Shown: one piece after another, positions 1-64,000 of the stretch
How positions within the stretch are numbered: the stretch's first letter is position 1
Layout: every line of letters begins with the position of its first letter
NCBI GenBank assembly: GCA_002803225.1
Contig: NXFV01001840.1
Location: forward strand, 18,924-82,923
Direction of reading: 5' to 3'
Origin: Gamarada debralockiae
Taxonomy: Eukaryota; Ascomycota; Leotiomycetes; Helotiales; Hyphodiscaceae
Length of the DNA: 64,000 nt
Made by a program: the position numbers and the translations under genes
The notes under the pieces: model-generated
Database searches by the model: none
What the model saw: the letters and a program-made list of their open reading frames with translations, nothing else
What the model was told of the DNA's origin: nothing

Positions 1-37
1 CAGCGGACTAGCATTTTATGTGCCCTTGCGTGTTTCG

Positions 38-823
38 ATGAATCCACAAGAGCGGGCTAAAGCTGCCCTCGAACTTTTGACGGGTTGGAAATCTGGAGGT
101 GTTCAACAACCTGGAGAGGAACGAAAACCGTGCTTTGCATCTATTGTATTGGACCGCAACTCCACGGTTTCAAGGAGGCACGGTTATTGTAGTTATATCG
201 GAAGCCTGGGCTATATCGGCGCCAGCGATGCACTTTGGCATGAGTGGAGAAACTGTCCCGAGGATTTCTTCGTGAGGACAACTGATCTAAGACAGAAGGG
301 AGAAATTTTCGCCCTAGCCTTCTTGATGGCGAAGGATACCGATAGCGCCATGCGTATTCTCAAAACCTTGTTCGAATATGACAGTAAGGATGGAGAGTGC
401 AGGGGCATGAGACGGTCTGCTGGCGACAACTCGGCGTCGTGGAACGGGCTTGGTGATTTTTGTCGCCATAGGATAAAGTGGTATTATCGTTCGAACGATC
501 TGGGACCCACCGAGCGTTTTAAGGAGCGACTGAACGAACAGTTTTTCCCTGACGCTCCAGCAACAATATGTCAAGCAATGAATGACTTACTTGTGCCGGA
601 TTGGATTGAGTCTATGGAGTTGACTGACGCCCCTACCACCAATACTTTTGCTTTTGTTCATTTCCAAATCGACTGGATCGAACAGGATGGCGTGGAAGGA
701 ATTGCGATTAGGGAGGACGTTGATGGGGAAATTTTGTATTTCAAGCCGTCATGTCGACGACCTTCGAGTCCGGACACGGAAACGCCTTCAGACTCAAGCC
801 GCTCTTCTGCGGATGAACAATGA
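38..823 (+). CDS. Uncharacterised protein, possibly 5'-truncated
   Basis: I do not recognise the family. The frame is open from the window edge to the TGA at 821-823; the first in-frame ATG is at 38 (MNPQERAKAALELL), giving about 261 residues, but the frame also runs to base 2, so an upstream exon outside the window is possible. The protein is soluble-looking, rich in aromatic and acidic residues, with no signal peptide or membrane segment, and ends in a Ser/Asp/Glu-rich tail (SSRSSADEQ). No catalytic motif was recognised. It is the only long intact ORF in the first 7 kb, whose other contents are mostly decayed genes. Confidence 0.5.
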   Translation: MNPQERAKAALELLTGWKSGGVQQPGEERKPCFASIVLDRNSTVSRRHGYCSYIGSLGYIGASDALWHEWRNCPEDFFVRTTDLRQKGEIFALAFLMAKDTDSAMRILKTLFEYDSKDGECRGMRRSAGDNSASWNGLGDFCRHRIKWYYRSNDLGPTERFKERLNEQFFPDAPATICQAMNDLLVPDWIESMELTDAPTTNTFAFVHFQIDWIEQDGVEGIAIREDVDGEILYFKPSCRRPSSPDTETPSDSSRSSADEQ

Positions 824-1694
824 ATCATTACAAGCCGCACACTTCTATCTTCATTACATCGCCGTCAAAATTCTTGCCGCACCTGGTCGCGAGACTCGTT
901 CTTTCTCTCGTCCTCCTCGATATGAAGACTTTATGATGCTAGTTCTATGTACCGCGATTGTCGTCATCTCAATCTGTTCCCACCAGGCTGCGTCGCTGTC
1001 AAGCGTTGCTTTTATGAAAGATGAAAGTCAGCAACTTTGAACACGAAGTGAAATGGTCCAAGCCAACGCCGGAATACCTTTTCCAAATCCCAAATCCTTC
1101 TGACATCACGCTCACAATAGCCTCAAACATCATATTCATTCCAAGCAGGGACGTCTCCACGGTGAGCCAAGCAATAACCAAGATGTATGCTTTGTTGGCA
1201 TTGGAGGCATGACTTGTTCCAGGGGATCTTCTTCGAACTTGGAGCATCGAGGCTAGTGTAACGGACGCAAGCAACGCCAGCGATCCAGAGAGCAGCGTGT
1301 AGCTAAGGCCCTATCAGTTTTCGAATTTCAAAGACGAGGCTGAAGCCTGACTCAATTCGCAGGCATCGTCAACAGTTCAAAGCTGCGGATGTTTCTGCCG
1401 CCCGCGTTACCCAATACCGTCTTTGCAGGCCTTCTACCTCCGTAATTCTGCCTTACAGCCATAACTCAAGCATTGCGTCTGCACGTTGAGATCCGAGTCC
1501 TCCGCACTGTGTGCTGCTGCTTTAAAAATCACTCCAGGTGACGCTGCTATTATCATGCTGCGCCCGTTGGCGGGTGGTGCTGGCCTTGTGTCGTCCGGCT
1601 AGCCTTGCGTCGTCCGGCAGACCATAAGCTCTTTCACGTACTCCGGCCCCTTCATCAAGGTCAATATTTCAAGATTATGCAAATGCTATAGAAA
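824..1694. other. Intergenic region, no convincing gene
   Basis: No supported gene. A minus-strand frame at 999-1274 encodes a hydrophobic stretch (FEAIVSVMSEGFGIWKRY, then GLDHFTSCSKL) that faintly recalls the first helices of fungal rhodopsin-like membrane proteins, but no further homologous exon was found. The sequence around 1560-1620 contains a short direct repeat (cttgtgtcgtccggctagcc / cttgcgtcgtccggcagacc). Confidence 0.3.
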
Positions 1695-2171
1695 ATGCGT
1701 AAGTCCGGCGATTACATCTATTTTAAGTGTATTTCTTCACAATCTTCCATTTACTGACATCAAAATCCCTTCAAGTGCCCGGCGATATAGAAACCCTCGT
1801 ATTCGGCCTCGTAGCCACTATTCTCGCTGTCATTGCCATATACGTGACGCGTCGTCGAACAGTTTCCAATCCAGCAGGTCCGTTACATTCTTCATCTCTC
1901 TGGATATTTCAATATCTTCTTCCTCTTACACCCGTGCAATATAGTCGAAGATCTCGAACTCGGCCTCCTCAACAACACCACTCCATCCTCACAAGCATGG
2001 ACAACACCCGCCATCGTCGAAGATCCTTCTGAAGAGAGTCTGATGCACCAATTCGACGACGTAGAGTCCACGCCACGAGAAGTGGTCCACAGCGAACAGC
2101 CTAATCAGATTCATCAAGTGATTGGCGAGGCTCTCGAGGTATTTTCGCGGCATCTTCGTGCTCGGGGATAG
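1695..2171 (+). CDS. Small single-pass membrane protein (three exons)
   Basis: Predicted exons are 1695-1698, 1776-1877 and 1945-2171, joined by introns with gtaagt...tcaag and gtccgt...atag boundaries. The joined frame codes for 110 residues: ML, then PGDIETLVFGLVATILAVIA as a transmembrane helix with a following RRR stop-transfer signal, then an acidic Ser/Thr-rich cytoplasmic tail ending in SRHLRARG. The helix begins at residue 9 or so, so the protein would be a signal-anchor type. The first exon would contain only ATG plus one base, which is unusual; the 2nd and 3rd exons are convincing because the frame stays open exactly through both proposed junctions. The function is unknown. Confidence 0.5.
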
Positions 2172-3059
2172 TCGATTGTCCAGTTTAAGGCTCAGGAAAG
2201 CGTTGAGATCAACTCCGCGTAGAGTTCGAAGGGTTGTCCATCTGTCATCGATAGAACCTTCTTGATGTTGCCTTCTCCGCACCTTTTCTTTTGCGGTCTT
2301 TCTTTGGGGATATGTTGAATACGATGCCGAAGCGCAATGGTAGAATGATGTCCAGTTTATCTCTTCCACTTCGAAGAACCGTTGACGTTATGGTGCACTA
2401 TGAAGCTTTTTGGTAGAATGCAAATTCCATCATTGAGCCAATTTCGGAGCCTACCATGACCGATCATATGCCCTCCACATCCCCATTTCCCTTAAAAGCT
2501 TCCGAAATGGATATCGTGATCGACATTCTAAGTGTAAAAAGAGTTCCGTTCCGGCTCATTTCTCTCAAGTATACAATTCCCCAACCTTCGGCTTCTCCAC
2601 TTCCCAACTCGTAAGACCGTGATATCCCGGCTCACCCGTCACCTTGTCTTCATGCTTCACAGCACCCCACATCGCTGTCCTGAGTTCGCGCCGTCATCCC
2701 CTTCCGGCCTATAGCACGCTGCCCGCAATCGCCAGATGTTATTGCCCACCGAAACGTGCGGTTTCAGCTTCCTGAACCCGTTCGGAATCATCGCAATTAC
2801 CATTCCGCTCTCAGACGGCAACGCGATGAGGATGGCCAGCGGTGGAGACTGCCGAACCCAAGCCACCCGAGCACCCGGTTTCCCGTGAGCGCAACTTAGC
2901 TCGCCTTCGCCGTTACAAAGCAAAACATCTTTGCGCTACTGTACTACTCAGTACTTCTCCACGAGTCAGCAGTACATAGATGATAGGTAGCCGTATCGAA
3001 AGATTCTCCAGTTCACGATCAGTCATCTCAGACGAAAGCTACGTATTCGCAAACCCTTC
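2172..3059. other. Intergenic region
   Basis: No gene is supported. A minus-strand frame at 2657-2923 is open for 88 codons but matches no family I know and has no convincing splice partners. Confidence 0.3.
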
Positions 3060-3380
3060 TCACGGAAAATGGTAGTCCTCATGGCATTGGTGAGAACTAA
3101 TTGGGATCACGAGAGACCTTGACGTGAGGCCGACCGTGGGCTTTATCTCAACAAGGTTATTGACACTTGGTGGTGAGAGAATGCTGCCATCTGTCTCGGT
3201 AAGCAAGGAGGCCACCGCTAACCCAATAGAGCTTCCAACCCCACTGCCCGAGGAGCTACCACTGGGATCCATATTTGGAAAATAAGCTCCTGTGACTTGA
3301 CCCTCATATGCACTCCATCCACTAGAACTGTTTGAACTGCGGAAGTTGGCCCACTGTGACAAGTTTGACTGGAAAATCAC
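3060..3380 (-). pseudogene. Relic of a fungal amidase (amidase signature domain)
   Basis: The frame contains the hallmark amidase-signature core: NLSQWANFRSSNSSSGWS, then GQVTGAYFPNMDPSGSSSGS, then VASLLTETDGSILSPPSVNN and VGLTSRSLVIPIS. This spans the Gly/Ser-rich loop with the catalytic serine (SGSSSGSG) and the following acylation serine region (TDGSIL). Family members are usually 500 residues or more; here only about 100 remain. The reading breaks down right after VIPIS, and upstream of NLSQWANF the N-terminal half with the catalytic lysine is missing, so this is a gene fragment. It lies back to back with a HET relic starting about 50 bp away. Confidence 0.8.
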
Positions 3381-3432
3381 ACATCAACGAACAGATTTTA
3401 AAAGCCACAGCCGAATCTTTTCGCGTTCAGAT

Positions 3433-3950
3433 ATGGATCCAGCCTCAGGCTCTCCCTTGCAACGCATTCAATATAAGCCTCTTGACGCTTCTCGCAACGA
3501 GATTCGAGTTTTGTCCTTCGAGCCTTCGTCGAGACACCAGATGACTTGAGCGGCCTCCTAGATCGCATTCTAGGTCTTGGTCCCTTGCGCCTCACACTCG
3601 AGCACGTATCTTTGGACGACTGGAAGCCAGAATATACAAAATTTCGTACCGATTGTCCTACACAATGGAGCAGGAGCCAGGTTAACGACGCCTGGTGCGA
3701 GCAGTTGAGTTTGAACCACGGTCAGCAGCCGCAGACGTGTTCCGCACTATTGCTAGGTTCACATGGGGCGACTACACAGCGATCAGCTACATACCGGGTA
3801 GCCCAGGAGAGACGGAAACAATCACTATTGATGGGATGCTCGTTACCGTTGGGAAGAACTAGGCCGCTGCTTTGGACTGCCCTCGGTCTAACCCTATGTG
3901 CAAGATCTGGGTCGACGCCGTTTGCTTATATCTTGATCGATACAGAATGA
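3433..3950 (+). pseudogene. Decayed HET (heterokaryon incompatibility) domain gene
   Basis: The sequence begins like a HET protein: ATG at 3433, then QYKPLDASRNEIRVLSFEPS, the typical opening of this family. After a break in frame come LEHVSLDDWKPEYTKF, then FTWGDYTAISYIPGSPGETE and ITIDGMLVTVGKN, a TAG stop, AAALD, and KIWVDAVCL, which correspond in order to the WGD, vNL..AL and WIDAICI landmarks of HET domains. At least one frame change and one in-frame stop interrupt it, and everything after the ICI motif is lost. HET proteins trigger cell death after fusion of incompatible hyphae; this copy cannot do so. Confidence 0.75.
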
Positions 3951-4006
3951 AATGCCGCAGAGACTTGAGGTACATACCTCTATTTTCTGAGGGGTTTTGT
4001 TTTTGT
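3912..4006 (+). repeat. Dispersed repeat, copy 1 (about 95 bp)
   Basis: This stretch aligns nearly end to end with 5852-5947. Shared landmarks are atcgat...aatg.aat.cc.cag, acttgaggt....acctct and ttttgaggggtt.. followed by a T-rich run. Copy 1 overlaps the 3' end of the HET relic. Both copies have one shared open frame (RDLRYIPLFSEGFCF here, RNLRFEPLFFEGFLF in the other), so the repeat may be a protein-coding fragment. Confidence 0.55.
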
Positions 4007-4552
4007 GCTAGCCGGATTACTACTTGTCTCGATTACATGTCCTTGCCTTGAAGTGTACAAATTTCACTTTTGCCGGCCTTACTCATCGGAGTTATTACAA
4101 GGTAAAATCAATTGAATCTAGAATGATTTGAAACTATTCTTAAGGTCCGGTATTACAGTATAGGAAGTGTAACGATAATATACAAGAACGGGCAGTAGAT
4201 CTCTAGTTAGGTGGCAAAAGGATTATTTTCCTAGAGCCAAAGTTTAATCTCATTTGTTATTTCGACATTAGAAAGGGGGATAGAGCTAGAGGATTCATGG
4301 GCATTGAACTGCATATTGAATTCTCTGCATAGCGCTGACACAAGTAGCTAATGCCACTCTGCAGATTCTCCACTTCACACTAAATGAATTTTACTCTCAA
4401 GTTTGTCGGTATGCCAAATATTTTTCGTGCAACGACTGCTGCGCGATCCACATTTTCTTCCGCTTTTTGATGGCGCTTTTCGACATTGACGTCCCGTCGG
4501 CCAAACGCGTTGGGATTCCATCATCATCCCACGCTGAAAAACTGGAGTCATT
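4007..4552. other. Intergenic region
   Basis: No gene, RNA or repeat is recognised. It separates the HET relic from the 3' end of the convergent exoribonuclease gene. Confidence 0.3.
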
Positions 4553-5346
4553 TCAGAACATTTCTTGAGGAGGCGTTGCCCCAGCGGAGAGTTTCGCAAT
4601 ACGGGCCGCTTCTGCAGCTTGATTTACGTCTGCCTTTTCACGTTGTAATATTTGTTGATGTTGCAGAGCTTGTTCATTGAATGATCCATTGCTTGTGATT
4701 TTGAAGACGTATCCTTGCTGGTATAACCATCGAGCAATGCTGGCAATGTTGCGGGCATCGTCAATCCCGCTGTGATGCGTCCCGACCAGTTCTTGCCCAA
4801 TCACGTTCAGCATGCGCACCATGGAATCGGCTTTCTTCCCCGTAAACGATTTGAATGCGTGTTTGATATTGCACCAGTTTTTGAATAATGCCAGGCGATC
4901 AATGCAGTAAAAGGATTGTTCTGCGGGAAGCATGGCCCTGAAGTCCCAATCCCCAGATGTGATTGCGAGCGTATTCGATTCGGTCGCGCCATAACGATCC
5001 AGAAACGTCAGCAAGTTTTGTCATGCTTCTGGGAACGCAGGGCTTTCATCAAAAACTCGCTGCGGAATGCCTTTGTGATTCCTCCAGTTTGCATTGCGCT
5101 GCGGTCGAACAAAAGTGTGGAACTCGTCAACGACGTCCAACGACGGCGTCGCTGTAGATAGCAAGACGAGCGGGAATTCAGTCACCTCGTGCGTGCCGTC
5201 GGACTCATTAATAGACGCCTCGAAATCGACAATACATAGGAACGCGTAGCGCTGCTCACGTACATCCGGCGTGAGCTTCGTCAAGTCATGCCGGTTGCTA
5301 GTGATGTGCTCGTTCGTAGGTGGGGTGGCGGAATGGGCACGCCGTA
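4553..5346 (-). pseudogene. ERI1-like DEDDh 3'-5' exoribonuclease with in-frame TGA
   Basis: Read on the minus strand, the frame shows all DEDDh exonuclease motifs: FLCIVDFEAS (Exo I, Asp and Glu), ITSGDWDFRAML (Exo II, Asp), and HHSGIDDARNIASIARWL (Exo III, His and Asp). The WCNIK and GMVRML-type context places it in the ERI1 group, which trims 3' ends of histone mRNA, 5.8S rRNA and small RNAs and can dampen RNA interference. Between Exo I and Exo II the frame is cut by a TGA at 5021-5023, in the sequence FPEA-stop-QNLLTFLDRY; the frame is the same on both sides and no GT-AG intron removes it. A CGA or TGG codon changed by one transition would explain it. No ATG is found in frame; a likely 3' splice site (ttttcag) marks 5346, so the first exon is undefined. 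Confidence 0.7.
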
Positions 5347-5519
5347 CTGAAAAGTGTGAAAACTGTTCATCTTTGGATCGACCCCTCGCAGTATCTCTCT
5401 TCTCTCTTACGATCACACAAAGTGAAAGATATATGATATGTGCTAGTAAATGGAAGTCTCTGGCACCGACGATATCCGAGATGAGTCACGAAGCCTTGTA
5501 CGTGGCCATCTAACAGGTA

Positions 5520-5640
5520 CGATTATTATAGCGAGTATTATTTATTAAAAGTAAATATTCTTTAAGAGTTTACTTTAAAAGTAATTAATTTATATTTATA
5601 TTTTTATAAATTAATATATTAGTAGCTAGAGGGTAGTAGC
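5520..5640. other. AT-rich island with palindrome
   Basis: About 120 bp of very high A+T, containing an 11-bp perfect inverted repeat (attaatttata at 5584-5594, tataaattaat at 5605-5615) and a looser agtaaat/gtttact pair. It has no coding capacity. Such islands in ascomycetes are often products of repeat-induced point mutation, but no parent repeat is visible here. Confidence 0.5.
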
Positions 5641-5851
5641 CCTATTTTGGGGTTAAAATTCCGCCCTTCTTTATAGATAGCGTCTCTTTGAAGGGTTTGT
5701 ATTTAGCTCCTTAATTTCTTAAGGGGACTTATTTCAGGTCCCCTTAACGCTTATTTCATCCTCTTTTAGTCACATTACAGCGGAGCAAGGGTCCATGGCG
5801 GGCCCGAGGATCTGCGTAGGTGGGGTACTTCCTGGTTTCGCTCCGCTGGTA

Positions 5852-5947
5852 CGATGCCGCTCTCTGCATCTATTTGCATCGATCTCGAATGGAATACCTC
5901 AGAAACTTGAGGTTTGAACCTCTGTTTTTTGAGGGGTTCCTTTTTGC
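5852..5947 (+). repeat. Dispersed repeat, copy 2 (about 95 bp)
   Basis: Diverged second copy of the sequence at 3912-4006. The most conserved block is acttgaggt....acctctgttttttgagggg-like. Both copies keep a perfect 6-bp stem around a 2-base loop, gaggta/tacctc in copy 1 and gaggtt/aacctc in copy 2. Confidence 0.55.
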
Positions 5948-6150
5948 ACAAGAATTTACCCACACATCCCTCACCCACCCACCCTCCAAGAACAATTAAA
6001 AACAAGAAAATTCACACTATACCAGTAACAATGAAATCCATAAGACCTTATACATTGATACTTATTTAGAAGCCTTGATATAAATAATTCGATATTAAAA
6101 TGTCGACATAAGACCTGAGCAATCACTGCTCTAACTTGAGCTCCCTGAGT

Positions 6151-6210
6151 TGAGCCCTGAACCAAGCCCTAAACTGAGCCCTAAACTGAGCCCTAAACTG
6201 AGCCCTAAAC
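6151..6210. repeat. 12-bp minisatellite (five units)
   Basis: Five tandem 12-bp units: tgagccctgaac, caagccctaaac, then tgagccctaaac three times without a change. It lies in noncoding DNA. The CCCTAAA core resembles plant-type telomere repeats but the period is 12, so it is not telomeric. Confidence 0.85.
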
Positions 6211-7278
6211 AGCACTACAAATCCTTGAGTCCGTTAACGTCTAGGCGTTCTATCAATCATACAAGACGAGATACAGCCTTCCTAACAACAAAGTTTCACT
6301 AAGCAAAGGGAATACAGTATCCGGTGCTACTTTAGACAAGGTATCGTGCAAGATCAGGCAATATCGGCATGAATTCGCAGCTATATCAAGGGATGTGACG
6401 GGCAGAACAACTAGTGTGCTTCCTGGCATCGTGGGATCCATGCAAATATGAAATTGCATGATATTAGCACCTTGGGGAACCTTGAGAACAATCTTTCTAA
6501 TGAAAGCAAGGCCGGACAAAGCGGCAGCAGTGCATTAACCGAGGGGTTGCTAGGTGTCTTCTGTGCCTGCTAGCCATCGTGAGATTCATGCAGTAGCGGT
6601 CACTGCCATGCTAAAGATCCCTCTCTCGGTGCTACCTCGAGTCTGCCTCACACGCACTGATTGACAGAATGCTCAGAGGGGATCAGCCTAGCCTCGTCGT
6701 ATAAATCTCAAGGTATTCAGAAAATACACGAGTCATTGCATATCGAAACCCCTCTAATCAATGCAATTTTGCCGCCGAGATAATTCCGCCATTTGCATAA
6801 ATTTCCCAGCTAGTCACGCACTGAGGATCTGCGACACATTTTTGAGCGGGTGGGGCTAGAGAAGGAGGTGAGGTGGCGTAAGCAGCTGTTTGCCTGGGTC
6901 GTTACAAAAGAATATCGAGATCCTGATATGGATGGTTAGGAAGACTTAATGTCTGGAAGAGAAGAATTAAAGGAGTAGAGGGATTGGTATATCAATTGGT
7001 TTTGCCGTGGTATGGGAGTGATTTATTTGATTTTGGAGTTTTGATGCCTTGGGAGAGTGAGTGGGGAAATCAGGGAGGATAGCCCTGCTTGCAAAGAGGG
7101 TACTATTTATAGAGCTTCGAGTAACTTTTAGATATAATAATTCTCAGCGTAACAGCGCCTTGACCGAGAAACATACATGCGCAATAAATCCGGTAAATTT
7201 AACGGTGAAAGCTTTGAAATACAAATGAAAAGGTGAACACAATACATGTAAAGAAAAGGTCCAAATAATCGCCCATAT
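6211..7278. other. Intergenic region
   Basis: No gene is supported. It is 3' flanking sequence of the coiled-coil/retropepsin gene; frames at 6253-6519 and 7128-7313 are short and unrecognised. Confidence 0.3.
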
Positions 7279-7319
7279 CTAAGACTGCCACTGTGCAGCT
7301 TCCAGCTGACCAAATGGTG

Positions 7320-9643
7320 TTATGGAAGTGAGCACTTGCGCGACGTCATCCTGGCTCTCTGGGTTCCAAGCAAGACTTCCCTCATCAGTAGGCTCACGAT
7401 TGGAGGTGCTGCCAGTTGCGATGTTTCTAGCATTTGCTTCCGCAACGTCACTGCTTTCAGCAGTTTGAACATGCGTTTCGGCAGAAACATCATGGGAAGT
7501 TGGCGGCATTGGTGAAATGAGGGAGATAAGGGGATTAGCATGATGGTCCGGATATGTATTTCTTCATGGGCCCTGCGTCTTTGGATCTCCGCATTCCACT
7601 CCTCGACGGATGCTTTTTTGCCTCCATCATACGTTTTATCCCAAGCAAGCTGTCGCTTCAATTCAGTTGTATCTGAATACGGATGTACGCGCGGGAGGGA
7701 TTCCTCGTTAGAGCCATTGTTGTCCTCTTGGCTAGTAGAGTCTGTTGGTGATGTGAGAGCTAAACGTGTCAGGAAGAGCTTGTCAACTCTGATTCGTCGG
7801 ATTTAGACTCACACGTAGTTCTCTTGCTCCTTTTATTTACGGCATTCTTAATACTGTCCCCGAATTTTGCGTACCATGGTATACGGCCCATGCCCATGCA
7901 ACACGACTCTTCCTCGCTCCCGTCTGCCTGTAGGTCAAAAAAGGAGCCCGCATAATTCTGATAGATATTGTTATCCAGTATAAAGTCAATTCCTAGAACA
8001 ATTGGTAAACGGCATGTCGGTAAGATGTCGAAGACTGTTGGCACGAGCTTGCCATCAGGCAGAGAAATATGAGTGTACACTTGTCCAATTGTAGCCTCTT
8101 CCGGCCCCGTTGGAAAAGTAATCCAGCCAAGATTCTCAGGTTTTGATCTGATCTCAAACCTTTGCTGAAAAGCCCAATCAGCACTCATAACATTCCGGCG
8201 AGAGCCAGTATCTGCAAGTGCCGCAAATGGTACCTCATTTTCCATCGTTGCCTTGAATCGTCGGTGGGTCTCTCCAACTCGATAGAAAGACCACAAGTTT
8301 CTCGCCACGAAAAGACAGCGGACAAATCGGTGGATATATTTCTCCATTGTCTGTGTCGCTTCCAAGAACTGATTACCCAGGAGAAGGTCGAAGGAGAAAT
8401 GCTTGACCACGCGTGCAAGCACCATCACTGTCTGACCAGGAGTGTCTGAGCAGGCAATAGGTATATTGACCTTTCCTAATGAGAACATTCGCCTCTGATT
8501 ACCTAGAGTGAACCACATTGGGTCTGGAATCACCTGCTCCCCCATCTCACGACATCGTTTTTCTGAAATTATCGTCTCTTCTGAACCAGTGTCGCCAATT
8601 CCAGAGGTTAGTTGACCTTTGACAAAGACTCGAAGGCCACGCGCAGGTGTGTATAATTCTTCGTCCACAAATACGCCTCTCTGACTGTCGAAAATACGTT
8701 TCATTAGAGTATGGTCTTGGCAACGACAGGAAAGGCCTTTGTTTGTACAACGAAAGCAGATACGGTAGCCATCCATAGGACAGGTACTACAATAGTAGTA
8801 ACCAGCTACAATCTCACCACCACAACTGTCACAGGATATCAAAGAAGCAGTTGGCTCATTATTTTCATCGATGAGTCCTCTCCCAAAACAATCTTCCTTC
8901 AAGGTTTCGACGTCGTTCTCGGCTAGTTGGATTTCCTCAACCAATTTAGCCTCTTTAATTTGGCAGTTGTCTAGCCATATCTGGTCTTCTGAATTCAAAG
9001 ACAATCCGAATTGCCGACGTGAGTCCCTTTCTTGTTCTAGTAACTCCTTGTCGTTGATGAGGTCGAGTAGTCTTTCTCTCAAGAGATCCAGATCCCCTAA
9101 TCTCGAAAGAAATGAATTCATCAGCGGATGAGGATACGCCATCTCTTTCAGATTGTTCAGAGAACTTGGTGGCTCTTGGGAAATGTTCTCATTTAGCTGG
9201 TTGTAATACACTTCATCCTCCATGCGCAGAAGCCTAAATTCCTGCTCATTTAGTTGCTCTTCAAGTTGGTTGTGATCGTCACACAAAAGGTTGTATTCAT
9301 CGCTAACATTTTGGCAATCCTGCCACAATTCTGGGATAGTCGTGCCGTCCGGGACCACAGAACCGGGCTCAAGAAGTTGTAATCTGATCCTTTTCAAGAG
9401 CAGATCATCAGCCATAGACTTTGCTGTTCCCTTCTTCCTTAGCCTAGCCCTTACTTCTTGTATTTGGTGGCGCAGGCTCCATATGTCGGCCCTTAACTTT
9501 TTGCATTGTTGCCATGTTCTGTGTCCTTGCGGCCCTTCTTCTTCTACTTGAGCGGATACATAGGGTGTCGTTGGATGTGTCGTGGGCTCTGGCGCGGCAG
9601 ATGTCAAGGCCCGGTTACCCAAAGTCGAGGACATGTCAGGCAT
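7320..9643 (-). CDS. Coiled-coil protein with ZZ zinc finger and tandem retropepsin-like domains
   Basis: Exon 1 is 9643-7813 and exon 2 is 7759-7320, joined by a 53-bp intron (gtgagt...CTGAC...tttag). Residues about 40-260 form the coiled coil shared by the other minus-strand genes of the array (DSWSLR-like ADIWSLRHQIQEVR, ADD, LEEQLNEQEFRLLRMED). Residues about 271-312 are a ZZ-type finger with paired cysteines CDSC, CSTC, CFRC and a CRCQDH end. Two retropepsin-like aspartic protease domains follow: DTGSEETIIS with downstream DLLLGNQFLEA, and ADTGSRRNVMSADWA with downstream LPIVLGIDFI. Both keep the catalytic D-T-G. ATG at 9643 (MPDMSSTLG) was chosen because the in-frame codons before it are not ATG. 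The last about 75 codons have two readings: the frame used ends at 7320, but a one-base shift near 7545 would give a better acidic tail ending at 7279. It is divergently paired with the DUF6594 gene. Confidence 0.75.
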
Positions 9644-10367
9644 CACGTTGCGTGTCAAAACCCCATCGTAAAGTGGGTGTGGTAAAATGGGCTCATTTAT
9701 TTGAACCTCTGAGTCGCTGCCGCTTCGATGGTGCTCACGTCCCGCTCATTCGTACTAGGATACTCTCGAGATTGAATGTCCGAACATTTCAAGCTCGCAC
9801 TCTTGTGCCCCGTCTCCAAACTGTTACTTTCTTGTTGAATGCTGTTTATTCGTGCAATTATTGAAGGCGTTTGCGAGGCTCCGCCCCCAAAGCTGCCCGC
9901 TATGGAACGAGAGTCCTTGGAGGGTAGTATCGAGAGTGCCGAGAAAAAAGTAAAGGTCCCCGCTACCCGCGGTACTTGGCTCTGCTATTGCTGTACTTGT
10001 TTAGGATCAGGTAAGTTCTGAGAGGTGGATGGTACGTGGGGCGGATACCGGAATTGGCGGGGTATATGCTGGCGGAGGCTCTATGCGATGCACTGCAGAC
10101 GATGGACTGGCAAGTAGACTTGGATTGCTCCAACTGTGCTGCCTGGTTGTAATGTATCTATTGACGAGAGCTTGGGCAAAATTTGGCCAGAGAACTAAAG
10201 AGCGATGGAGGAGTTCTTTTCGGTGCACGGTGCCTGTCGGCTTCCGCTGGTGGCTTTTCTTGTGATTGGTTGCGCTCCGCCCTCTCTGTCACGCGTTTGA
10301 CGACCACGTGCATACTATATTAAAATCGCAACACAGCGAAGATCCTCAGCCGTAAAAAGAGAACAAG
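9644..10367. promoter_or_regulatory. Divergent intergenic promoter of pair 1
   Basis: A 724-bp region between the start codons of the coiled-coil/retropepsin gene (minus) and the DUF6594 gene (plus). No other gene is supported. Unlike the four DUF6590 pairs it has no GGCGCC site. Confidence 0.5.
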
Positions 10368-11447
10368 ATGAATGATCCCGCAAGAAATGGTGGATCTCGC
10401 AGGGAACGTCGTCGACTGGAAGGCTTTCCGAGCCTCGCGCACTTCATCAGCGAAGACGACGATGCTGCGATATTCCCGTGTTTTTGGCGAACTTGGCGCC
10501 CGCAATTTGCTTTATCTTCAAAGTAACTTGAATGAATTAGATATCCAACTCAAAAGTCTCGACGACGAAGATGCGAAGAACAGTCCCGGAAATCCAGGAC
10601 TTCGGATTTCGGCCCGTGAATATCGGAGCTTGAAAGCTGCTGCACATCGTGAGAAAGACTTTGAAATAATCGACCCTCAAGCAGCACCGTACCGTGAATC
10701 CTCTGGCCTGGGAAGGAGAGATCATGATAGCAATTATTTCAGCGATCGAGTGGAGCTGCACAACAAGATAAAGTATGCAATGAGAGAGTACCGTACGTGG
10801 ACAAATATCAGGCCTTCCCGACCGCCACACTAATGGACATTCAGGAGAAGCCTTGATTCAGGAGCAGCAAGTCAGAAGCTTTAAACCTCCTCCCGAACGC
10901 TCGCTATCGAATTTCAAGCGGTATTTTGCTCGCAAAGATGGAAACGTATTGTTGGGTGACGACGAAGACCTTCTAGACAAGCCAAGAGATTTAGTCGCAC
11001 TAAGTCCCTCGGAAGACGACCGCCTCAACAACTTCCTCCGATATACATGCGGATATTGTTTCCGGGTAAGCGCCACCAGACCTCAGATTTCAGCCCAGTA
11101 CATCACTAACACGCTTCTAGGATCGAAAACGCAAGCCGCTATCAGACATCGACATTTTCTATTACTCGGAGCGAGCTGTGCAACTAACTGGATATACCAT
11201 AGCAACTATTCTGAGTGGAATTCTACTCGTAGGTGCCATGGCCTGTCTGTCACTTGTGTATAATCGCTCGTGGCGATTGAGATTGGGGATGGTGGCCCTA
11301 TTCACATCTTTATTTGCTATTGTGGTTGGTCTTCTTACGAGTGCCAAGAGATCTGAAGTTTTTAGCTCGACGGCTGCGTATGCAGCGGTATTGGTGGTGT
11401 ATGTCAGTGGAAGTCTAGGACCTCCGAATGGATCTGCCGGAATGTAG
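10368..11447 (+). CDS. DUF6594 membrane protein with one-base frameshift near the start
   Basis: Exons are 10368-10792, 10845-11065 and 11121-11447 (introns gtacgt...ttcag and gtaagc...ctag). The product shows the DUF6594 order: GFPSLAHFISEDDDAAIF, then FGELGARNLLYLQ, KYAMREYREALI, DLVALSPSEDDRL, and a C-terminal three-helix membrane region (ATILSGILLVGAMACLSLVY, FTSLFAIVVGLLTSAK, TAAYAAVLVVYVSG). The N-terminal part and the rest lie in different frames: an extra C in the CCC at 10475-10477 splits AAIF from FGELGARN. An overlapping ATG at 10372 opens the downstream frame with an unrelated N-terminus, so a protein could still be made. DUF6594 proteins are common in ascomycetes and of unknown function. 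Here the gene takes the place filled by DUF6590 in the other pairs. Confidence 0.7.
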
Positions 11448-12248
11448 ATCAAAATTAAGAATCTACTTTGGTTTACTTTGGGCTCAACTCTGTTTTACAA
11501 GAAGCTTTAGGAAATCAACATTTGGGTTCTAACTTGAGAGCTTTGGAAGATAATTGAACAAATTGAGTGAAGAGAAACCATGTTCTTCATCCCTGCTGAA
11601 ACTTCGACAGCATGCCCCAACCTGTCTATAATATACATCAGATTGTAGAGATATTGATTAATAGAATAGGACATACCCGGTCAATAGTAATAATGTAACG
11701 ATTCGGCTGGCTCATTCTAGCTCCTAGACCAAGCTTGTCGTCGGGGGTTATGTCTGAGGCTTTGTCGGTGGATATCACTGGATCTTATATAGGAATATAA
11801 GTCGTTACTAGTAAAGGAATACTGATGTATTGAAATACTATTTGATTGGAGCACAAAGCTCCTATCTGATGGGTGGAGACCCAGACTTATATAGAACTTT
11901 CGTAGCCCTGGAGTCTTCTAGATCCAAGAGGTCCCTCATGGATCCCAGAGACCCTTTTCGGTCCTAACTACGTCACCCGGAATCTCGTGATATTCACTGA
12001 TGTACCTTCAACCCGTGGTAGCCCCTTGTGTGACCAATGAGATATACAAGAAATGCCTCTCCAGGGGCTCTTCTACGACCAGATCGGTCATTGACCTAGA
12101 GTTTCCCGGTCACGTGTTATATTCGTAACACACCGCTCGACAGAGACAGGATAAACGGCGTTGAATTGAGAGAAGCTAAATGTGTAGAAATAGTAGGATC
12201 GGGCCTTCGGCCCAATGCATTGCTTTGAACGATTTATAGCCAGAGGGC
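11448..12248. other. Intergenic region
   Basis: No gene, RNA or repeat is supported. It separates the DUF6594 gene from the HET/SET relics. Confidence 0.3.
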
Positions 12249-12595
12249 GTGAGAGATAGCGTAACTGTCGAACTCGCCCGGGCGCCCCTGGGGAGGAACT
12301 TAAAGGGTTCGCTCTTCTCGATCGTTACAATCTGCATCAACCAGGACGATATCGACGAGCGAAATGCGCAGGTCATGAGGATAAGAGAAATCTATAGCCA
12401 GTCATTCTGTGACGATATGGCTCGGAGAAGATGGGATGAGTAACATGGATCTGAATTCTTAGGTCGAGAGTTCGTTTGATAACCTTCGCCGTTGCGGCAC
12501 AATTCTTGAGGCCCACGGCAGACGAACACTGGAAGCAGCCTTGGGAATCGACGTGAGAGCATGGGAATCCGATTATAACTATGACGAATGGCTAA
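12249..12595 (+). pseudogene. HET domain fragment
   Basis: The frame contains TICINQDDIDERNAQVMRIR followed by EIYSQS, the most conserved core of HET domains (C-I-N-Q, then E-R-N-x-Q-V and I-Y). The preceding strand and helix landmarks are unrecognisable and the frame ends within 25 codons after EIY. Further frames around 12464-12590 read like degenerate HET sequence. This is a dead fragment of an incompatibility-type gene. Confidence 0.75.
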
Positions 12596-12947
12596 TTTCC
12601 TGAATTATCCACAGGCGAGTCTAGTACGGATTCTGACCGAGTTGACGGAGTGCCAGAGCAACAAGATTGCGAAAATGTGGGGGTCCAAATTCCTCCTTAT
12701 CATCTAAGTCAGCCTACTACTCGTTGTCAAAATATAAGACTTCGTTTGAGAAGGGGAAGTCCTCCAGCTAGCCCGACCGCTTCGACGCTCCACTAGGGCG
12801 TTTCAAGCGTGTCCCTTTAGACAGTCCTAATACTCGCCGATATCTTTTGCACCAAGGTCTTACACAGTGGCACCTTGAGTTCCCACATGGCGAACGAAAT
12901 TTCGCCGTGTCTACATCCTTCTGAACTCTATTGGGCAGTGGCAGAGG

Positions 12948-13898
12948 TTGGGGGTCTTGTCTAATAGGGAAGACGGGCTAAAGGGCACAATATTGGACGA
13001 CTTGTGCCACTTGGCAGGATCTGCACAGTCTACTCTCCCCAACGACAAGGTATTCGGATTGCTCGGCCTGTTGCCTCAAGCTATATCTAGCAAGATCACG
13101 ATTGATTACAAGCGGGACAAGACAGAACTTTCGTCTGAATTCACTGCGGCAGTTTCCATTGCAAATGAGAATAGTGGAAACTTGGAGAGAGCAGGGGACG
13201 TAAAAATGCCGAGTACGACAGGCAATTCCATCTATGCCTTGCAGGATGTGCCAGGGAAAGGCCTCGTTGCAATGGAAAAGATCTCTAAGGGCATGCGAAT
13301 TCTTTCTGAAGAGGCTGTCATTACAGTTAATGAACCGATCAGCGGCGAGCGGCTACGAACATCTATCTGCCAGCAAGTCAAAGCCCTCAGCGAACACCAA
13401 CGGCGAGCCTTCTTATCTATGCAGAATACCCACCTATTTAAGAATGCCGCTGAGCAGTATCTCGGGATCGTTCGAATAAACTTCTTACCTGCTGAAGCCG
13501 TCGGAGATAAAGGGGCAATCTTCCTAGAAGCATGCCGCATCAACCACGCCTGCGATAACAACGCACAGAAGAACTGGAACGAGAAGATCAAACGATACAT
13601 AGTGTATGCTTTGAGAAACATTAACAAAGGCGAAGAGATCACAATAACCTACCTAGGCCCTCTCAAGAACCGCAAAGTCCGGCAGAAGACTCTTCAAGAA
13701 AAGTTCAGCTTTACATATTTGTGCCGTCTCTGCTCCTTGCCGCCAGAGCAGAGCCAGGAAAGGGACAGGAGATTGGAGGAGATTCACCGCTTAGACGGTG
13801 TCATCGACCAACTCGGCACGGAAGGGATTTTGGTATCCCCACTCCGGACCCTCCTCTACTTCGATCAACAGGTATGCCTCTATAACGAGCAAGGATGA
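12948..13898 (+). pseudogene. HET C-terminal piece fused to a SET domain
   Basis: One 316-residue frame joins two unrelated parts. Residues about 10-65 match the region after a HET domain (DDLCHLAGSAQSTLPNDKVF, GLLGLLPQAI, ITIDYKRD). From about residue 95 it is a fungal SET-domain protein: YALQDVPGKGLVAMEKISKG, FLEACRINHACDNNAQKNW, NINKGEEITITYLGP, then the post-SET-like CRLCSLPPEQSQERDRRLEE and the start of the helical tail. The NHxCxxN and GEEITxxY motifs that bind the methyl donor and lysine are intact. A TGA stops the frame at QVCLYNEQG, inside the helical tail that normally continues for over 100 residues. It is probably a chimeric, truncated relic; a functional fusion is possible but less likely. 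Confidence 0.65.
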
Positions 13899-13973
13899 GA
13901 GGACGTTGGGGCGATATGCGAATGTGGGAACCATTCTAGAACGGCGAAGGCAAGTTCCACTGGGAATAATTCA

Positions 13974-14279
13974 ATGGCATTTTACTGGGGCGCCAACCCT
14001 GATGATCCTCGACTAGGAGATCCATACCTATGTTGGCAAAAATGTGTAGCAATGTTCACGGGGCGATCACTTACGTATACCTCTGATACTCTGCCCGCGG
14101 TAGCCGGCATAGCTGATGTGGTTCAACGCTCAAGGTATCTCCCCGGCGTCTGGGAAGGTAACCTTCTAGAGGATTGCAGTGGAAAGCTTCTTAGCTTGAT
14201 GAAAATGATTCGGAGTATCTCGCGAAAAATCTTACCGTCTCGCAGTATCAAGCTCCTACATTTTCATGGGCGTCGATAA
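13974..14279 (+). pseudogene. C-terminal fragment of a HET-type protein
   Basis: The frame reads MAFYWGANPDDPRLGDPYLC, WQKCVAMFTGRSLTYTSDTL, PAVAGIADVV, then YLPGVWEGNLL. This is the segment typical of long HET proteins in which W..iv..yt.R.LTy..D.LPA.sGiA is followed by YLaGlW..dL. It is a piece of a different HET gene class from the fragment at 12249 and has no upstream HET domain of its own. Confidence 0.7.
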
Positions 14280-14461
14280 ACCTCAGTGTCTACTACAATT
14301 ACAGATTCCCCCCCCCTTCCCTCTCCTTCCAAGAGTGAAGGTATGATTTTTGAGACATCAGTGCTAAAGGCTCACTGCGATATTAAGGGCCTTAACCCTC
14401 TTGGACAAGTTTCTGCCGGCTTCATTTTGCTGGAAGGCCCCCTTTTCCGGCAGAAGATGCA

Positions 14462-15950
14462 TTATGAGGAAGGCATGACTTGTTGAATTTCCGTGCTGCG
14501 TTGCGGTTGATGAATGGACTTCCAAACTGTGACGGTATCCGGACTGTCGAGGAATGAGGCGAATCCATCTCCCATCGTCGTCAAAGCGGGTCCGAGCTGT
14601 GTTCGAAGAGCGAAGGCGATGCAGGTCAACTTCGTAAGGCTTGCGATGAGCACAGAGATCATGATGACTAGGCTCTATTGCAATTCGCAATAACGGCCAA
14701 GATCAGTCTCCTGACTCAGACAATAATCGATCGGCCACTCTTCGGATGTAATGATCTGCATATGAAGCATTGATGGATCCCAGAGTCCAGGAACTTGCAT
14801 TAGCGGCAATCTCTTGTAAGCGCATTAGTAGTCATTGCTCCTCAGATATTCAGGGCTGCATACCCAGTTGTTTCCTGTATAATTGGACACAAACATCTCA
14901 TATTTGAACTCCATAAAAATATTGGAGTTCGACCCAACAGGCTGGTTATTGGTCACAACAAGTAAATATGCGTGGTTCGCAATGAGTTTGTTCCCAACTC
15001 CGTGGGTATTGATACAATCCTCGTTGTTGAGACGGTGGAGCTTCTCTGCTGTGACACTGACAAGAAGTGCAATAGAGTTGTTGCATACATCCTCTTGATA
15101 CCAAGAATAGTCGCTTGAGGAATAGATATCATCGGGACGTGTGTCGTAAGCCAGTGGAGTGAACTCACAGTCGATGGCCGAACTCGGATTTCCTGATGGC
15201 CAGACGACGCTGGAGTAATCCACTGTCGAGTGATTGAGGAGATCCGGTGCTACAACGAAGACGTTGTAATCGAGTTGCTGGGCTGTCATGAAGACTGCCG
15301 AGTTCCACCGGCAATTTCATCAGCATCACTTCAATGAAGCCCAGGTTTTGGCTGGGGGGAGATAGGGTATCATTCCAACGACGCAGAGTGCTCACAAGAA
15401 ATGCAATAGCAGCGTTGAAGCTACCAGTAAGCCGAACAAGGGCGTCTTCTTCGCTCCATGCAAATTCCGCACACTGGGCAAGCCAATGTCGAGATACCTC
15501 CCTTTTAAGTGCGCAACATCGACCTCCTTCCTCATCGGCGAACTCAAGCATTGTATCGTGTAATTACTCGCCTCCAAAAGTAAAGTCTCCATCAGATTGA
15601 TAACAATATGAAGCCACAGGTTGGCATTCCGTACCGTCGCACAATCACCTTTATATTGATCCAATCTTGGTTCCTTTCTTCGATTTCGCCGCCGCCCAAC
15701 TTGTGAATATGATGTTGACCAGAAGGACGGCTGCAGCGGCCATAACTGCTGCCAAAACATCCTCCTCACTGACCACTGTATGTCCGAGGTGCATCGGGGT
15801 TATTTGGGTTGGCATTTCCGTAGGATATATGATTTCTGGTTCGAGTCACCAATCGTCGAGGATGGGTTTTGTGAGACTTTTGGGTATACCCTTCCAGGTC
15901 CTGATATGCCTGTGTTCTGTTAGCGCCATCCGAGAGGGGACACTGACTTG
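14462..15950 (-). pseudogene. DUF6536 membrane protein, frameshifted
   Basis: Read on the minus strand, the pieces in order are AVMAAAAVLLVNIIFTSWAA (first helix), YKGDCATVRNANLWLHIVIN, LMETLLLEASNYTIQCLSSP, RKEVDVAHLKGRYLDIGLPS, QQLDYNVFVVAPDLLNHS, and KLTCIAFALRTQLGPALTTM with GDGFASFLDSPD. This is the full order of landmarks in DUF6536 proteins (GdC...HlliN...SNY.MQcL..PTR.E.D.AH, then the LvTlGDAiaSFL segment). At least three changes of frame separate them (near 15690, 15430-15290 and 14690), so no complete protein is made. Limits are approximate. Function of the family is unknown. Confidence 0.75.
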
Positions 15951-16334
15951 GTTTTATACTTCACCAATGGTTCGGAGATATTCCCTTTCCAGATCGCCCT
16001 CCCAAAGTGATTGATACGGCGGAGGAGAACGAGAAGGCGCCGCCCATACTTTTTGGCTTCCAGTATCTGCCAATTCTACTTCACCTAGCTCGGCGCCGTT
16101 CTCTGAGAAGCGCTATGTTCGCGGCTGACCCTTTGCGATAACCGCAAGGTGTTCAAGAACGAGAGCACCATTGGAGTCTTCATCTCTAGACATTGCAGCG
16201 ACAAGGCCCCGAAGGAATAGATGCACGACTGTTGCTCACAGTGGAGAAATACATGTGAGACAGAGCAACAATCCAGGATAGTGTAGGCATTCTCTTGATG
16301 CTGTATACCGACGTCAATGAAGCCCAGACTTAAA

Positions 16335-16980
16335 TCACGAAATGACGATAGATTGCAGCATCCATAAATAAAGGCTCCGTGTAATCTGGGCAAATGTAGA
16401 AGCCATCGCGGTATCTAACACTCTTGGGGTCACAAATGCTTCAATTACGTTAATAATCAAGGCCATGGACGGGACTGGAGGCGCGAGGCTGAGCAGATTG
16501 AAAATCTCTGAAAATAGGGCATCCAAAGGTTCCCTAAATTCCCTAAATTAGCTTGGCCTATGTAGATCACACTCGCGACTCCTCGGCCATTATGCCCGGA
16601 AAACATGGCGGGAAAATCTTTTTGTAGACTCACGACAATCCTAACAATAAAAAAGAAATCATGAAGAGATGCTGAAGTCAGCCTTGTGGTTGAAAGACGC
16701 ACAATTGCAGGCGCGAGGCTGTCATTTTTGAAGATGCGCAAGGCCTCCTCGGCAATCGCATGGGTGTCTGCATGCTGCGATCTGAATCGTGTCTCTCATG
16801 AGGAATCATATCCGTCATTGAGTATATGCAGCTGAGATGCGAGGGAACGACAAGGATGAAGGAGAATATTTCGATTTCCAGGATCCAAGTGTTTTGCTTG
16901 TTGCATGGAATAGGTTCGATTTCGACGAGAGCTTTGCCAACTTTCTAGAATTTCGGAAATGATGTGCTTGCTCTCCAAAG
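16335..16980 (-). pseudogene. Unidentified decayed reading frames
   Basis: Three short adjacent minus-strand frames look protein-like: IAEEALRIFKNDSLAPAIVR, then ASLHDFFFIVRIVVSLQKDF, and DALFSEIFNLLSLAPPVPSM followed by NVIEAFVTPRVLDTAMAST. They are in two frames and broken by stops. Hydrophobic periodicity suggests a helical or membrane protein. No family was recognised; they could be upstream remains of the DUF6536 neighbour or an unrelated gene. Confidence 0.3.
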
Positions 16981-17034
16981 ATGTCGTGCATTTGATTTGA
17001 AACTTGGCTTTACACCCTTGCAGTATCGTACTAC

Positions 17035-17148
17035 CTCTCCGCCCGAAATATTGTAGCGAGACCAGGGGGCGCTAGGCCAAAAATAACCCAAACTGGTTTA
17101 GATGTCCCACTTTTACCCTGGTCTCACTACAATATTTTGGGCGGAGAG
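17035..17148. mobile_element. MITE-like element with 33-bp terminal inverted repeats
   Basis: Left arm 17035-17067 begins ctctccgcccgaaatattgt; right arm 17116-17148 ends acaatattttgggcggagag. The arms are inverted copies with 2 mismatches in 33, both transitions. The internal part is only 48 bp and noncoding. TA dinucleotides lie next to both ends (17032-17033 and 17149-17150), suggesting a Tc1/mariner-type target duplication. Confidence 0.8.
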
Positions 17149-17150
17149 TA

Positions 17151-18116
17151 CAGTAGTAGTTGCGGTTGCCTCGGGATGATGACCCTTGCTGTCGCTCAAG
17201 AGTACTCGTACGATTTGCAGCATGTGCTGCTCTCGAAGCAATCATGTTCATGCTGACCTCTGTTCCTCCGTGGAATCAGCTGCTCTAACCACTAGTCATG
17301 GACGGGGGTGGTCGGCTGAGTATTTCCGCTAAAAACAAACGTTCGGAATTTGAGCTGTCACATACGGTACAAATACATCGGCTCGGACCGTGTCTTCCCA
17401 AAATCATATGTGGTGCGACGATACTGGAGCTTGTCAGTTCAGGAATTCTCTTGTTTTTTTGATGCCCGACCGCTCGCAACCCATGAATGGCCTTGATCTT
17501 GAAGCGTTTCGAGTTTGGTACAACCGCTACGTGATAAATACGGTGCGTTGGTGCCTTAATGAAACAGTTTCGTTGTAACCTTTCCCTCGGAACCGATGTT
17601 GGGATGTTGGAAAAGCCCGAGACAGTTGAGCAGATGACCTTTTCTTGGCTGCATATATAAGGCGCGGGTGTGGGGGTTAGTGTATGAACTGCATGCATGA
17701 TGCAGTAGGGATGGACGGACACTTTTCCAATCACGCTCTTTCAGGTCCATGTGACTGTTTGCTGCTTTAATCGGAGAAGTATCACTGGATTGTTACATGG
17801 AGTTCACAAGGCTCATCCCTCGAATTAATTGACAAGGCTGCCAAACGAGACGAATCAGTTCTGAACTCTCTGGCTTCACCAGCGGATCCAACCATTCTAT
17901 GTATGAAATCCAGCGCACTTTACATATGTGTACAAGTACATATTACTCACTTTGTCTCATGTTCATCATTCAGTATCTGACGCTCCCCATACTCTTACAT
18001 ATATCTTGCAACACAAAGCATCGTTTCTGGCACAGAAAATATTCGTGAAATCATTGGCTATTCGTTATCGACCTTCTCTCCCGCCAGCGAGTGAGGTGGT
18101 GGTACTTGGAAAGGTT
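17151..18116. other. Intergenic region
   Basis: No gene is supported. A minus frame at 17285-17734 (149 codons) has no recognisable features and probably arises by chance. Confidence 0.3.
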
Positions 18117-19463
18117 TCATGGCGTTTGTTGTCTATTGGGTCCGTTGTGTGCGATTTTATGGCCAACATCTGAGTGACGGTGGAATCCAAGAGGTAATCG
18201 CCGTGGTTGGAAGGACATCTTCAGACTGTGGAAACTGTCCCTGCTCTTGGACATAGAATCGGAAAAATAGCCGAGATCCGCATTGGACGACCCTTTGGGT
18301 GCGAAGGGCTTTGGTGCAACTGTGTTTGTATCTGTTGGGCTACTCGAGTGCCTCCTGTTTGCATGGTTTGTTACTTCTGGTTGGTAGGTTGGATCGCGAG
18401 GGGAGTATGCGCCTTGCGGGGGCGATGGTTGTTGTTTGGGTGGAATAGCAGCAGCATCCAATTCCCAGTAGGCAATAACTAGCTGTGACCAATTGGATGG
18501 GCGTTTTTCAATTTCGGAGTCGAATTGTGCGACAAGTAGATCGGCTTCAAAGTGTGAAAGAAGCATCATCTGGAGAAGCCACTTATTGATCCGAGTTCTC
18601 CTTGTGCCAAAATTCGTCGATAGTTCAGGATAGCGTTCAGTAATAGCATCGGGTCGAAGCGGAAGATCATGAGGACGCCCGACCATGTCATAGCTATCCC
18701 AGCTGCCAGGAGCATGATCAATCTCTCCAATCCCAGAATCTGAATCCCATTGAGAGAGGTAGTCTTCGCTAGGAGGTATGTAAGCCAATCCAAGCAGAAC
18801 TTGTGATGTGTCGATATCTAATGTTGCATGCATTTCTTTTCCTGAAGGCCCAAACTGGAGGCTAGATGACGATACCACAGAGTCGGAAGGCCGAAAAGGG
18901 AGACTATCCTCCGCATCATGGCTATCCTGATCGTAATTGCTCTCAGCATCGGAGTATGAGCCGTATTGACTGGACGGGACACTCATGGGAGGCGGTGGGT
19001 ACGTGTTTGCCAATTCGAACTCGTCTTTGAATTCATCGTAAAGATCTTCTTCTGTTTGTCGCAATTTCCAAATGTGGCCCTCCCATCGTTGTTCGGCTTC
19101 AATGCCCTCTTGCTCCAGAGGCCCGAGGCCATCCCGCGCAGCCTGACACTCAGCTCCGAGCCTTCGCAATTCTGCGAATTTCTCGAGGGGTTCTTCCGCC
19201 ATAAATCGTTGGACTTCTCTCATGAATGCTGCATCGCATAACCAGACCGTCTGTCTCTTGTTTCCCACTTCGCGCATCTTCTGTCGCGCATCGATTTGTG
19301 CACTCGCCGCTTCCTTCTGCAGCCTTGCGATTCGTTGTATAGCCTGCATTAATTCCACCAAGCGAGATTTGTCCACTGCCTGCAAATTGCCGTCCATCTC
19401 CGGCCTTTCTTCAACCCCAATATCCACTGATTCCCTCTTCCCAACACTTGTATTTTCCACCAT
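18117..19463 (-). CDS. Coiled-coil array protein, pair 2
   Basis: A single exon of 448 residues; ATG at 19463 (MVENTSVGK). Residues about 30-150 form a heptad-rich coiled coil holding the array signature in the form AARDGLGPLEQEG at about 108-120, followed by LRQTEEDLYDEF. A Ser/Asp/Pro-rich low-complexity linker (155-270) leads to the shared C-terminal module RINKWLLQM...WSQLVIAYW (about 291-333), then a basic, Ser/Pro-rich tail. It is the shortest member: the proline-rich N-terminal arm and the second coiled coil seen in the pair 3 and pair 4 proteins are missing. Function is unknown; a scaffold role is inferred from the coiled coil. It is divergent to the DUF6590 gene 941 bp away. Confidence 0.75.
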   Translation of the reverse strand: MVENTSVGKRESVDIGVEERPEMDGNLQAVDKSRLVELMQAIQRIARLQKEAASAQIDARQKMREVGNKRQTVWLCDAAFMREVQRFMAEEPLEKFAELRRLGAECQAARDGLGPLEQEGIEAEQRWEGHIWKLRQTEEDLYDEFKDEFELANTYPPPPMSVPSSQYGSYSDAESNYDQDSHDAEDSLPFRPSDSVVSSSSLQFGPSGKEMHATLDIDTSQVLLGLAYIPPSEDYLSQWDSDSGIGEIDHAPGSWDSYDMVGRPHDLPLRPDAITERYPELSTNFGTRRTRINKWLLQMMLLSHFEADLLVAQFDSEIEKRPSNWSQLVIAYWELDAAAIPPKQQPSPPQGAYSPRDPTYQPEVTNHANRRHSSSPTDTNTVAPKPFAPKGSSNADLGYFSDSMSKSRDSFHSLKMSFQPRRLPLGFHRHSDVGHKIAHNGPNRQQTP

Positions 19464-20404
19464 GCCACCGGCGGTAGAGTATAGGATACCCTTTCGGGAT
19501 ATCGGCAGGCAATGCAGGAGAAAGTGTGTGTATAGTTGACTAGACGACTTTGACAGTCAGTGCCGCGCCGCGTCGAAAAGCCTGTGCAAGCGTCAGCCAA
19601 AACACTCTAATTTCCCGCTTGCAAACACGTAGCAGTCTCTGCTAACTTGAGAACCAAATACAACTGATCTGAGTGGAAATTTCAGCTGTTGTCCAATATG
19701 CAAATTGACACACTGGATGGGTACCTGTCGGGCAGCAATGTTGCATGTTTCCGTAGCATTTCTCTGTTTGGCGCCACCTGTCCTTCATACGTCAGATTTT
19801 AGGCCTCAGAGTAGAAAAGGTTCAGCGATACGAATTTTATTTAGTTCGAGCCGAAATATTCATCCGTGTTCAACATACGCGACCGCGTGGGGAGCACGGG
19901 AGGACGCGTGGGCTGTGTTATACCTAGCGAGTTCAGTTTGGTGGAAGCAAGGCTCGAAAGGGAAGGAGGCCTTTTAAAGCAGCATCTATCGTAAAAAATG
20001 CGCCTCTAGATCATTAGCGTTCGTGTTTGCAACAATCACAACCCGCTGTCCTGGAGGCCAATGGTTGTTCATGGATAATCCATATTTATTTCCATGTTGC
20101 AACCATTACAGTCGTTTCATTCCAGGGTACAAATCGGGATTCCAGACCAATTAGCCCCTCCATCATGCTAATCTAGCGGGCTATGCGCCATTCCGCTGCA
20201 TAAGTCTCACTCTTTGGCATAGCGCTTGATGCTCAAAGATACTTCATCATTCTGGCTAATGGGATTCAGTCTGAGGCTCTTCGTTGAATGCGGAGTTGAC
20301 GGTATGAGTACTACGCATAAATCCACAACGGATCCCGGCCTTGGGCTGCAAGCATCCGCGGCCGGTATCAAAAATGGCCTAAAAGTGCTTCAAAGCAGCC
20401 AAAC
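19464..20404. promoter_or_regulatory. Divergent promoter region of pair 2
   Basis: Contains GGCGCC at 19770-19775 (tttggcgccacctg) and a cATAAA TATA-like box near 20317, about 85-90 bp before the plus-strand ATG. No gene lies between the two starts. Confidence 0.5.
19770..19775. promoter_or_regulatory. GGCGCC site, pair 2 promoter
   Basis: Palindromic hexamer in the divergent region, in the context tttGGCGCCacctg. A counterpart occurs in each of the other DUF6590 pair promoters. Function inferred only. Confidence 0.35.
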
Positions 20405-21977
20405 ATGGCTCCTTCAACTGGTAGAGCCACGAAATGGTCAGAGAACAAGTGGGACGCCGATCGACAGCAGTGGTACAGCACTCGAAAAAACGCCAAAGGG
20501 GAGTGGGAGTACCACTACCACCCATCTGAGACAACAGCCACAACTCAAGACGACCCAACCATTCCTCGCTCTTTTGGCGAAAAGGATTCGACTGGGGCCG
20601 AAACCTCTCAACACCAAGCCTATGACTCGCAATCTGTAGCTGTTGAGAGTCTCTATGGACCAGCTGCCACAAGCCAATATGACACTGCTGTTGCTCCTGC
20701 CGTTGGGTATGCCAGTACCTCCGGATATACCACAGCAAACGCAGCTGCAAATACAACCACAGATCCATATGATGCGCCAACATCTCCCAGTTACGCCTCT
20801 AACGCAGTCGATCCATACGACGATCAGTTCACGACAATAGAATCTACAGGTTCCACTGCGAGTTCATCCACTGCTGCTGGTTACACTGTGGCTGGGTACA
20901 CTTCAACTGGGTCCGCAAGCTATGATACACCTGCAACATCTAGCTACATATCTTCCACTACGAACTATGTTTCGACGTCCCCAGACTCAATCACACATGG
21001 AATGCGAACTCTTAGCTTCACTCCGCAACCTAGGATCCCGGAGCAAGGTATGCGAGCACCTTTCTTCCGATGAAAGTTATTTTTAACTCTCTGAAGGCCA
21101 AGCAGAATCCTCAACTGCCTACCAACTACTGCAAAATGTAAAGAATATATACAAGGCCCCCAACAGTAACAATTGGGAAGAGTTGGACGAACGTAAGTCT
21201 CCTCCTGGGCAGTGGGTAAAGTTTCGCGTTTTGATTTTGGCATAGGGTACCGTGTGATTGAAGAAAAAAAGCAAAAAAAGTTTTGGAGAGTCGGCAGAGT
21301 TTTCATGATGCTCTGGACAGAGCCTGCGAGGGACACTCCACGCGTTCCCGGAGGTGGTGGCACTCGCAATGGGTCCCACTTTAGCACTGTTTATTTGAAC
21401 GCCACAGTATACAGTGAGATTCGTCGATTTGTGGTGATTGGTGTTGGGTGGGGGAATACTATCTGTTCGTAAGTTTCAATTCTCTTCGTCAACAGCCTCT
21501 TCTAACGTGCTAAGACCCATTCACACCTATTCCAACCAGGCGACGCTCAAGCCCAATCTACCCGAGCCTCAGCAGCACGCTATAATCTATACGAGCGATA
21601 CTGCGCCCGAACAGCTTTGGTACGAAGCGGAGGATGGGTCGATTGTGAGCGAAAATCTGACTAAGGATCCGATCCGAGTCAAACGGGAGCAGACTGACCC
21701 GGAAGGGGACCTTGGCACGTTGTCCCGGCTTAACTATAGTAAGATATATACTGTCGAGAACTATGTCCGAGTTCTGAATATCGGCATGGTCCACCAAGAT
21801 TCACTTGAGACACTCAATCACAACTCTTTTTTGCGGCCACGAACCGAGCTCCCCGAGAGACCGAGGAATCACCCGTCCAGGAAGGATTCCAAGGACGACC
21901 ATCACAAAGGTGACAGAAAAGGAAAGGGCAAGGCAAAAGAGACGAAAGGAAGCCACTCTGGGCGGAGGCACACCTGA
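20405..21977 (+). CDS. DUF6590 protein with N-terminal low-complexity arm, pair 2
   Basis: Exons are 20405-21047, 21097-21192, 21246-21468 and 21515-21977, all with canonical GT-AG introns; the reading frame is kept through each. The N-terminus carries the array motif KWSENKWDADRQQWY...GEWEYHYHP (a WW-like Trp/Tyr pattern). Residues about 75-215 are a Ser/Thr/Tyr/Ala-rich low-complexity arm. The DUF6590 domain follows: KFWRVGRVFMMLWTEP, YSEIRRFVVIGVGWGNTICS, HAIIYTSDTAPE, SRLNYSKIYTVENYVRVLNI. The tail is strongly basic (KDDHHKGDRKGKGKAKETK), possibly a nuclear or nucleic-acid-binding signal. The intron found between GR and VF in pairs 3 and 4 is absent. Function of DUF6590 is unknown. Confidence 0.8.
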
Positions 21978-22513
21978 GCTGCAGCAATAAGAACCACAAG
22001 TCGTGGTCAGCTGCTGGTCGGGATTGAATAATTATACGTTATGCTTCTTAAGAGGCACTGAGGGTAGAAGAGTACTCTACTCCACCTAAATTTATGTTCC
22101 ATGTCTGGGGAAATAGTTCTTTTTTGGAGTTCGTTGGGAGCCACGCTCGTTGGATTGCTAATCTTGACGCTTCGGCCAAGTTGAGGCAACAAATCTCTAT
22201 GGCAAATCTCACTTCTTCATAAGTAGTGTTATCTTTTGAATTATTTTCCAAACGTTGGGGCGAGCCAGTGAGAGGACAAATAGCCGGTTGTGTTGGTACT
22301 GATTTGCAGTCGTGTGTTGATGACTTTCGAAAGCTTACATTATTGCTAATTCTGTTAATATAATGACTAAAATATAGTCCCAAAGCTATCCTACAGAAAA
22401 ACCCTAAGATGACTGTGATGATGTCCTATTTGTTGGCTTGGTACAGCCAAAGAATGAGTTGAATTGTTGAGGATCTTGCGTGGCGCCCCTATTCCCATCT
22501 GCCGGCATGTAAA

Positions 22514-23580
22514 ATGACTTTTTTGCAATTCAGGGTGCGAATATTGTTTATGGAGTGCTTAAGACCATTTTGTTTGCCTCGGGACCATAATCTTGTCGAG
22601 GCTCAGAACATAAGTTTTCAGGTACCTGACTTACCTAGATTTTGGTTCGGACCGGACGAGCCAAAAGATGAGACAGTGGAAAAACAACCCACCTGCAGTG
22701 ACCTGTTTCCCTCGACATCTCTGGAGGACTCCATTATATCAATCCAATCGTTGAGTAATCTAAAGTCTATCCTAACTTATCAACAAGCCAAATGGCAAAG
22801 TTTCCGGATATGCCACGAATCCCTCTCCCTCTACTCGCCGCCGGGAAGCCCTTAATCTTAACAACGTCACGAGTGCCGTATCGCAGTTGTATTCTCAACA
22901 TCAGGAACCAAAATTCGATAAGTATAGTAGGAGCAGAATTTCTACATTTTCCCAAAATCTCTAATGACGGGAATCCGCGAATTCTCCTCAAACGAGGTCC
23001 GAGCGAGACGTATTATCCCAATCTTTCAGGAACCCAACGGCAAAGTCGATAGTACGGGTACTATAATCAAAGATGCGCTTGCGAGAGTATTGAAGGAAGA
23101 GACAAGCTTGGAAATCACTCACGTTCTTGCTCAGCTACCAGACCTCACATACAGCAGCGAAAATTAGTTTGGAAGGTTGGCAGGTAGAATGAGGTCATAG
23201 GAAAGAATTCTATTCAACCCAGCTTCGTGGTGTTTGTGGATTGCACAGAGTTTTGTGTTAGTGCGGATGAGCATTCTTGGGGCTTGTGGGCGACTAAGAA
23301 GATGTTGGCAGATCTGAACATGATGGAGGAGAGGGCAATTGTCTCTATTGAGTTACCTTTAGGGGTGCATCCACAAGTGTCTTGATGATATCTTGACGCC
23401 CCTGGAGTGGGTAGATTCTCTCTTCACTGGTAACTGGAGCTGTGTATTTGGATTGTCAACTTACTGTAACAAGTCAAGATATCTAGATGATCTAAGCAGG
23501 GAATTATTTATACCGGTAAAACTACCTGCTGCTTTTATTCCTTGGATTCCAAATGACGCCTTTGAAATAGTTACCTTTTG
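22514..23580 (+). repeat. Unidentified module X, copy A (decayed)
   Basis: This region aligns with 32500-33730 (copy C), and its 22790-23060 part aligns with 31685-31920 (copy B). Protein-like pieces occur in several frames: QVPDLPRFWFGPDEP, RGPSETYYPNLSG, FVVFVDCTEFCVSADEHSWG, LWATKKMLADLNMMEERAIV, DDILTPLEWVDSLF. Copy C has the matching CDNTDFRVNLDKHCTGLWAI, KEMLLDLSMTEDVRAIV. Because amino acids are conserved across indels, X was probably a protein gene. I do not recognise its family. It lies directly downstream of the pair 2 DUF6590 gene. Confidence 0.6.
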
Positions 23581-24952
23581 AGCGCCTAAGTCTTCTTCAC
23601 CGCTACTAGTTCTTCCCGTCTGACTCAGTGCCTTCCCTTCCTACAAGTCATCACTACATCAGGGGTGAGCGCCACCAAGCCATTCATCGAGGCGGTGACT
23701 CCTTGTCGCGGGAGAGCTTCAGCTTGTTTAGGCCTCCGCTTTTGCCACAGGACTGTTGGCTCTTGGCTGTAGATGGGCCATTTCATTTACTGATTCTGAG
23801 CCTGCAGAGAGCCACAGAAAGTGGCCCGAGTTCTGTCTGAATTTAGTCTGGGAGAAGTCGGCACTGGCCAGCTGGAGTATTGATCAATAGCTCTCCTGAC
23901 TGTTAGGGAAAATTGGAAAGTGCGTCACCTCCGACACGAGTTATTCTTGAAGCTGCCACAAACCGAGAATCGAAGGCATTTAGACATGACACAAGAGACA
24001 TTTTCCCTTCCCCTCTTCTGTGTTCATCGTGCATGGGTAGCCCTAACCCTGACAGTTGGAGAATACCCCCTGGCACAAAAGCCAGCGGGCGGTCAGCCTG
24101 TAAAAGGCAGCAGCAAAAGACATTCATTCGACGCCACAACGCCCTTAAGACCGGCGGATTAAATTTCCAAAGCACTTTTTTCTAACGTATTGATTTTGAC
24201 TCACCATAAAAGTTGCCAGGGCTCGGGCCAGCTTTTGGGGATATGTGCGACCGTAGGTCTACCAATGCCCAAACCTTCTGCCCTGCGCCATACTAATTAT
24301 TAGCCATTTTAGTGTTGAAAGTTCTGGGCGGTCGGTCTGGCCGCAATCCTACAGTTTCTGACCATGAGTCTTACGCTCAGAAGAGCAACCTTTGGAAGCA
24401 CTGGACAGAAAACGAATGGGTTAATGTTACGTGTACCCTGTACATTGAACTGTTGCGCATGTCATAGGCCGAATGCATGGAGATGTGACGTTGATATGCA
24501 ATGTGGGAGCTACCGCAAGATGCGTGTTTTATTTGCCAGCCTAATTTGTGGTCTTATCACACTGTGGCCCCGCTGTGTCCTCCAAGGGAGTTTGCCTTAT
24601 GAGGCGAACCAAAGTTTGGGAGTTCGACGCCCGAAAGAGTGTCGAAATACATGTATTGAGAGGGAACTTGCCAAAAGTGAGACTAGAGTTGATAAGGCTG
24701 TGAAGCATAAGACAAAAAAATTAAAAAAAAAAATTTTAAATTTAAAAAATGGAGAGACTGTATTCTGAGAAATTTCAGGGTATCTAACAGCTTGGCGCAA
24801 AATTTCCTCAAATGAACTCTTTATCATTATTGCCTACGGGCCCATCCTTCTCAGCTAACTGTTCCTGAGCTCTAATTGCTCACTTAATACAGACTAAATT
24901 CCTCAAACCTCTTAACCTGTTCAGTAATAGATGCCTATGTATGGAATCAATA
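23581..24952. other. Intergenic region
   Basis: No gene is supported. A plus frame at 24364-24768 is open for 134 codons without recognisable features. An A/T-only tract (a-runs and tttaaattt) occupies about 24713-24750. Confidence 0.3.
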
Positions 24953-26851
24953 CTATTCACTTTTCCAATGAACTCTTGCCCTTGGGAAAGAGGGTGATTT
25001 GCTCGACGTTATCTCCTTTTCTGTGTCCTCTGAGCGATCAGAAGAGGGAGGAAATCGTGATCGATGAGCTAGAATGAAGCCATATGATTCACTGCTGTGA
25101 ACTTTTGGATTAAATTTGAAAGATGTGGAGGAGTGATCTGATGGTAGAGGTGCTTGAGTCGTCATACTTGAAGTATAAATGTGATAACTCTTTGTGTTGG
25201 CCGTTCCGTCATCCCACCATACAGCAAGTACAGCTCCTTCCCATCGGTCGTCAATTTCTCCATAATCTTTCTCGAACGTTCTTTCCAGCAAGTTGACCTC
25301 CAAGGCAGACTCTCGTAGTTGGCCTAGTATCCAGTGGTTTATCCGGCGACCGAGGCTATCTGATTTCTCATCAGATTCTGTGACCGGATATTTGGACGGG
25401 GCTAGTTTGATCCCTGGTTTTGGTAGCAATATGGGATATTTGACATACTCTGATATTTGATCATTCGTGTTCATGTCTTCTTCATCCTGGAAAGTTTTTC
25501 GCTCCTGACTTCGAAAATCTGTGGGCTCGTCGTGTTCGTCGATGAGTCCTAGTAAAAGACATTTTTCCCTCAATTGACTCACGTCCTCTTTAGCAAGCCG
25601 TATTTTTTCAAGCAGCTCATTAAGGAGCGCCTGAGAGCCGTTTAACCAAGTTTGATCTTCGGGCGCTAAGGACCTCCCAAAGCGTTGACGGGAATCTCTT
25701 TCATCCTCCAACGATTCTTTCTCTTCTTCCAGATCAAAGAGCCGCTCCTGCAAGATATCTAGATCGCCTATTCTTGACTGAAACTCCGTGACAAAAGGGT
25801 GTTCTTCAAGGACCTCTTCTACATCAAGGATAGTAGATGCTGCTGGCGAAGGTTGGTGGAAGGCCGCGATGACGGGGGTCGCTTGCCCAACGCTTCGGGG
25901 GCTTCTCCACCGGTTATAAAACTGCTCCTCCATTCTGGTGAGCTCAAACTCCTGCTCGCTAAGTTGGTCTTCAAGTCGATTGCAATCGTCCTCAAGCGGA
26001 CCGTACTCTCCTCTAGCATTCCTGCAATCTTCCATCAACTTTTCGATAGACTTGTCCTCTCCAGCGGAAAGGTTCTTTGAAGACAATCCAAACCCTTCTA
26101 TTGAGATTCGCTGGAGTAGCTTGTCATCCGCTGTCGATTTGATCCTTTGTTTCCCTCTTAGCAGGTGACGCATCTCGTGGACTCTTGACCGCAGGCTCCA
26201 ACTATCAAGTCGTAACTTCTGAATTCTTTCATAGTCAACCTCGAATACAGAATCAATGTGAGTATTTTGGTGTTCCGATCTTAATTCTAAACGCTGAGGG
26301 GGTCCGTGAGTTTCAGAGAGAATTTGCGATTCCCCCACCAAGACCTCACTCGGCGAGTTTTCCATTTCGCAAGACTCTTGACCTGTCTGTGAGTTTGTAG
26401 ATGTCTGCTTGACCGATGCTGGAGGTGGTGGGATCGAAATTGGTGGGGGAATTGGAATTGGTGGTTCGATAGGTGAAGGCATACGTGGCGAGCCCTCAGC
26501 ATTGGGGAGTTGTTCAGAAGGATGTTCATAGGTTTGAATGGCCGTGTCACCGTGAATACTGCAAATGCTGCAATTGCTGGCAGCAGATTCTAAACGGCTC
26601 TCCGTATCGCTGTCATGTGAAGGCCCTTCGTTATTCAAAAGGACTGATTGAGCTGCCATATTCTGAGGCATTCTGGGCATTTTATTTCTCTGTGCAGCAA
26701 AACCTCTGACATTTGAGGGATTTGAATTGATCCTTAGGTGAGTCCCTCGTGCGTTGGGGTTCCCTGAGCTTAATGTGTCCGGGAAACAGGCCATCTCCCT
26801 TCGCAAAAACCCGCCTTGATGTTGGCGACATCGTGGACGCACATAAGCCAT
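24953..26851 (-). CDS. Coiled-coil array protein, pair 3
   Basis: A single exon of up to 632 residues. ATG 26851 gives the longest product; MPRMPQNMAAQS further in is an alternative start. Residues 1-200 are disordered, with a proline-rich patch (PIPIPPPISIPPPPASV). Coiled coil 1 (about 205-312) carries DSWSLRSRVHEMRHLLRGKQ, TADDKLLQRI and the signature MEDCRNARGEYGPLEDDCNR, then EFELTRMEEQFY. Coiled coil 2 spans about 350-440 (IGDLDILQERLFDLEEEKES). The C-terminal module runs from EYVKYPILLPKPG through RINHWILGQLRESALEVNLL to VLAVWWDDGT (about 468-550). It is closest to the pair 4 protein, with the same order of blocks. Function is unknown. It is divergent to a DUF6590 gene about 565 bp away. 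Confidence 0.8.
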   Translation of the reverse strand: MAYVRPRCRQHQGGFLRREMACFPDTLSSGNPNARGTHLRINSNPSNVRGFAAQRNKMPRMPQNMAAQSVLLNNEGPSHDSDTESRLESAASNCSICSIHGDTAIQTYEHPSEQLPNAEGSPRMPSPIEPPIPIPPPISIPPPPASVKQTSTNSQTGQESCEMENSPSEVLVGESQILSETHGPPQRLELRSEHQNTHIDSVFEVDYERIQKLRLDSWSLRSRVHEMRHLLRGKQRIKSTADDKLLQRISIEGFGLSSKNLSAGEDKSIEKLMEDCRNARGEYGPLEDDCNRLEDQLSEQEFELTRMEEQFYNRWRSPRSVGQATPVIAAFHQPSPAASTILDVEEVLEEHPFVTEFQSRIGDLDILQERLFDLEEEKESLEDERDSRQRFGRSLAPEDQTWLNGSQALLNELLEKIRLAKEDVSQLREKCLLLGLIDEHDEPTDFRSQERKTFQDEEDMNTNDQISEYVKYPILLPKPGIKLAPSKYPVTESDEKSDSLGRRINHWILGQLRESALEVNLLERTFEKDYGEIDDRWEGAVLAVWWDDGTANTKSYHIYTSSMTTQAPLPSDHSSTSFKFNPKVHSSESYGFILAHRSRFPPSSDRSEDTEKEITSSKSPSFPRARVHWKSE

Positions 26852-27162
26852 GCGCTGCGATCATCGGTATTGTTTACAGTAACGCTCGATGATGAGATGG
26901 TGATATCGAATGAATATTGCGAGGCTACGACGGCCGCGAAGGTTGAAGATCTGGAAATCCCCCAGCGAACTGTTACGAGTGTGAGAAGGTGCGACGCGTC
27001 GAAAGTGTATGCCCGCCATGGGACAGGGCTGAAGGTGCGCAGTGTCCTTGCTGACTTGGAGCCCACGGTTGGCTACTTCCTCCGGGCACCACACATTTCA
27101 CTTTCCAGTGGCTTAGAGCGGCACCGATCTATAGCAGCCCTGCTAAAAATACCACCGTGCAC

Positions 27163-27168
27163 GGCGCC
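27163..27168. promoter_or_regulatory. GGCGCC site, pair 3 promoter
   Basis: In the context acGGCGCCtgcaac; the 11-mer ggcgcctgcaa is identical in pair 4. It lies 253 bp before the DUF6590 ATG. Confidence 0.4.
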
Positions 27169-27332
27169 TGCAACCACTTCTAGTCCCGTACTTCAGCCAG
27201 TCACCACCTTCATATTTTATGCATCATGCAGCTTCAATCGTTCTTGAACTCGAGTCCAGGGTGTGAATATGTGGAGCACGACTGAATTGTATTTTTGAGC
27301 CGCAAGTGCGAAATCATGCCCATTCTGCCGCT

Positions 27333-27340
27333 GATAAAAG
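27333..27340 (+). promoter_or_regulatory. TATA-like box, pair 3 DUF6590 gene
   Basis: gataaaag followed by cgggtgg, 83 bp before the ATG; pair 4 has gataaaata then ggcgggtg at 81 bp, pair 5 gataaag at 77 bp. Confidence 0.45.
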
Positions 27341-27415
27341 CGGGTGGCCAGACTCACGGTCCCGGGAAGATGCCACCCTATCCTTTCCATTTCAAATTCG
27401 CAATACGCATCAACA

Positions 27416-28913
27416 ATGTCTCATCGAGGCACCAAAGAAAAGCCATCAAGAAGGTCTGGAGGTAGCGGCGGGTCTCAATACCCCACGAGGTGGAGTGAAT
27501 GGGCATGGAACGCTGAGCACCAGTGCGAGGTTCGATACCGCTTAATTGCACCTGGTAAGTGCTTGAACTATTGGTGTCTGATAGCACGAGAACCGCATAA
27601 GAGTATCTCTAAAATTTGATAGATGAGTACGATTACGAATATGGCCCTGTCCAAAGACCAGAAGTGCCCAGAACCGCTTCTGATGTCCTGAGCCCAATTC
27701 CGGAACAACAATATTCTTCACAAATCAACTATACCACAGCTTCAGTGGAAACAATTACGAGAAATTTAGCCGGAACTTCAATAGTTTCAAGTACAAGTCA
27801 GCAACCGCAAGTTTCCCAGGCGTATACGGCGCCGACATCATCGGAATTTCAAGCCCACATAGCTACACGAAACCCTAATACGTTCTCCGAGAAGTTTGAT
27901 CCCCGTACGCATTTGCCTTGCGTAGATGATTAATAGCTAACTTGTAGCAGATTATAAAGTGCATCATGGCAATGAATTTCAATGGGGCAAAGTACTGTTT
28001 CTAGTTCCTTATTTTTGTAAAATCTTAGAAAATGTTGCTGACAAGAAGTATTAGGTTTTTAAAATCCTCTGGGCTGAGCCTAAAGGCAACCCTGGAAGCA
28101 ACACTAGTGATAGCACGTGGTCTGAAAGAAGTGGTAAACACGGAGAGAAGTTCTACGAGAAGGTTCGTCGATTTGTGATAATCGATCGAAGGCAAGGCCA
28201 CTGTATTTGTCTGTAGGTTTATGAACCCTCCGTTTGCGAGATAGGAAGTTACTAAACAAGACACGAGGCCAATCATGACTTACACCGGGCAAGGGACAAA
28301 TAAAAATGGGGTACAAGCTCAGGACCACACCATCATATACACCGAAAGACCTGTTTTATTTAAAGGTGAATATGAGAAGGGATTAACGAAGAAGCCAATC
28401 AGAGTCCTTCCAAGTAGTAAACGGCACAAACTTGACGAGACAAGTCGCCTTAACTACGCAAAGCTATACACCATTGAATACAATGTCAAAGTGTGGTTTA
28501 TCGGCAAAATCCACCCTGACTCGGAGTACCAGTTGACAACGGACTACAACGTGGTTCATCCCCTTATACCGATTCGGGGTGTCCCTCCATCTTCGGAAGA
28601 CACGTATGCGTACGCCGGGGGCGCTACAGATACATACCAGGCTCCATACTCTACTTATGCAGCACCAGCTACCTCCTACTCAACTACAACTACAAGCTAT
28701 CCTGCAATTGCAGGTAGTTCGGCGTATCGAGACAATACGACGGCCAGTCCATATTCAACCTCCGAGTACACGGCCTCGACAGCGGCATACTCGAGCGCTC
28801 GAACGGATCCCGTTTATGAGACCGGAGGATATGAGGCCTCGTATAATCCTTCCTATCAGGCTAGGGACCAACCACCAAATCCATATGACCAGGAAGAATA
28901 CTATGACGAGTGA
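27416..28913 (+). CDS. DUF6590 protein with C-terminal Tyr-rich arm, pair 3
   Basis: Exons are 27416-27554, 27623-27904, 27951-27991, 28055-28212 and 28268-28913. The 41-nt third exon (YKVHHGNEFQWGK) is supported by a 41-nt counterpart in pair 4. The N-terminus has the motif RWSEWAWNAEHQCEVRYR. The DUF6590 domain reads YKVHHGNEFQWGK-VFKILWAEP, YEKVRRFVIIDRRQGHCICL, PIMTYTGQGT, SRLNYAKLYTIEYNVKVWFI. From about residue 300 on, a low-complexity arm repeats Tyr among Ser/Thr/Ala (STYAAPATSYSTTTTSYPAI) and ends in the acidic YDQEEYYDE. Such arms resemble prion-like domains that drive condensation. Neighbour and promoter arrangement match the other pairs. Confidence 0.8.
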
Positions 28914-31600
28914 TGGAGATGATTGAGAATGTGCGTTAATCTATTCTTCTCTAGTCTTTCAACACTGACCATCCAAGCCAGGTTTTTATTACGAAATACG
29001 TTAGGCTCTGCTCTTTGCGGGTCTTCTTCACCATTCCATATGGTGCACATGATTTATGATTGCCAAGTTGGCACCGGCTAATGAATAATGGCTTTGATTT
29101 CCTTCTGGTCTTTTGGCTGGTTTCTCTCATTCTACATTCTGCTTCTCATGGATTTGTTAGTGACGTGGGAGGCTTTCTGCTCATAACGCCTTTGAAAACG
29201 AAATTAACAGAACTTGGTTTTATTACGCAGTCTCCTTCCTCTCTTTTGACGGCCGCTTGACGTACTGGTATCCTATTGCTGCTTTTATATGCTCCTCCAG
29301 ATTGGATGCGGAGAGCCGGTGCTTGCTTTGTTATCTATTGGTTCTTTCTGTTATTGCACTTTTCATGTTGTAGCCAATCAAGTCAAATAACCTATGAGCA
29401 TTTGATGTCGAAGACACGTCCACTTGGCAGCCTCTCAGAGCCCATGAACCGTTGTTTTGCTCAGCCTCACGAACTGACCTTCCACAGAGTACCTATTCCC
29501 ACACACCATCCCTCACAGCATAGCCCCTTTCCAAAGGTGGTCTGTGACCAGTACATCGCAAGTAGACGTGTCACACAAACTAGAAATACAACTTCCGAGT
29601 CATCCAATATTGCCACAAGCAAACATCGACAGAGCACGTAAGACACTTCCAAATGACACCAGCTGACCCGGTGCTCCCACGATTCCTAATAAACTCTCCG
29701 AGTGGCGGAACTATTATATGCAAGGCTACCAATCCCCAGCCTCGACGATCCAGCTCGCTTAGCTGGGCACTCCGCCCCATCCTTTCAAATGTCCAGAAAT
29801 TCCGAAGAGGAAGATTCCATCCCCCGGACGGTCTGTGTCATCAGACGGCTTGCAATTACGGATTCCAAATTTAGATCCCGTCCCGATAGTGTGAGTGGTG
29901 TGCGTGCACAGATTTGGCTTCCGTAATGCCGATCAGGGGGAGAAATAGGGGAATGGTGACTGGCGAGGCTTTCGAAATTACTTGACTTAAAAATTTGACA
30001 TAAGCTTCTGCAGGGGAGTGAGAAGTGCGATTTACAAAGCAAGGGAAAGGAACAGCGGATGAAGCGCTTCGCGCCCAGAGAGGAATATCAAATGCAGGTG
30101 TTGAACACAGCTGAAGAAAATACTTCAGAAAGGCGAAGACGGGGACTTTGTATATGGATAGCATTGCAATTTCACGAAAGTCGTTTCTTTCTCGATCGGT
30201 GAGAGAATGCGACAGAAAAATGGTTGTTCAGCCTCAGGGGCGATTTGTCCCTGAGATGTGACTCAGAAGCCTTTGCCAGATTCGTGGGTCACGCACGAAT
30301 GAAGGCCCAAAATACGTTTTCCAGCTTTACCTGGTTGAAGCCGCACACGTTTGGCACTGCGCTGATTGTGGCAAAGGCCCATAAGGATATAGATCACGTG
30401 CTAGACTGCCCAGTGCGCGTCCATTTGCGCTGCTGGAAATGCACGACTGATTAGAACATTCAACAAGAGAAAAAATTAAAATTAAAATTAAAATAAAAAA
30501 ATAAAAAATATTGGTACAAACTAATTTGAGGTAAGGGTGCACATATCATCGTCTCGAAGAGAAACATCAACCTGGACTTCATGCGAACCTTGACGGGTCT
30601 GACTTTAGAAGTAGCCCATTCAAGACAAAGGACAATGTGGTTGAATAGCAAAACTCGACACGTAAATCACCATACCAAGTGTTTGGCATTCAAGAACAGG
30701 ATCTAGATAAGGTATATAACGTGTTTAAGAAGCAACCAAAGAAAGCGTTGCGATGTCTTGTGGAACTTCTTGTAAGGATGTTAGTTAGGCTCGTACACAC
30801 CCATAACCCGGATCAAAAAATCACAGTAACCAGCAACGGCTGGTTATGCCTAACACCGTACTTATCCCTGGACAGCCGCAGAGATCACGCTCTGCGCACA
30901 TGACTAGCCCGTACGTCCGTAATCACTTCGTGCATTACACTTCTCCAACAACGCCAGGAAACGCCATTCATCCTAGGTCCCATCTATCCTTTCGAAAATG
31001 CCAGCTTCGATCTCGAAACGAAGGAGCTACTTGCTCGGTAGCGCTCATATTCAGAAAGTCGTAATTGTAATAGAAAGCAGCCTAGGCCAGAAGAAGATTG
31101 TACCCATAAACACCGCGCTATGATCCATTTCTTAAACCCAACACTGTAAATGGGCATACCAGCGGGAAAAAGACGGTGGCACATCGTGTTAGTAAGTATA
31201 TAGTCCTTGCTCTTGAATTGCTCGCCCTTCTCCTCCGAATAGGTCCTTCTCAGTTTGCACCCGTTCAACGTACGGAAGCTGAACCCCCATCAAGGCGGAA
31301 GGGGGGAAAATTTATTTTATTTTTTTTTATTTTTTTATTTTTTTTTTCCAAATCAGCAGTTTCTTAGGTGCCGACCTTCCATACAGGACCGCTGTTGTTT
31401 AACCATAAATCCTACCGCTACTATCTTGTATGTTATATAATATCATCAGCCGTTCTACAATAATCCAAGACCTATGGTATTTTTCATCCCGCGAGAGTTT
31501 TAACCGAGATCAAAAATATCAGCTTCGAGGTGGTTAACTTCCCTTGACTGGGTTGAGTGAAAATGAAGCTATTGAAGACATACTTTGCTTCACTCATCAC
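28914..31600. other. Intergenic region with A-rich and T-rich tracts
   Basis: No gene is supported. Low-complexity DNA occurs at 30470-30512 (aaaattaaaattaaaattaa-like) and 31312-31350 (T-rich with single A). The stretch around 29865-29960 weakly resembles 40055-40185, suggesting that pairs 3 and 4 were duplicated together with downstream flank. Confidence 0.35.
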
Positions 31601-31684
31601 CTTATTTCCATCTGGCACTCTCCAAGAATTTTTCTTCGTCAATTATCCACAACCTAAACACTACCATAGCTTTCTTATCTATCT

Positions 31685-31919
31685 AATTGGCGAAGTTGCT
31701 TGATGCACCACGAATCCCTCTTATCCCAGACTTAGGAGTGAAAATCTTTATTCTTGCAATGTCACGAGAACGATACCACAAACACAATCCAACATTAAGA
31801 GCCAGTTGCTTCAAAACAACCCCGAAACCAATAATCTACGAATTCTCCTCCTCAAATAAAGTCCGAGAGACAAATTGCACTAGTTTGTTTGAGATCCCCA
31901 GCGGCAAGGGTGCCAGACC
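31685..31919 (+). repeat. Module X, copy B (partial)
   Basis: Aligns with 22790-23060 of copy A: ccacgaatccctct, atgtcacgaga.cg, gaattctcctc.aa...gtccgag and cccagcggcaa.g.t.c.ag are shared blocks. It stops where a DUF6590 3' exon begins. Confidence 0.6.
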
Positions 31920-32245
31920 CAAGATGGCGCCATCTTCAAAGAAAATCTCTCCAAAGATCCAATCAAGGTTATCTGCGAGCAGCGAGGGCCAGAGGGAGAT
32001 TTTGGCACTCGCTCACGAATTAATTATAGTGAGGTTTACACAGTTGAGAACTATGTTCGGGTTCTCGACATTGGAATGGTCTCAGACGAACCAATGGAGG
32101 TCCTTGCTCGAAATTCCTTCCTCAAACCGCGCGAAACGCTGACTGAGCGGCCTAGACACATCCCGAGGCGAACGAGTTCTCACCAAGATGACAATAGAGA
32201 CAAGGGAAAGGGAAGAGAGAAGGATAGTGGGAGGAAGCGCCGTTG
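31920..32245 (+). pseudogene. Captured 3' exon of a DUF6590 gene
   Basis: One frame reads ENLSKDPIKVICEQRGPEGD, FGTRSRINYSEVYTVENYVR, VLDIGMVSDEPMEVLARNSF, then a basic tail ending DSGRKRR and a stop. It is clearly the counterpart of the last exon of the pair 2 gene (ENLTKDPIRVKREQTDPEGD, YTVENYVRVLNIGM, basic tail). The first two thirds of the domain and all upstream exons are absent; module X copy B abuts it instead. It is a fragment moved or left by duplication with loss of the 5' part, and the coding frame of the fragment itself is still intact. Confidence 0.75.
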
Positions 32246-32499
32246 ATGCTTTGACATCCGGAATGCTTAAAGAATACCACCAAACGGCACTTAAGGTAGC
32301 TTACTGTTGGGTTTTAAACCATACACGCTACACTTCTGAGAAGCGTCAAGGGCAGAGGTTTTTTTACATCAGGCTTCTAGAGTTCTTTCCATTCGTCTTT
32401 GTTCCTCGTAGTTGACTTTCCGGATTTTCATGCTTGGAAGCTGTTGCTCAACTATGGTCATCATCTTGTTTGGTATGTAGAACATGACTAATGTTTCTG

Positions 32500-33730
32500 T
32501 CCATCAATGCCTCAAGACCTTGTTGGTTACTATCCAAACATATTTCTGTTGAGATACAATCGAGATACGGTACATAGTTTGAGATTCAGATGTCTGACTT
32601 TCCTCAATTTTGATCTGGACGATGAAGCTGAAAATAAAGCTCGTGGAGACATAATTCACTTTAGCGACTTACTGCCTCGATCAGAACATTCTGCCACGTT
32701 AACCAAGTATGAATATTAAGTCAATCACAGGTCTATTAATGCGTTAAATAACGAAATGGCTAAGTCACTTAATACAGCACACATTACTCCCACTCTGCAC
32801 CTAGAATCACATTACTCAACTTTGGCAATGCTATGAAAGCAGTGTCACAACTACATTTCCAACGTGAAGAACCAAGATTTCGACAAAACTGTAGTAGGAG
32901 CAGCAGTTATACGGCCTTCAAACCTCAAAGTCAAGTATCCACGAGTCCGCCTACTCATACCAAGTCCAAGTGAGACATATTACCCCAAGGTTTTCGAGAT
33001 TTCTGGTGGCAAATTTGACAGTACGGAACCTACAATCAAAGCTGCACTTGCAAGATTATTAGGGGAAGAGATAGATTATAATGACTCAGATCTTGGCTCA
33101 GCTGCTAGATTTCACATACCGCACTAAAAAGGCTGACTCGAAACGTTGATAGAGAGGACGAGATAATCAGAAAGAACGTTATCTAACTCAGCGTTATTGT
33201 GCTTGTGATAACACTGACTTTCGTGTGAATCTAGATAAGCATTGTACAGGGTTATGGGCAATCAAGGAGATGTTGCTAGATCTGAGCATGACGGAGGATG
33301 TGCGGGCCATTGTCTTTGCTGATTGGATATGGCTGAATCTCCGGAGTATGAGAGTTATCTCGCCGGAAATGAATGCGACGCGTCCTTTCAACCATATCTA
33401 GTTCATCCATAGGAGTTTTTAGATATTATTGACCCATGCAATGCCTATGAGTCTTGGTTTCAGGGTGTAGCTGCGGGGCGGCTTCCAATCCGCGAACCAT
33501 CTTGGGATCAGACCCATCAGACCTCACCGGGCAAAGTTGGCTCTGTTTCGCCTTGACTTCACAGGTCAATAAAATGTCTGCGTCCACAAGACGACAGTAT
33601 CCAGGTTGCCAGTTGGATGCTAACTCAGTGGTTGGGTCAATATGTCTTATTTCTTTGTTTGAAAACTCGGGAGTGCTATTAGAGAGTAGGGGGCCTTACA
33701 TGGAGAGCTTGGGAATTTTCCAATCTTGAC
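32500..33730 (+). repeat. Module X, copy C (decayed)
   Basis: Diverged copy of 22514-23580. Matching pieces include agtgagacatattaccccaa / agcgagacgtattatcccaa, the following GGKFDSTEPTIKAALARLLG (copy A: NGKVDSTGTIIKDALARVLK), and TGLWAIKEMLLDLSMTEDVR. Stops and frame changes are spread throughout, so no protein is predicted. The order captured DUF6590 exon then X is the same as at pair 2, showing a segmental duplication. Confidence 0.6.
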
Positions 33731-34892
33731 ATTTTAAAACCCTGGAAACGGATACGGAACTCAGACTCCGTTCAATAGACATTCCGTCATCTATTTTAGT
33801 GATTGCATTAGCCTTGACCCCTGAGACACAACCAGATATGAAAATAGCACCCCTGTTCAGAACGCCTTGAAGGCGGCAGCCTCGCCTGCAAGGCGGAAGT
33901 TAAGCAGCGATAAAGCCGACTGACTATTCGACGCCACTAAGGTATCAAAGCAGCAGAGCCAACAAAGTCCGCGTCAACCTTTCAACGCACACTGTTCACA
34001 GCCTATCAATCCTCAACTTTGCATGTCTTCACCATGGTTCTGCGTAGGTGACTCACATCTTCTGCTGGCTTTGGTGCATCTTCACAGCGGTGCATGTATG
34101 ATTACCTTTCACAAGGATTTCCATGTCATGTCGCATGCTGGCCCAGTGACGTAGCATATGACTGGAACCCTGCTACGAGAACAGACGCTTGTCCAGCGTA
34201 GCCCATCTTACCGAACAAGTGCAACGGGCTTGCAGGTTCGAGTATTACGTCCCGACTCCAGACATACCCATCATTAGGGCTCAAAGTGGCTGTTCCGGAG
34301 ATACTGCCAGCAAATATTGCCGCCTTTAGGTATGAACTGTGCGATAACCCACGGTTTTCGTGTTTCGAGTCACACGCTCGTAATCTAGTCTGTAGCCTTG
34401 TGAGGCGGAGAGATGAAGTGAAATTTTCGTAAATGCCTCGTGCCTGAGAGAAGTGAGAGAAAATGCCACAGACAAGGCTTGATCCTATGAAAAGATGGCG
34501 AGATTTGAAAAATTAACTTCCTTCTTAGCACGAGAAAGTAAGATTGATAATACATGTTGCATAGTTTCCACTCCCAATCACATGCCTGCACCTCATGCAC
34601 AAGATTCAGTTAACAAAATACCATAATGTCTTGCCCTGAACACCAGCGCTTAAATCATGGGTATAGAACAGAAAGAATATGAGGTTCCAGCCCATCTGTA
34701 GCCCAGATAATGCAAAGCTGTTTGATATAAATCCAAATCCCAATGCATTTCCAACCCTTGCTTGAAAATAGAAATTTTCGGGCGCTATTTCTCCCTAAAT
34801 CATGAACTGGCTCTGAAATTGTGTAAAGGCTCTAAAGTCTCGTGAATAAACCCAAATGTTGCACTCTAACCAAGTAAGGTGATTAAGGGACA
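33731..34892. other. Intergenic region
   Basis: No gene, RNA or repeat is supported; frames are short and unrecognised. Confidence 0.3.
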
Positions 34893-36815
34893 TTAAATGC
34901 TCTGGGAAAACTTTGACCCGGGGATTGGTGGTGGGAGCTGCCGCTCAAACTGCTCCTTCGATTCGGTAGATTCAATGGATTCAAGAGACTCAGATCCAGA
35001 GCTGGGATGCAACAGGGAACTCCTAATTGCAATACTAAAAGAGTAGCTTTCTCTTGCGTCCAAAGGTGACCTTGTTGAGTGCTGAGACCGTCCTGGTGCT
35101 TGCGTTGCGACCCCAGAGGAATAGACGCGGTATTCAGATGCTCCTTTTCGTGCTCCGTCTTTGTACCAGAACGCCAGTACGTCAGATTGCCACTTTTTAT
35201 CTTCGATATGCCCGTAATCTCCCTCAAAAGTTCTTGCGAGCAAATTGACATCTAGTGGGGAAGATCGTAGCTGGTGAAGTAGCCACTGGTTTATATGGTC
35301 ACCCGCACTATGAGTCGTCTCCCCAACGTTGGGACCTGAGTTGGAGAATCGTACTTCCGTCCGCCCAGGGAGTGGGAGAAGCACCGGGAACTTCACAAAC
35401 TCAGATCGCTCTGCTCCGGCATCCACTTCTGGGGCTTCTTCGATGAAAGTTTGTCGCTCTTGTTTCTCGAAGTCCGTAGGATTGCCGTCTTCATCCACCA
35501 GCCCTCGGTCGAGGCAAAGATGCTTCAATCTCTCCGCCTCTGCTTTCGCTTCATTGATTTCATTCAGCAAGCTGGCTTCAAGATTGTCATAGTCGTCCAG
35601 CCACTCCTGATCATCTGGGGCCAGATCCAGACCCACCCGCAATCGGGCCTCTTTCTCAAAGTCCAAACGAAATTTCTCCTCTATATGGTAGTCCAGACGC
35701 TCCTTCAAGATATCCACATCTCCTAACTGAGAAAGGTATTTAGATACTAGAGGATGAGACTCCTGACCGACCTCGGATTCGCTATACGTAGAGGCCTCGT
35801 GCGAATCCGTCACAGGACTTGTTTGCTCTTGCTGAAATGTCTCGGGAGCACTCTGTCGTTTGTAGAAATTTTCCTCTAGTTTGGTGAGCTCAAACTCGTC
35901 TCTCCCAAGTGCGTCTTCCAGGAGATTGCAATCATCTTCCAGCGGCCCGTATTCATCTCTAGCCTTTTGACAATCATCCAACAGTTCTGCCATGGACTTT
36001 TGCTGCTTTGATATGTCCTGATTCTCTAGCGTTATACCAAGGCCCCACATCCTGACATATTGAAAATATCTGTCATCAGCCGTTGACCTCTCTTGTTGCT
36101 TTTCCCTTAAAACTTTCCGCAACTCGTGGATCTTTGTTCTTAGACTCCAAGTTCCAGCCCGACGCTTTTTGATCTTCTGCCACTCTCTATCCAGTGATAG
36201 TCGAACTTGTCTCGGCCTATCATCTAGTCCCGCCTCCCACGTCCTTGAGGCTGGAACTGTGTTTGATGGGCCTGGCCCAGGTCCCGGTCCCGGTCCCCGT
36301 TCCGAAGGGTGTAATTCGAAAGCAAATTTTTGACTGCCCATTTGAGAATTTTCGTGGTATGAGCCCTCTCTGACAGTGACAGAATTTTGGTCGAAAGTTG
36401 CTGGAGGTTGAAGGATAGAGATTTTCGATTGCAGTTGCACCGCAGGAGGGGGTCCACGTGGCGCAAGTCGAGGAGCGTCGGAGTTCTCCAAAAAAGCTCT
36501 ATAGTCGCTTTTGGTTTCATTTCCCGAGTCCAACGTTGTCACAGGTTCCAAAAGACTCTTGAGATGGTCCTTGTCTTTATCTGATCGAAAAGAAGGATCG
36601 AGGGACGGATTAAAAGAGCGCCCCGTAGGCCCTCCGCCACCATCATATAGCCCGAGCACTGGATGTGGGGAAGGCAGAGATTCAGGTTGGAATCGATGAT
36701 GCTTCAGTGGAAAGTCTGTGTGGTTCAGATTCAAGGTCCCAGGATGCGTGCTTGCTTCGTGTTGGTACCCGCCATCGTGGCGCTCTGAAATCCAGGCCAT
36801 AGGAGCGGTGAGCAT
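34893..36815 (-). CDS. Coiled-coil array protein, pair 4
   Basis: A single exon of 640 residues (ATG 36815; a second ATG lies five codons on). The disordered N-terminus includes a Pro-Gly run (GPGPGPGPGP) at about 174-183. Coiled coil 1 (about 203-320) contains GTWSLRTKIHELRKVLREKQ, STADDRYFQY, the signature DDCQKARDEYGPLEDDCNLL and EFELTKLEENFY. Coiled coil 2 is about 355-440 (LGDVDILKERLDYHIEEKFR), ending LVDEDGNPTDFE. The C-terminal module reads EFVKFPVLLPLPG, HINQWLLHQLRSSPLDVNLL, SDVLAFWYKDG. It is the nearest relative of the pair 3 protein. Function is unknown. Confidence 0.8.
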   Translation of the reverse strand: MLTAPMAWISERHDGGYQHEASTHPGTLNLNHTDFPLKHHRFQPESLPSPHPVLGLYDGGGGPTGRSFNPSLDPSFRSDKDKDHLKSLLEPVTTLDSGNETKSDYRAFLENSDAPRLAPRGPPPAVQLQSKISILQPPATFDQNSVTVREGSYHENSQMGSQKFAFELHPSERGPGPGPGPGPSNTVPASRTWEAGLDDRPRQVRLSLDREWQKIKKRRAGTWSLRTKIHELRKVLREKQQERSTADDRYFQYVRMWGLGITLENQDISKQQKSMAELLDDCQKARDEYGPLEDDCNLLEDALGRDEFELTKLEENFYKRQSAPETFQQEQTSPVTDSHEASTYSESEVGQESHPLVSKYLSQLGDVDILKERLDYHIEEKFRLDFEKEARLRVGLDLAPDDQEWLDDYDNLEASLLNEINEAKAEAERLKHLCLDRGLVDEDGNPTDFEKQERQTFIEEAPEVDAGAERSEFVKFPVLLPLPGRTEVRFSNSGPNVGETTHSAGDHINQWLLHQLRSSPLDVNLLARTFEGDYGHIEDKKWQSDVLAFWYKDGARKGASEYRVYSSGVATQAPGRSQHSTRSPLDARESYSFSIAIRSSLLHPSSGSESLESIESTESKEQFERQLPPPIPGSKFSQSI

Positions 36816-37170
36816 CGATATTCCTGCTTATGTAGCTCCGGGATGAAGGTTTGGACATTAGGATGATATGGATCGACATGAGCACAGGAAAGCTGGCAGT
36901 TGGTGTCGAATGAACGGAATGAGGTCTCGTGAGGCAGACGAGCGATCACACGAAAATCCACCGTGTCAGGTCTCGGGCTGAGCCTCACTTTTGACGCGCC
37001 CGTTACGGACACCGTATTCGGTCCTTTCCTCAGAGTTTGCGCTCTCAAAACAGCCCAGAGTTTTTGCCTCCCAAGGCGTTAAAAGCAGCGAGACGGGTGG
37101 GTCCGATAAAATAGCCATACCAAGAACCCCCTGCTAATACTACGGTGAACTGGAGGACATCCCTATCTTT

Positions 37171-37176
37171 GGCGCC
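37171..37176. promoter_or_regulatory. GGCGCC site, pair 4 promoter
   Basis: In the context tttGGCGCCtgcaag, 256 bp before the DUF6590 ATG, nearly the same spacing as in pair 3. Confidence 0.4.
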
Positions 37177-37345
37177 TGCAAGCACACTGATGCGTAAGTA
37201 ATTCCGCTATCATACCCAATCATTGGCTGAGCTTTTCATCTCACATGTGGAGCTTTATCGACAATCACTTTAAAGCTGCATTTGAGCGTGTGAACGTTGT
37301 GGAAGTCTGCAACCACCTTTTAAGCCGCAAAGAAACCCTTCTGTG

Positions 37346-37354
37346 GATAAAATA
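37346..37354 (+). promoter_or_regulatory. TATA-like box, pair 4 DUF6590 gene
   Basis: gataaaata followed by ggcgggtg, 81 bp before the ATG; position and 3' context match pair 3. Confidence 0.45.
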
Positions 37355-37426
37355 GGCGGGTGTTGCGCATCCTCACCCCCTTCAGAGAATGCCAAACTCT
37401 CTGAAGTCAATCCGCGAAAAGCGGAT

Positions 37427-39338
37427 ATGGCTTCCTCCCGTCGACATCGGTCAAGAGGGAATCATCCTCCTCCCATTGAATTCCCCACTGCGTGGAGCGA
37501 ATGGCAATGGAATGACACATACCAACGATATTATCGATTCCGTAAAGTAGGAGAGACAGGTGTAGCAAGTAAGTGCCTGATATTTCTATACATAACTATT
37601 CCTGACTCTGTAGATGATGATTGGGAGTACCAATATCGCGACGTTGAAGCTCCTCGGGACCAGGATGGCGACCCCGCAGCCACTGTGGCTTTAGCCGCTA
37701 TCTCCGGATCTGCGGAGACACATGATGAAGTCGCAGAAGAATATACAGAAGAGCCGAGCTACACAATAGATCCTCCTGATTCTGCTGTTGCAGGCCTGGT
37801 TGGATCATTTAGTCGGGCGACTTTGTCTGGTGGAGGAGAGACACAGGCACCGCAATACTCTGTTGCGTTCGGGCTAAGAGAAGAGAGAATCGGCAGCTTT
37901 AGCAGAGGTATTTGAATTATGTTTTTGCTTATTGCTTTTCTGTACGGATTTTTCCGAGGTCTAATTAATGGCTCTTTTAGGAGGACTTAATGACTTAAAT
38001 GTCCGAGGGGACGAATCTCATGTCGACCGTCGTATTACGCCCCAACATCCTTCTACAACTCTTGATCCTTGTAAGAATACTCTCAGTAACTCCTCCTATC
38101 AACTCAAATTCTAATGTGCAATAGCTTTCAAGATTCGGCCAAGTTCTGACTTTGTATTTGGGAGGGCAAGTCATACCATTCCTATCCTGGCGATTCAACG
38201 GTCACGACTAACTCATTGGAGGTTTTCAAAGTTCTTTGGTCAGAACCAACTGGCAGTGGTGGGACTGAGATAACCCGTTCTATTAGGGGTTATCGGAAAG
38301 CAAAGTTTGGGGAGCAAGCATATGACTCGATTCGTCGATTTGTCGTTGTTGATGATAGGAAACCTGGCCATTGTATTTGCTTGTAAATCCCCTGTTGTCA
38401 TCCTTTAGCCTCATCACACTTTTGCTAATCTGAAAAAAAGGCCTATCTTGACTTATGGAGGACAAGGAACTATGAAAAGGGGAGTTCATTCCGAGAGTCA
38501 CGCCGCTATTTTTACAGGCAGAGGCGCTGTTATGAAGCCGGGCGAAAAATTGACCAAGAAGTCTGTCAGAATGATCCCTGATTCAGAGCGCCACAAACTT
38601 GACCCTGCCTCACGTATCAACTATGCTAAGGTTTATACTGTTGAGCATAATGTCAAGGTGAGTTTTATAGGAAGAATTGCTCAAAAGTATGAGCAGCAAG
38701 TCACGACGGACTACAACGACACCCACGGCCTATTGCCTGATCGACCAACTTATGCCGGAGACGTCGCTGAGAATGTTTTTGACTATGCTGAGGGTGCAAA
38801 TCCGCAATATCCAACTCAGGATGTCGCAGCGACATCCTGGCAAACAGCACAAACGCAAGATTACAACGCTTATTATGCATCCACTACAACAGAATCCTCA
38901 TACGGTATCTACGCGACGTCAAACTGGTCAACAAACCAGAATTTGCAGCCCTCATCCACGTATACTCCCTCGGCATACCATATCCCAGCTAGCACAACGT
39001 CAGTTACGTACTCGGTTCCATACACTCAAAGTTCGATATATCAGACTCCGTCAACTGTGGCGGAGCCTGGGGCCTATGACACAACTCCAACATATGGCCA
39101 TCACTCAGGAGAGGTGGGAGAAGCAGAATATGGCGCAAGTAATGAAGGGGAGGCAAAGTCATACACTGAAAGTTCGTTATATCAGACTCCGTCAACTGTG
39201 GCGGAGCCCGGGGCCTATGACACAACTCCAACATATGACCATCACTCAGGAGAGGTGGGAGGAGCAGAATATGCTGCAAGTGATGAAGGGAAGGCAAAGC
39301 CTGAAGATTTTGATCCCAATTATGATGTTTCTGACTGA
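37427..39338 (+). CDS. DUF6590 protein with repeated C-terminal arm and a GC-AG intron, pair 4
   Basis: Exons are 37427-37568, 37614-37907, 37981-38070, 38125-38165, 38222-38382 and 38441-39338. The fourth intron (38166-38221) starts gcaagt rather than gt, ends ggag and has a CTAAC branch site; it splits the domain at FGR/VFK, exactly where pair 3 has a normal GT-AG intron. The N-terminus carries AWSEWQWNDTYQRYYRFRK then DDWEYQYRD. The domain reads VFKVLWSEPTGSGG, YDSIRRFVVVDDRKPGHCIC, LPILTYGGQG, SRINYAKVYTVEHNVKVSFI. The C-terminal arm is rich in Tyr/Ser/Thr/Gln and includes a 47-residue unit present twice in tandem. The protein ends acidic (NYDVSD). Confidence 0.8.
39021..39302 (+). repeat. 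Tandem 141-bp duplication inside the DUF6590 arm
   Basis: Units at 39021-39161 and 39162-39302 differ by few substitutions and keep the frame; each codes for SSxYQTPSTVAEPGAYDTTP and the following TYxHHSGEVG.AEY block. The high identity implies a recent in-frame duplication. Confidence 0.9.
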
Positions 39339-41021
39339 GTAAGTCAAGTAAGAGCTCTATCTTCCTACCTCTAAAGACCTAAAGCTCACAGACCTTATAG
39401 AATGCTTGGTCGATACGTTAAGTCACGCTGCAACGCTGACTATCTCGCCATCTGTGATGGCACAAATGCAAGGCGTGCGGCTGATTTCAGCCCGCCTATG
39501 ATGATGAATCATGATTCTCCTTTCTTTGGGCGGAGTTTGCCTTTGAATTGGGTGTTGATGTGGTGCGTTGTTGCTTTGGAAGATGCCACGAATCGACAGT
39601 GAAATGGCAGAATGCCCAGTCTCCTTCAATCATTCATTTTTGTATCGATTTTGTTGGGGAAACCATACTATGAGTCCTTGCTCTTGACATTAATGGACAA
39701 CAATTGATCATTGGCCAACAATACGAGCGCATATAAGTGAGAATGAGTCTCGCATTGAAACCCGCTTTCAGCGTCAATTATGCTCCCAGCCCCGGACCAA
39801 CGCAGAGAGCCACTCACCATGAGCCACATCGCCCCTTCCAAAAATGGTCACAATAAGAGCAGCAAGGGCTCGGTACTACCCAAGAGGGCTAATCAGAATC
39901 AGGCAATATTTGTGTCCCGAAATAAACTCAGAACCGTAATCTCGAAACACAGTTGGCAAGGCTGTAAATCTACGCCCCCTGCACTTGCATATCGATTCCT
40001 CCGATCTCAGGGGTATCGAATGATTTTCACAGCTCATATCACTCCGAAACCTGCAGATACGACTTCATAAATTCCGACCCTATCCTAGCGGTGTGGGTGG
40101 TGTAGTTACACAGACTCGTCTCAGCAAGGGGCACGCATGCTAGAATTTAGCCCCGACGAGGCTGTAGCTTTTGCCGAGAAAGTTTGCCCAAGGAACGCCC
40201 TGCTTACTTTTCATATAAGGTCATTGATACGATTGATGGCCGAAGGGAATGCCGCTGGGCCCAGTTATTAGGATTCCATGGCTTCGTCGAGCGACGCGGA
40301 TTGAAGAATCCCTTACAGGTTCTATGACGACTTCGTCGCTCTATCATTTGTAGCAAGGTATTTTCCAGAGAAAACCCTACTGATTTATCCTAGCCAAATT
40401 AAAGTGTTACTTTTACCTCACGAAACGCATTGAGAATCTCTACATAGATCTCATCTTGGCAGTCATAACAGCTTCCACTTGGAATAGCTAGAAATAGAAT
40501 ATACTAGCAATACAACGTACAATTACCATCGAGGGAAAACACAAAGGGTTAAAAGGAACCCAAGAAGAAAGACAAGTAAATAGATAACCAATACGTGGCT
40601 TCAAAGATGGCTAGAGTCCGATGACCGAGAACACAGCCTGACTGTCACTGCCGGTGCAAAACATCCCGTATGGACGATGAGACAAAACTTTTACCAGATA
40701 TTTGGGTTTAACCACTATCTATGAGTGATATTCCTCAGCCAACAAAAGAGCAGTCCATCGTATGTGCACTGCAAAGTCTAGATACCTGTCCAGAAACACC
40801 GTCCTTGCCTCTGTCTACGCGATCCTGAGCCCAATCCAGAATCGACGTGAAAAGCTGCTGGCTTGCCAGCGCTTAAGCTCATTACTCATGAAGTTAGCCT
40901 GCACCAGAAAGGTGATCAAGAAGAGAACAACCAGCCCTTAACACCTTGCTACACGCAAGCCCATTCCCCAAAACACATCAAAAAAATATTTGTACAAGCC
41001 AGAGAGACGAGCAGCGCGTAA
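39339..41021. other. Intergenic region
   Basis: No firm gene. One ATG-started frame at 39819-40070 (MSHIAPSKNGHNKSSKGS...) gives 83 residues, basic and unrecognised. The rest is 3' flank of the convergent neighbours. Confidence 0.3.
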
Positions 41022-42794
41022 TCATATACTGACTGCTCTCGACACACTTGCTGTCCTGTTGCGCACAGCAAGTCCTTGCTCAGTACGAGTCTCTTTAGGC
41101 CCCTCGTCATTTGTGGTTGGCGTCCCGCTGTCCCCCTTTTGTGTCCTGTATGACCCGACCTCGCTTTCCGTGATTTCTATCTCGACTCTTTCGCTATTCC
41201 CAGGACTAACATCCGAACTCCCTTCTGATTCTCCACTGTTGCTAGTGACTCCCAGTAACGCGTCCATTGTACTTAAAACATGTTTCTCTTGCGTCTCTTC
41301 GCCAGCATGATCTCTATCCCACCATCCAAGCACCAGTGTTGGCCACTCCTCGCCTTCAAGTTCCTTCCCATCTTTCTCATATTCGAGGACGATGAAAGTT
41401 CTTAACCTTAGCGTTTCGACAGGCGAGTCTTGTAACAGCTCCAGCATCCATTTATTCACATAATCCCGCTTGTCCGTGAAGTTGGTTTCGTGCGGCCAAT
41501 AGGAAGGCGTATGATCTGCTGCGTTGCGCAAAGGTGAGCGATCCAAGGCGTCATTGACGGATTCGTATATTTCTTCTACTAGCGCATCACGAGGCTCGTA
41601 GGCGTATTCTGATGCGGTGAAAAGGCCTTGGTCAATGCAGCGGTCGCGTAGGTCGTAGAGGTCATCCTCGACGCGTTGGAGAGTTTCGACGAGTTTTTTG
41701 TACACCTCTGGAAATTCGAACATGAAGGCAGTCTTTTCCTCCGACAGTTTCAGTTTGTACCGCGAGCGGAAGGTAAGTTCCTCTGTAAGGCTGTATTGTT
41801 CATTCTCTAGCTCATAGATTTCTTCTTTGAGGTGCTCTGCTTCTGTGACCTTTCCTAGATATTGTTTCACGAGCTCATTCTCAAGGTCGAGGTTTTGGAA
41901 CCCAACGTCTTCAGGTTGGTACGGCTGAACAAGGGGAGTCAATGGGGCGTCCAACTTGGCATCCGGCAGCTGGGTTAAGGTGATGTTGTTATGGGTGTAA
42001 AAGTGCATCTCCTCCTGCTCGAGTTCCTCTTCCTCATGATTAAGTCGGATTTCCAGGCCGTCGTATGCATCTTCAGCGGGGCCCAACTCGTCTTGAGCCT
42101 TTCGAGTTGCTTGATAATACGGGGCGAGGCTCTGAAGATTCTGAACATTGTCGCGTACCATTATCTCGTCAATTGCCCTCATAAGATTCGCAGTCGCATC
42201 CCGTAACTTCTCCCGAAGAAACTGTACGTCTTGTCTGCTCTCGTTCAATATACGTCGCGTCCGCAGAGCCCTTCCACGCAATATTTCAACTCGCTCCCGA
42301 GCTCGTATGTTCCTTGCCTGAATGTCGATATCCACTTTTGATTCTTCATCTTGATACCCTCTTATTGACTCGTATGCCGAGTCTTGTCGATTTGGGCTTG
42401 TAGTGTTGTTTAGGCTGTGGAGGGGCGGCGAGGAGCGGAAGGCATCTACTGGTCGAATTCGAGGCGTTCTATCGTGATTTGTGCTTCCGTGGTAGCTATC
42501 AGCTGGAGAGCTACGCATAGTAGCAGATTCATCCTCCAAGATAGAATTTTTATGCCCATGTCGGTGGGATCTTGGTGTGATATGGCCAGCCTCGTTAGAG
42601 CTTGCCGTTGATAGCAGTGTGAGCGCCTCCGTGGACGCTTGTCTTATCTCGTTCTCGAATTCGTTCCCTTCCGCAAATCGAGCGCTCTCTGGTTCTCTGG
42701 ATTTCGAATATTCAGACCACAATAACGGGGAAATTTTGTTGTGTTTTGGCGGCAAGGTTTGAGTGGCCGTCGAGCGTGGACTTCCATTTGCCAT
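41022..42794 (-). CDS. Coiled-coil array protein, pair 5
   Basis: A single exon of 590 residues, ATG 42794 (MANGSPRST). Residues 1-150 are disordered and Ser/Arg-rich. Coiled coil 1 (about 160-270) holds the diverged signature KAQDELGPAEDAYDGLEIRL and EEEELEQEEMHFY; coiled coil 2 is about 300-392. The C-terminal module is recognisable as YVNKWMLELLQDSPVETLRL ... WPTLVLGWWDRD (about 445-495). It is the most diverged of the four standard members. The tail is acidic and Ser-rich. It is divergent to the largest DUF6590 gene. Confidence 0.8.
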   Translation of the reverse strand: MANGSPRSTATQTLPPKHNKISPLLWSEYSKSREPESARFAEGNEFENEIRQASTEALTLLSTASSNEAGHITPRSHRHGHKNSILEDESATMRSSPADSYHGSTNHDRTPRIRPVDAFRSSPPLHSLNNTTSPNRQDSAYESIRGYQDEESKVDIDIQARNIRARERVEILRGRALRTRRILNESRQDVQFLREKLRDATANLMRAIDEIMVRDNVQNLQSLAPYYQATRKAQDELGPAEDAYDGLEIRLNHEEEELEQEEMHFYTHNNITLTQLPDAKLDAPLTPLVQPYQPEDVGFQNLDLENELVKQYLGKVTEAEHLKEEIYELENEQYSLTEELTFRSRYKLKLSEEKTAFMFEFPEVYKKLVETLQRVEDDLYDLRDRCIDQGLFTASEYAYEPRDALVEEIYESVNDALDRSPLRNAADHTPSYWPHETNFTDKRDYVNKWMLELLQDSPVETLRLRTFIVLEYEKDGKELEGEEWPTLVLGWWDRDHAGEETQEKHVLSTMDALLGVTSNSGESEGSSDVSPGNSERVEIEITESEVGSYRTQKGDSGTPTTNDEGPKETRTEQGLAVRNRTASVSRAVSI

Positions 42795-43427
42795 GAACAG
42801 AGGGTAGCGTTCCTCATCGGACCTGACGGAATCTCAGGCAAAATGGAAGAGTGTCTCGTAGCACCGACTATAAGTGGAAGATATTCGTTGGATTGAAACC
42901 TTTCTGTAGGGACTTTGCGAGTGGTGCTTCTGAATGTAAGGCTTACGAACAACGCGAGGAGCCCGATACGGGGAGATGAGGCCACGCGCAATCATGCACA
43001 TATGAGGCTCTGCTGATTTCCTTTTTCGGCTGTCATTACGCTAGCAGCAGTAGAGAGAAGCACATATTGGTGTTATTAGTGGTGGGATTGTGTGGCTTTT
43101 AACCTCGTCTGCACAGGCCAAGCTGTATGGTTGCTCAAGGCTGGCCCGTAAAACATCCTTGCATGGTACTGTACTGTATCCCCAGCTATATGCAACGCAA
43201 CTAAACGAGGTCGCGGGAAGACGCGACATCCACTTCCATTGGGCGCAAAGTAGACATTACAAGTGCCGGATTCCAGGAATTTCGATATAGGCGCACCTTC
43301 TGTTTCCTTCAGGTCAGCATAGGGGCGTTTGAATGCTTCGAACCGTATTTGCGTTGAAACTTAGTTTACCTATCATTTCAAACGCATGTAGTTGCCAGGC
43401 GTCAACTTTATCCGCAATCCAGCAAGT

Positions 43428-43433
43428 GGCGCC
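43428..43433. promoter_or_regulatory. GGCGCC site, pair 5 promoter
   Basis: In the context agtGGCGCCgcttc, 383 bp before the DUF6590 ATG. Confidence 0.35.
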
Positions 43434-43733
43434 GCTTCTGCCTCCATCCCAACAGGGAACAGAGCATGTGACTCGGAGGGCCTATCAGCTATCTGCTTGT
43501 CGCAACACTCTGCTGCACCTCAGCCGTCTGGGACGTTTCATGCATCACACAAACATGAAGCACCACATTGGCGGCACAACGAAGACACTCTCCCCGCCAT
43601 TGTTCCCCCCAAAGGCGTCTGACACGTGTTGACCCCCTCACCCAGATCCGCGACCCCACTTCAAAAGCATTGCACATTGCTCATGTGGCAGAGCCTCAAT
43701 GCCCTGCACCCACACTTTCTCGGCCGGAAGATG

Positions 43734-43740
43734 GATAAAG
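43734..43740 (+). promoter_or_regulatory. TATA-like box, pair 5 DUF6590 gene
   Basis: gataaag, 77 bp before the ATG, in the position corresponding to pairs 3 and 4. Confidence 0.35.
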
Positions 43741-43810
43741 AGTCAAGGCTGGGAGGCGTGTTCGCCTGTCACTCGCTCGTCAGTGGAGACATCGCGTCCC
43801 CTCAGTGCAG

Positions 43811-45966
43811 ATGTCTGATGAGGTTTGGTACAAAGACCCCAAGACTGGGGAGCTCTACCAGGACAGGAAAGAAAGTACGTTGTGCTACATAATGTATAGC
43901 ATTACCATGTATCTTGGGTTACTGATTGGCTCCCACAGGAGGGAAGACTGTACGGTACTACATCAAAGACCCGCGTGAATCATCGACGAATAGGGGAGAG
44001 CTGTGAGTTTATATTCATCGCCGCCCTCCAATTGTATTTAACATAGCATTGTAGGTCCTCTAGTCGACGGGATCAACCACCTCGTCGGTCCCAAAGAGAT
44101 TCTGCCACCATCGATAACAAATCAGCCAGCAGATCCCATACTCAACGCGGCACATCCTCAAAAAGAGAAGCCTCAATTCGCCCCGAAGATGGAGGAAGGA
44201 GGGTCGAACGTGGCGGGGCTACATACATAAGCGACAATCGTGGTTATGGCCGACAGGACGAGTCATCGGGCGCTTATGGAGACCGGCAGACCCATAGCTC
44301 CTACCGCGACGTGGAAAGGGCTTATCATCCGTCGGGAGGGTACAACCCGCAGCAAGGGTATGCGGCTCCAATTACCAAGGACCCGGAGGATGATTTAGTG
44401 GGGGAGATGCAAAATCTATCCACGCATGACCATTACACACTGGAGCCCATTGCTTCATCACTTCCGGCCGCGACGGGGTACAATGAAGCGGCTTATGAAA
44501 CAAACCAGCTAGATTCCACTCCTGCCGACTATGGACAACCCCCTATCGCCTCACCAACGTTTCCTCCTCCACAAACCGTTCCGCTCTCGCGACAAATCAA
44601 GGGCACTCCAGGAGAAAGCGAGAAGCTTGACAAGAGCTACCAGGTACGAAACCATGATTACAAAAGATTTTTCAGGATTGGGAGAGTATTCAGTACCCTG
44701 TGGACTGAGGGCGTTGGAAACAATATCGAGAATATGGACCAGACCTTTGTGAGTGAGATAGTCTACAAAGAAAGGGTCCATTCCAAGGTCCGTCGTTTTG
44801 TCGTTGTTCGGGAGGGTGACAGGTCGGTCACATGCCTCCCTGTTACCTCTTATGATGGTGCTGGGCATAGAAAGCGTGGAATTCGATTGGAGGATCATGG
44901 CTTCATCCACAGCAAACACGCACCGAGAAGAGTTGAACATATGCTCTCGAAGTCGCTGAAGGTCATACTGTCCAAAGGTGCTGCACATATCAAGGACCCT
45001 TCTTTAGTCAATTATGGGAAGGTTTATACAGTCGAGACGAACGTCAAAGTCAAAGATATCGGCGATTTAGACGCCGACTCCAAGGCCCTTCTTATCCATT
45101 ATTTCCGCAAGGTATTCTTATTCATCGGAGAGGTGGAGTTACCGCGTGGAATTCACGATACCCCTCGACAAAGCAATGCAGTTCTCGCCCATGTTGGCGC
45201 CCATGTTGGCGGGGCAGCGTACGATGTCACATCGTCACCAGGTTACAACACCGGCCCTTTGCCTCCTGGTTATCCTCCGAACATTCCTTACTCCCAACCT
45301 TCCCCACAAGCCATGACCAGCGGCTATTCTGTGAGTACATATAACGTACAGAGTCCGATTGGATACGCAACTGCCTCAGACAATCGACAACCTACATTTG
45401 AATCGGCTGCATATCAGTCTGGAAGCGCTGAAAGTGGTTACACTACTCGCTCGGAAATACAAGCCCCTCGAGTCGATCAAGGCCCTAATTATCAATCCCA
45501 TCCCGAGACTGGATATTCTTCTGCGAGCATTGGTTCTGGTTACCCTCTAGCACCCGGGTACGACTCGATCGCGACTACTGTATACAATACCACGCCAAGT
45601 TATACATACTCCGCTACAGACAACCGGTATGGCACCTTACCCAGCGGGCCTTCCAGCACCACCCAGTACACAACGACTTATTCAACGTCTTATACCCCGA
45701 GAACATCTGTTCCTTACCCATCCGAGCATGCAACGTCTCGAGATTATTACCAGGACCAGGGCGGTGGTCAAGTCCCTTCTGGTGGCAGTCAATATTATGC
45801 AGATTACCAGACCAGCAACAACCCCCAGCCCACTTATCAATCCGCGGTTCTAGATGATCGTGAGGAAGAAATCATGCTTCCTACGCTAGAAGAAGCATCC
45901 ACGCATCGACGTGAAAGCAATGCGGGAAGTTCTCGCCCAGACCGGGACCGGAGGCGACGCCGTTAA
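43811..45966 (+). CDS. DUF6590 protein with long Tyr/Gly/Ser-rich arm, pair 5
   Basis: Exons are 43811-43874, 43939-44002 and 44055-45966. The N-terminus is MSDEVWYKDPKTGELYQDRK then KTVRYYIKDP, a diverged form of the Trp/Tyr motif of the other pairs. A basic Arg/Ser-rich linker follows. The DUF6590 domain is RNHDYKRFFRIGRVFSTLWT, HSKVRRFVVVREGDRSVTCL, PVTSYDGAGHRKRGIRLEDH, DPSLVNYGKVYTVETNVKVK, and HYFRK. From about residue 350 on comes a roughly 230-residue arm rich in Tyr, Gly, Ser, Pro and Gln (PGYPPNIPYSQPSPQAMTSG; TQYTTTYSTSYTPRTSVPYP), much like FUS-type low-complexity domains, ending in a basic RPDRDRRRRR. The GR/VF intron of pairs 3 and 4 is absent. Confidence 0.85.
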
Positions 45967-46269
45967 TTTCATATTACTGTTGCAAAACGCGTGCTACCGC
46001 GCTTAGCACTCTCACCAGCTGTAGGCAGCTGCTCTTAGTGCCTGCCCTCGAGGCACACTCCATATATGTTCCTCTCAGCCCCAGTAATACTGCTGCTCGA
46101 GGCTCCTCTCAGATGCACCATCTCTGAGACGGCTATGAAGGCATTGATCCTTCACACATGTTTACGCATGAATGCGTTGTCCAAGCTTGACTGCTTTTAC
46201 CACTCCTTCTTCGAGCGCAATAGCTCTGCACCCGGCAAATGGTCTCGCCGAATCACGACTTTATGACTT

Positions 46270-46585
46270 GTATTCAATGTCGCTGTTTCTTCAAATATAC
46301 GTCTTCTTCATTCTGGGTTCGTCATGCAACATCCAGAACTGTTCATTTTTCTCGAATTTTCCTGGTCATGGCCCTCTGAGCTCGATCAGTTCCACCTCAT
46401 CTGAGCTCCACGAACCGTATTTCTGGTGTATTTTGTGGCCCATGCCGGCGGTGTTTGCTCTTTTTGTTATTGGTTTGGAGCTTTTCCAAAGGGCCTTTTT
46501 CTTTGAGACTCGACAGATGAAATTGGCGAACAGAACAGTCATGTTCATTTTGTATCTATGTTAGGACAACGAACCTGCAGTTATC
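46270..46585 (+). repeat. Dispersed 3'-flank repeat, copy 1
   Basis: Aligns with 53512-53820. Shared blocks are ctgggttcgtcatgcaacat, gagctcgatcagttccacct, gaga.ctcga.aga..aaa, cagaacagtcat and gacaacgaacctgcag. It lies 3' of the pair 5 DUF6590 gene. Confidence 0.7.
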
Positions 46586-47996
46586 AAAATCGCAAAATTG
46601 TCAGCCATGCATCCACAAAATCAGCTATTCATTTTCTCTCCCATGAATCCAGGTGCTCAAGAAGAAGTAAATTATAAAGGGAATCCTTTATAACCTGCTT
46701 AGGATCATGCTTGGACATGTGCAGCTGAGGGGGAGGTTGGCCGAGTCGCTTTTGTACCATGCCCTCATCATTGCTCACCCTTTATCGACACATTTTTAAG
46801 CTCAAAATCGCCTCAGTCTTATCAGTTTGGATGGACCACCCAGGTAGGAGGAGCGAATGGTAATGCGCCAAAATCTCGACGCAGGACCGTCACTGGCTAA
46901 GATTCAGCCTCGTTCAGGATATTAAAAAGCGGCGAGGTGGGTACAATGCATGACTTGACCGATACCACAACAATATTTTGCGCTACCTGCTCTTCCAGAT
47001 TCCCGCTTACAACCAGTTCGCCGAGGAGAGGGCATTTTCCTGGTGCAAGACTCATTTGTAACCTAGCCGAATCAGCCTAACGGCCTTGTCGAGGCGCACT
47101 TGTTTATAAAGCTTTCGACTGCAAGCTTTCCTTTCATCATGAATCTAGCTAGAACCATCAACTTCAGCTTACAATAGTTGACTCTGGAACCTGACTAGTG
47201 ATGTTCCAGTACAGCGAATGTTGCTATGGATCGAATAGGAGTAGCTCTAGTATGTAGTGCATACCCTTTGTATCACGTTTCTGGGATTCTGATGGCCATT
47301 TTAGAGAGCAAACACAAACTGGAGACGAGCAAAGAGCGACGAGAGCGATATACAGCACGTCGGGAGGCCGAATTCTTTACAAACAACACAGAACAGAGCT
47401 AATTATTGTGATAAGATCTGCAAGCAGAGTAGATCCGCGCAACCCACGAATGACTGGCCCTGCTATCCCTGCTGGGGTAGATAACGATTTACGATAGCGA
47501 ACATGATAGTCGTCCCAGGAGCCAACGAAAAAAGAAAAGGGTCAGCCTCATGTGGAACACAGGCTAGGCAGATAGAACTCTCAGCCTTACGACGAGCGAC
47601 AAAATCCTAGCGGCAGAGATGTGGTCGAGTCATCCTCAACCTGCCATCAGTCTTCCAATGAACGTCGACAGTCACCTCAATATCATTCTGGCAGGGAGGT
47701 GAGACAGTCAAGGGGAGCGCATCTTTGCACCGGAAAGTCCTCGTGAAGCTCCGTCTTTGACAGAAAGATTGACGGATCTACGAATCCTGGATGAAGAGGA
47801 GTATGGACATTCCTCGAGATCGGCCGAATGGGAGATACACGGCGCCGCAACGTCTTACAATCCGAGGCATCTCGATGATGTCCAACCCGCGCTCTTCACA
47901 TCTTTCTACCTGCCCCGGGGGCATGCTACCATAACAATCGCCGCAGAAGCTGAAGATTTTCACATGACCACAGCTCACTTCACATCGAATTATTAT
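46586..47996. other. Intergenic region upstream of the dead DUF6590 copy
   Basis: No intact gene is supported. In the paired loci this side would hold a coiled-coil gene; none is found on the minus strand. A plus frame at 47757-48011 may be unrelated or a decayed upstream exon. Confidence 0.35.
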
Positions 47997-49535
47997 GACA
48001 CAAGTAGATGAACTTTCTGTCGCCACGTCAGCATATCCCTCACAGCCTTTCGATACACCTCGCCCAGCTCCTGCGTCACCACAATACTATCAATCCCGAT
48101 AACACGATTCTGGAAATCTGCCCCCTTCCGAACATTCCCATGCAGCACCAATGTATTATTCCCCACCGCAAACTGTTACTACTGCAAATCCGCTACACTA
48201 GCCTAATCTCACTTCTTAGGATGTGGGCATAGATGCCCAGACGTTTGATCCACTCTTTGTTGTCAGGAAACACGATTACAAGAAATACTTTACGATTGGC
48301 AGAGAGTTCATGACCCTTTGAACTGAGCCACTAAGTTTCATCCCAAGCAAAGATGAAGGGTCCTACCTATGTAAGCCAGGTGGCATTCGGGCAAAAGATC
48401 TACTCAAAAGTGCGACGCTTTATTGTCGTGCGAGAGGAGACGGAAGATCGGAGGTCAATCAGCGGTCTGCCAGTTACCTCTTATACCAGATATGGGCATT
48501 GCAAGAGTGGTATCCAGCTGCGCGAACATAAGCTCGTCTATAGCAGAAGCAAACCCGACAAAGTTGAAGGCTTGTGCTCCAAGCCACTGAAGATTAACCT
48601 TGTGAAGAATGCCCAGCCCTTGAACTATCCATCTCTTGTGCACTACGCAAAGGTGTGTAATATCGAGGCAAATTGGAGAGGCAAATTGGAAAGTCAAAGA
48701 CGTTGGCGAACTGGCCGAGAATCTAAGGAAGCCCTGTTTCACTACTTTCGCAAGTCTTTAGCTACATCGACAGTGCGAACTCAGTCCTGGTATGACTCCT
48801 CGACCAACCGAAGCAACGACTTCGTACCCAAGCTATCAAGTAGCCATCGCTCCCCGTCGCACTGTTTCAACCACAACGTATAGCTCCTAAGGGCTAGCCA
48901 CAACCGAGTATTACAGCCAACAACAGACTACAAACTACCCTCAGGCTGTTGGAGATACAGCTTACGCAAGCTATCCCGCCCCATGAAGCGCAGTCAGCTT
49001 GGTCTCCAGTCTCGCAGCAATATCCAACAACCATCACCGGACATACCGATGACCCAGAGCTATCCTGCTACTTATCACGACCTAACAGCCAATATGTTGA
49101 CCAGGCTGGTACGACTGCAGGCAGCAAATATGCTAGACCATCCTGGTATGTTGACTCGACCGCTGCACAAGTTGGTCCCGACGATGACACTAGCTGCCAA
49201 CTTTGGAAGATGTGCAACAATCAAAACCTCGGCGCGATAGCCGAGCTGCTGGTGGTAGCAGTAAACGAAGACTGCGACATGATCGAGATGCTAAAGATAG
49301 CAAAACAAACGATTATTCAGATCGACTGACAAGCAATTCGGCTCAGACCACTTTCCAAATCGGCCCAGCATTTAACGACCAGACTTGTAACGACAGACGC
49401 CGAAGCAAAGCGTTGGCGAACAATGATGAGGCTTCTGATGCCGACCCTGATCGCGGAAGGACAAGGGGAAAACGAGCGATTACTCTTGACGCCAAGTCTG
49501 ATCCTTATGCAATGGCAGGAGGCACCAGGGGGTGA
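47997..49535 (+). pseudogene. Sixth DUF6590 copy, inactivated
   Basis: The sequence parallels the pair 5 gene: KHDYKKYFTIGREFMTL-stop-TEP (pair 5: FRIGRVFSTLWTE), YSKVRRFIVVREETEDRRSI, SGLPVTSYTRYGHCKSGIQL, YPSLVHYAKVCNIEAN, and HYFRK. The frame has at least TAA, TAG and TGA stops upstream of and within the domain; the last is where a TGG tryptophan codon is expected, a G-to-A transition. The Tyr/Gln-rich arm is split over several frames (YYSQQQTTNYPQAVG; VSQQYPTTITGH), and the final frame ends inside a MITE-like element. No partner coiled-coil gene remains. Confidence 0.8.
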
Positions 49536-49738
49536 CAAGTCTCATGGAACAGCCGCACTTTTCGACTAATTATAATTTCTCAATGTAACATAATACAAAA
49601 TTTCTGGATAGAGAGAATTGTTCGCCGTATGAAATTCTATATTTGTCATAGAATTTTATTGATTTCAGAGTTGCATTGCGGGTGCAGAGAGGCGAACGAG
49701 ACTTTTTGCTGTTCCATAAGACTTGTCACCCCCTGGTG
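49523..49738. mobile_element. MITE-like element with 31-bp terminal inverted repeats
   Basis: Left arm 49523-49553 begins caccagggggtgacaagtct; right arm 49708-49738 ends agacttgtcaccccctggtg. One mismatch in 31. The 154-bp interior is AT-rich and noncoding. An agg trinucleotide flanks both ends and may be a target duplication. It sits at the 3' end of the dead DUF6590 copy. Confidence 0.8.
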
Positions 49739-50600
49739 AGGTAACATGATCTGATTACATAATCATACTTTGGGACGGAAGTACTTTTATCCCACTTAAG
49801 CTAGACTCCTCTTGGATAATGGCGTGAGTGCCTGAGGTAAATATCTCGGCGGCAGAGATGGCCTTGACACGTGACGGAGATGCCATCGGCTGACGCACAC
49901 AATTCACTTTACCCCGCAATCAAGCGCGTTCAACCACACCCTTCCGCGCCCTACGAGGCAGAATCACCCTCCACGCAAAAGGCAGAATCTTCCATGAGCA
50001 AACCTGCTTTACGGACACAAGCGCACCATGACCCACATTCAAATCAAGGGAGCCTACTAATTCCGGGTTAACGGATTTCCGGATCAAGTTGACCGAATCT
50101 AACGTCCAATGACGAGAGTATCCCTGCACACCGAATCCCCATATCCAGTAAATGCTTACCGATTTCTCTGTGCGCCGTTGTTTTGGAGATCTAAAGTTAT
50201 AATGGATTACTCTCACTCCCACGACAAGTTGCACAGACTCGCTGTCTCATTTGTACGTTTCCTTTTGCATAGATAGATAGCTTGGCGTAACTGCAATAAT
50301 CTTCGTTTTGATGTCGCAGAGTTACCAAGGGCGGGCAACAAACTCACACCCTTCCATACCCACTTCTACTTCAGGGGTTGTCAAAGATTCATTCTATTGC
50401 TAATAGTTCACGGTGAGCTATCTGAAATCCTCAACTGCTTTGGGGTCTCGCCCACCAACCCCATGGCCCCGAAACTGACGTGTTACCGGTCAAGATTGTG
50501 TTCGAGCTTCAGAACATCTCGGGCGCCACCGGAAGTCAAGTCTCAATCTGCAATATCGCCGTAGGATAACAAGAAAAGTTTGCTTTCGCGCGCCTTCGAC
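49739..50600. other. Upstream region of the Zn2Cys6 gene
   Basis: No gene is supported. It holds the presumed promoter and 5' leader of the regulator starting at 50601. Confidence 0.35.
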
Positions 50601-53503
50601 ATGGATGCAAACAATGACGAGATCGCCCAGCAAGGTTCCGAGAACTTTTTTAACGAGATGTGCGAATACGGCGCCTATTCAAAAGACTTTGAGGAGGAGC
50701 AGAATTATTCCTCATTTTTTAGTACAGCAAACGAGTCAGTTGGACGGCACATGTCTCAGCAAAATCCTCCCGGTAGTGAGTCTGCAAGCATCACACAGAG
50801 AGAACATAACCACGTTTGCCCACACACAGTAACTCCGCCAGAATATTTGGAAAGTGATTTGCCAATGTCGGATGATCCCAAGTTCGCCTGGCCCACATCC
50901 AGTCTTGGTATGTTAGACCTCCCAGGTCTGGCTCCCTGGAACTACGATCCTGTGAGTACGGACATACCTAGTTCAAAGTGGGCTCTTTCTTCTCAAGTCA
51001 ATGGATATAACAACATCGATTTCATGCCAAGCGGTGTACCAGGAAACCTTTTAGATGGAAGTACTTCTTCCTCTTCACTTGATGACGGCGACATATACCA
51101 TGCTAATTTCACATCGTCTGGGATGGGCCGTTGGACGACTATCCATGCGATTTCAACCAAGTCAATGAAGATTCAACGCCAATATAGTAACGAAATCCAA
51201 AGACTGGATAGATTTCCAAGCTCGACTACCAACGACGGTCCCAACAACCGTAATTACGAGGGATGTTCAGCCGCAATGACTGATCTTACCGGTATGGACT
51301 ATACCGTCCCTGTTGATCCATCCAATAGCTGGCCAGCTATTCCTTTCAACCCGTTCTGTGGACCTGGGAATAATCTTGACCACAGTTTCAATGAAACGGG
51401 GGACCTGAATGATTTCGGTCACCCGCCCATTGTGGAGAACTTCTGCCAGAACGAATTTATCTGGGACCAGAAAGACAACTTCAGTAGCACAGTCCACTCT
51501 CTGCAGCCTGCCATACCTGCTGATAGGCAACATTCGTTGGTACCTCGCAGCCATCTCTTGGATGAGGCTGTTGCGTTATCCGTCGCTCAGACAGCTCTTC
51601 CGACCAGAATGCGCTTGGCGGCTATGCAAGACACTGATGTTCCCCGATTTACCAATGCCATCGAGAGATTTGAGATGCCTATTACGAGTCACGAGGTTCC
51701 ATCACAATCCTCAGTCCCACCCGATCCATTAGCTTTTCAAGTCTCAGAGAACCCCATAGGCAAGGACCGTCAACCTCGTAACAAAGCTCTAGCAGCGGTA
51801 GCGCCGTTACAAGCTAACTCTGTGCCATTGGCAGGACATGATCGGGTCCGCATCATAGTCAGCCAAACAACACCTCAAGGCCTTTTTTCGACATTCGAAT
51901 CTAAACCTGGCTCGTCCAAAAAATTGTCAAACCGAAGCTGCTTTGATACGGAGAAGAGATCCAGGGTTGCCGATACTCGGAAAAAAGGGGCTTGCGTGGC
52001 ATGTCAAGCTCGGAAAGTTGAGGTAAGCCAGATGTCTTTCCAACTTCGAAATTCGTTAATATCCTCTAGTGTAAAGCAGTACCTGGACTTGATGCTTGCA
52101 TGAATTGCATCAAAAAAGCCGGAGAAGCTATCACATCTCGCAATATATGCGTCCGACAACAATTGGAGGGAACTCGCTTTGGGATTGAAGGTAATATTCC
52201 ACAGCAGTCGCCTTTAAAGGTACCATAGTCTGACGGCTCTAGACTTTTACTATCTTGCGTCTCGCCGCAGAACATTACTCGAATACGGCCAGCATTACGA
52301 AGTTAACAAAGCCAATGCAACAACATCAAAGATTAGTATTGGTCATGCCTCCAAATTCGGTGTACTAAAACTCCTGCACGTTGAAGTACAGAAGTACGAT
52401 GGCAATGATATTGGCGATAAGTTTTTCAAAGTCGGCCGAGTTGGTGGGCCTAATCGCTCGTTATATACGACAGAGCATTACATGATTGTTAACAGCTCAT
52501 TGCCGAGTGTTGAGCAACTTGATTTATGGGGAAGAGAGTTAGTGCGAGCAAACTGCGCACTTGATCCGCACACTCTGAAAAGTGCAATGGACTTGATGCT
52601 CATCCGATACTGTAATGTCAACAAGAATCCGCGCATTGTAAATTGCCATCAGCCGGGGCGTATTTCTTCTACTAATGCTCTCTCCAGGCACAAATCCTAG
52701 ATTCCACCTCAAGGATTGTGAGTCTCAACGCGTGTCGGACTCTACCACCTGTCAACTTCGAGGAGAGCATGAAGAGGCTTAATGATCGATCCGGAAACTG
52801 GTCAGAGGAAGAGCGTGGGCGCGGAGTGGATGTATCGGACGAGGTTCTCGCCCAATTAGTGCACATCGCATTGGTTGGAATTGAAGATGCCGAAAAATCA
52901 GCTCTCAGGAGTTTGGATACACTTAGGAAAGAGATGGAGATCGGTCGACTCGAATGGATAGCTGTAGGTGTCTGCTTGATGAGACTTCTGCTCGTCTACA
53001 GAGATCTTGCCCTGCGTTATGTCTACGGCGCAAGGCAAGTTGGAAGTGAGGCTGGAGGTAAGATTGAGACAAAATCAAAATCCCGTGTGGTCATATGTGT
53101 GCATAGTGACAATTCTCAGGCAATCTAGATTCCCGTGTGAAACGGACAATGCTGATGTACGACACCTTGACTGCTGTCTATGGAGCAACCTTCCATAAAA
53201 CGGGTTCACCGCTCTCAGGCCAATGGCGCACTGGAGATCATCTGGAAGCACTGTGCAATGATCAAGCTCTGATAAAGGCTATGGAAGGCCTCGAGTTCCA
53301 ATATAGACGATTTTGTGAGTCCGTCGTTTCTGGCCGTCAATTTATGTCATCAGTCTAATTGGTGGGCAGGCGGGGGCGCAGAATACGAGCCCGAAGATGC
53401 TTTCTTCAAGGCGCTGATCGCCATGCCAATGATGGAACAAGAACAGAAGAAGCGGCAGAAGAGTGCCAAGGATGTGCCTACGAAGTTCAAGCAAGAGATA
53501 TGA
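50601..53503 (+). CDS. Zn2Cys6-type transcription factor with internal zinc cluster
   Basis: Six exons: 50601-52022, 52070-52190, 52243-52637, 52688-53057, 53120-53314 and 53370-53503, giving 878 residues with phase kept at every junction. Residues 1-460 are acidic, Ser/Asn/Pro-rich and disordered, typical of an activation region. The zinc cluster is at about 464-510: KKGACVACQARKVE, then CKAVPGLDACMNCIKKAGEA and ICVRQQL. It has the CxxCx6C half with an extended second half (CxxC and a late Cys), a known fungal variant. A first intron cuts the cluster after KVE. The C-terminal 360 residues include KFFKVGRVGGPNRSLYTTEH and helical segments. ATG 50601 (MDANNDE) is the first in frame. Target genes are unknown. 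Confidence 0.75.
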
Positions 53504-53511
53504 TAGGAAGA

Positions 53512-53820
53512 ATCACTCATATATACGCTTTCTTTGCTCTGGGTTTGTCATGTACCATCTTGAATTGTTTATTTTGCGCGAAGTTCCCTCCCTCATCGTT
53601 ATCGCGCCTTGAGCTTAATCAGTTCCACATCTCCTTACCATTATACTTCTAGGAAATTTCATTATTTACATTAGTAGTGCTCTCCTACTTTGTTACTGAT
53701 TTGGCTCCTTTTCAAATAGCACATGGTTAGACTTTAGAAACTCGATAGATAAAATAGACAACAGGACAGTCATACTTATCTTGTGACTTCCTCAAGATAA
53801 CGACCAACAAACCTGTGAAC
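53512..53820 (+). repeat. Dispersed 3'-flank repeat, copy 2
   Basis: Diverged copy of 46270-46585. Differences are often C-to-T or G-to-A (for example ctcgatagataaaatagaca against ctcgacagatgaaattggcg). It lies immediately 3' of the Zn2Cys6 gene, so two unrelated genes share the same downstream DNA. Confidence 0.65.
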
Positions 53821-54255
53821 ACGATTTATAAATATTAAACAATTACCACGCAAGTATAACCTATAGCTGATGATAGTTTAGTATCGTTCAAATTCGAATT
53901 GTTATAAGCGAACTGTAGTAAATGTACTTTGTGGCCTGTCCACAATCCTGTTTGAAGGTAGAGTATATGGAGAGGGGTGTGCCGAGAGAAGCTATTGTCT
54001 CTTTGGATCGGGAACGAAGGAAGCTGAGGCCTTGAGGACAAAAGTAAAGCAGATTTGTTCAGTGGATTATGAGACCCAGTTGTCCTGATGAAAGAGTAAT
54101 GATGCAGGAGTCTTAAACTTTGTTCGAGGTCTGCCCTGAGAAAAGGTTTGTGGGTTTCAGCCTCATCGGTCAGGCAGCTAGCGATAAGGATCTGCTGCAA
54201 AAATAATTTCTGCTTCTCCAACTTCGCAATTCTTGAGTCTTGAGCCACCCGGAAA
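53821..54255. other. Upstream region of the DBP9 gene
   Basis: About 430 bp without a supported gene, presumably promoter and 5' leader of DBP9. Confidence 0.4.
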
Positions 54256-56186
54256 ATGAAACGCAAATTGGACGCCAACGATGTTCCTGCTCCAGCGGAG
54301 GAGGTAGATGGAAATAAAGAGGAGCCTACTTTTGCTGGCTTGGGCCTCGATCCTCGATTACTCCAAGGAATTGCGAAGCAAAACTTTAAGACACCAACCC
54401 TAGTACAGAGCAAAGCTATCCCACTGGCATTAAATGGACGGGATGTTCTTGCTAGAGCAAAGACTGGATCTGGGAAAACGGCCGCCTACCTACTCCCAAT
54501 CCTCCATTCAATATTAAAACGGAAACAGGTTTGTTTTGCCAAAAACATCTGCCGAAGAACTCAGCTAATATCCCTAGACTTCTCCTACCCAATTCACGTC
54601 CGCCCTCATCCTCGTACCTACTCGAGAACTCGCCGAACAAGTTTTTAAAGCTGTCGAAGCCTTCTCATCCTTTGCCGCGAAAGATGTTCGAGCAATTAAC
54701 CTCACCCTGAAGGTTTCCGACGCAGTCCAAAGATCTCTCCTCGCAGATTCACCCGATATTGTCATTGCGACACCAGCTCGAGCTGCCCTGAATGTCGGTT
54801 CCTCTGCACTCTCCCTCGACAACCTCGCACATTTGGTTATTGACGAGGCGGACCTGGTCTTGTCCTACGGCTACGATGAGGATCTTCAAAACGTTGCCAA
54901 AACTATGCAAAAGGGTGTGCAAACCATCTTGATGAGTGCTACATTGACGAGCGAAGTTGAGACATTGAAGGGACTTTTCTGCAGAAACCCAGCTGTTTTA
55001 CAACTCGAGGAGACGGAAACCGAGGGAGAGGGTGTCAGCCAATATGTTGTGAAGTGAATTCTGACCTTTTCCTACGCATATAAAGACCGACTAACAGTGT
55101 CATAGATGTGGAGAAGATGAGAAATTCCTCCTAGTCTACGTCATCTTCAAGCTGAAGTTGATCAAGGGCAAGTGCATCATATTTGTTGGAGACATTGATC
55201 GGTGTTACCGCCTGAAGTTATATCTGGAACAATTTGGGACGAAGAGTTGTATTTTGAACTCGGAATTACCAGTCAATTCGAGGATACATGTGGTGGAGGA
55301 GTTCAATAAGGGCGTATACGACATTATAATTGCATCTGACGAACACGAGGTACTGGGCGATGAGGAGGATGCAAAGACGGAGGAGACGCAGGAGGGGGCA
55401 AAGGATGGCACGACAGATGGTGATGCAGAAGCGGATACTCTAGCAGAAGCCAAACAGCCATCCAAGAAGAAGCGGAAGGTGGCGAAGAAAGACAAGGAGT
55501 ACGGAATCTCTCGAGGCATCGATTTCAAGAACGTGGCATGCGTCCTCAACTTTGATCTCCCCACCTCGTCGAAATCATATACCCACAGAATCGGTAGGAC
55601 CGCTCGAGCTGGACAGACTGGCATGGCATTGTCGTTCGTGGTACCGTTAGAACTCTACCGAAAGCACAAGCCAACGAGCATCGAGTCAGCGAAAGATGAT
55701 GAGAAGGTCCTCGCCAAGATCACCAAACACCAAAAGAAGAAAGGAAAGGAGGTCAAGCCATACAACTTCGACATGAAGCAAGTGGAAGCGTTCAGATATC
55801 GAATGGGCGATGCGTTACGAGCAGTTACAAGAATTGCGATCCGAGAAGCGAGGACGAGGGAATTGAGACAGGAGTTGATGAAGAGCGATAAATTAAAGAG
55901 GCATTTCGAGGAAAATCCAGGTGATCTGCACCATCTCCGCCACGATGGGGAGTTACGGCCTGCAAGAGTCCAATCTCATTTGAAGCATGTGCCGGATTAC
56001 CTTTTGCCAAAAGAAGGCAAGAAGGGCATTGCGGGTGGAGATGTCGGGTTTGTTGGCATTCGCAAGACGAGTGAGAATCGGATCAGGAAAGCGAGGATGG
56101 CGAACAAGGCGAAGGGAAGGGGTAAAAAGGTTGGGGGAAGGAAGGTGGATCCGTTGAAGACTTTTAAGGCGAAATCAAGGACTTGA
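54256..56186 (+). CDS. DBP9: ATP-dependent RNA helicase DBP9 (DDX56 family)
   Basis: Exons are 54256-54528, 54578-55053 and 55106-56186. DEAD-box motifs appear in order: Q motif around [30 protein letters not shown] (I), VPTRELAEQ (Ia), [10 protein letters not shown] (Ib), [13 protein letters not shown] (II), MSATL (III), [20 protein letters not shown] (IV), [17 protein letters not shown] (V) and [10 protein letters not shown] (VI). The LVLSYGY after DEAD, an acidic/Lys-rich insert between motifs IV and V ([15 protein letters not shown]) and the basic C-terminus mark the DBP9 group, which acts in the nucleolus in 60S ribosomal subunit assembly. Length (about 609 residues) is normal. All motifs are intact, so it should be functional. 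Confidence 0.95.
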
Positions 56187-57984
56187 TCACCATGTAGCTT
56201 ATGAATGAGAGAATTACGCCAGGGCCACGGATCAAGATACGGATCAAGATGCGGCTAGGTGAGTCCATTGCTGAGAGCTAACTTGGCCTCGCAGAATACT
56301 CATCTGCCAAAACATTTTTAATCAAAAGCGTTTCAGACCGGTGTTTCAATGGCCTCCCAGGAAATGTTTCTTCTGACTGCCTTGTGTGGTCATTCGCGTC
56401 TTGTCATCCTAGCCACTGTCAGGCAGTGCCTGTCCCTCTCCGGTGATGTTCCAATGGGAGCCGGGCCCTTGACCTGATCCTCCTTGTCTGGCATCCTTAG
56501 TCATCGCCGCTTCTGGACCCAAGCTGCTAGGACTGTTTTACCCCACGTCCGATTCATGTTTAGCCGCTCCTGTCATTTTTAGATTTTCTATTCTTGCTGG
56601 ATTAGAACTATGCCAACGAGACTTGCTTCTTGTGGATGTTTTAATCAAAGTCTAGCATCTCAACAGATCAGAGACATCAGATATGCATTTTCCATCTCTC
56701 CATCTCAGAGCAGCGAAAGTCACTCGACAACCCCTGCTTCCACCTCTTTCGCTCCCCCGACCTCTCCTAGATCCACGTTCAATCAACTAATGTATCAACT
56801 CATAATCTTTCCCTCGTCTTCACTACCAAATTATCCACTTCACCTTCCAAAGCCAACAGTTAATCCTTGTCCATTCCTGATACATTCCCGACTGCATCTA
56901 GCCAACACGAAGAGAAGTTCACAAGGTTCGACTCGTCTCAAGCGGCCAATCCTCCACAGCCACCCCTCAAAAGTTGCAAGAGTACTGGCATACAGTTCTT
57001 TCAGGATCTTACGCGACTCGGTTCCTACAATTGAACGCATCGGAAACAAGATACTTGAGTCTCCTAGAACTGCCCATCATTCAGGATCACGATTTGAAAA
57101 CTGCAGACCATTAGCTTCTATCCACTTTCAGCTCTCCGCCACTTCAATTTGCTCGACCTGATTTCGCGGCATCCAGTCGTGACGCCTCTGAAGTAGTCCA
57201 CCATCCATCTCGATCCTTGAAACCCAACACAACTCATGCAGTCGATGAGCACCAAGTCATTGAACCAGACCAAATTTCGAAGTACAGTGTCCAAAATCGC
57301 TCGAGTTCAACCAGTTCAACTCCTCGTCTGCATCCTTAACGCCTTTTCTTCACTTCAAAAGCGACCTCTCCACCTCGTTTGGCATTCCCCTTTTCTTAGT
57401 TCCCTCGGATCAACCCCATCACTTCTTCATACGCCTATTGGCTACCTATCAACAACATTTACAGCACCATCATCTCCACCTCGAATTACTCAACACAACC
57501 TCCGTTTCCTCTCACTCGATCACTCGACATCAACACCACCGAAGCTTCCGATTCCATGTCAAAATACTCAACTTCCTCGACCTTAATTTCTTCGACACCA
57601 ATTTGACCAACTCCTTCTGACTCACCCGGTATCCACTCGTTCTAAGTTGCGACAATTCAATCGTAACTCATCAAATCTTCCCAATTCGTTGAATATCTTT
57701 TCTTCTCAAACCAGACAAACTCCCAAAACCTCTATTCTTAGTCAAATCTCCTGGCTCTGAAAAAAAAAGGCATCACGTGACGATGCCGTGAAATTAAATC
57801 ATCTTTGATTATTTGCGAAACTACTGACAGACTCCATACTCTGACAAACATAGAATCGAGGTATCATATCCTCATAGCACATCCAACAGCAAACATTCTA
57901 AACGCCGAGCACATTCCAATGCAAGTAATCACTACCTTCCTTAAACTACCTAAATCCTCTCAGAATTCCCACCCCCCCTCCTCT
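56187..57984. other. Long C/T-rich intergenic region with possible decayed ORF
   Basis: No intact gene. On the plus strand Ser/Thr/Pro-rich reading frames run in alternating frames (for example KFTRFDSSQAANPPQPPLKS near 56920 and DEHQVIEPDQISKYSVQNRS near 57245), as if a low-complexity protein gene had suffered several indels. The C/T bias alone could also produce such frames. It lies between the 3' ends of DBP9 and SMC3. Confidence 0.35.
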
Positions 57985-61750
<3,766 letters not shown>

Positions 61751-62088
61751 CTTTGCGACGTTGCTGCCAGAGGGGCAGTCAACCTATCCTGTGAATTCAG
61801 AGCGCGTTCAGGTGATGACTGACGCAGATATGAGGTCTTTCGATTGTAGCCGATTCGTAGAACACGACTTCGTGTTAAACGTCACGAAGACTTGAAGATT
61901 ATGGTTGTCGCATACGCGTAGAAATCAAAGTTGACGCGATTTCTGAGCGCGAAGTGGTGGACGATCCTTTCCGGCTTAGCGTTCCCTGTCACACCGCCCG
62001 GAATTTTGCCGCAAAATAAAATATGACTGGAAGGTTAACCTCATGTAGAACACTTGAAGGTTACATTTCGAAGTTGCCAGCAGGAAAT
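61751..62088. promoter_or_regulatory. Divergent promoter of SMC3 and RIO1
   Basis: Only 338 bp separate the start codons of SMC3 (minus) and RIO1 (plus), so both must be driven from this region. An upstream ATG at 62023 is in frame with RIO1 and would lengthen it by 22 residues. Confidence 0.6.
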
Positions 62089-63854
62089 ATGTCTGATAGC
62101 TCTGCCACGATACCCAAGCCTGCTCTAGCAGAAGGCCAAGCTCCTACCCATACCTATGTACCCAACCACGGCTACGAAAATACCCCACCATCCGCCCAAG
62201 ATGCCCCGCCTCAAACTCCAACTTCGGGTGATAACACAGAATACGCTGCGGACAACGAAGATGACGCATATGACGATCTTTTCGAAGATGGCGATGAAGA
62301 GTATTTCGAGGATTTAGACCTCGATCCTTCTTCTGGCGATCTAACAAAATCCTATAACCGTCAACGCAAACTCAACGATCAGAACGCCACTGCTCCTCGA
62401 ATAAATCCTCAAAAGCCGGCTGCAAACACAAAAGCAAGTGTGGATGATCAGATCACAAGTTTGGCGAAGCATGCGGGAAAGATTAGGCTGGAGGGTGGAG
62501 GAGAGAAGGAAAGAAGCCACGGGAAGGATAAGTCGGATCGAGCTACCAGCGAACAAGTCTTGGATCCACGTACACGGATGATTCTGCTGCAAATGATCAA
62601 CAGAGGCATCGTATCCGAAGTTAACGGTTGTTTGAGTACTGGCAAAGAAGCAAACGTTTATGGTGCACTCTCAATACCAACATCAGAAGGCAGCGAAGAG
62701 CCCCAACCCATCCATCGCGCAATCAAAGTATATAAAACCAGCATCTTAGTCTTCAAAGACCGAGACCGCTATGTCACCGGTGAGCACCGTTTCCGATCCG
62801 GATACAACAAAGGCAACAACCGTGCCATGGTGAAAGTATGGGCCGAGAAAGAATTTCGAAATCTGAAACGTCTATATCTGGCCGGAATCCCTTGCCCCGA
62901 ACCCGTCTACCTCCGTCTCCACGTCCTAGTCATGGGCTTCCTCGGTGACAAGAAAGGTTGGGCAGCGCCTCGTCTCCGTGATGTGGAGCTCCAAGGCGAA
63001 GACGTGGATGAGCAATGGCGAGTTCTTTATCTTCAACTCCTCGGACTCATGAAACGCATGTACCAATCATGCAAACTCGTGCATGCAGACCTGAGCGAAT
63101 ACAACGTGTTGTACCACCAAAAGAAGTTATTTATCATCGATGTTTCCCAGAGCGTGGAGCACGACCATCCCAGATCTTTGGAGTTTTTGCGAATGGATGT
63201 CAAGAATGTGTCAGATTTCTTCAGACGAAAGAACGTCGATGTTCTTTCCGAGCAAGCAGTCTTCGGATTTATCACCTCGCACAATGCTGTCCAAGAACCG
63301 GCTCTCACCGAATCGCTAGAGAAGCTATTTGCTGAGCGACCGGCGGAGAAGGAAGGCGAGGAAGCTGCTGCAGAGAAAGAAGTTGAGAACGAGGTCTTCC
63401 GGAAGCAATACATACCGCAGACATTAGACCAAGTGTATGATTTTGAGCGGGATGCAGAGAAAGTTGGAAAGGGACAGAGAGACGATCTCGTGTATCGGAA
63501 TTTACTGGCTGACAAAGTCCCGATGTCTTCGGGTAACGAGGCTGATGCGGAGGATACTATGGGTGCAAGTTCTGAGCAGGGGAGTGAGGGTGAGGATGGC
63601 AGTGGAAGTGGAAGTGGAGAGAGTGATGATGAGAGCAGATTTGAGAAGGGCACGCCGCGGGGGAAGAGATTTGAGGATAAGGAGGCTAAGAAGGTGAGTT
63701 TCAGTTGCTCAGCTTGTTTGATTGTGTGGACGCTAACTGGCAGTAGGAGCACAAAAAAGCAGTGAAGGAAGAAAAGCGAGAGAAGAGGAAAGAGAAGATC
63801 CCTAAACATGTCAAGAAGAAACTCGTAAGTGCTTCAGCCAGACACAAGCACTGA
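62089..63854 (+). CDS. RIO1: Atypical protein kinase RIO1 (C-terminal end uncertain)
   Basis: Exon 1 is 62089-63693 and exon 2 starts at 63747 (intron gtgagt...CTAAC...cagtag). RIO landmarks are present: LSTGKEANVYGAL (nucleotide loop), RAIKVYKTSILVFKDRDRYV, HADLSEYNVLYH (catalytic Asp) and IIDVSQSVEHDHP (metal-binding Asp). An acidic N-terminal arm (DDLFEDGDEEYFEDLDLDPS) and acidic, Ser/Glu-rich C-terminal region precede a basic end (KEEKREKRKEKIPKHVKKKL), as is usual for RIO1, which acts in cytoplasmic 40S subunit maturation. ATG 62089 (MSDSSATIPK) was preferred to the in-frame ATG at 62023. After KKKL a gtaagt at 63825 may start another intron; reading on gives a stop at 63852-63854. The true last exon may be cut by the window end. 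Confidence 0.92.
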
Positions 63855-63947
63855 GCTTTGATATCAATGCAATCAATTCTTACGCTGTGGTATGCGCCCT
63901 GAACAACGTAAATTTCCTTCTTTTTTGTTCATCTTTTTTCCCTGGGG

Positions 63948-63949
<2 letters not shown>
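63855..63949. other. RIO1 3' region
   Basis: Short T-rich sequence after RIO1, possibly intron or terminal exon; no other feature. Confidence 0.3.

Positions 63950-64000
<51 letters not shown>
63950..64000. repeat. Poly-T tract at the window end
   Basis: Fifty-one T in a row following gggggg, reaching the last base. No other homopolymer in the window comes near this length, which suggests an assembly or contig-end artefact. Confidence 0.8.

Follow-up and report, generated by a model that had tools for sequence, protein, structure and literature searches.

DUF6590 appears to supply the constant half of a two-gene module whose other half can change. In the fungus Gamarada debralockiae, divergently transcribed DUF6590 neighbours are found for five of six genes of one family (M) and for all four genes found of another (N), distributed across five contigs. 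The N family opposite DUF6590 is new, and constitutes a second, unrelated partner family. The analysis began from a stretch of 64,000 nucleotides of contig NXFV01001840.1 (the window), in which a preliminary description had placed five head-to-head gene pairs 0.56–1.0 kb apart, with DUF6590 in four of the plus-strand genes. Both statements are confirmed. Minus-strand genes M1 to M5 diverge from plus-strand genes P1 to P5 with gaps of 564–1016 bp, and the proposed start codons are ATG on both sides of all five pairs (M1 9643/P1 10372; M2 19463/P2 20405; M3 26851/P3 27416; M4 36815/P4 37427; M5 42794/P5 43811). Profile matches above the curated cut-off place DUF6590 in four of the five partners (at 21.3–21.8, 28.1–28.5, 38.2–38.7 and 44.7–45.1 kb), while the fifth, P1, carries DUF6594. 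The features of the window are:

7769..9643, minus strand: M1, with the M-family core followed by a Cys/His stretch that is ZZ-like by eye and by two aspartic-protease-like stretches, both containing a DTG motif; C-terminal module missing
9644..10371: region 1 between the divergent genes M1 and P1, 728 bp
10372..11396, plus strand: P1, DUF6594 gene of several exons; end approximate
18117..19463, minus strand: M2, the most divergent M-family member among the five
19464..20404: region 2 between the divergent genes M2 and P2, 941 bp
20405..21977, plus strand: P2, with W/Y-rich head motif, Tyr-rich linker and DUF6590 in two pieces; introns incompletely modelled
24953..26851, minus strand: M3, M-family gene with core and C-terminal module
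26852..27415: region 3 between the divergent genes M3 and P3, 564 bp
27416..28916, plus strand: P3, DUF6590; proposed exons 27416-27554, 27623-27904, 27951-27991, 28055-28212, 28268-28916
31938..32087, plus strand: DUF6590 fragment, kin of P2; M gene opposite absent
34893..36815, minus strand: M4, M-family gene
36816..37426: region 4 between the divergent genes M4 and P4, 611 bp
37427..39341, plus strand: P4, DUF6590; six proposed exons, one GC-AG intron, repeated Tyr-rich tail
41022..42794, minus strand: M5, M-family gene
42795..43810: region 5 between the divergent genes M5 and P5, 1016 bp
43811..45966, plus strand: P5, DUF6590 at 44671-45075, inside one long exon
48359..48673, plus strand: DUF6590 stretch of the P5 group; M gene opposite absent

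The minus-strand genes form a single family. M1, M3, M4 and M5 match one another in BLASTP (M3–M4 1e-103, M1–M3 1e-45, M5–M4 4e-17), while M2 is remote, with a best match to the family of 3e-5. Scored by a profile built without it, M2 nevertheless gives an E-value of 2.5e-18 (for 15000 sequences), whereas the best score among 200 shuffled versions of M2 is 2.9 bits. The long open reading frame at 58.7–61.7 kb, an SMC3-like coiled coil by eye, has no match to that profile. Both M1 and M2 are genuine members, if remote ones. Two parts define the family, a core and a C-terminal WLL-type module. Both are matched in M2, M3, M4, M5 and a sixth gene on contig C1051, which also faces DUF6590; M1 matches in the core only. 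The (A)R.EYGPLED-like core that had been described for all five survives intact in M3 and M4 alone; M1, M2 and M5 have degenerate versions. The M protein is probably a coiled coil with a conserved C-terminal module. Among 84 M proteins only one, P0039 of Amylocarpus, has any precomputed Pfam domain (PF24809, named DUF7708 by the source); 49 of the 84 homologues and four window genes make up alignment A4. A PDB sequence search with M gave no match at E up to 1, and scans of genome contig and viral contig collections returned no M relatives.

How exclusive is the partnership? DUF6590 (PF20233) is also above the cut-off in partners on C1051, C1048, C884 and C446. On the last three contigs, outside the window, four DUF6590 genes (two of them on C884) face N genes, a family with a zinc-like motif (by eye). 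Together with M1 to M5 and C1051 this makes ten divergent pairs in the genome, with 564–1016 bp between the proposed ATGs, the N starts being chosen ATGs without a homology check. We rejected the idea that M and N are one remote family, as comparison shows no relation; thus the association with DUF6590 arose, or has been maintained, twice. A tree of DUF6590, from which C465 and C1093 were left out (little or no domain match), makes the C1051 gene with M opposite and the C1048 gene with N opposite sisters (98/97), and the domain of P5, which faces M, shares 73% identity with the second domain of C884a, which faces N. Sister DUF6590 genes can therefore have either an M or an N partner. A general partnership of M with DUF6590 is accordingly not supported, for besides the four genes facing N, eight of 17 DUF6590 loci in the genome have neither family opposite. 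The DUF6594–M pairing is a single case; only three of 111 DUF6594 stretches in the genome lie beside an M gene, all three within P1.

The M/DUF6590 pairing recurs in related species, as judged from locus tags and contig records, which cover neighbourhood and not orientation. In three of the five serially tagged genomes where both families were returned, the two genes have consecutive tags: Lachnellula willkommii (G001880/G001881), Sclerotinia borealis (4713/4712) and Rutstroemia WRK4 (8758/8759). Five further co-locations were assigned to the same contig from the identical size of the two contig records. The two genes have stayed adjacent in genomes that differ from one another at 36–46% of positions in their DUF6590 domains. 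In the other two serially tagged genomes, Lachnellula suecica and Cudoniella acicularis, the returned M and DUF6590 genes lie apart, and those of Hyaloscypha finlandica are on contigs of different size. A 14516-base contig carries an M5-type gene together with a DUF6590 gene nearest to P3 and the C1051 partner; the types are mismatched, so that this is a co-location and not a cognate pair. One candidate, P0128 with P0089, was dropped because the common contig size of 2295 is too small for both genes.

The arrangement is also old. The intergenic regions show no similarity to one another beyond chance: counts of shared 8-, 9- and 10-mers are within those of shuffles, both in the six M regions and in all ten, and local comparison at E up to 0.1 yields just two matches, of 14 and 13 bases. 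In addition, M3-type and M5-type proteins of another source have contig records that are both 58314 long, taken to be the same contig. These two observations bear out the proposal that the pairs have been kept over time, and argue against one recent block duplication. The C1051 pair and the consecutive tags in three genomes support inheritance of the pair as a unit. Weaker support comes from the correlation in divergence between its halves, which gives r = 0.70 over 13 pairs, a value that is inflated by species relatedness and includes the non-cognate 14516-base contig; within this genome r = 0.72, and eight of 120 orders reach the same value.

Inheritance in itself might account for much of this. 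An old tandem array, in which one ancestral divergent pair was copied repeatedly and neighbours travelled together without any functional link, agrees with the presence of four M/DUF6590 pairs in one array, and the 58314 co-location implies an array old enough that inheritance alone could keep neighbours. Yet the unrelated N family has the same arrangement on three other contigs, sister DUF6590 genes occur on different contigs with different partner families, and adjacency persists across genomes despite the divergence of the domains. We consider this explanation unlikely.

We think it rather probable instead that the products of each pair work together, as a cognate two-protein complex, perhaps nuclear, made from one promoter region. 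Each pair would then be a two-gene module whose products are best made together, and divergent transcription from a single region of 0.5–1 kb would keep both genes in step, so that co-expression is expected. Within the complex M or N may provide oligomerization and choice of target, and DUF6590 a shared activity, the divergent neighbour being the variable half. A nuclear site is hinted at by C2H2 matches in DUF6590 homologues (five of 46, best E 0.00018) and by a C2H2-like stretch (by eye) in front of a seventh M place, on C805, which matches the C-terminal module only and near which no DUF6590 was found. Several observations weigh against the module: the unpaired DUF6590 loci, the pairing of M1 with DUF6594, C805 without DUF6590, the non-neighbours in two of five serially tagged genomes and in H. 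finlandica, the confounded 13-pair correlation and the within-genome orders that do as well, the limited spread of the head motif (by a loose pattern, 19 of the 49 longer DUF6590 proteins), and the failure to find a shared promoter motif across the six M regions or all ten (the C1048 region compared stopped at 5250, before the ATG at 5342). Of the earlier interpretation, the pair as an inherited unit is supported; M as the partner of DUF6590 in general is not, and the pairing with DUF6594 is a single case.

More tentatively, Leotiomycetes might possess an undescribed modular two-gene system with DUF6590 as its constant subunit; unrelated variable subunits (M, N and perhaps others) would plug into a divergent-promoter slot and redirect a shared activity, and such a system would diversify through duplication and partner exchange. 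In many Helotiales, DUF6590 proteins and those encoded beside them are present but unexplained, and the near restriction of M and N to positions opposite DUF6590 in this genome provides a cheap and direct handle on function, indicating which proteins belong in a joint test. Should sister DUF6590 proteins indeed use different second subunits, this would be a eukaryotic two-gene module that exchanges a part while keeping its layout.

A role in recognition or stress response had also been suggested. If DUF6590 and M or N were halves of an incompatibility or immune system, a non-self recognition or cell-death module, the repetition and strong divergence of the pairs would fit, as would two single cases: on C769 a DUF6590 gene adjoins an open reading frame with an N-terminal SesA match (E 2.5e-8), and there is the DUF7708 of the Amylocarpus M protein. 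Passages in PMC10890737 describe het-B of Podospora as likewise two adjacent genes, with highly divergent alleles, that jointly determine a trait; in the present pairs no HET domain was found, and the analysis covers one genome of the fungus. HET and NACHT are absent from the precomputed Pfam domains of the 84 M and 68 DUF6590 proteins; hmmscan agrees (for M, among the 25 families listed out of 33), and neither source revealed another known recognition or death domain in the pairs. Neither role is directly supported, and we regard a recognition or cell-death module as improbable. Nearness of HET genes was discarded as evidence for immunity, HET being too abundant in this genome (150 of 770 candidates were scored and all 150 matched). 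A selfish toxin–antidote pair held together by linkage is very improbable indeed, for while tight pairing, duplication and partner change are compatible with it, the proteins are long and conserved across genera, and no known toxin or driver family scores significantly in the parts scanned (one WTF match in 46 DUF6590 homologues has E 0.27).

Evolutionarily conserved divergent gene pairs are known in fungi (PMC2871058). From what that article describes, the present pairs are alike in divergence (ten pairs), short intergenic distance and, for M, a neighbourhood kept between species; they differ in that the families are uncharacterized, occur in many copies within this one genome, and one half is sometimes replaced by an unrelated family. 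The PF20233 model, to which our DUF6590 genes belong, is described solely as a family of unknown function, with no mention of a partner, and among open-licence PMC articles we found no literature on DUF6590, DUF6594 or PF20233/PF20237. An SRA-type DNA-reading domain was rejected for DUF6590: SAD/SRA (PF02182) matches once, below threshold, in an exon of P3 (E 0.0039) and in none of 46 homologues at E up to 0.5. A search of the organism's own genome gave no match, but control searches were equally silent, so that this is no evidence of absence.

In DUF6590 proteins the domain is often preceded by a W/Y-rich head motif and sometimes by C2H2 fingers, and a Tyr/Ser-rich tail usually follows it (45 of 68 homologues and P5 form alignment A3). 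A PDB sequence search with the DUF6590 profile returned composition-type matches only, the best being FUS at E 0.059, over the tail. The tails, with a mean of 8.4% Tyr and 14.9% Ser (66 tails), resemble the Tyr-rich low-complexity tails of the FUS/TAF15 type in composition only and not by homology, and that of P2 has zero Tyr. Among the 68 DUF6590 proteins with precomputed Pfam domains, P0057 alone has another domain, PF26176.

The window, positions 18924-82923 of contig C948 in an assembly of 54.3 Mb and 1112 contigs, holds all five divergent gene pairs of the preliminary description. ATG codons are read at the proposed starts on both sides of each pair, with gaps between them of 728, 941, 564, 611 and 1016 bp for pairs 1 to 5. 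The minus-strand genes (M1-M5) form a single family as proposed: M1, M3, M4 and M5 are connected by BLASTP, and M2 matches a profile made without it at E = 2.5e-18, where shuffled sequences reach at most 2.9 bits and an SMC3-like coiled-coil ORF gives no match. No Pfam family describes M; among the matches listed for the 53 members scanned (25 of 33 families), all are weak and several are to coiled-coil families. Named homologues of the window M genes include those of Lachnellula, Mollisia, Sclerotinia and Rutstroemia, all Leotiomycetes of the Helotiales. On the plus strand, DUF6590 is above the Pfam cut-off in all four partners said to carry it (P2-P5), the proposed exon models of P3 and P4 connecting the DUF6590 exons in frame, and P1 is a DUF6594 match.

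The architecture of M1 (7769-9643), opposite the DUF6594 gene, is unusual. Besides the M core it has a stretch that by eye is ZZ-like, for which Pfam gives nothing at E up to 1. It also has two stretches resembling aspartic proteases, whose DTG motifs stand at ORF residues 385 and 512. Nearby, at 12879-13898, is a SET-domain ORF whose N-terminal part resembles by eye the end of a HET protein; Pfam gives SET only.

How general is the pairing within the genome? DUF6590 matches 25 stretches, in our grouping 17 loci. For M the genome was searched with M4, M5 and M2; only the best candidates were scored, so that counts of M are lower bounds. Outside the window there is at least one long gene, on contig C1051, and at least one stretch, on C805, matching the C-terminal module alone. 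The former gives a sixth M/DUF6590 pair, outside the window array:

L022:3390-5240, minus strand, M gene of C1051, from the searches with M4, M5 and M2
L022:5818, start of the DUF6590 gene opposite, 604 bp away

DUF6590 is thus opposite five of the six M genes found, the exception being M1. Pairing with DUF6594 stands as that single case, involving 3 (all in P1) of the 111 DUF6594 stretches of a genome rich in both this domain and HET (at least 150 matches, all 150 scored from 770 candidates). DUF6590 is absent within the 9.9 kb fetched around the C805 stretch, and 8 of the 17 DUF6590 loci have neither M nor the second family described below opposite. Two DUF6590 fragments, at 31938-32087 and at ~30.1-30.3 kb of C884, group with P2 (100/99) and look like decayed copies of its subtype. 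Tandem DUF6590 domains occur in genes at L024:6090-7544 and L026:231-1748, their first domains being sisters, and at L027:4679-9323 a DUF6590 gene lies next to an ORF with a SesA match, after which comes another resembling NB-ARC plus TPR by eye.

A second family, N, takes the place of M opposite four DUF6590 genes, one each on C1048 and C446 and two on C884, with 867-954 bp between proposed ATG codons. The N proteins match one another, and two genome searches with N returned no members besides these four. Their main exons gave nothing above a Pfam cut-off, and their first exons contain by eye a zinc-like CxxC...CxxC motif. Neither profile nor profile-profile comparison gives any sign that M and N are related (hhalign probability 0.1). 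A given gene would be expected to have DUF6590 as its divergent neighbour about once per thousand (17 loci, assuming 12-16 thousand genes). Nine of the ten M and N genes do so, which is far beyond chance even if the five contigs are counted as one event each.

The partner has apparently been exchanged. A DUF6590 tree was built from 17 domains, which represent 15 of the 17 loci. In it the gene on C1051, which faces M, is sister to the one on C1048, which faces N (98/97). P5 faces M, yet its domain is 73% identical to the second domain of C884a, a C884 gene that faces N; the two lie in a common, strongly supported group, the nearest fork of P5 joining it to C111 with weak support (82/77). By our count on this tree, partner type would have switched at least twice with retention of the divergent slot. 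The C1048 gene has the W/Y-rich head motif of P3 and P4, together with C2H2-like fingers (by eye); it seems that two such motifs flank the fingers (L023, ~5.3-7.4 kb). A loose pattern finds the motif in 19 of 49 longer DUF6590 proteins.

Other species were compared using one DUF6590 search (68 proteins) and two M searches (84 distinct proteins), the latter scoring only candidates with most words in common. Both kinds of search returned eight named genomes, five with serial locus tags. The M and DUF6590 tags are consecutive in three of the five, representing three families of Helotiales:

Lachnellula willkommii, G001880/G001881
Sclerotinia borealis, 4713/4712
Rutstroemia WRK4, 8758/8759

The returned tags are not consecutive in Lachnellula suecica and Cudoniella acicularis. 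Elsewhere a shared contig was judged by equal size in bases, and orientation was compared in this genome only. M and DUF6590 lie on contigs of equal size in Mollisia scopiformis and Clarireedia jacksonii (tags with two strain prefixes in the latter), and of different size in Hyaloscypha finlandica; sizes of 309393, 16129 and 14516 bases are each common to both lists. In these eight cases of adjacency or equal size, seven DUF6590 proteins are closest to P3, P0113 (14516-base contig) being equally close to the C1051 partner, and M3 or M4 is the nearest relative of seven M proteins. On the 14516-base contig the M protein is M5-type, so that this contig shows co-location only. In Amylocarpus encephaloides the M protein P0039 carries PF24809 (source name DUF7708), which could be a gene-model fusion.

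M distances correlate with those of the DUF6590 partners (r 0.70, 13 pairs, equalled in 0 of 10 000 permutations), although species relatedness inflates r; within this genome the correlation is suggestive only (r 0.72, equalled by 8 of 120 orders). In another source, M3-type and M5-type proteins (59% to M3, 57% to M5) share a contig size of 58314 bases, so at least that part of the array predates the split from that source. The ten intergenic regions share motifs no more than shuffles do, with no local match above 14 bases at E up to 0.1.

Against a cooperating pair, some M and DUF6590 genes are unpaired, two of five tag tests fail, the intergenic regions gave no promoter motif, and DUF6594 lies opposite M once. 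Nevertheless, such a pair, M or N with DUF6590, is the best reading of the sequences, given that the arrangement recurs with a second family unrelated to the first and that adjacency is seen across species. We do not claim the suggested role in immunity or stress: a SesA-type N-terminus adjoins the C769 DUF6590 gene and PF24809 is present in one M protein, but these are single neighbourhoods. The cooperating products would be co-expressed and may form a physical complex. They might be nuclear, for which C2H2 matches in 5 of 46 DUF6590 homologues, a C2H2-like stretch preceding the C805 module and the zinc-like motifs of N give a thin hint. Tails at least 60 residues long, present in 66 of 68 DUF6590 proteins, average 8.4% tyrosine (39 of the 66 at 8% or more), a likeness in composition to FUS-type tails; M proteins average 2.6% (n = 84).
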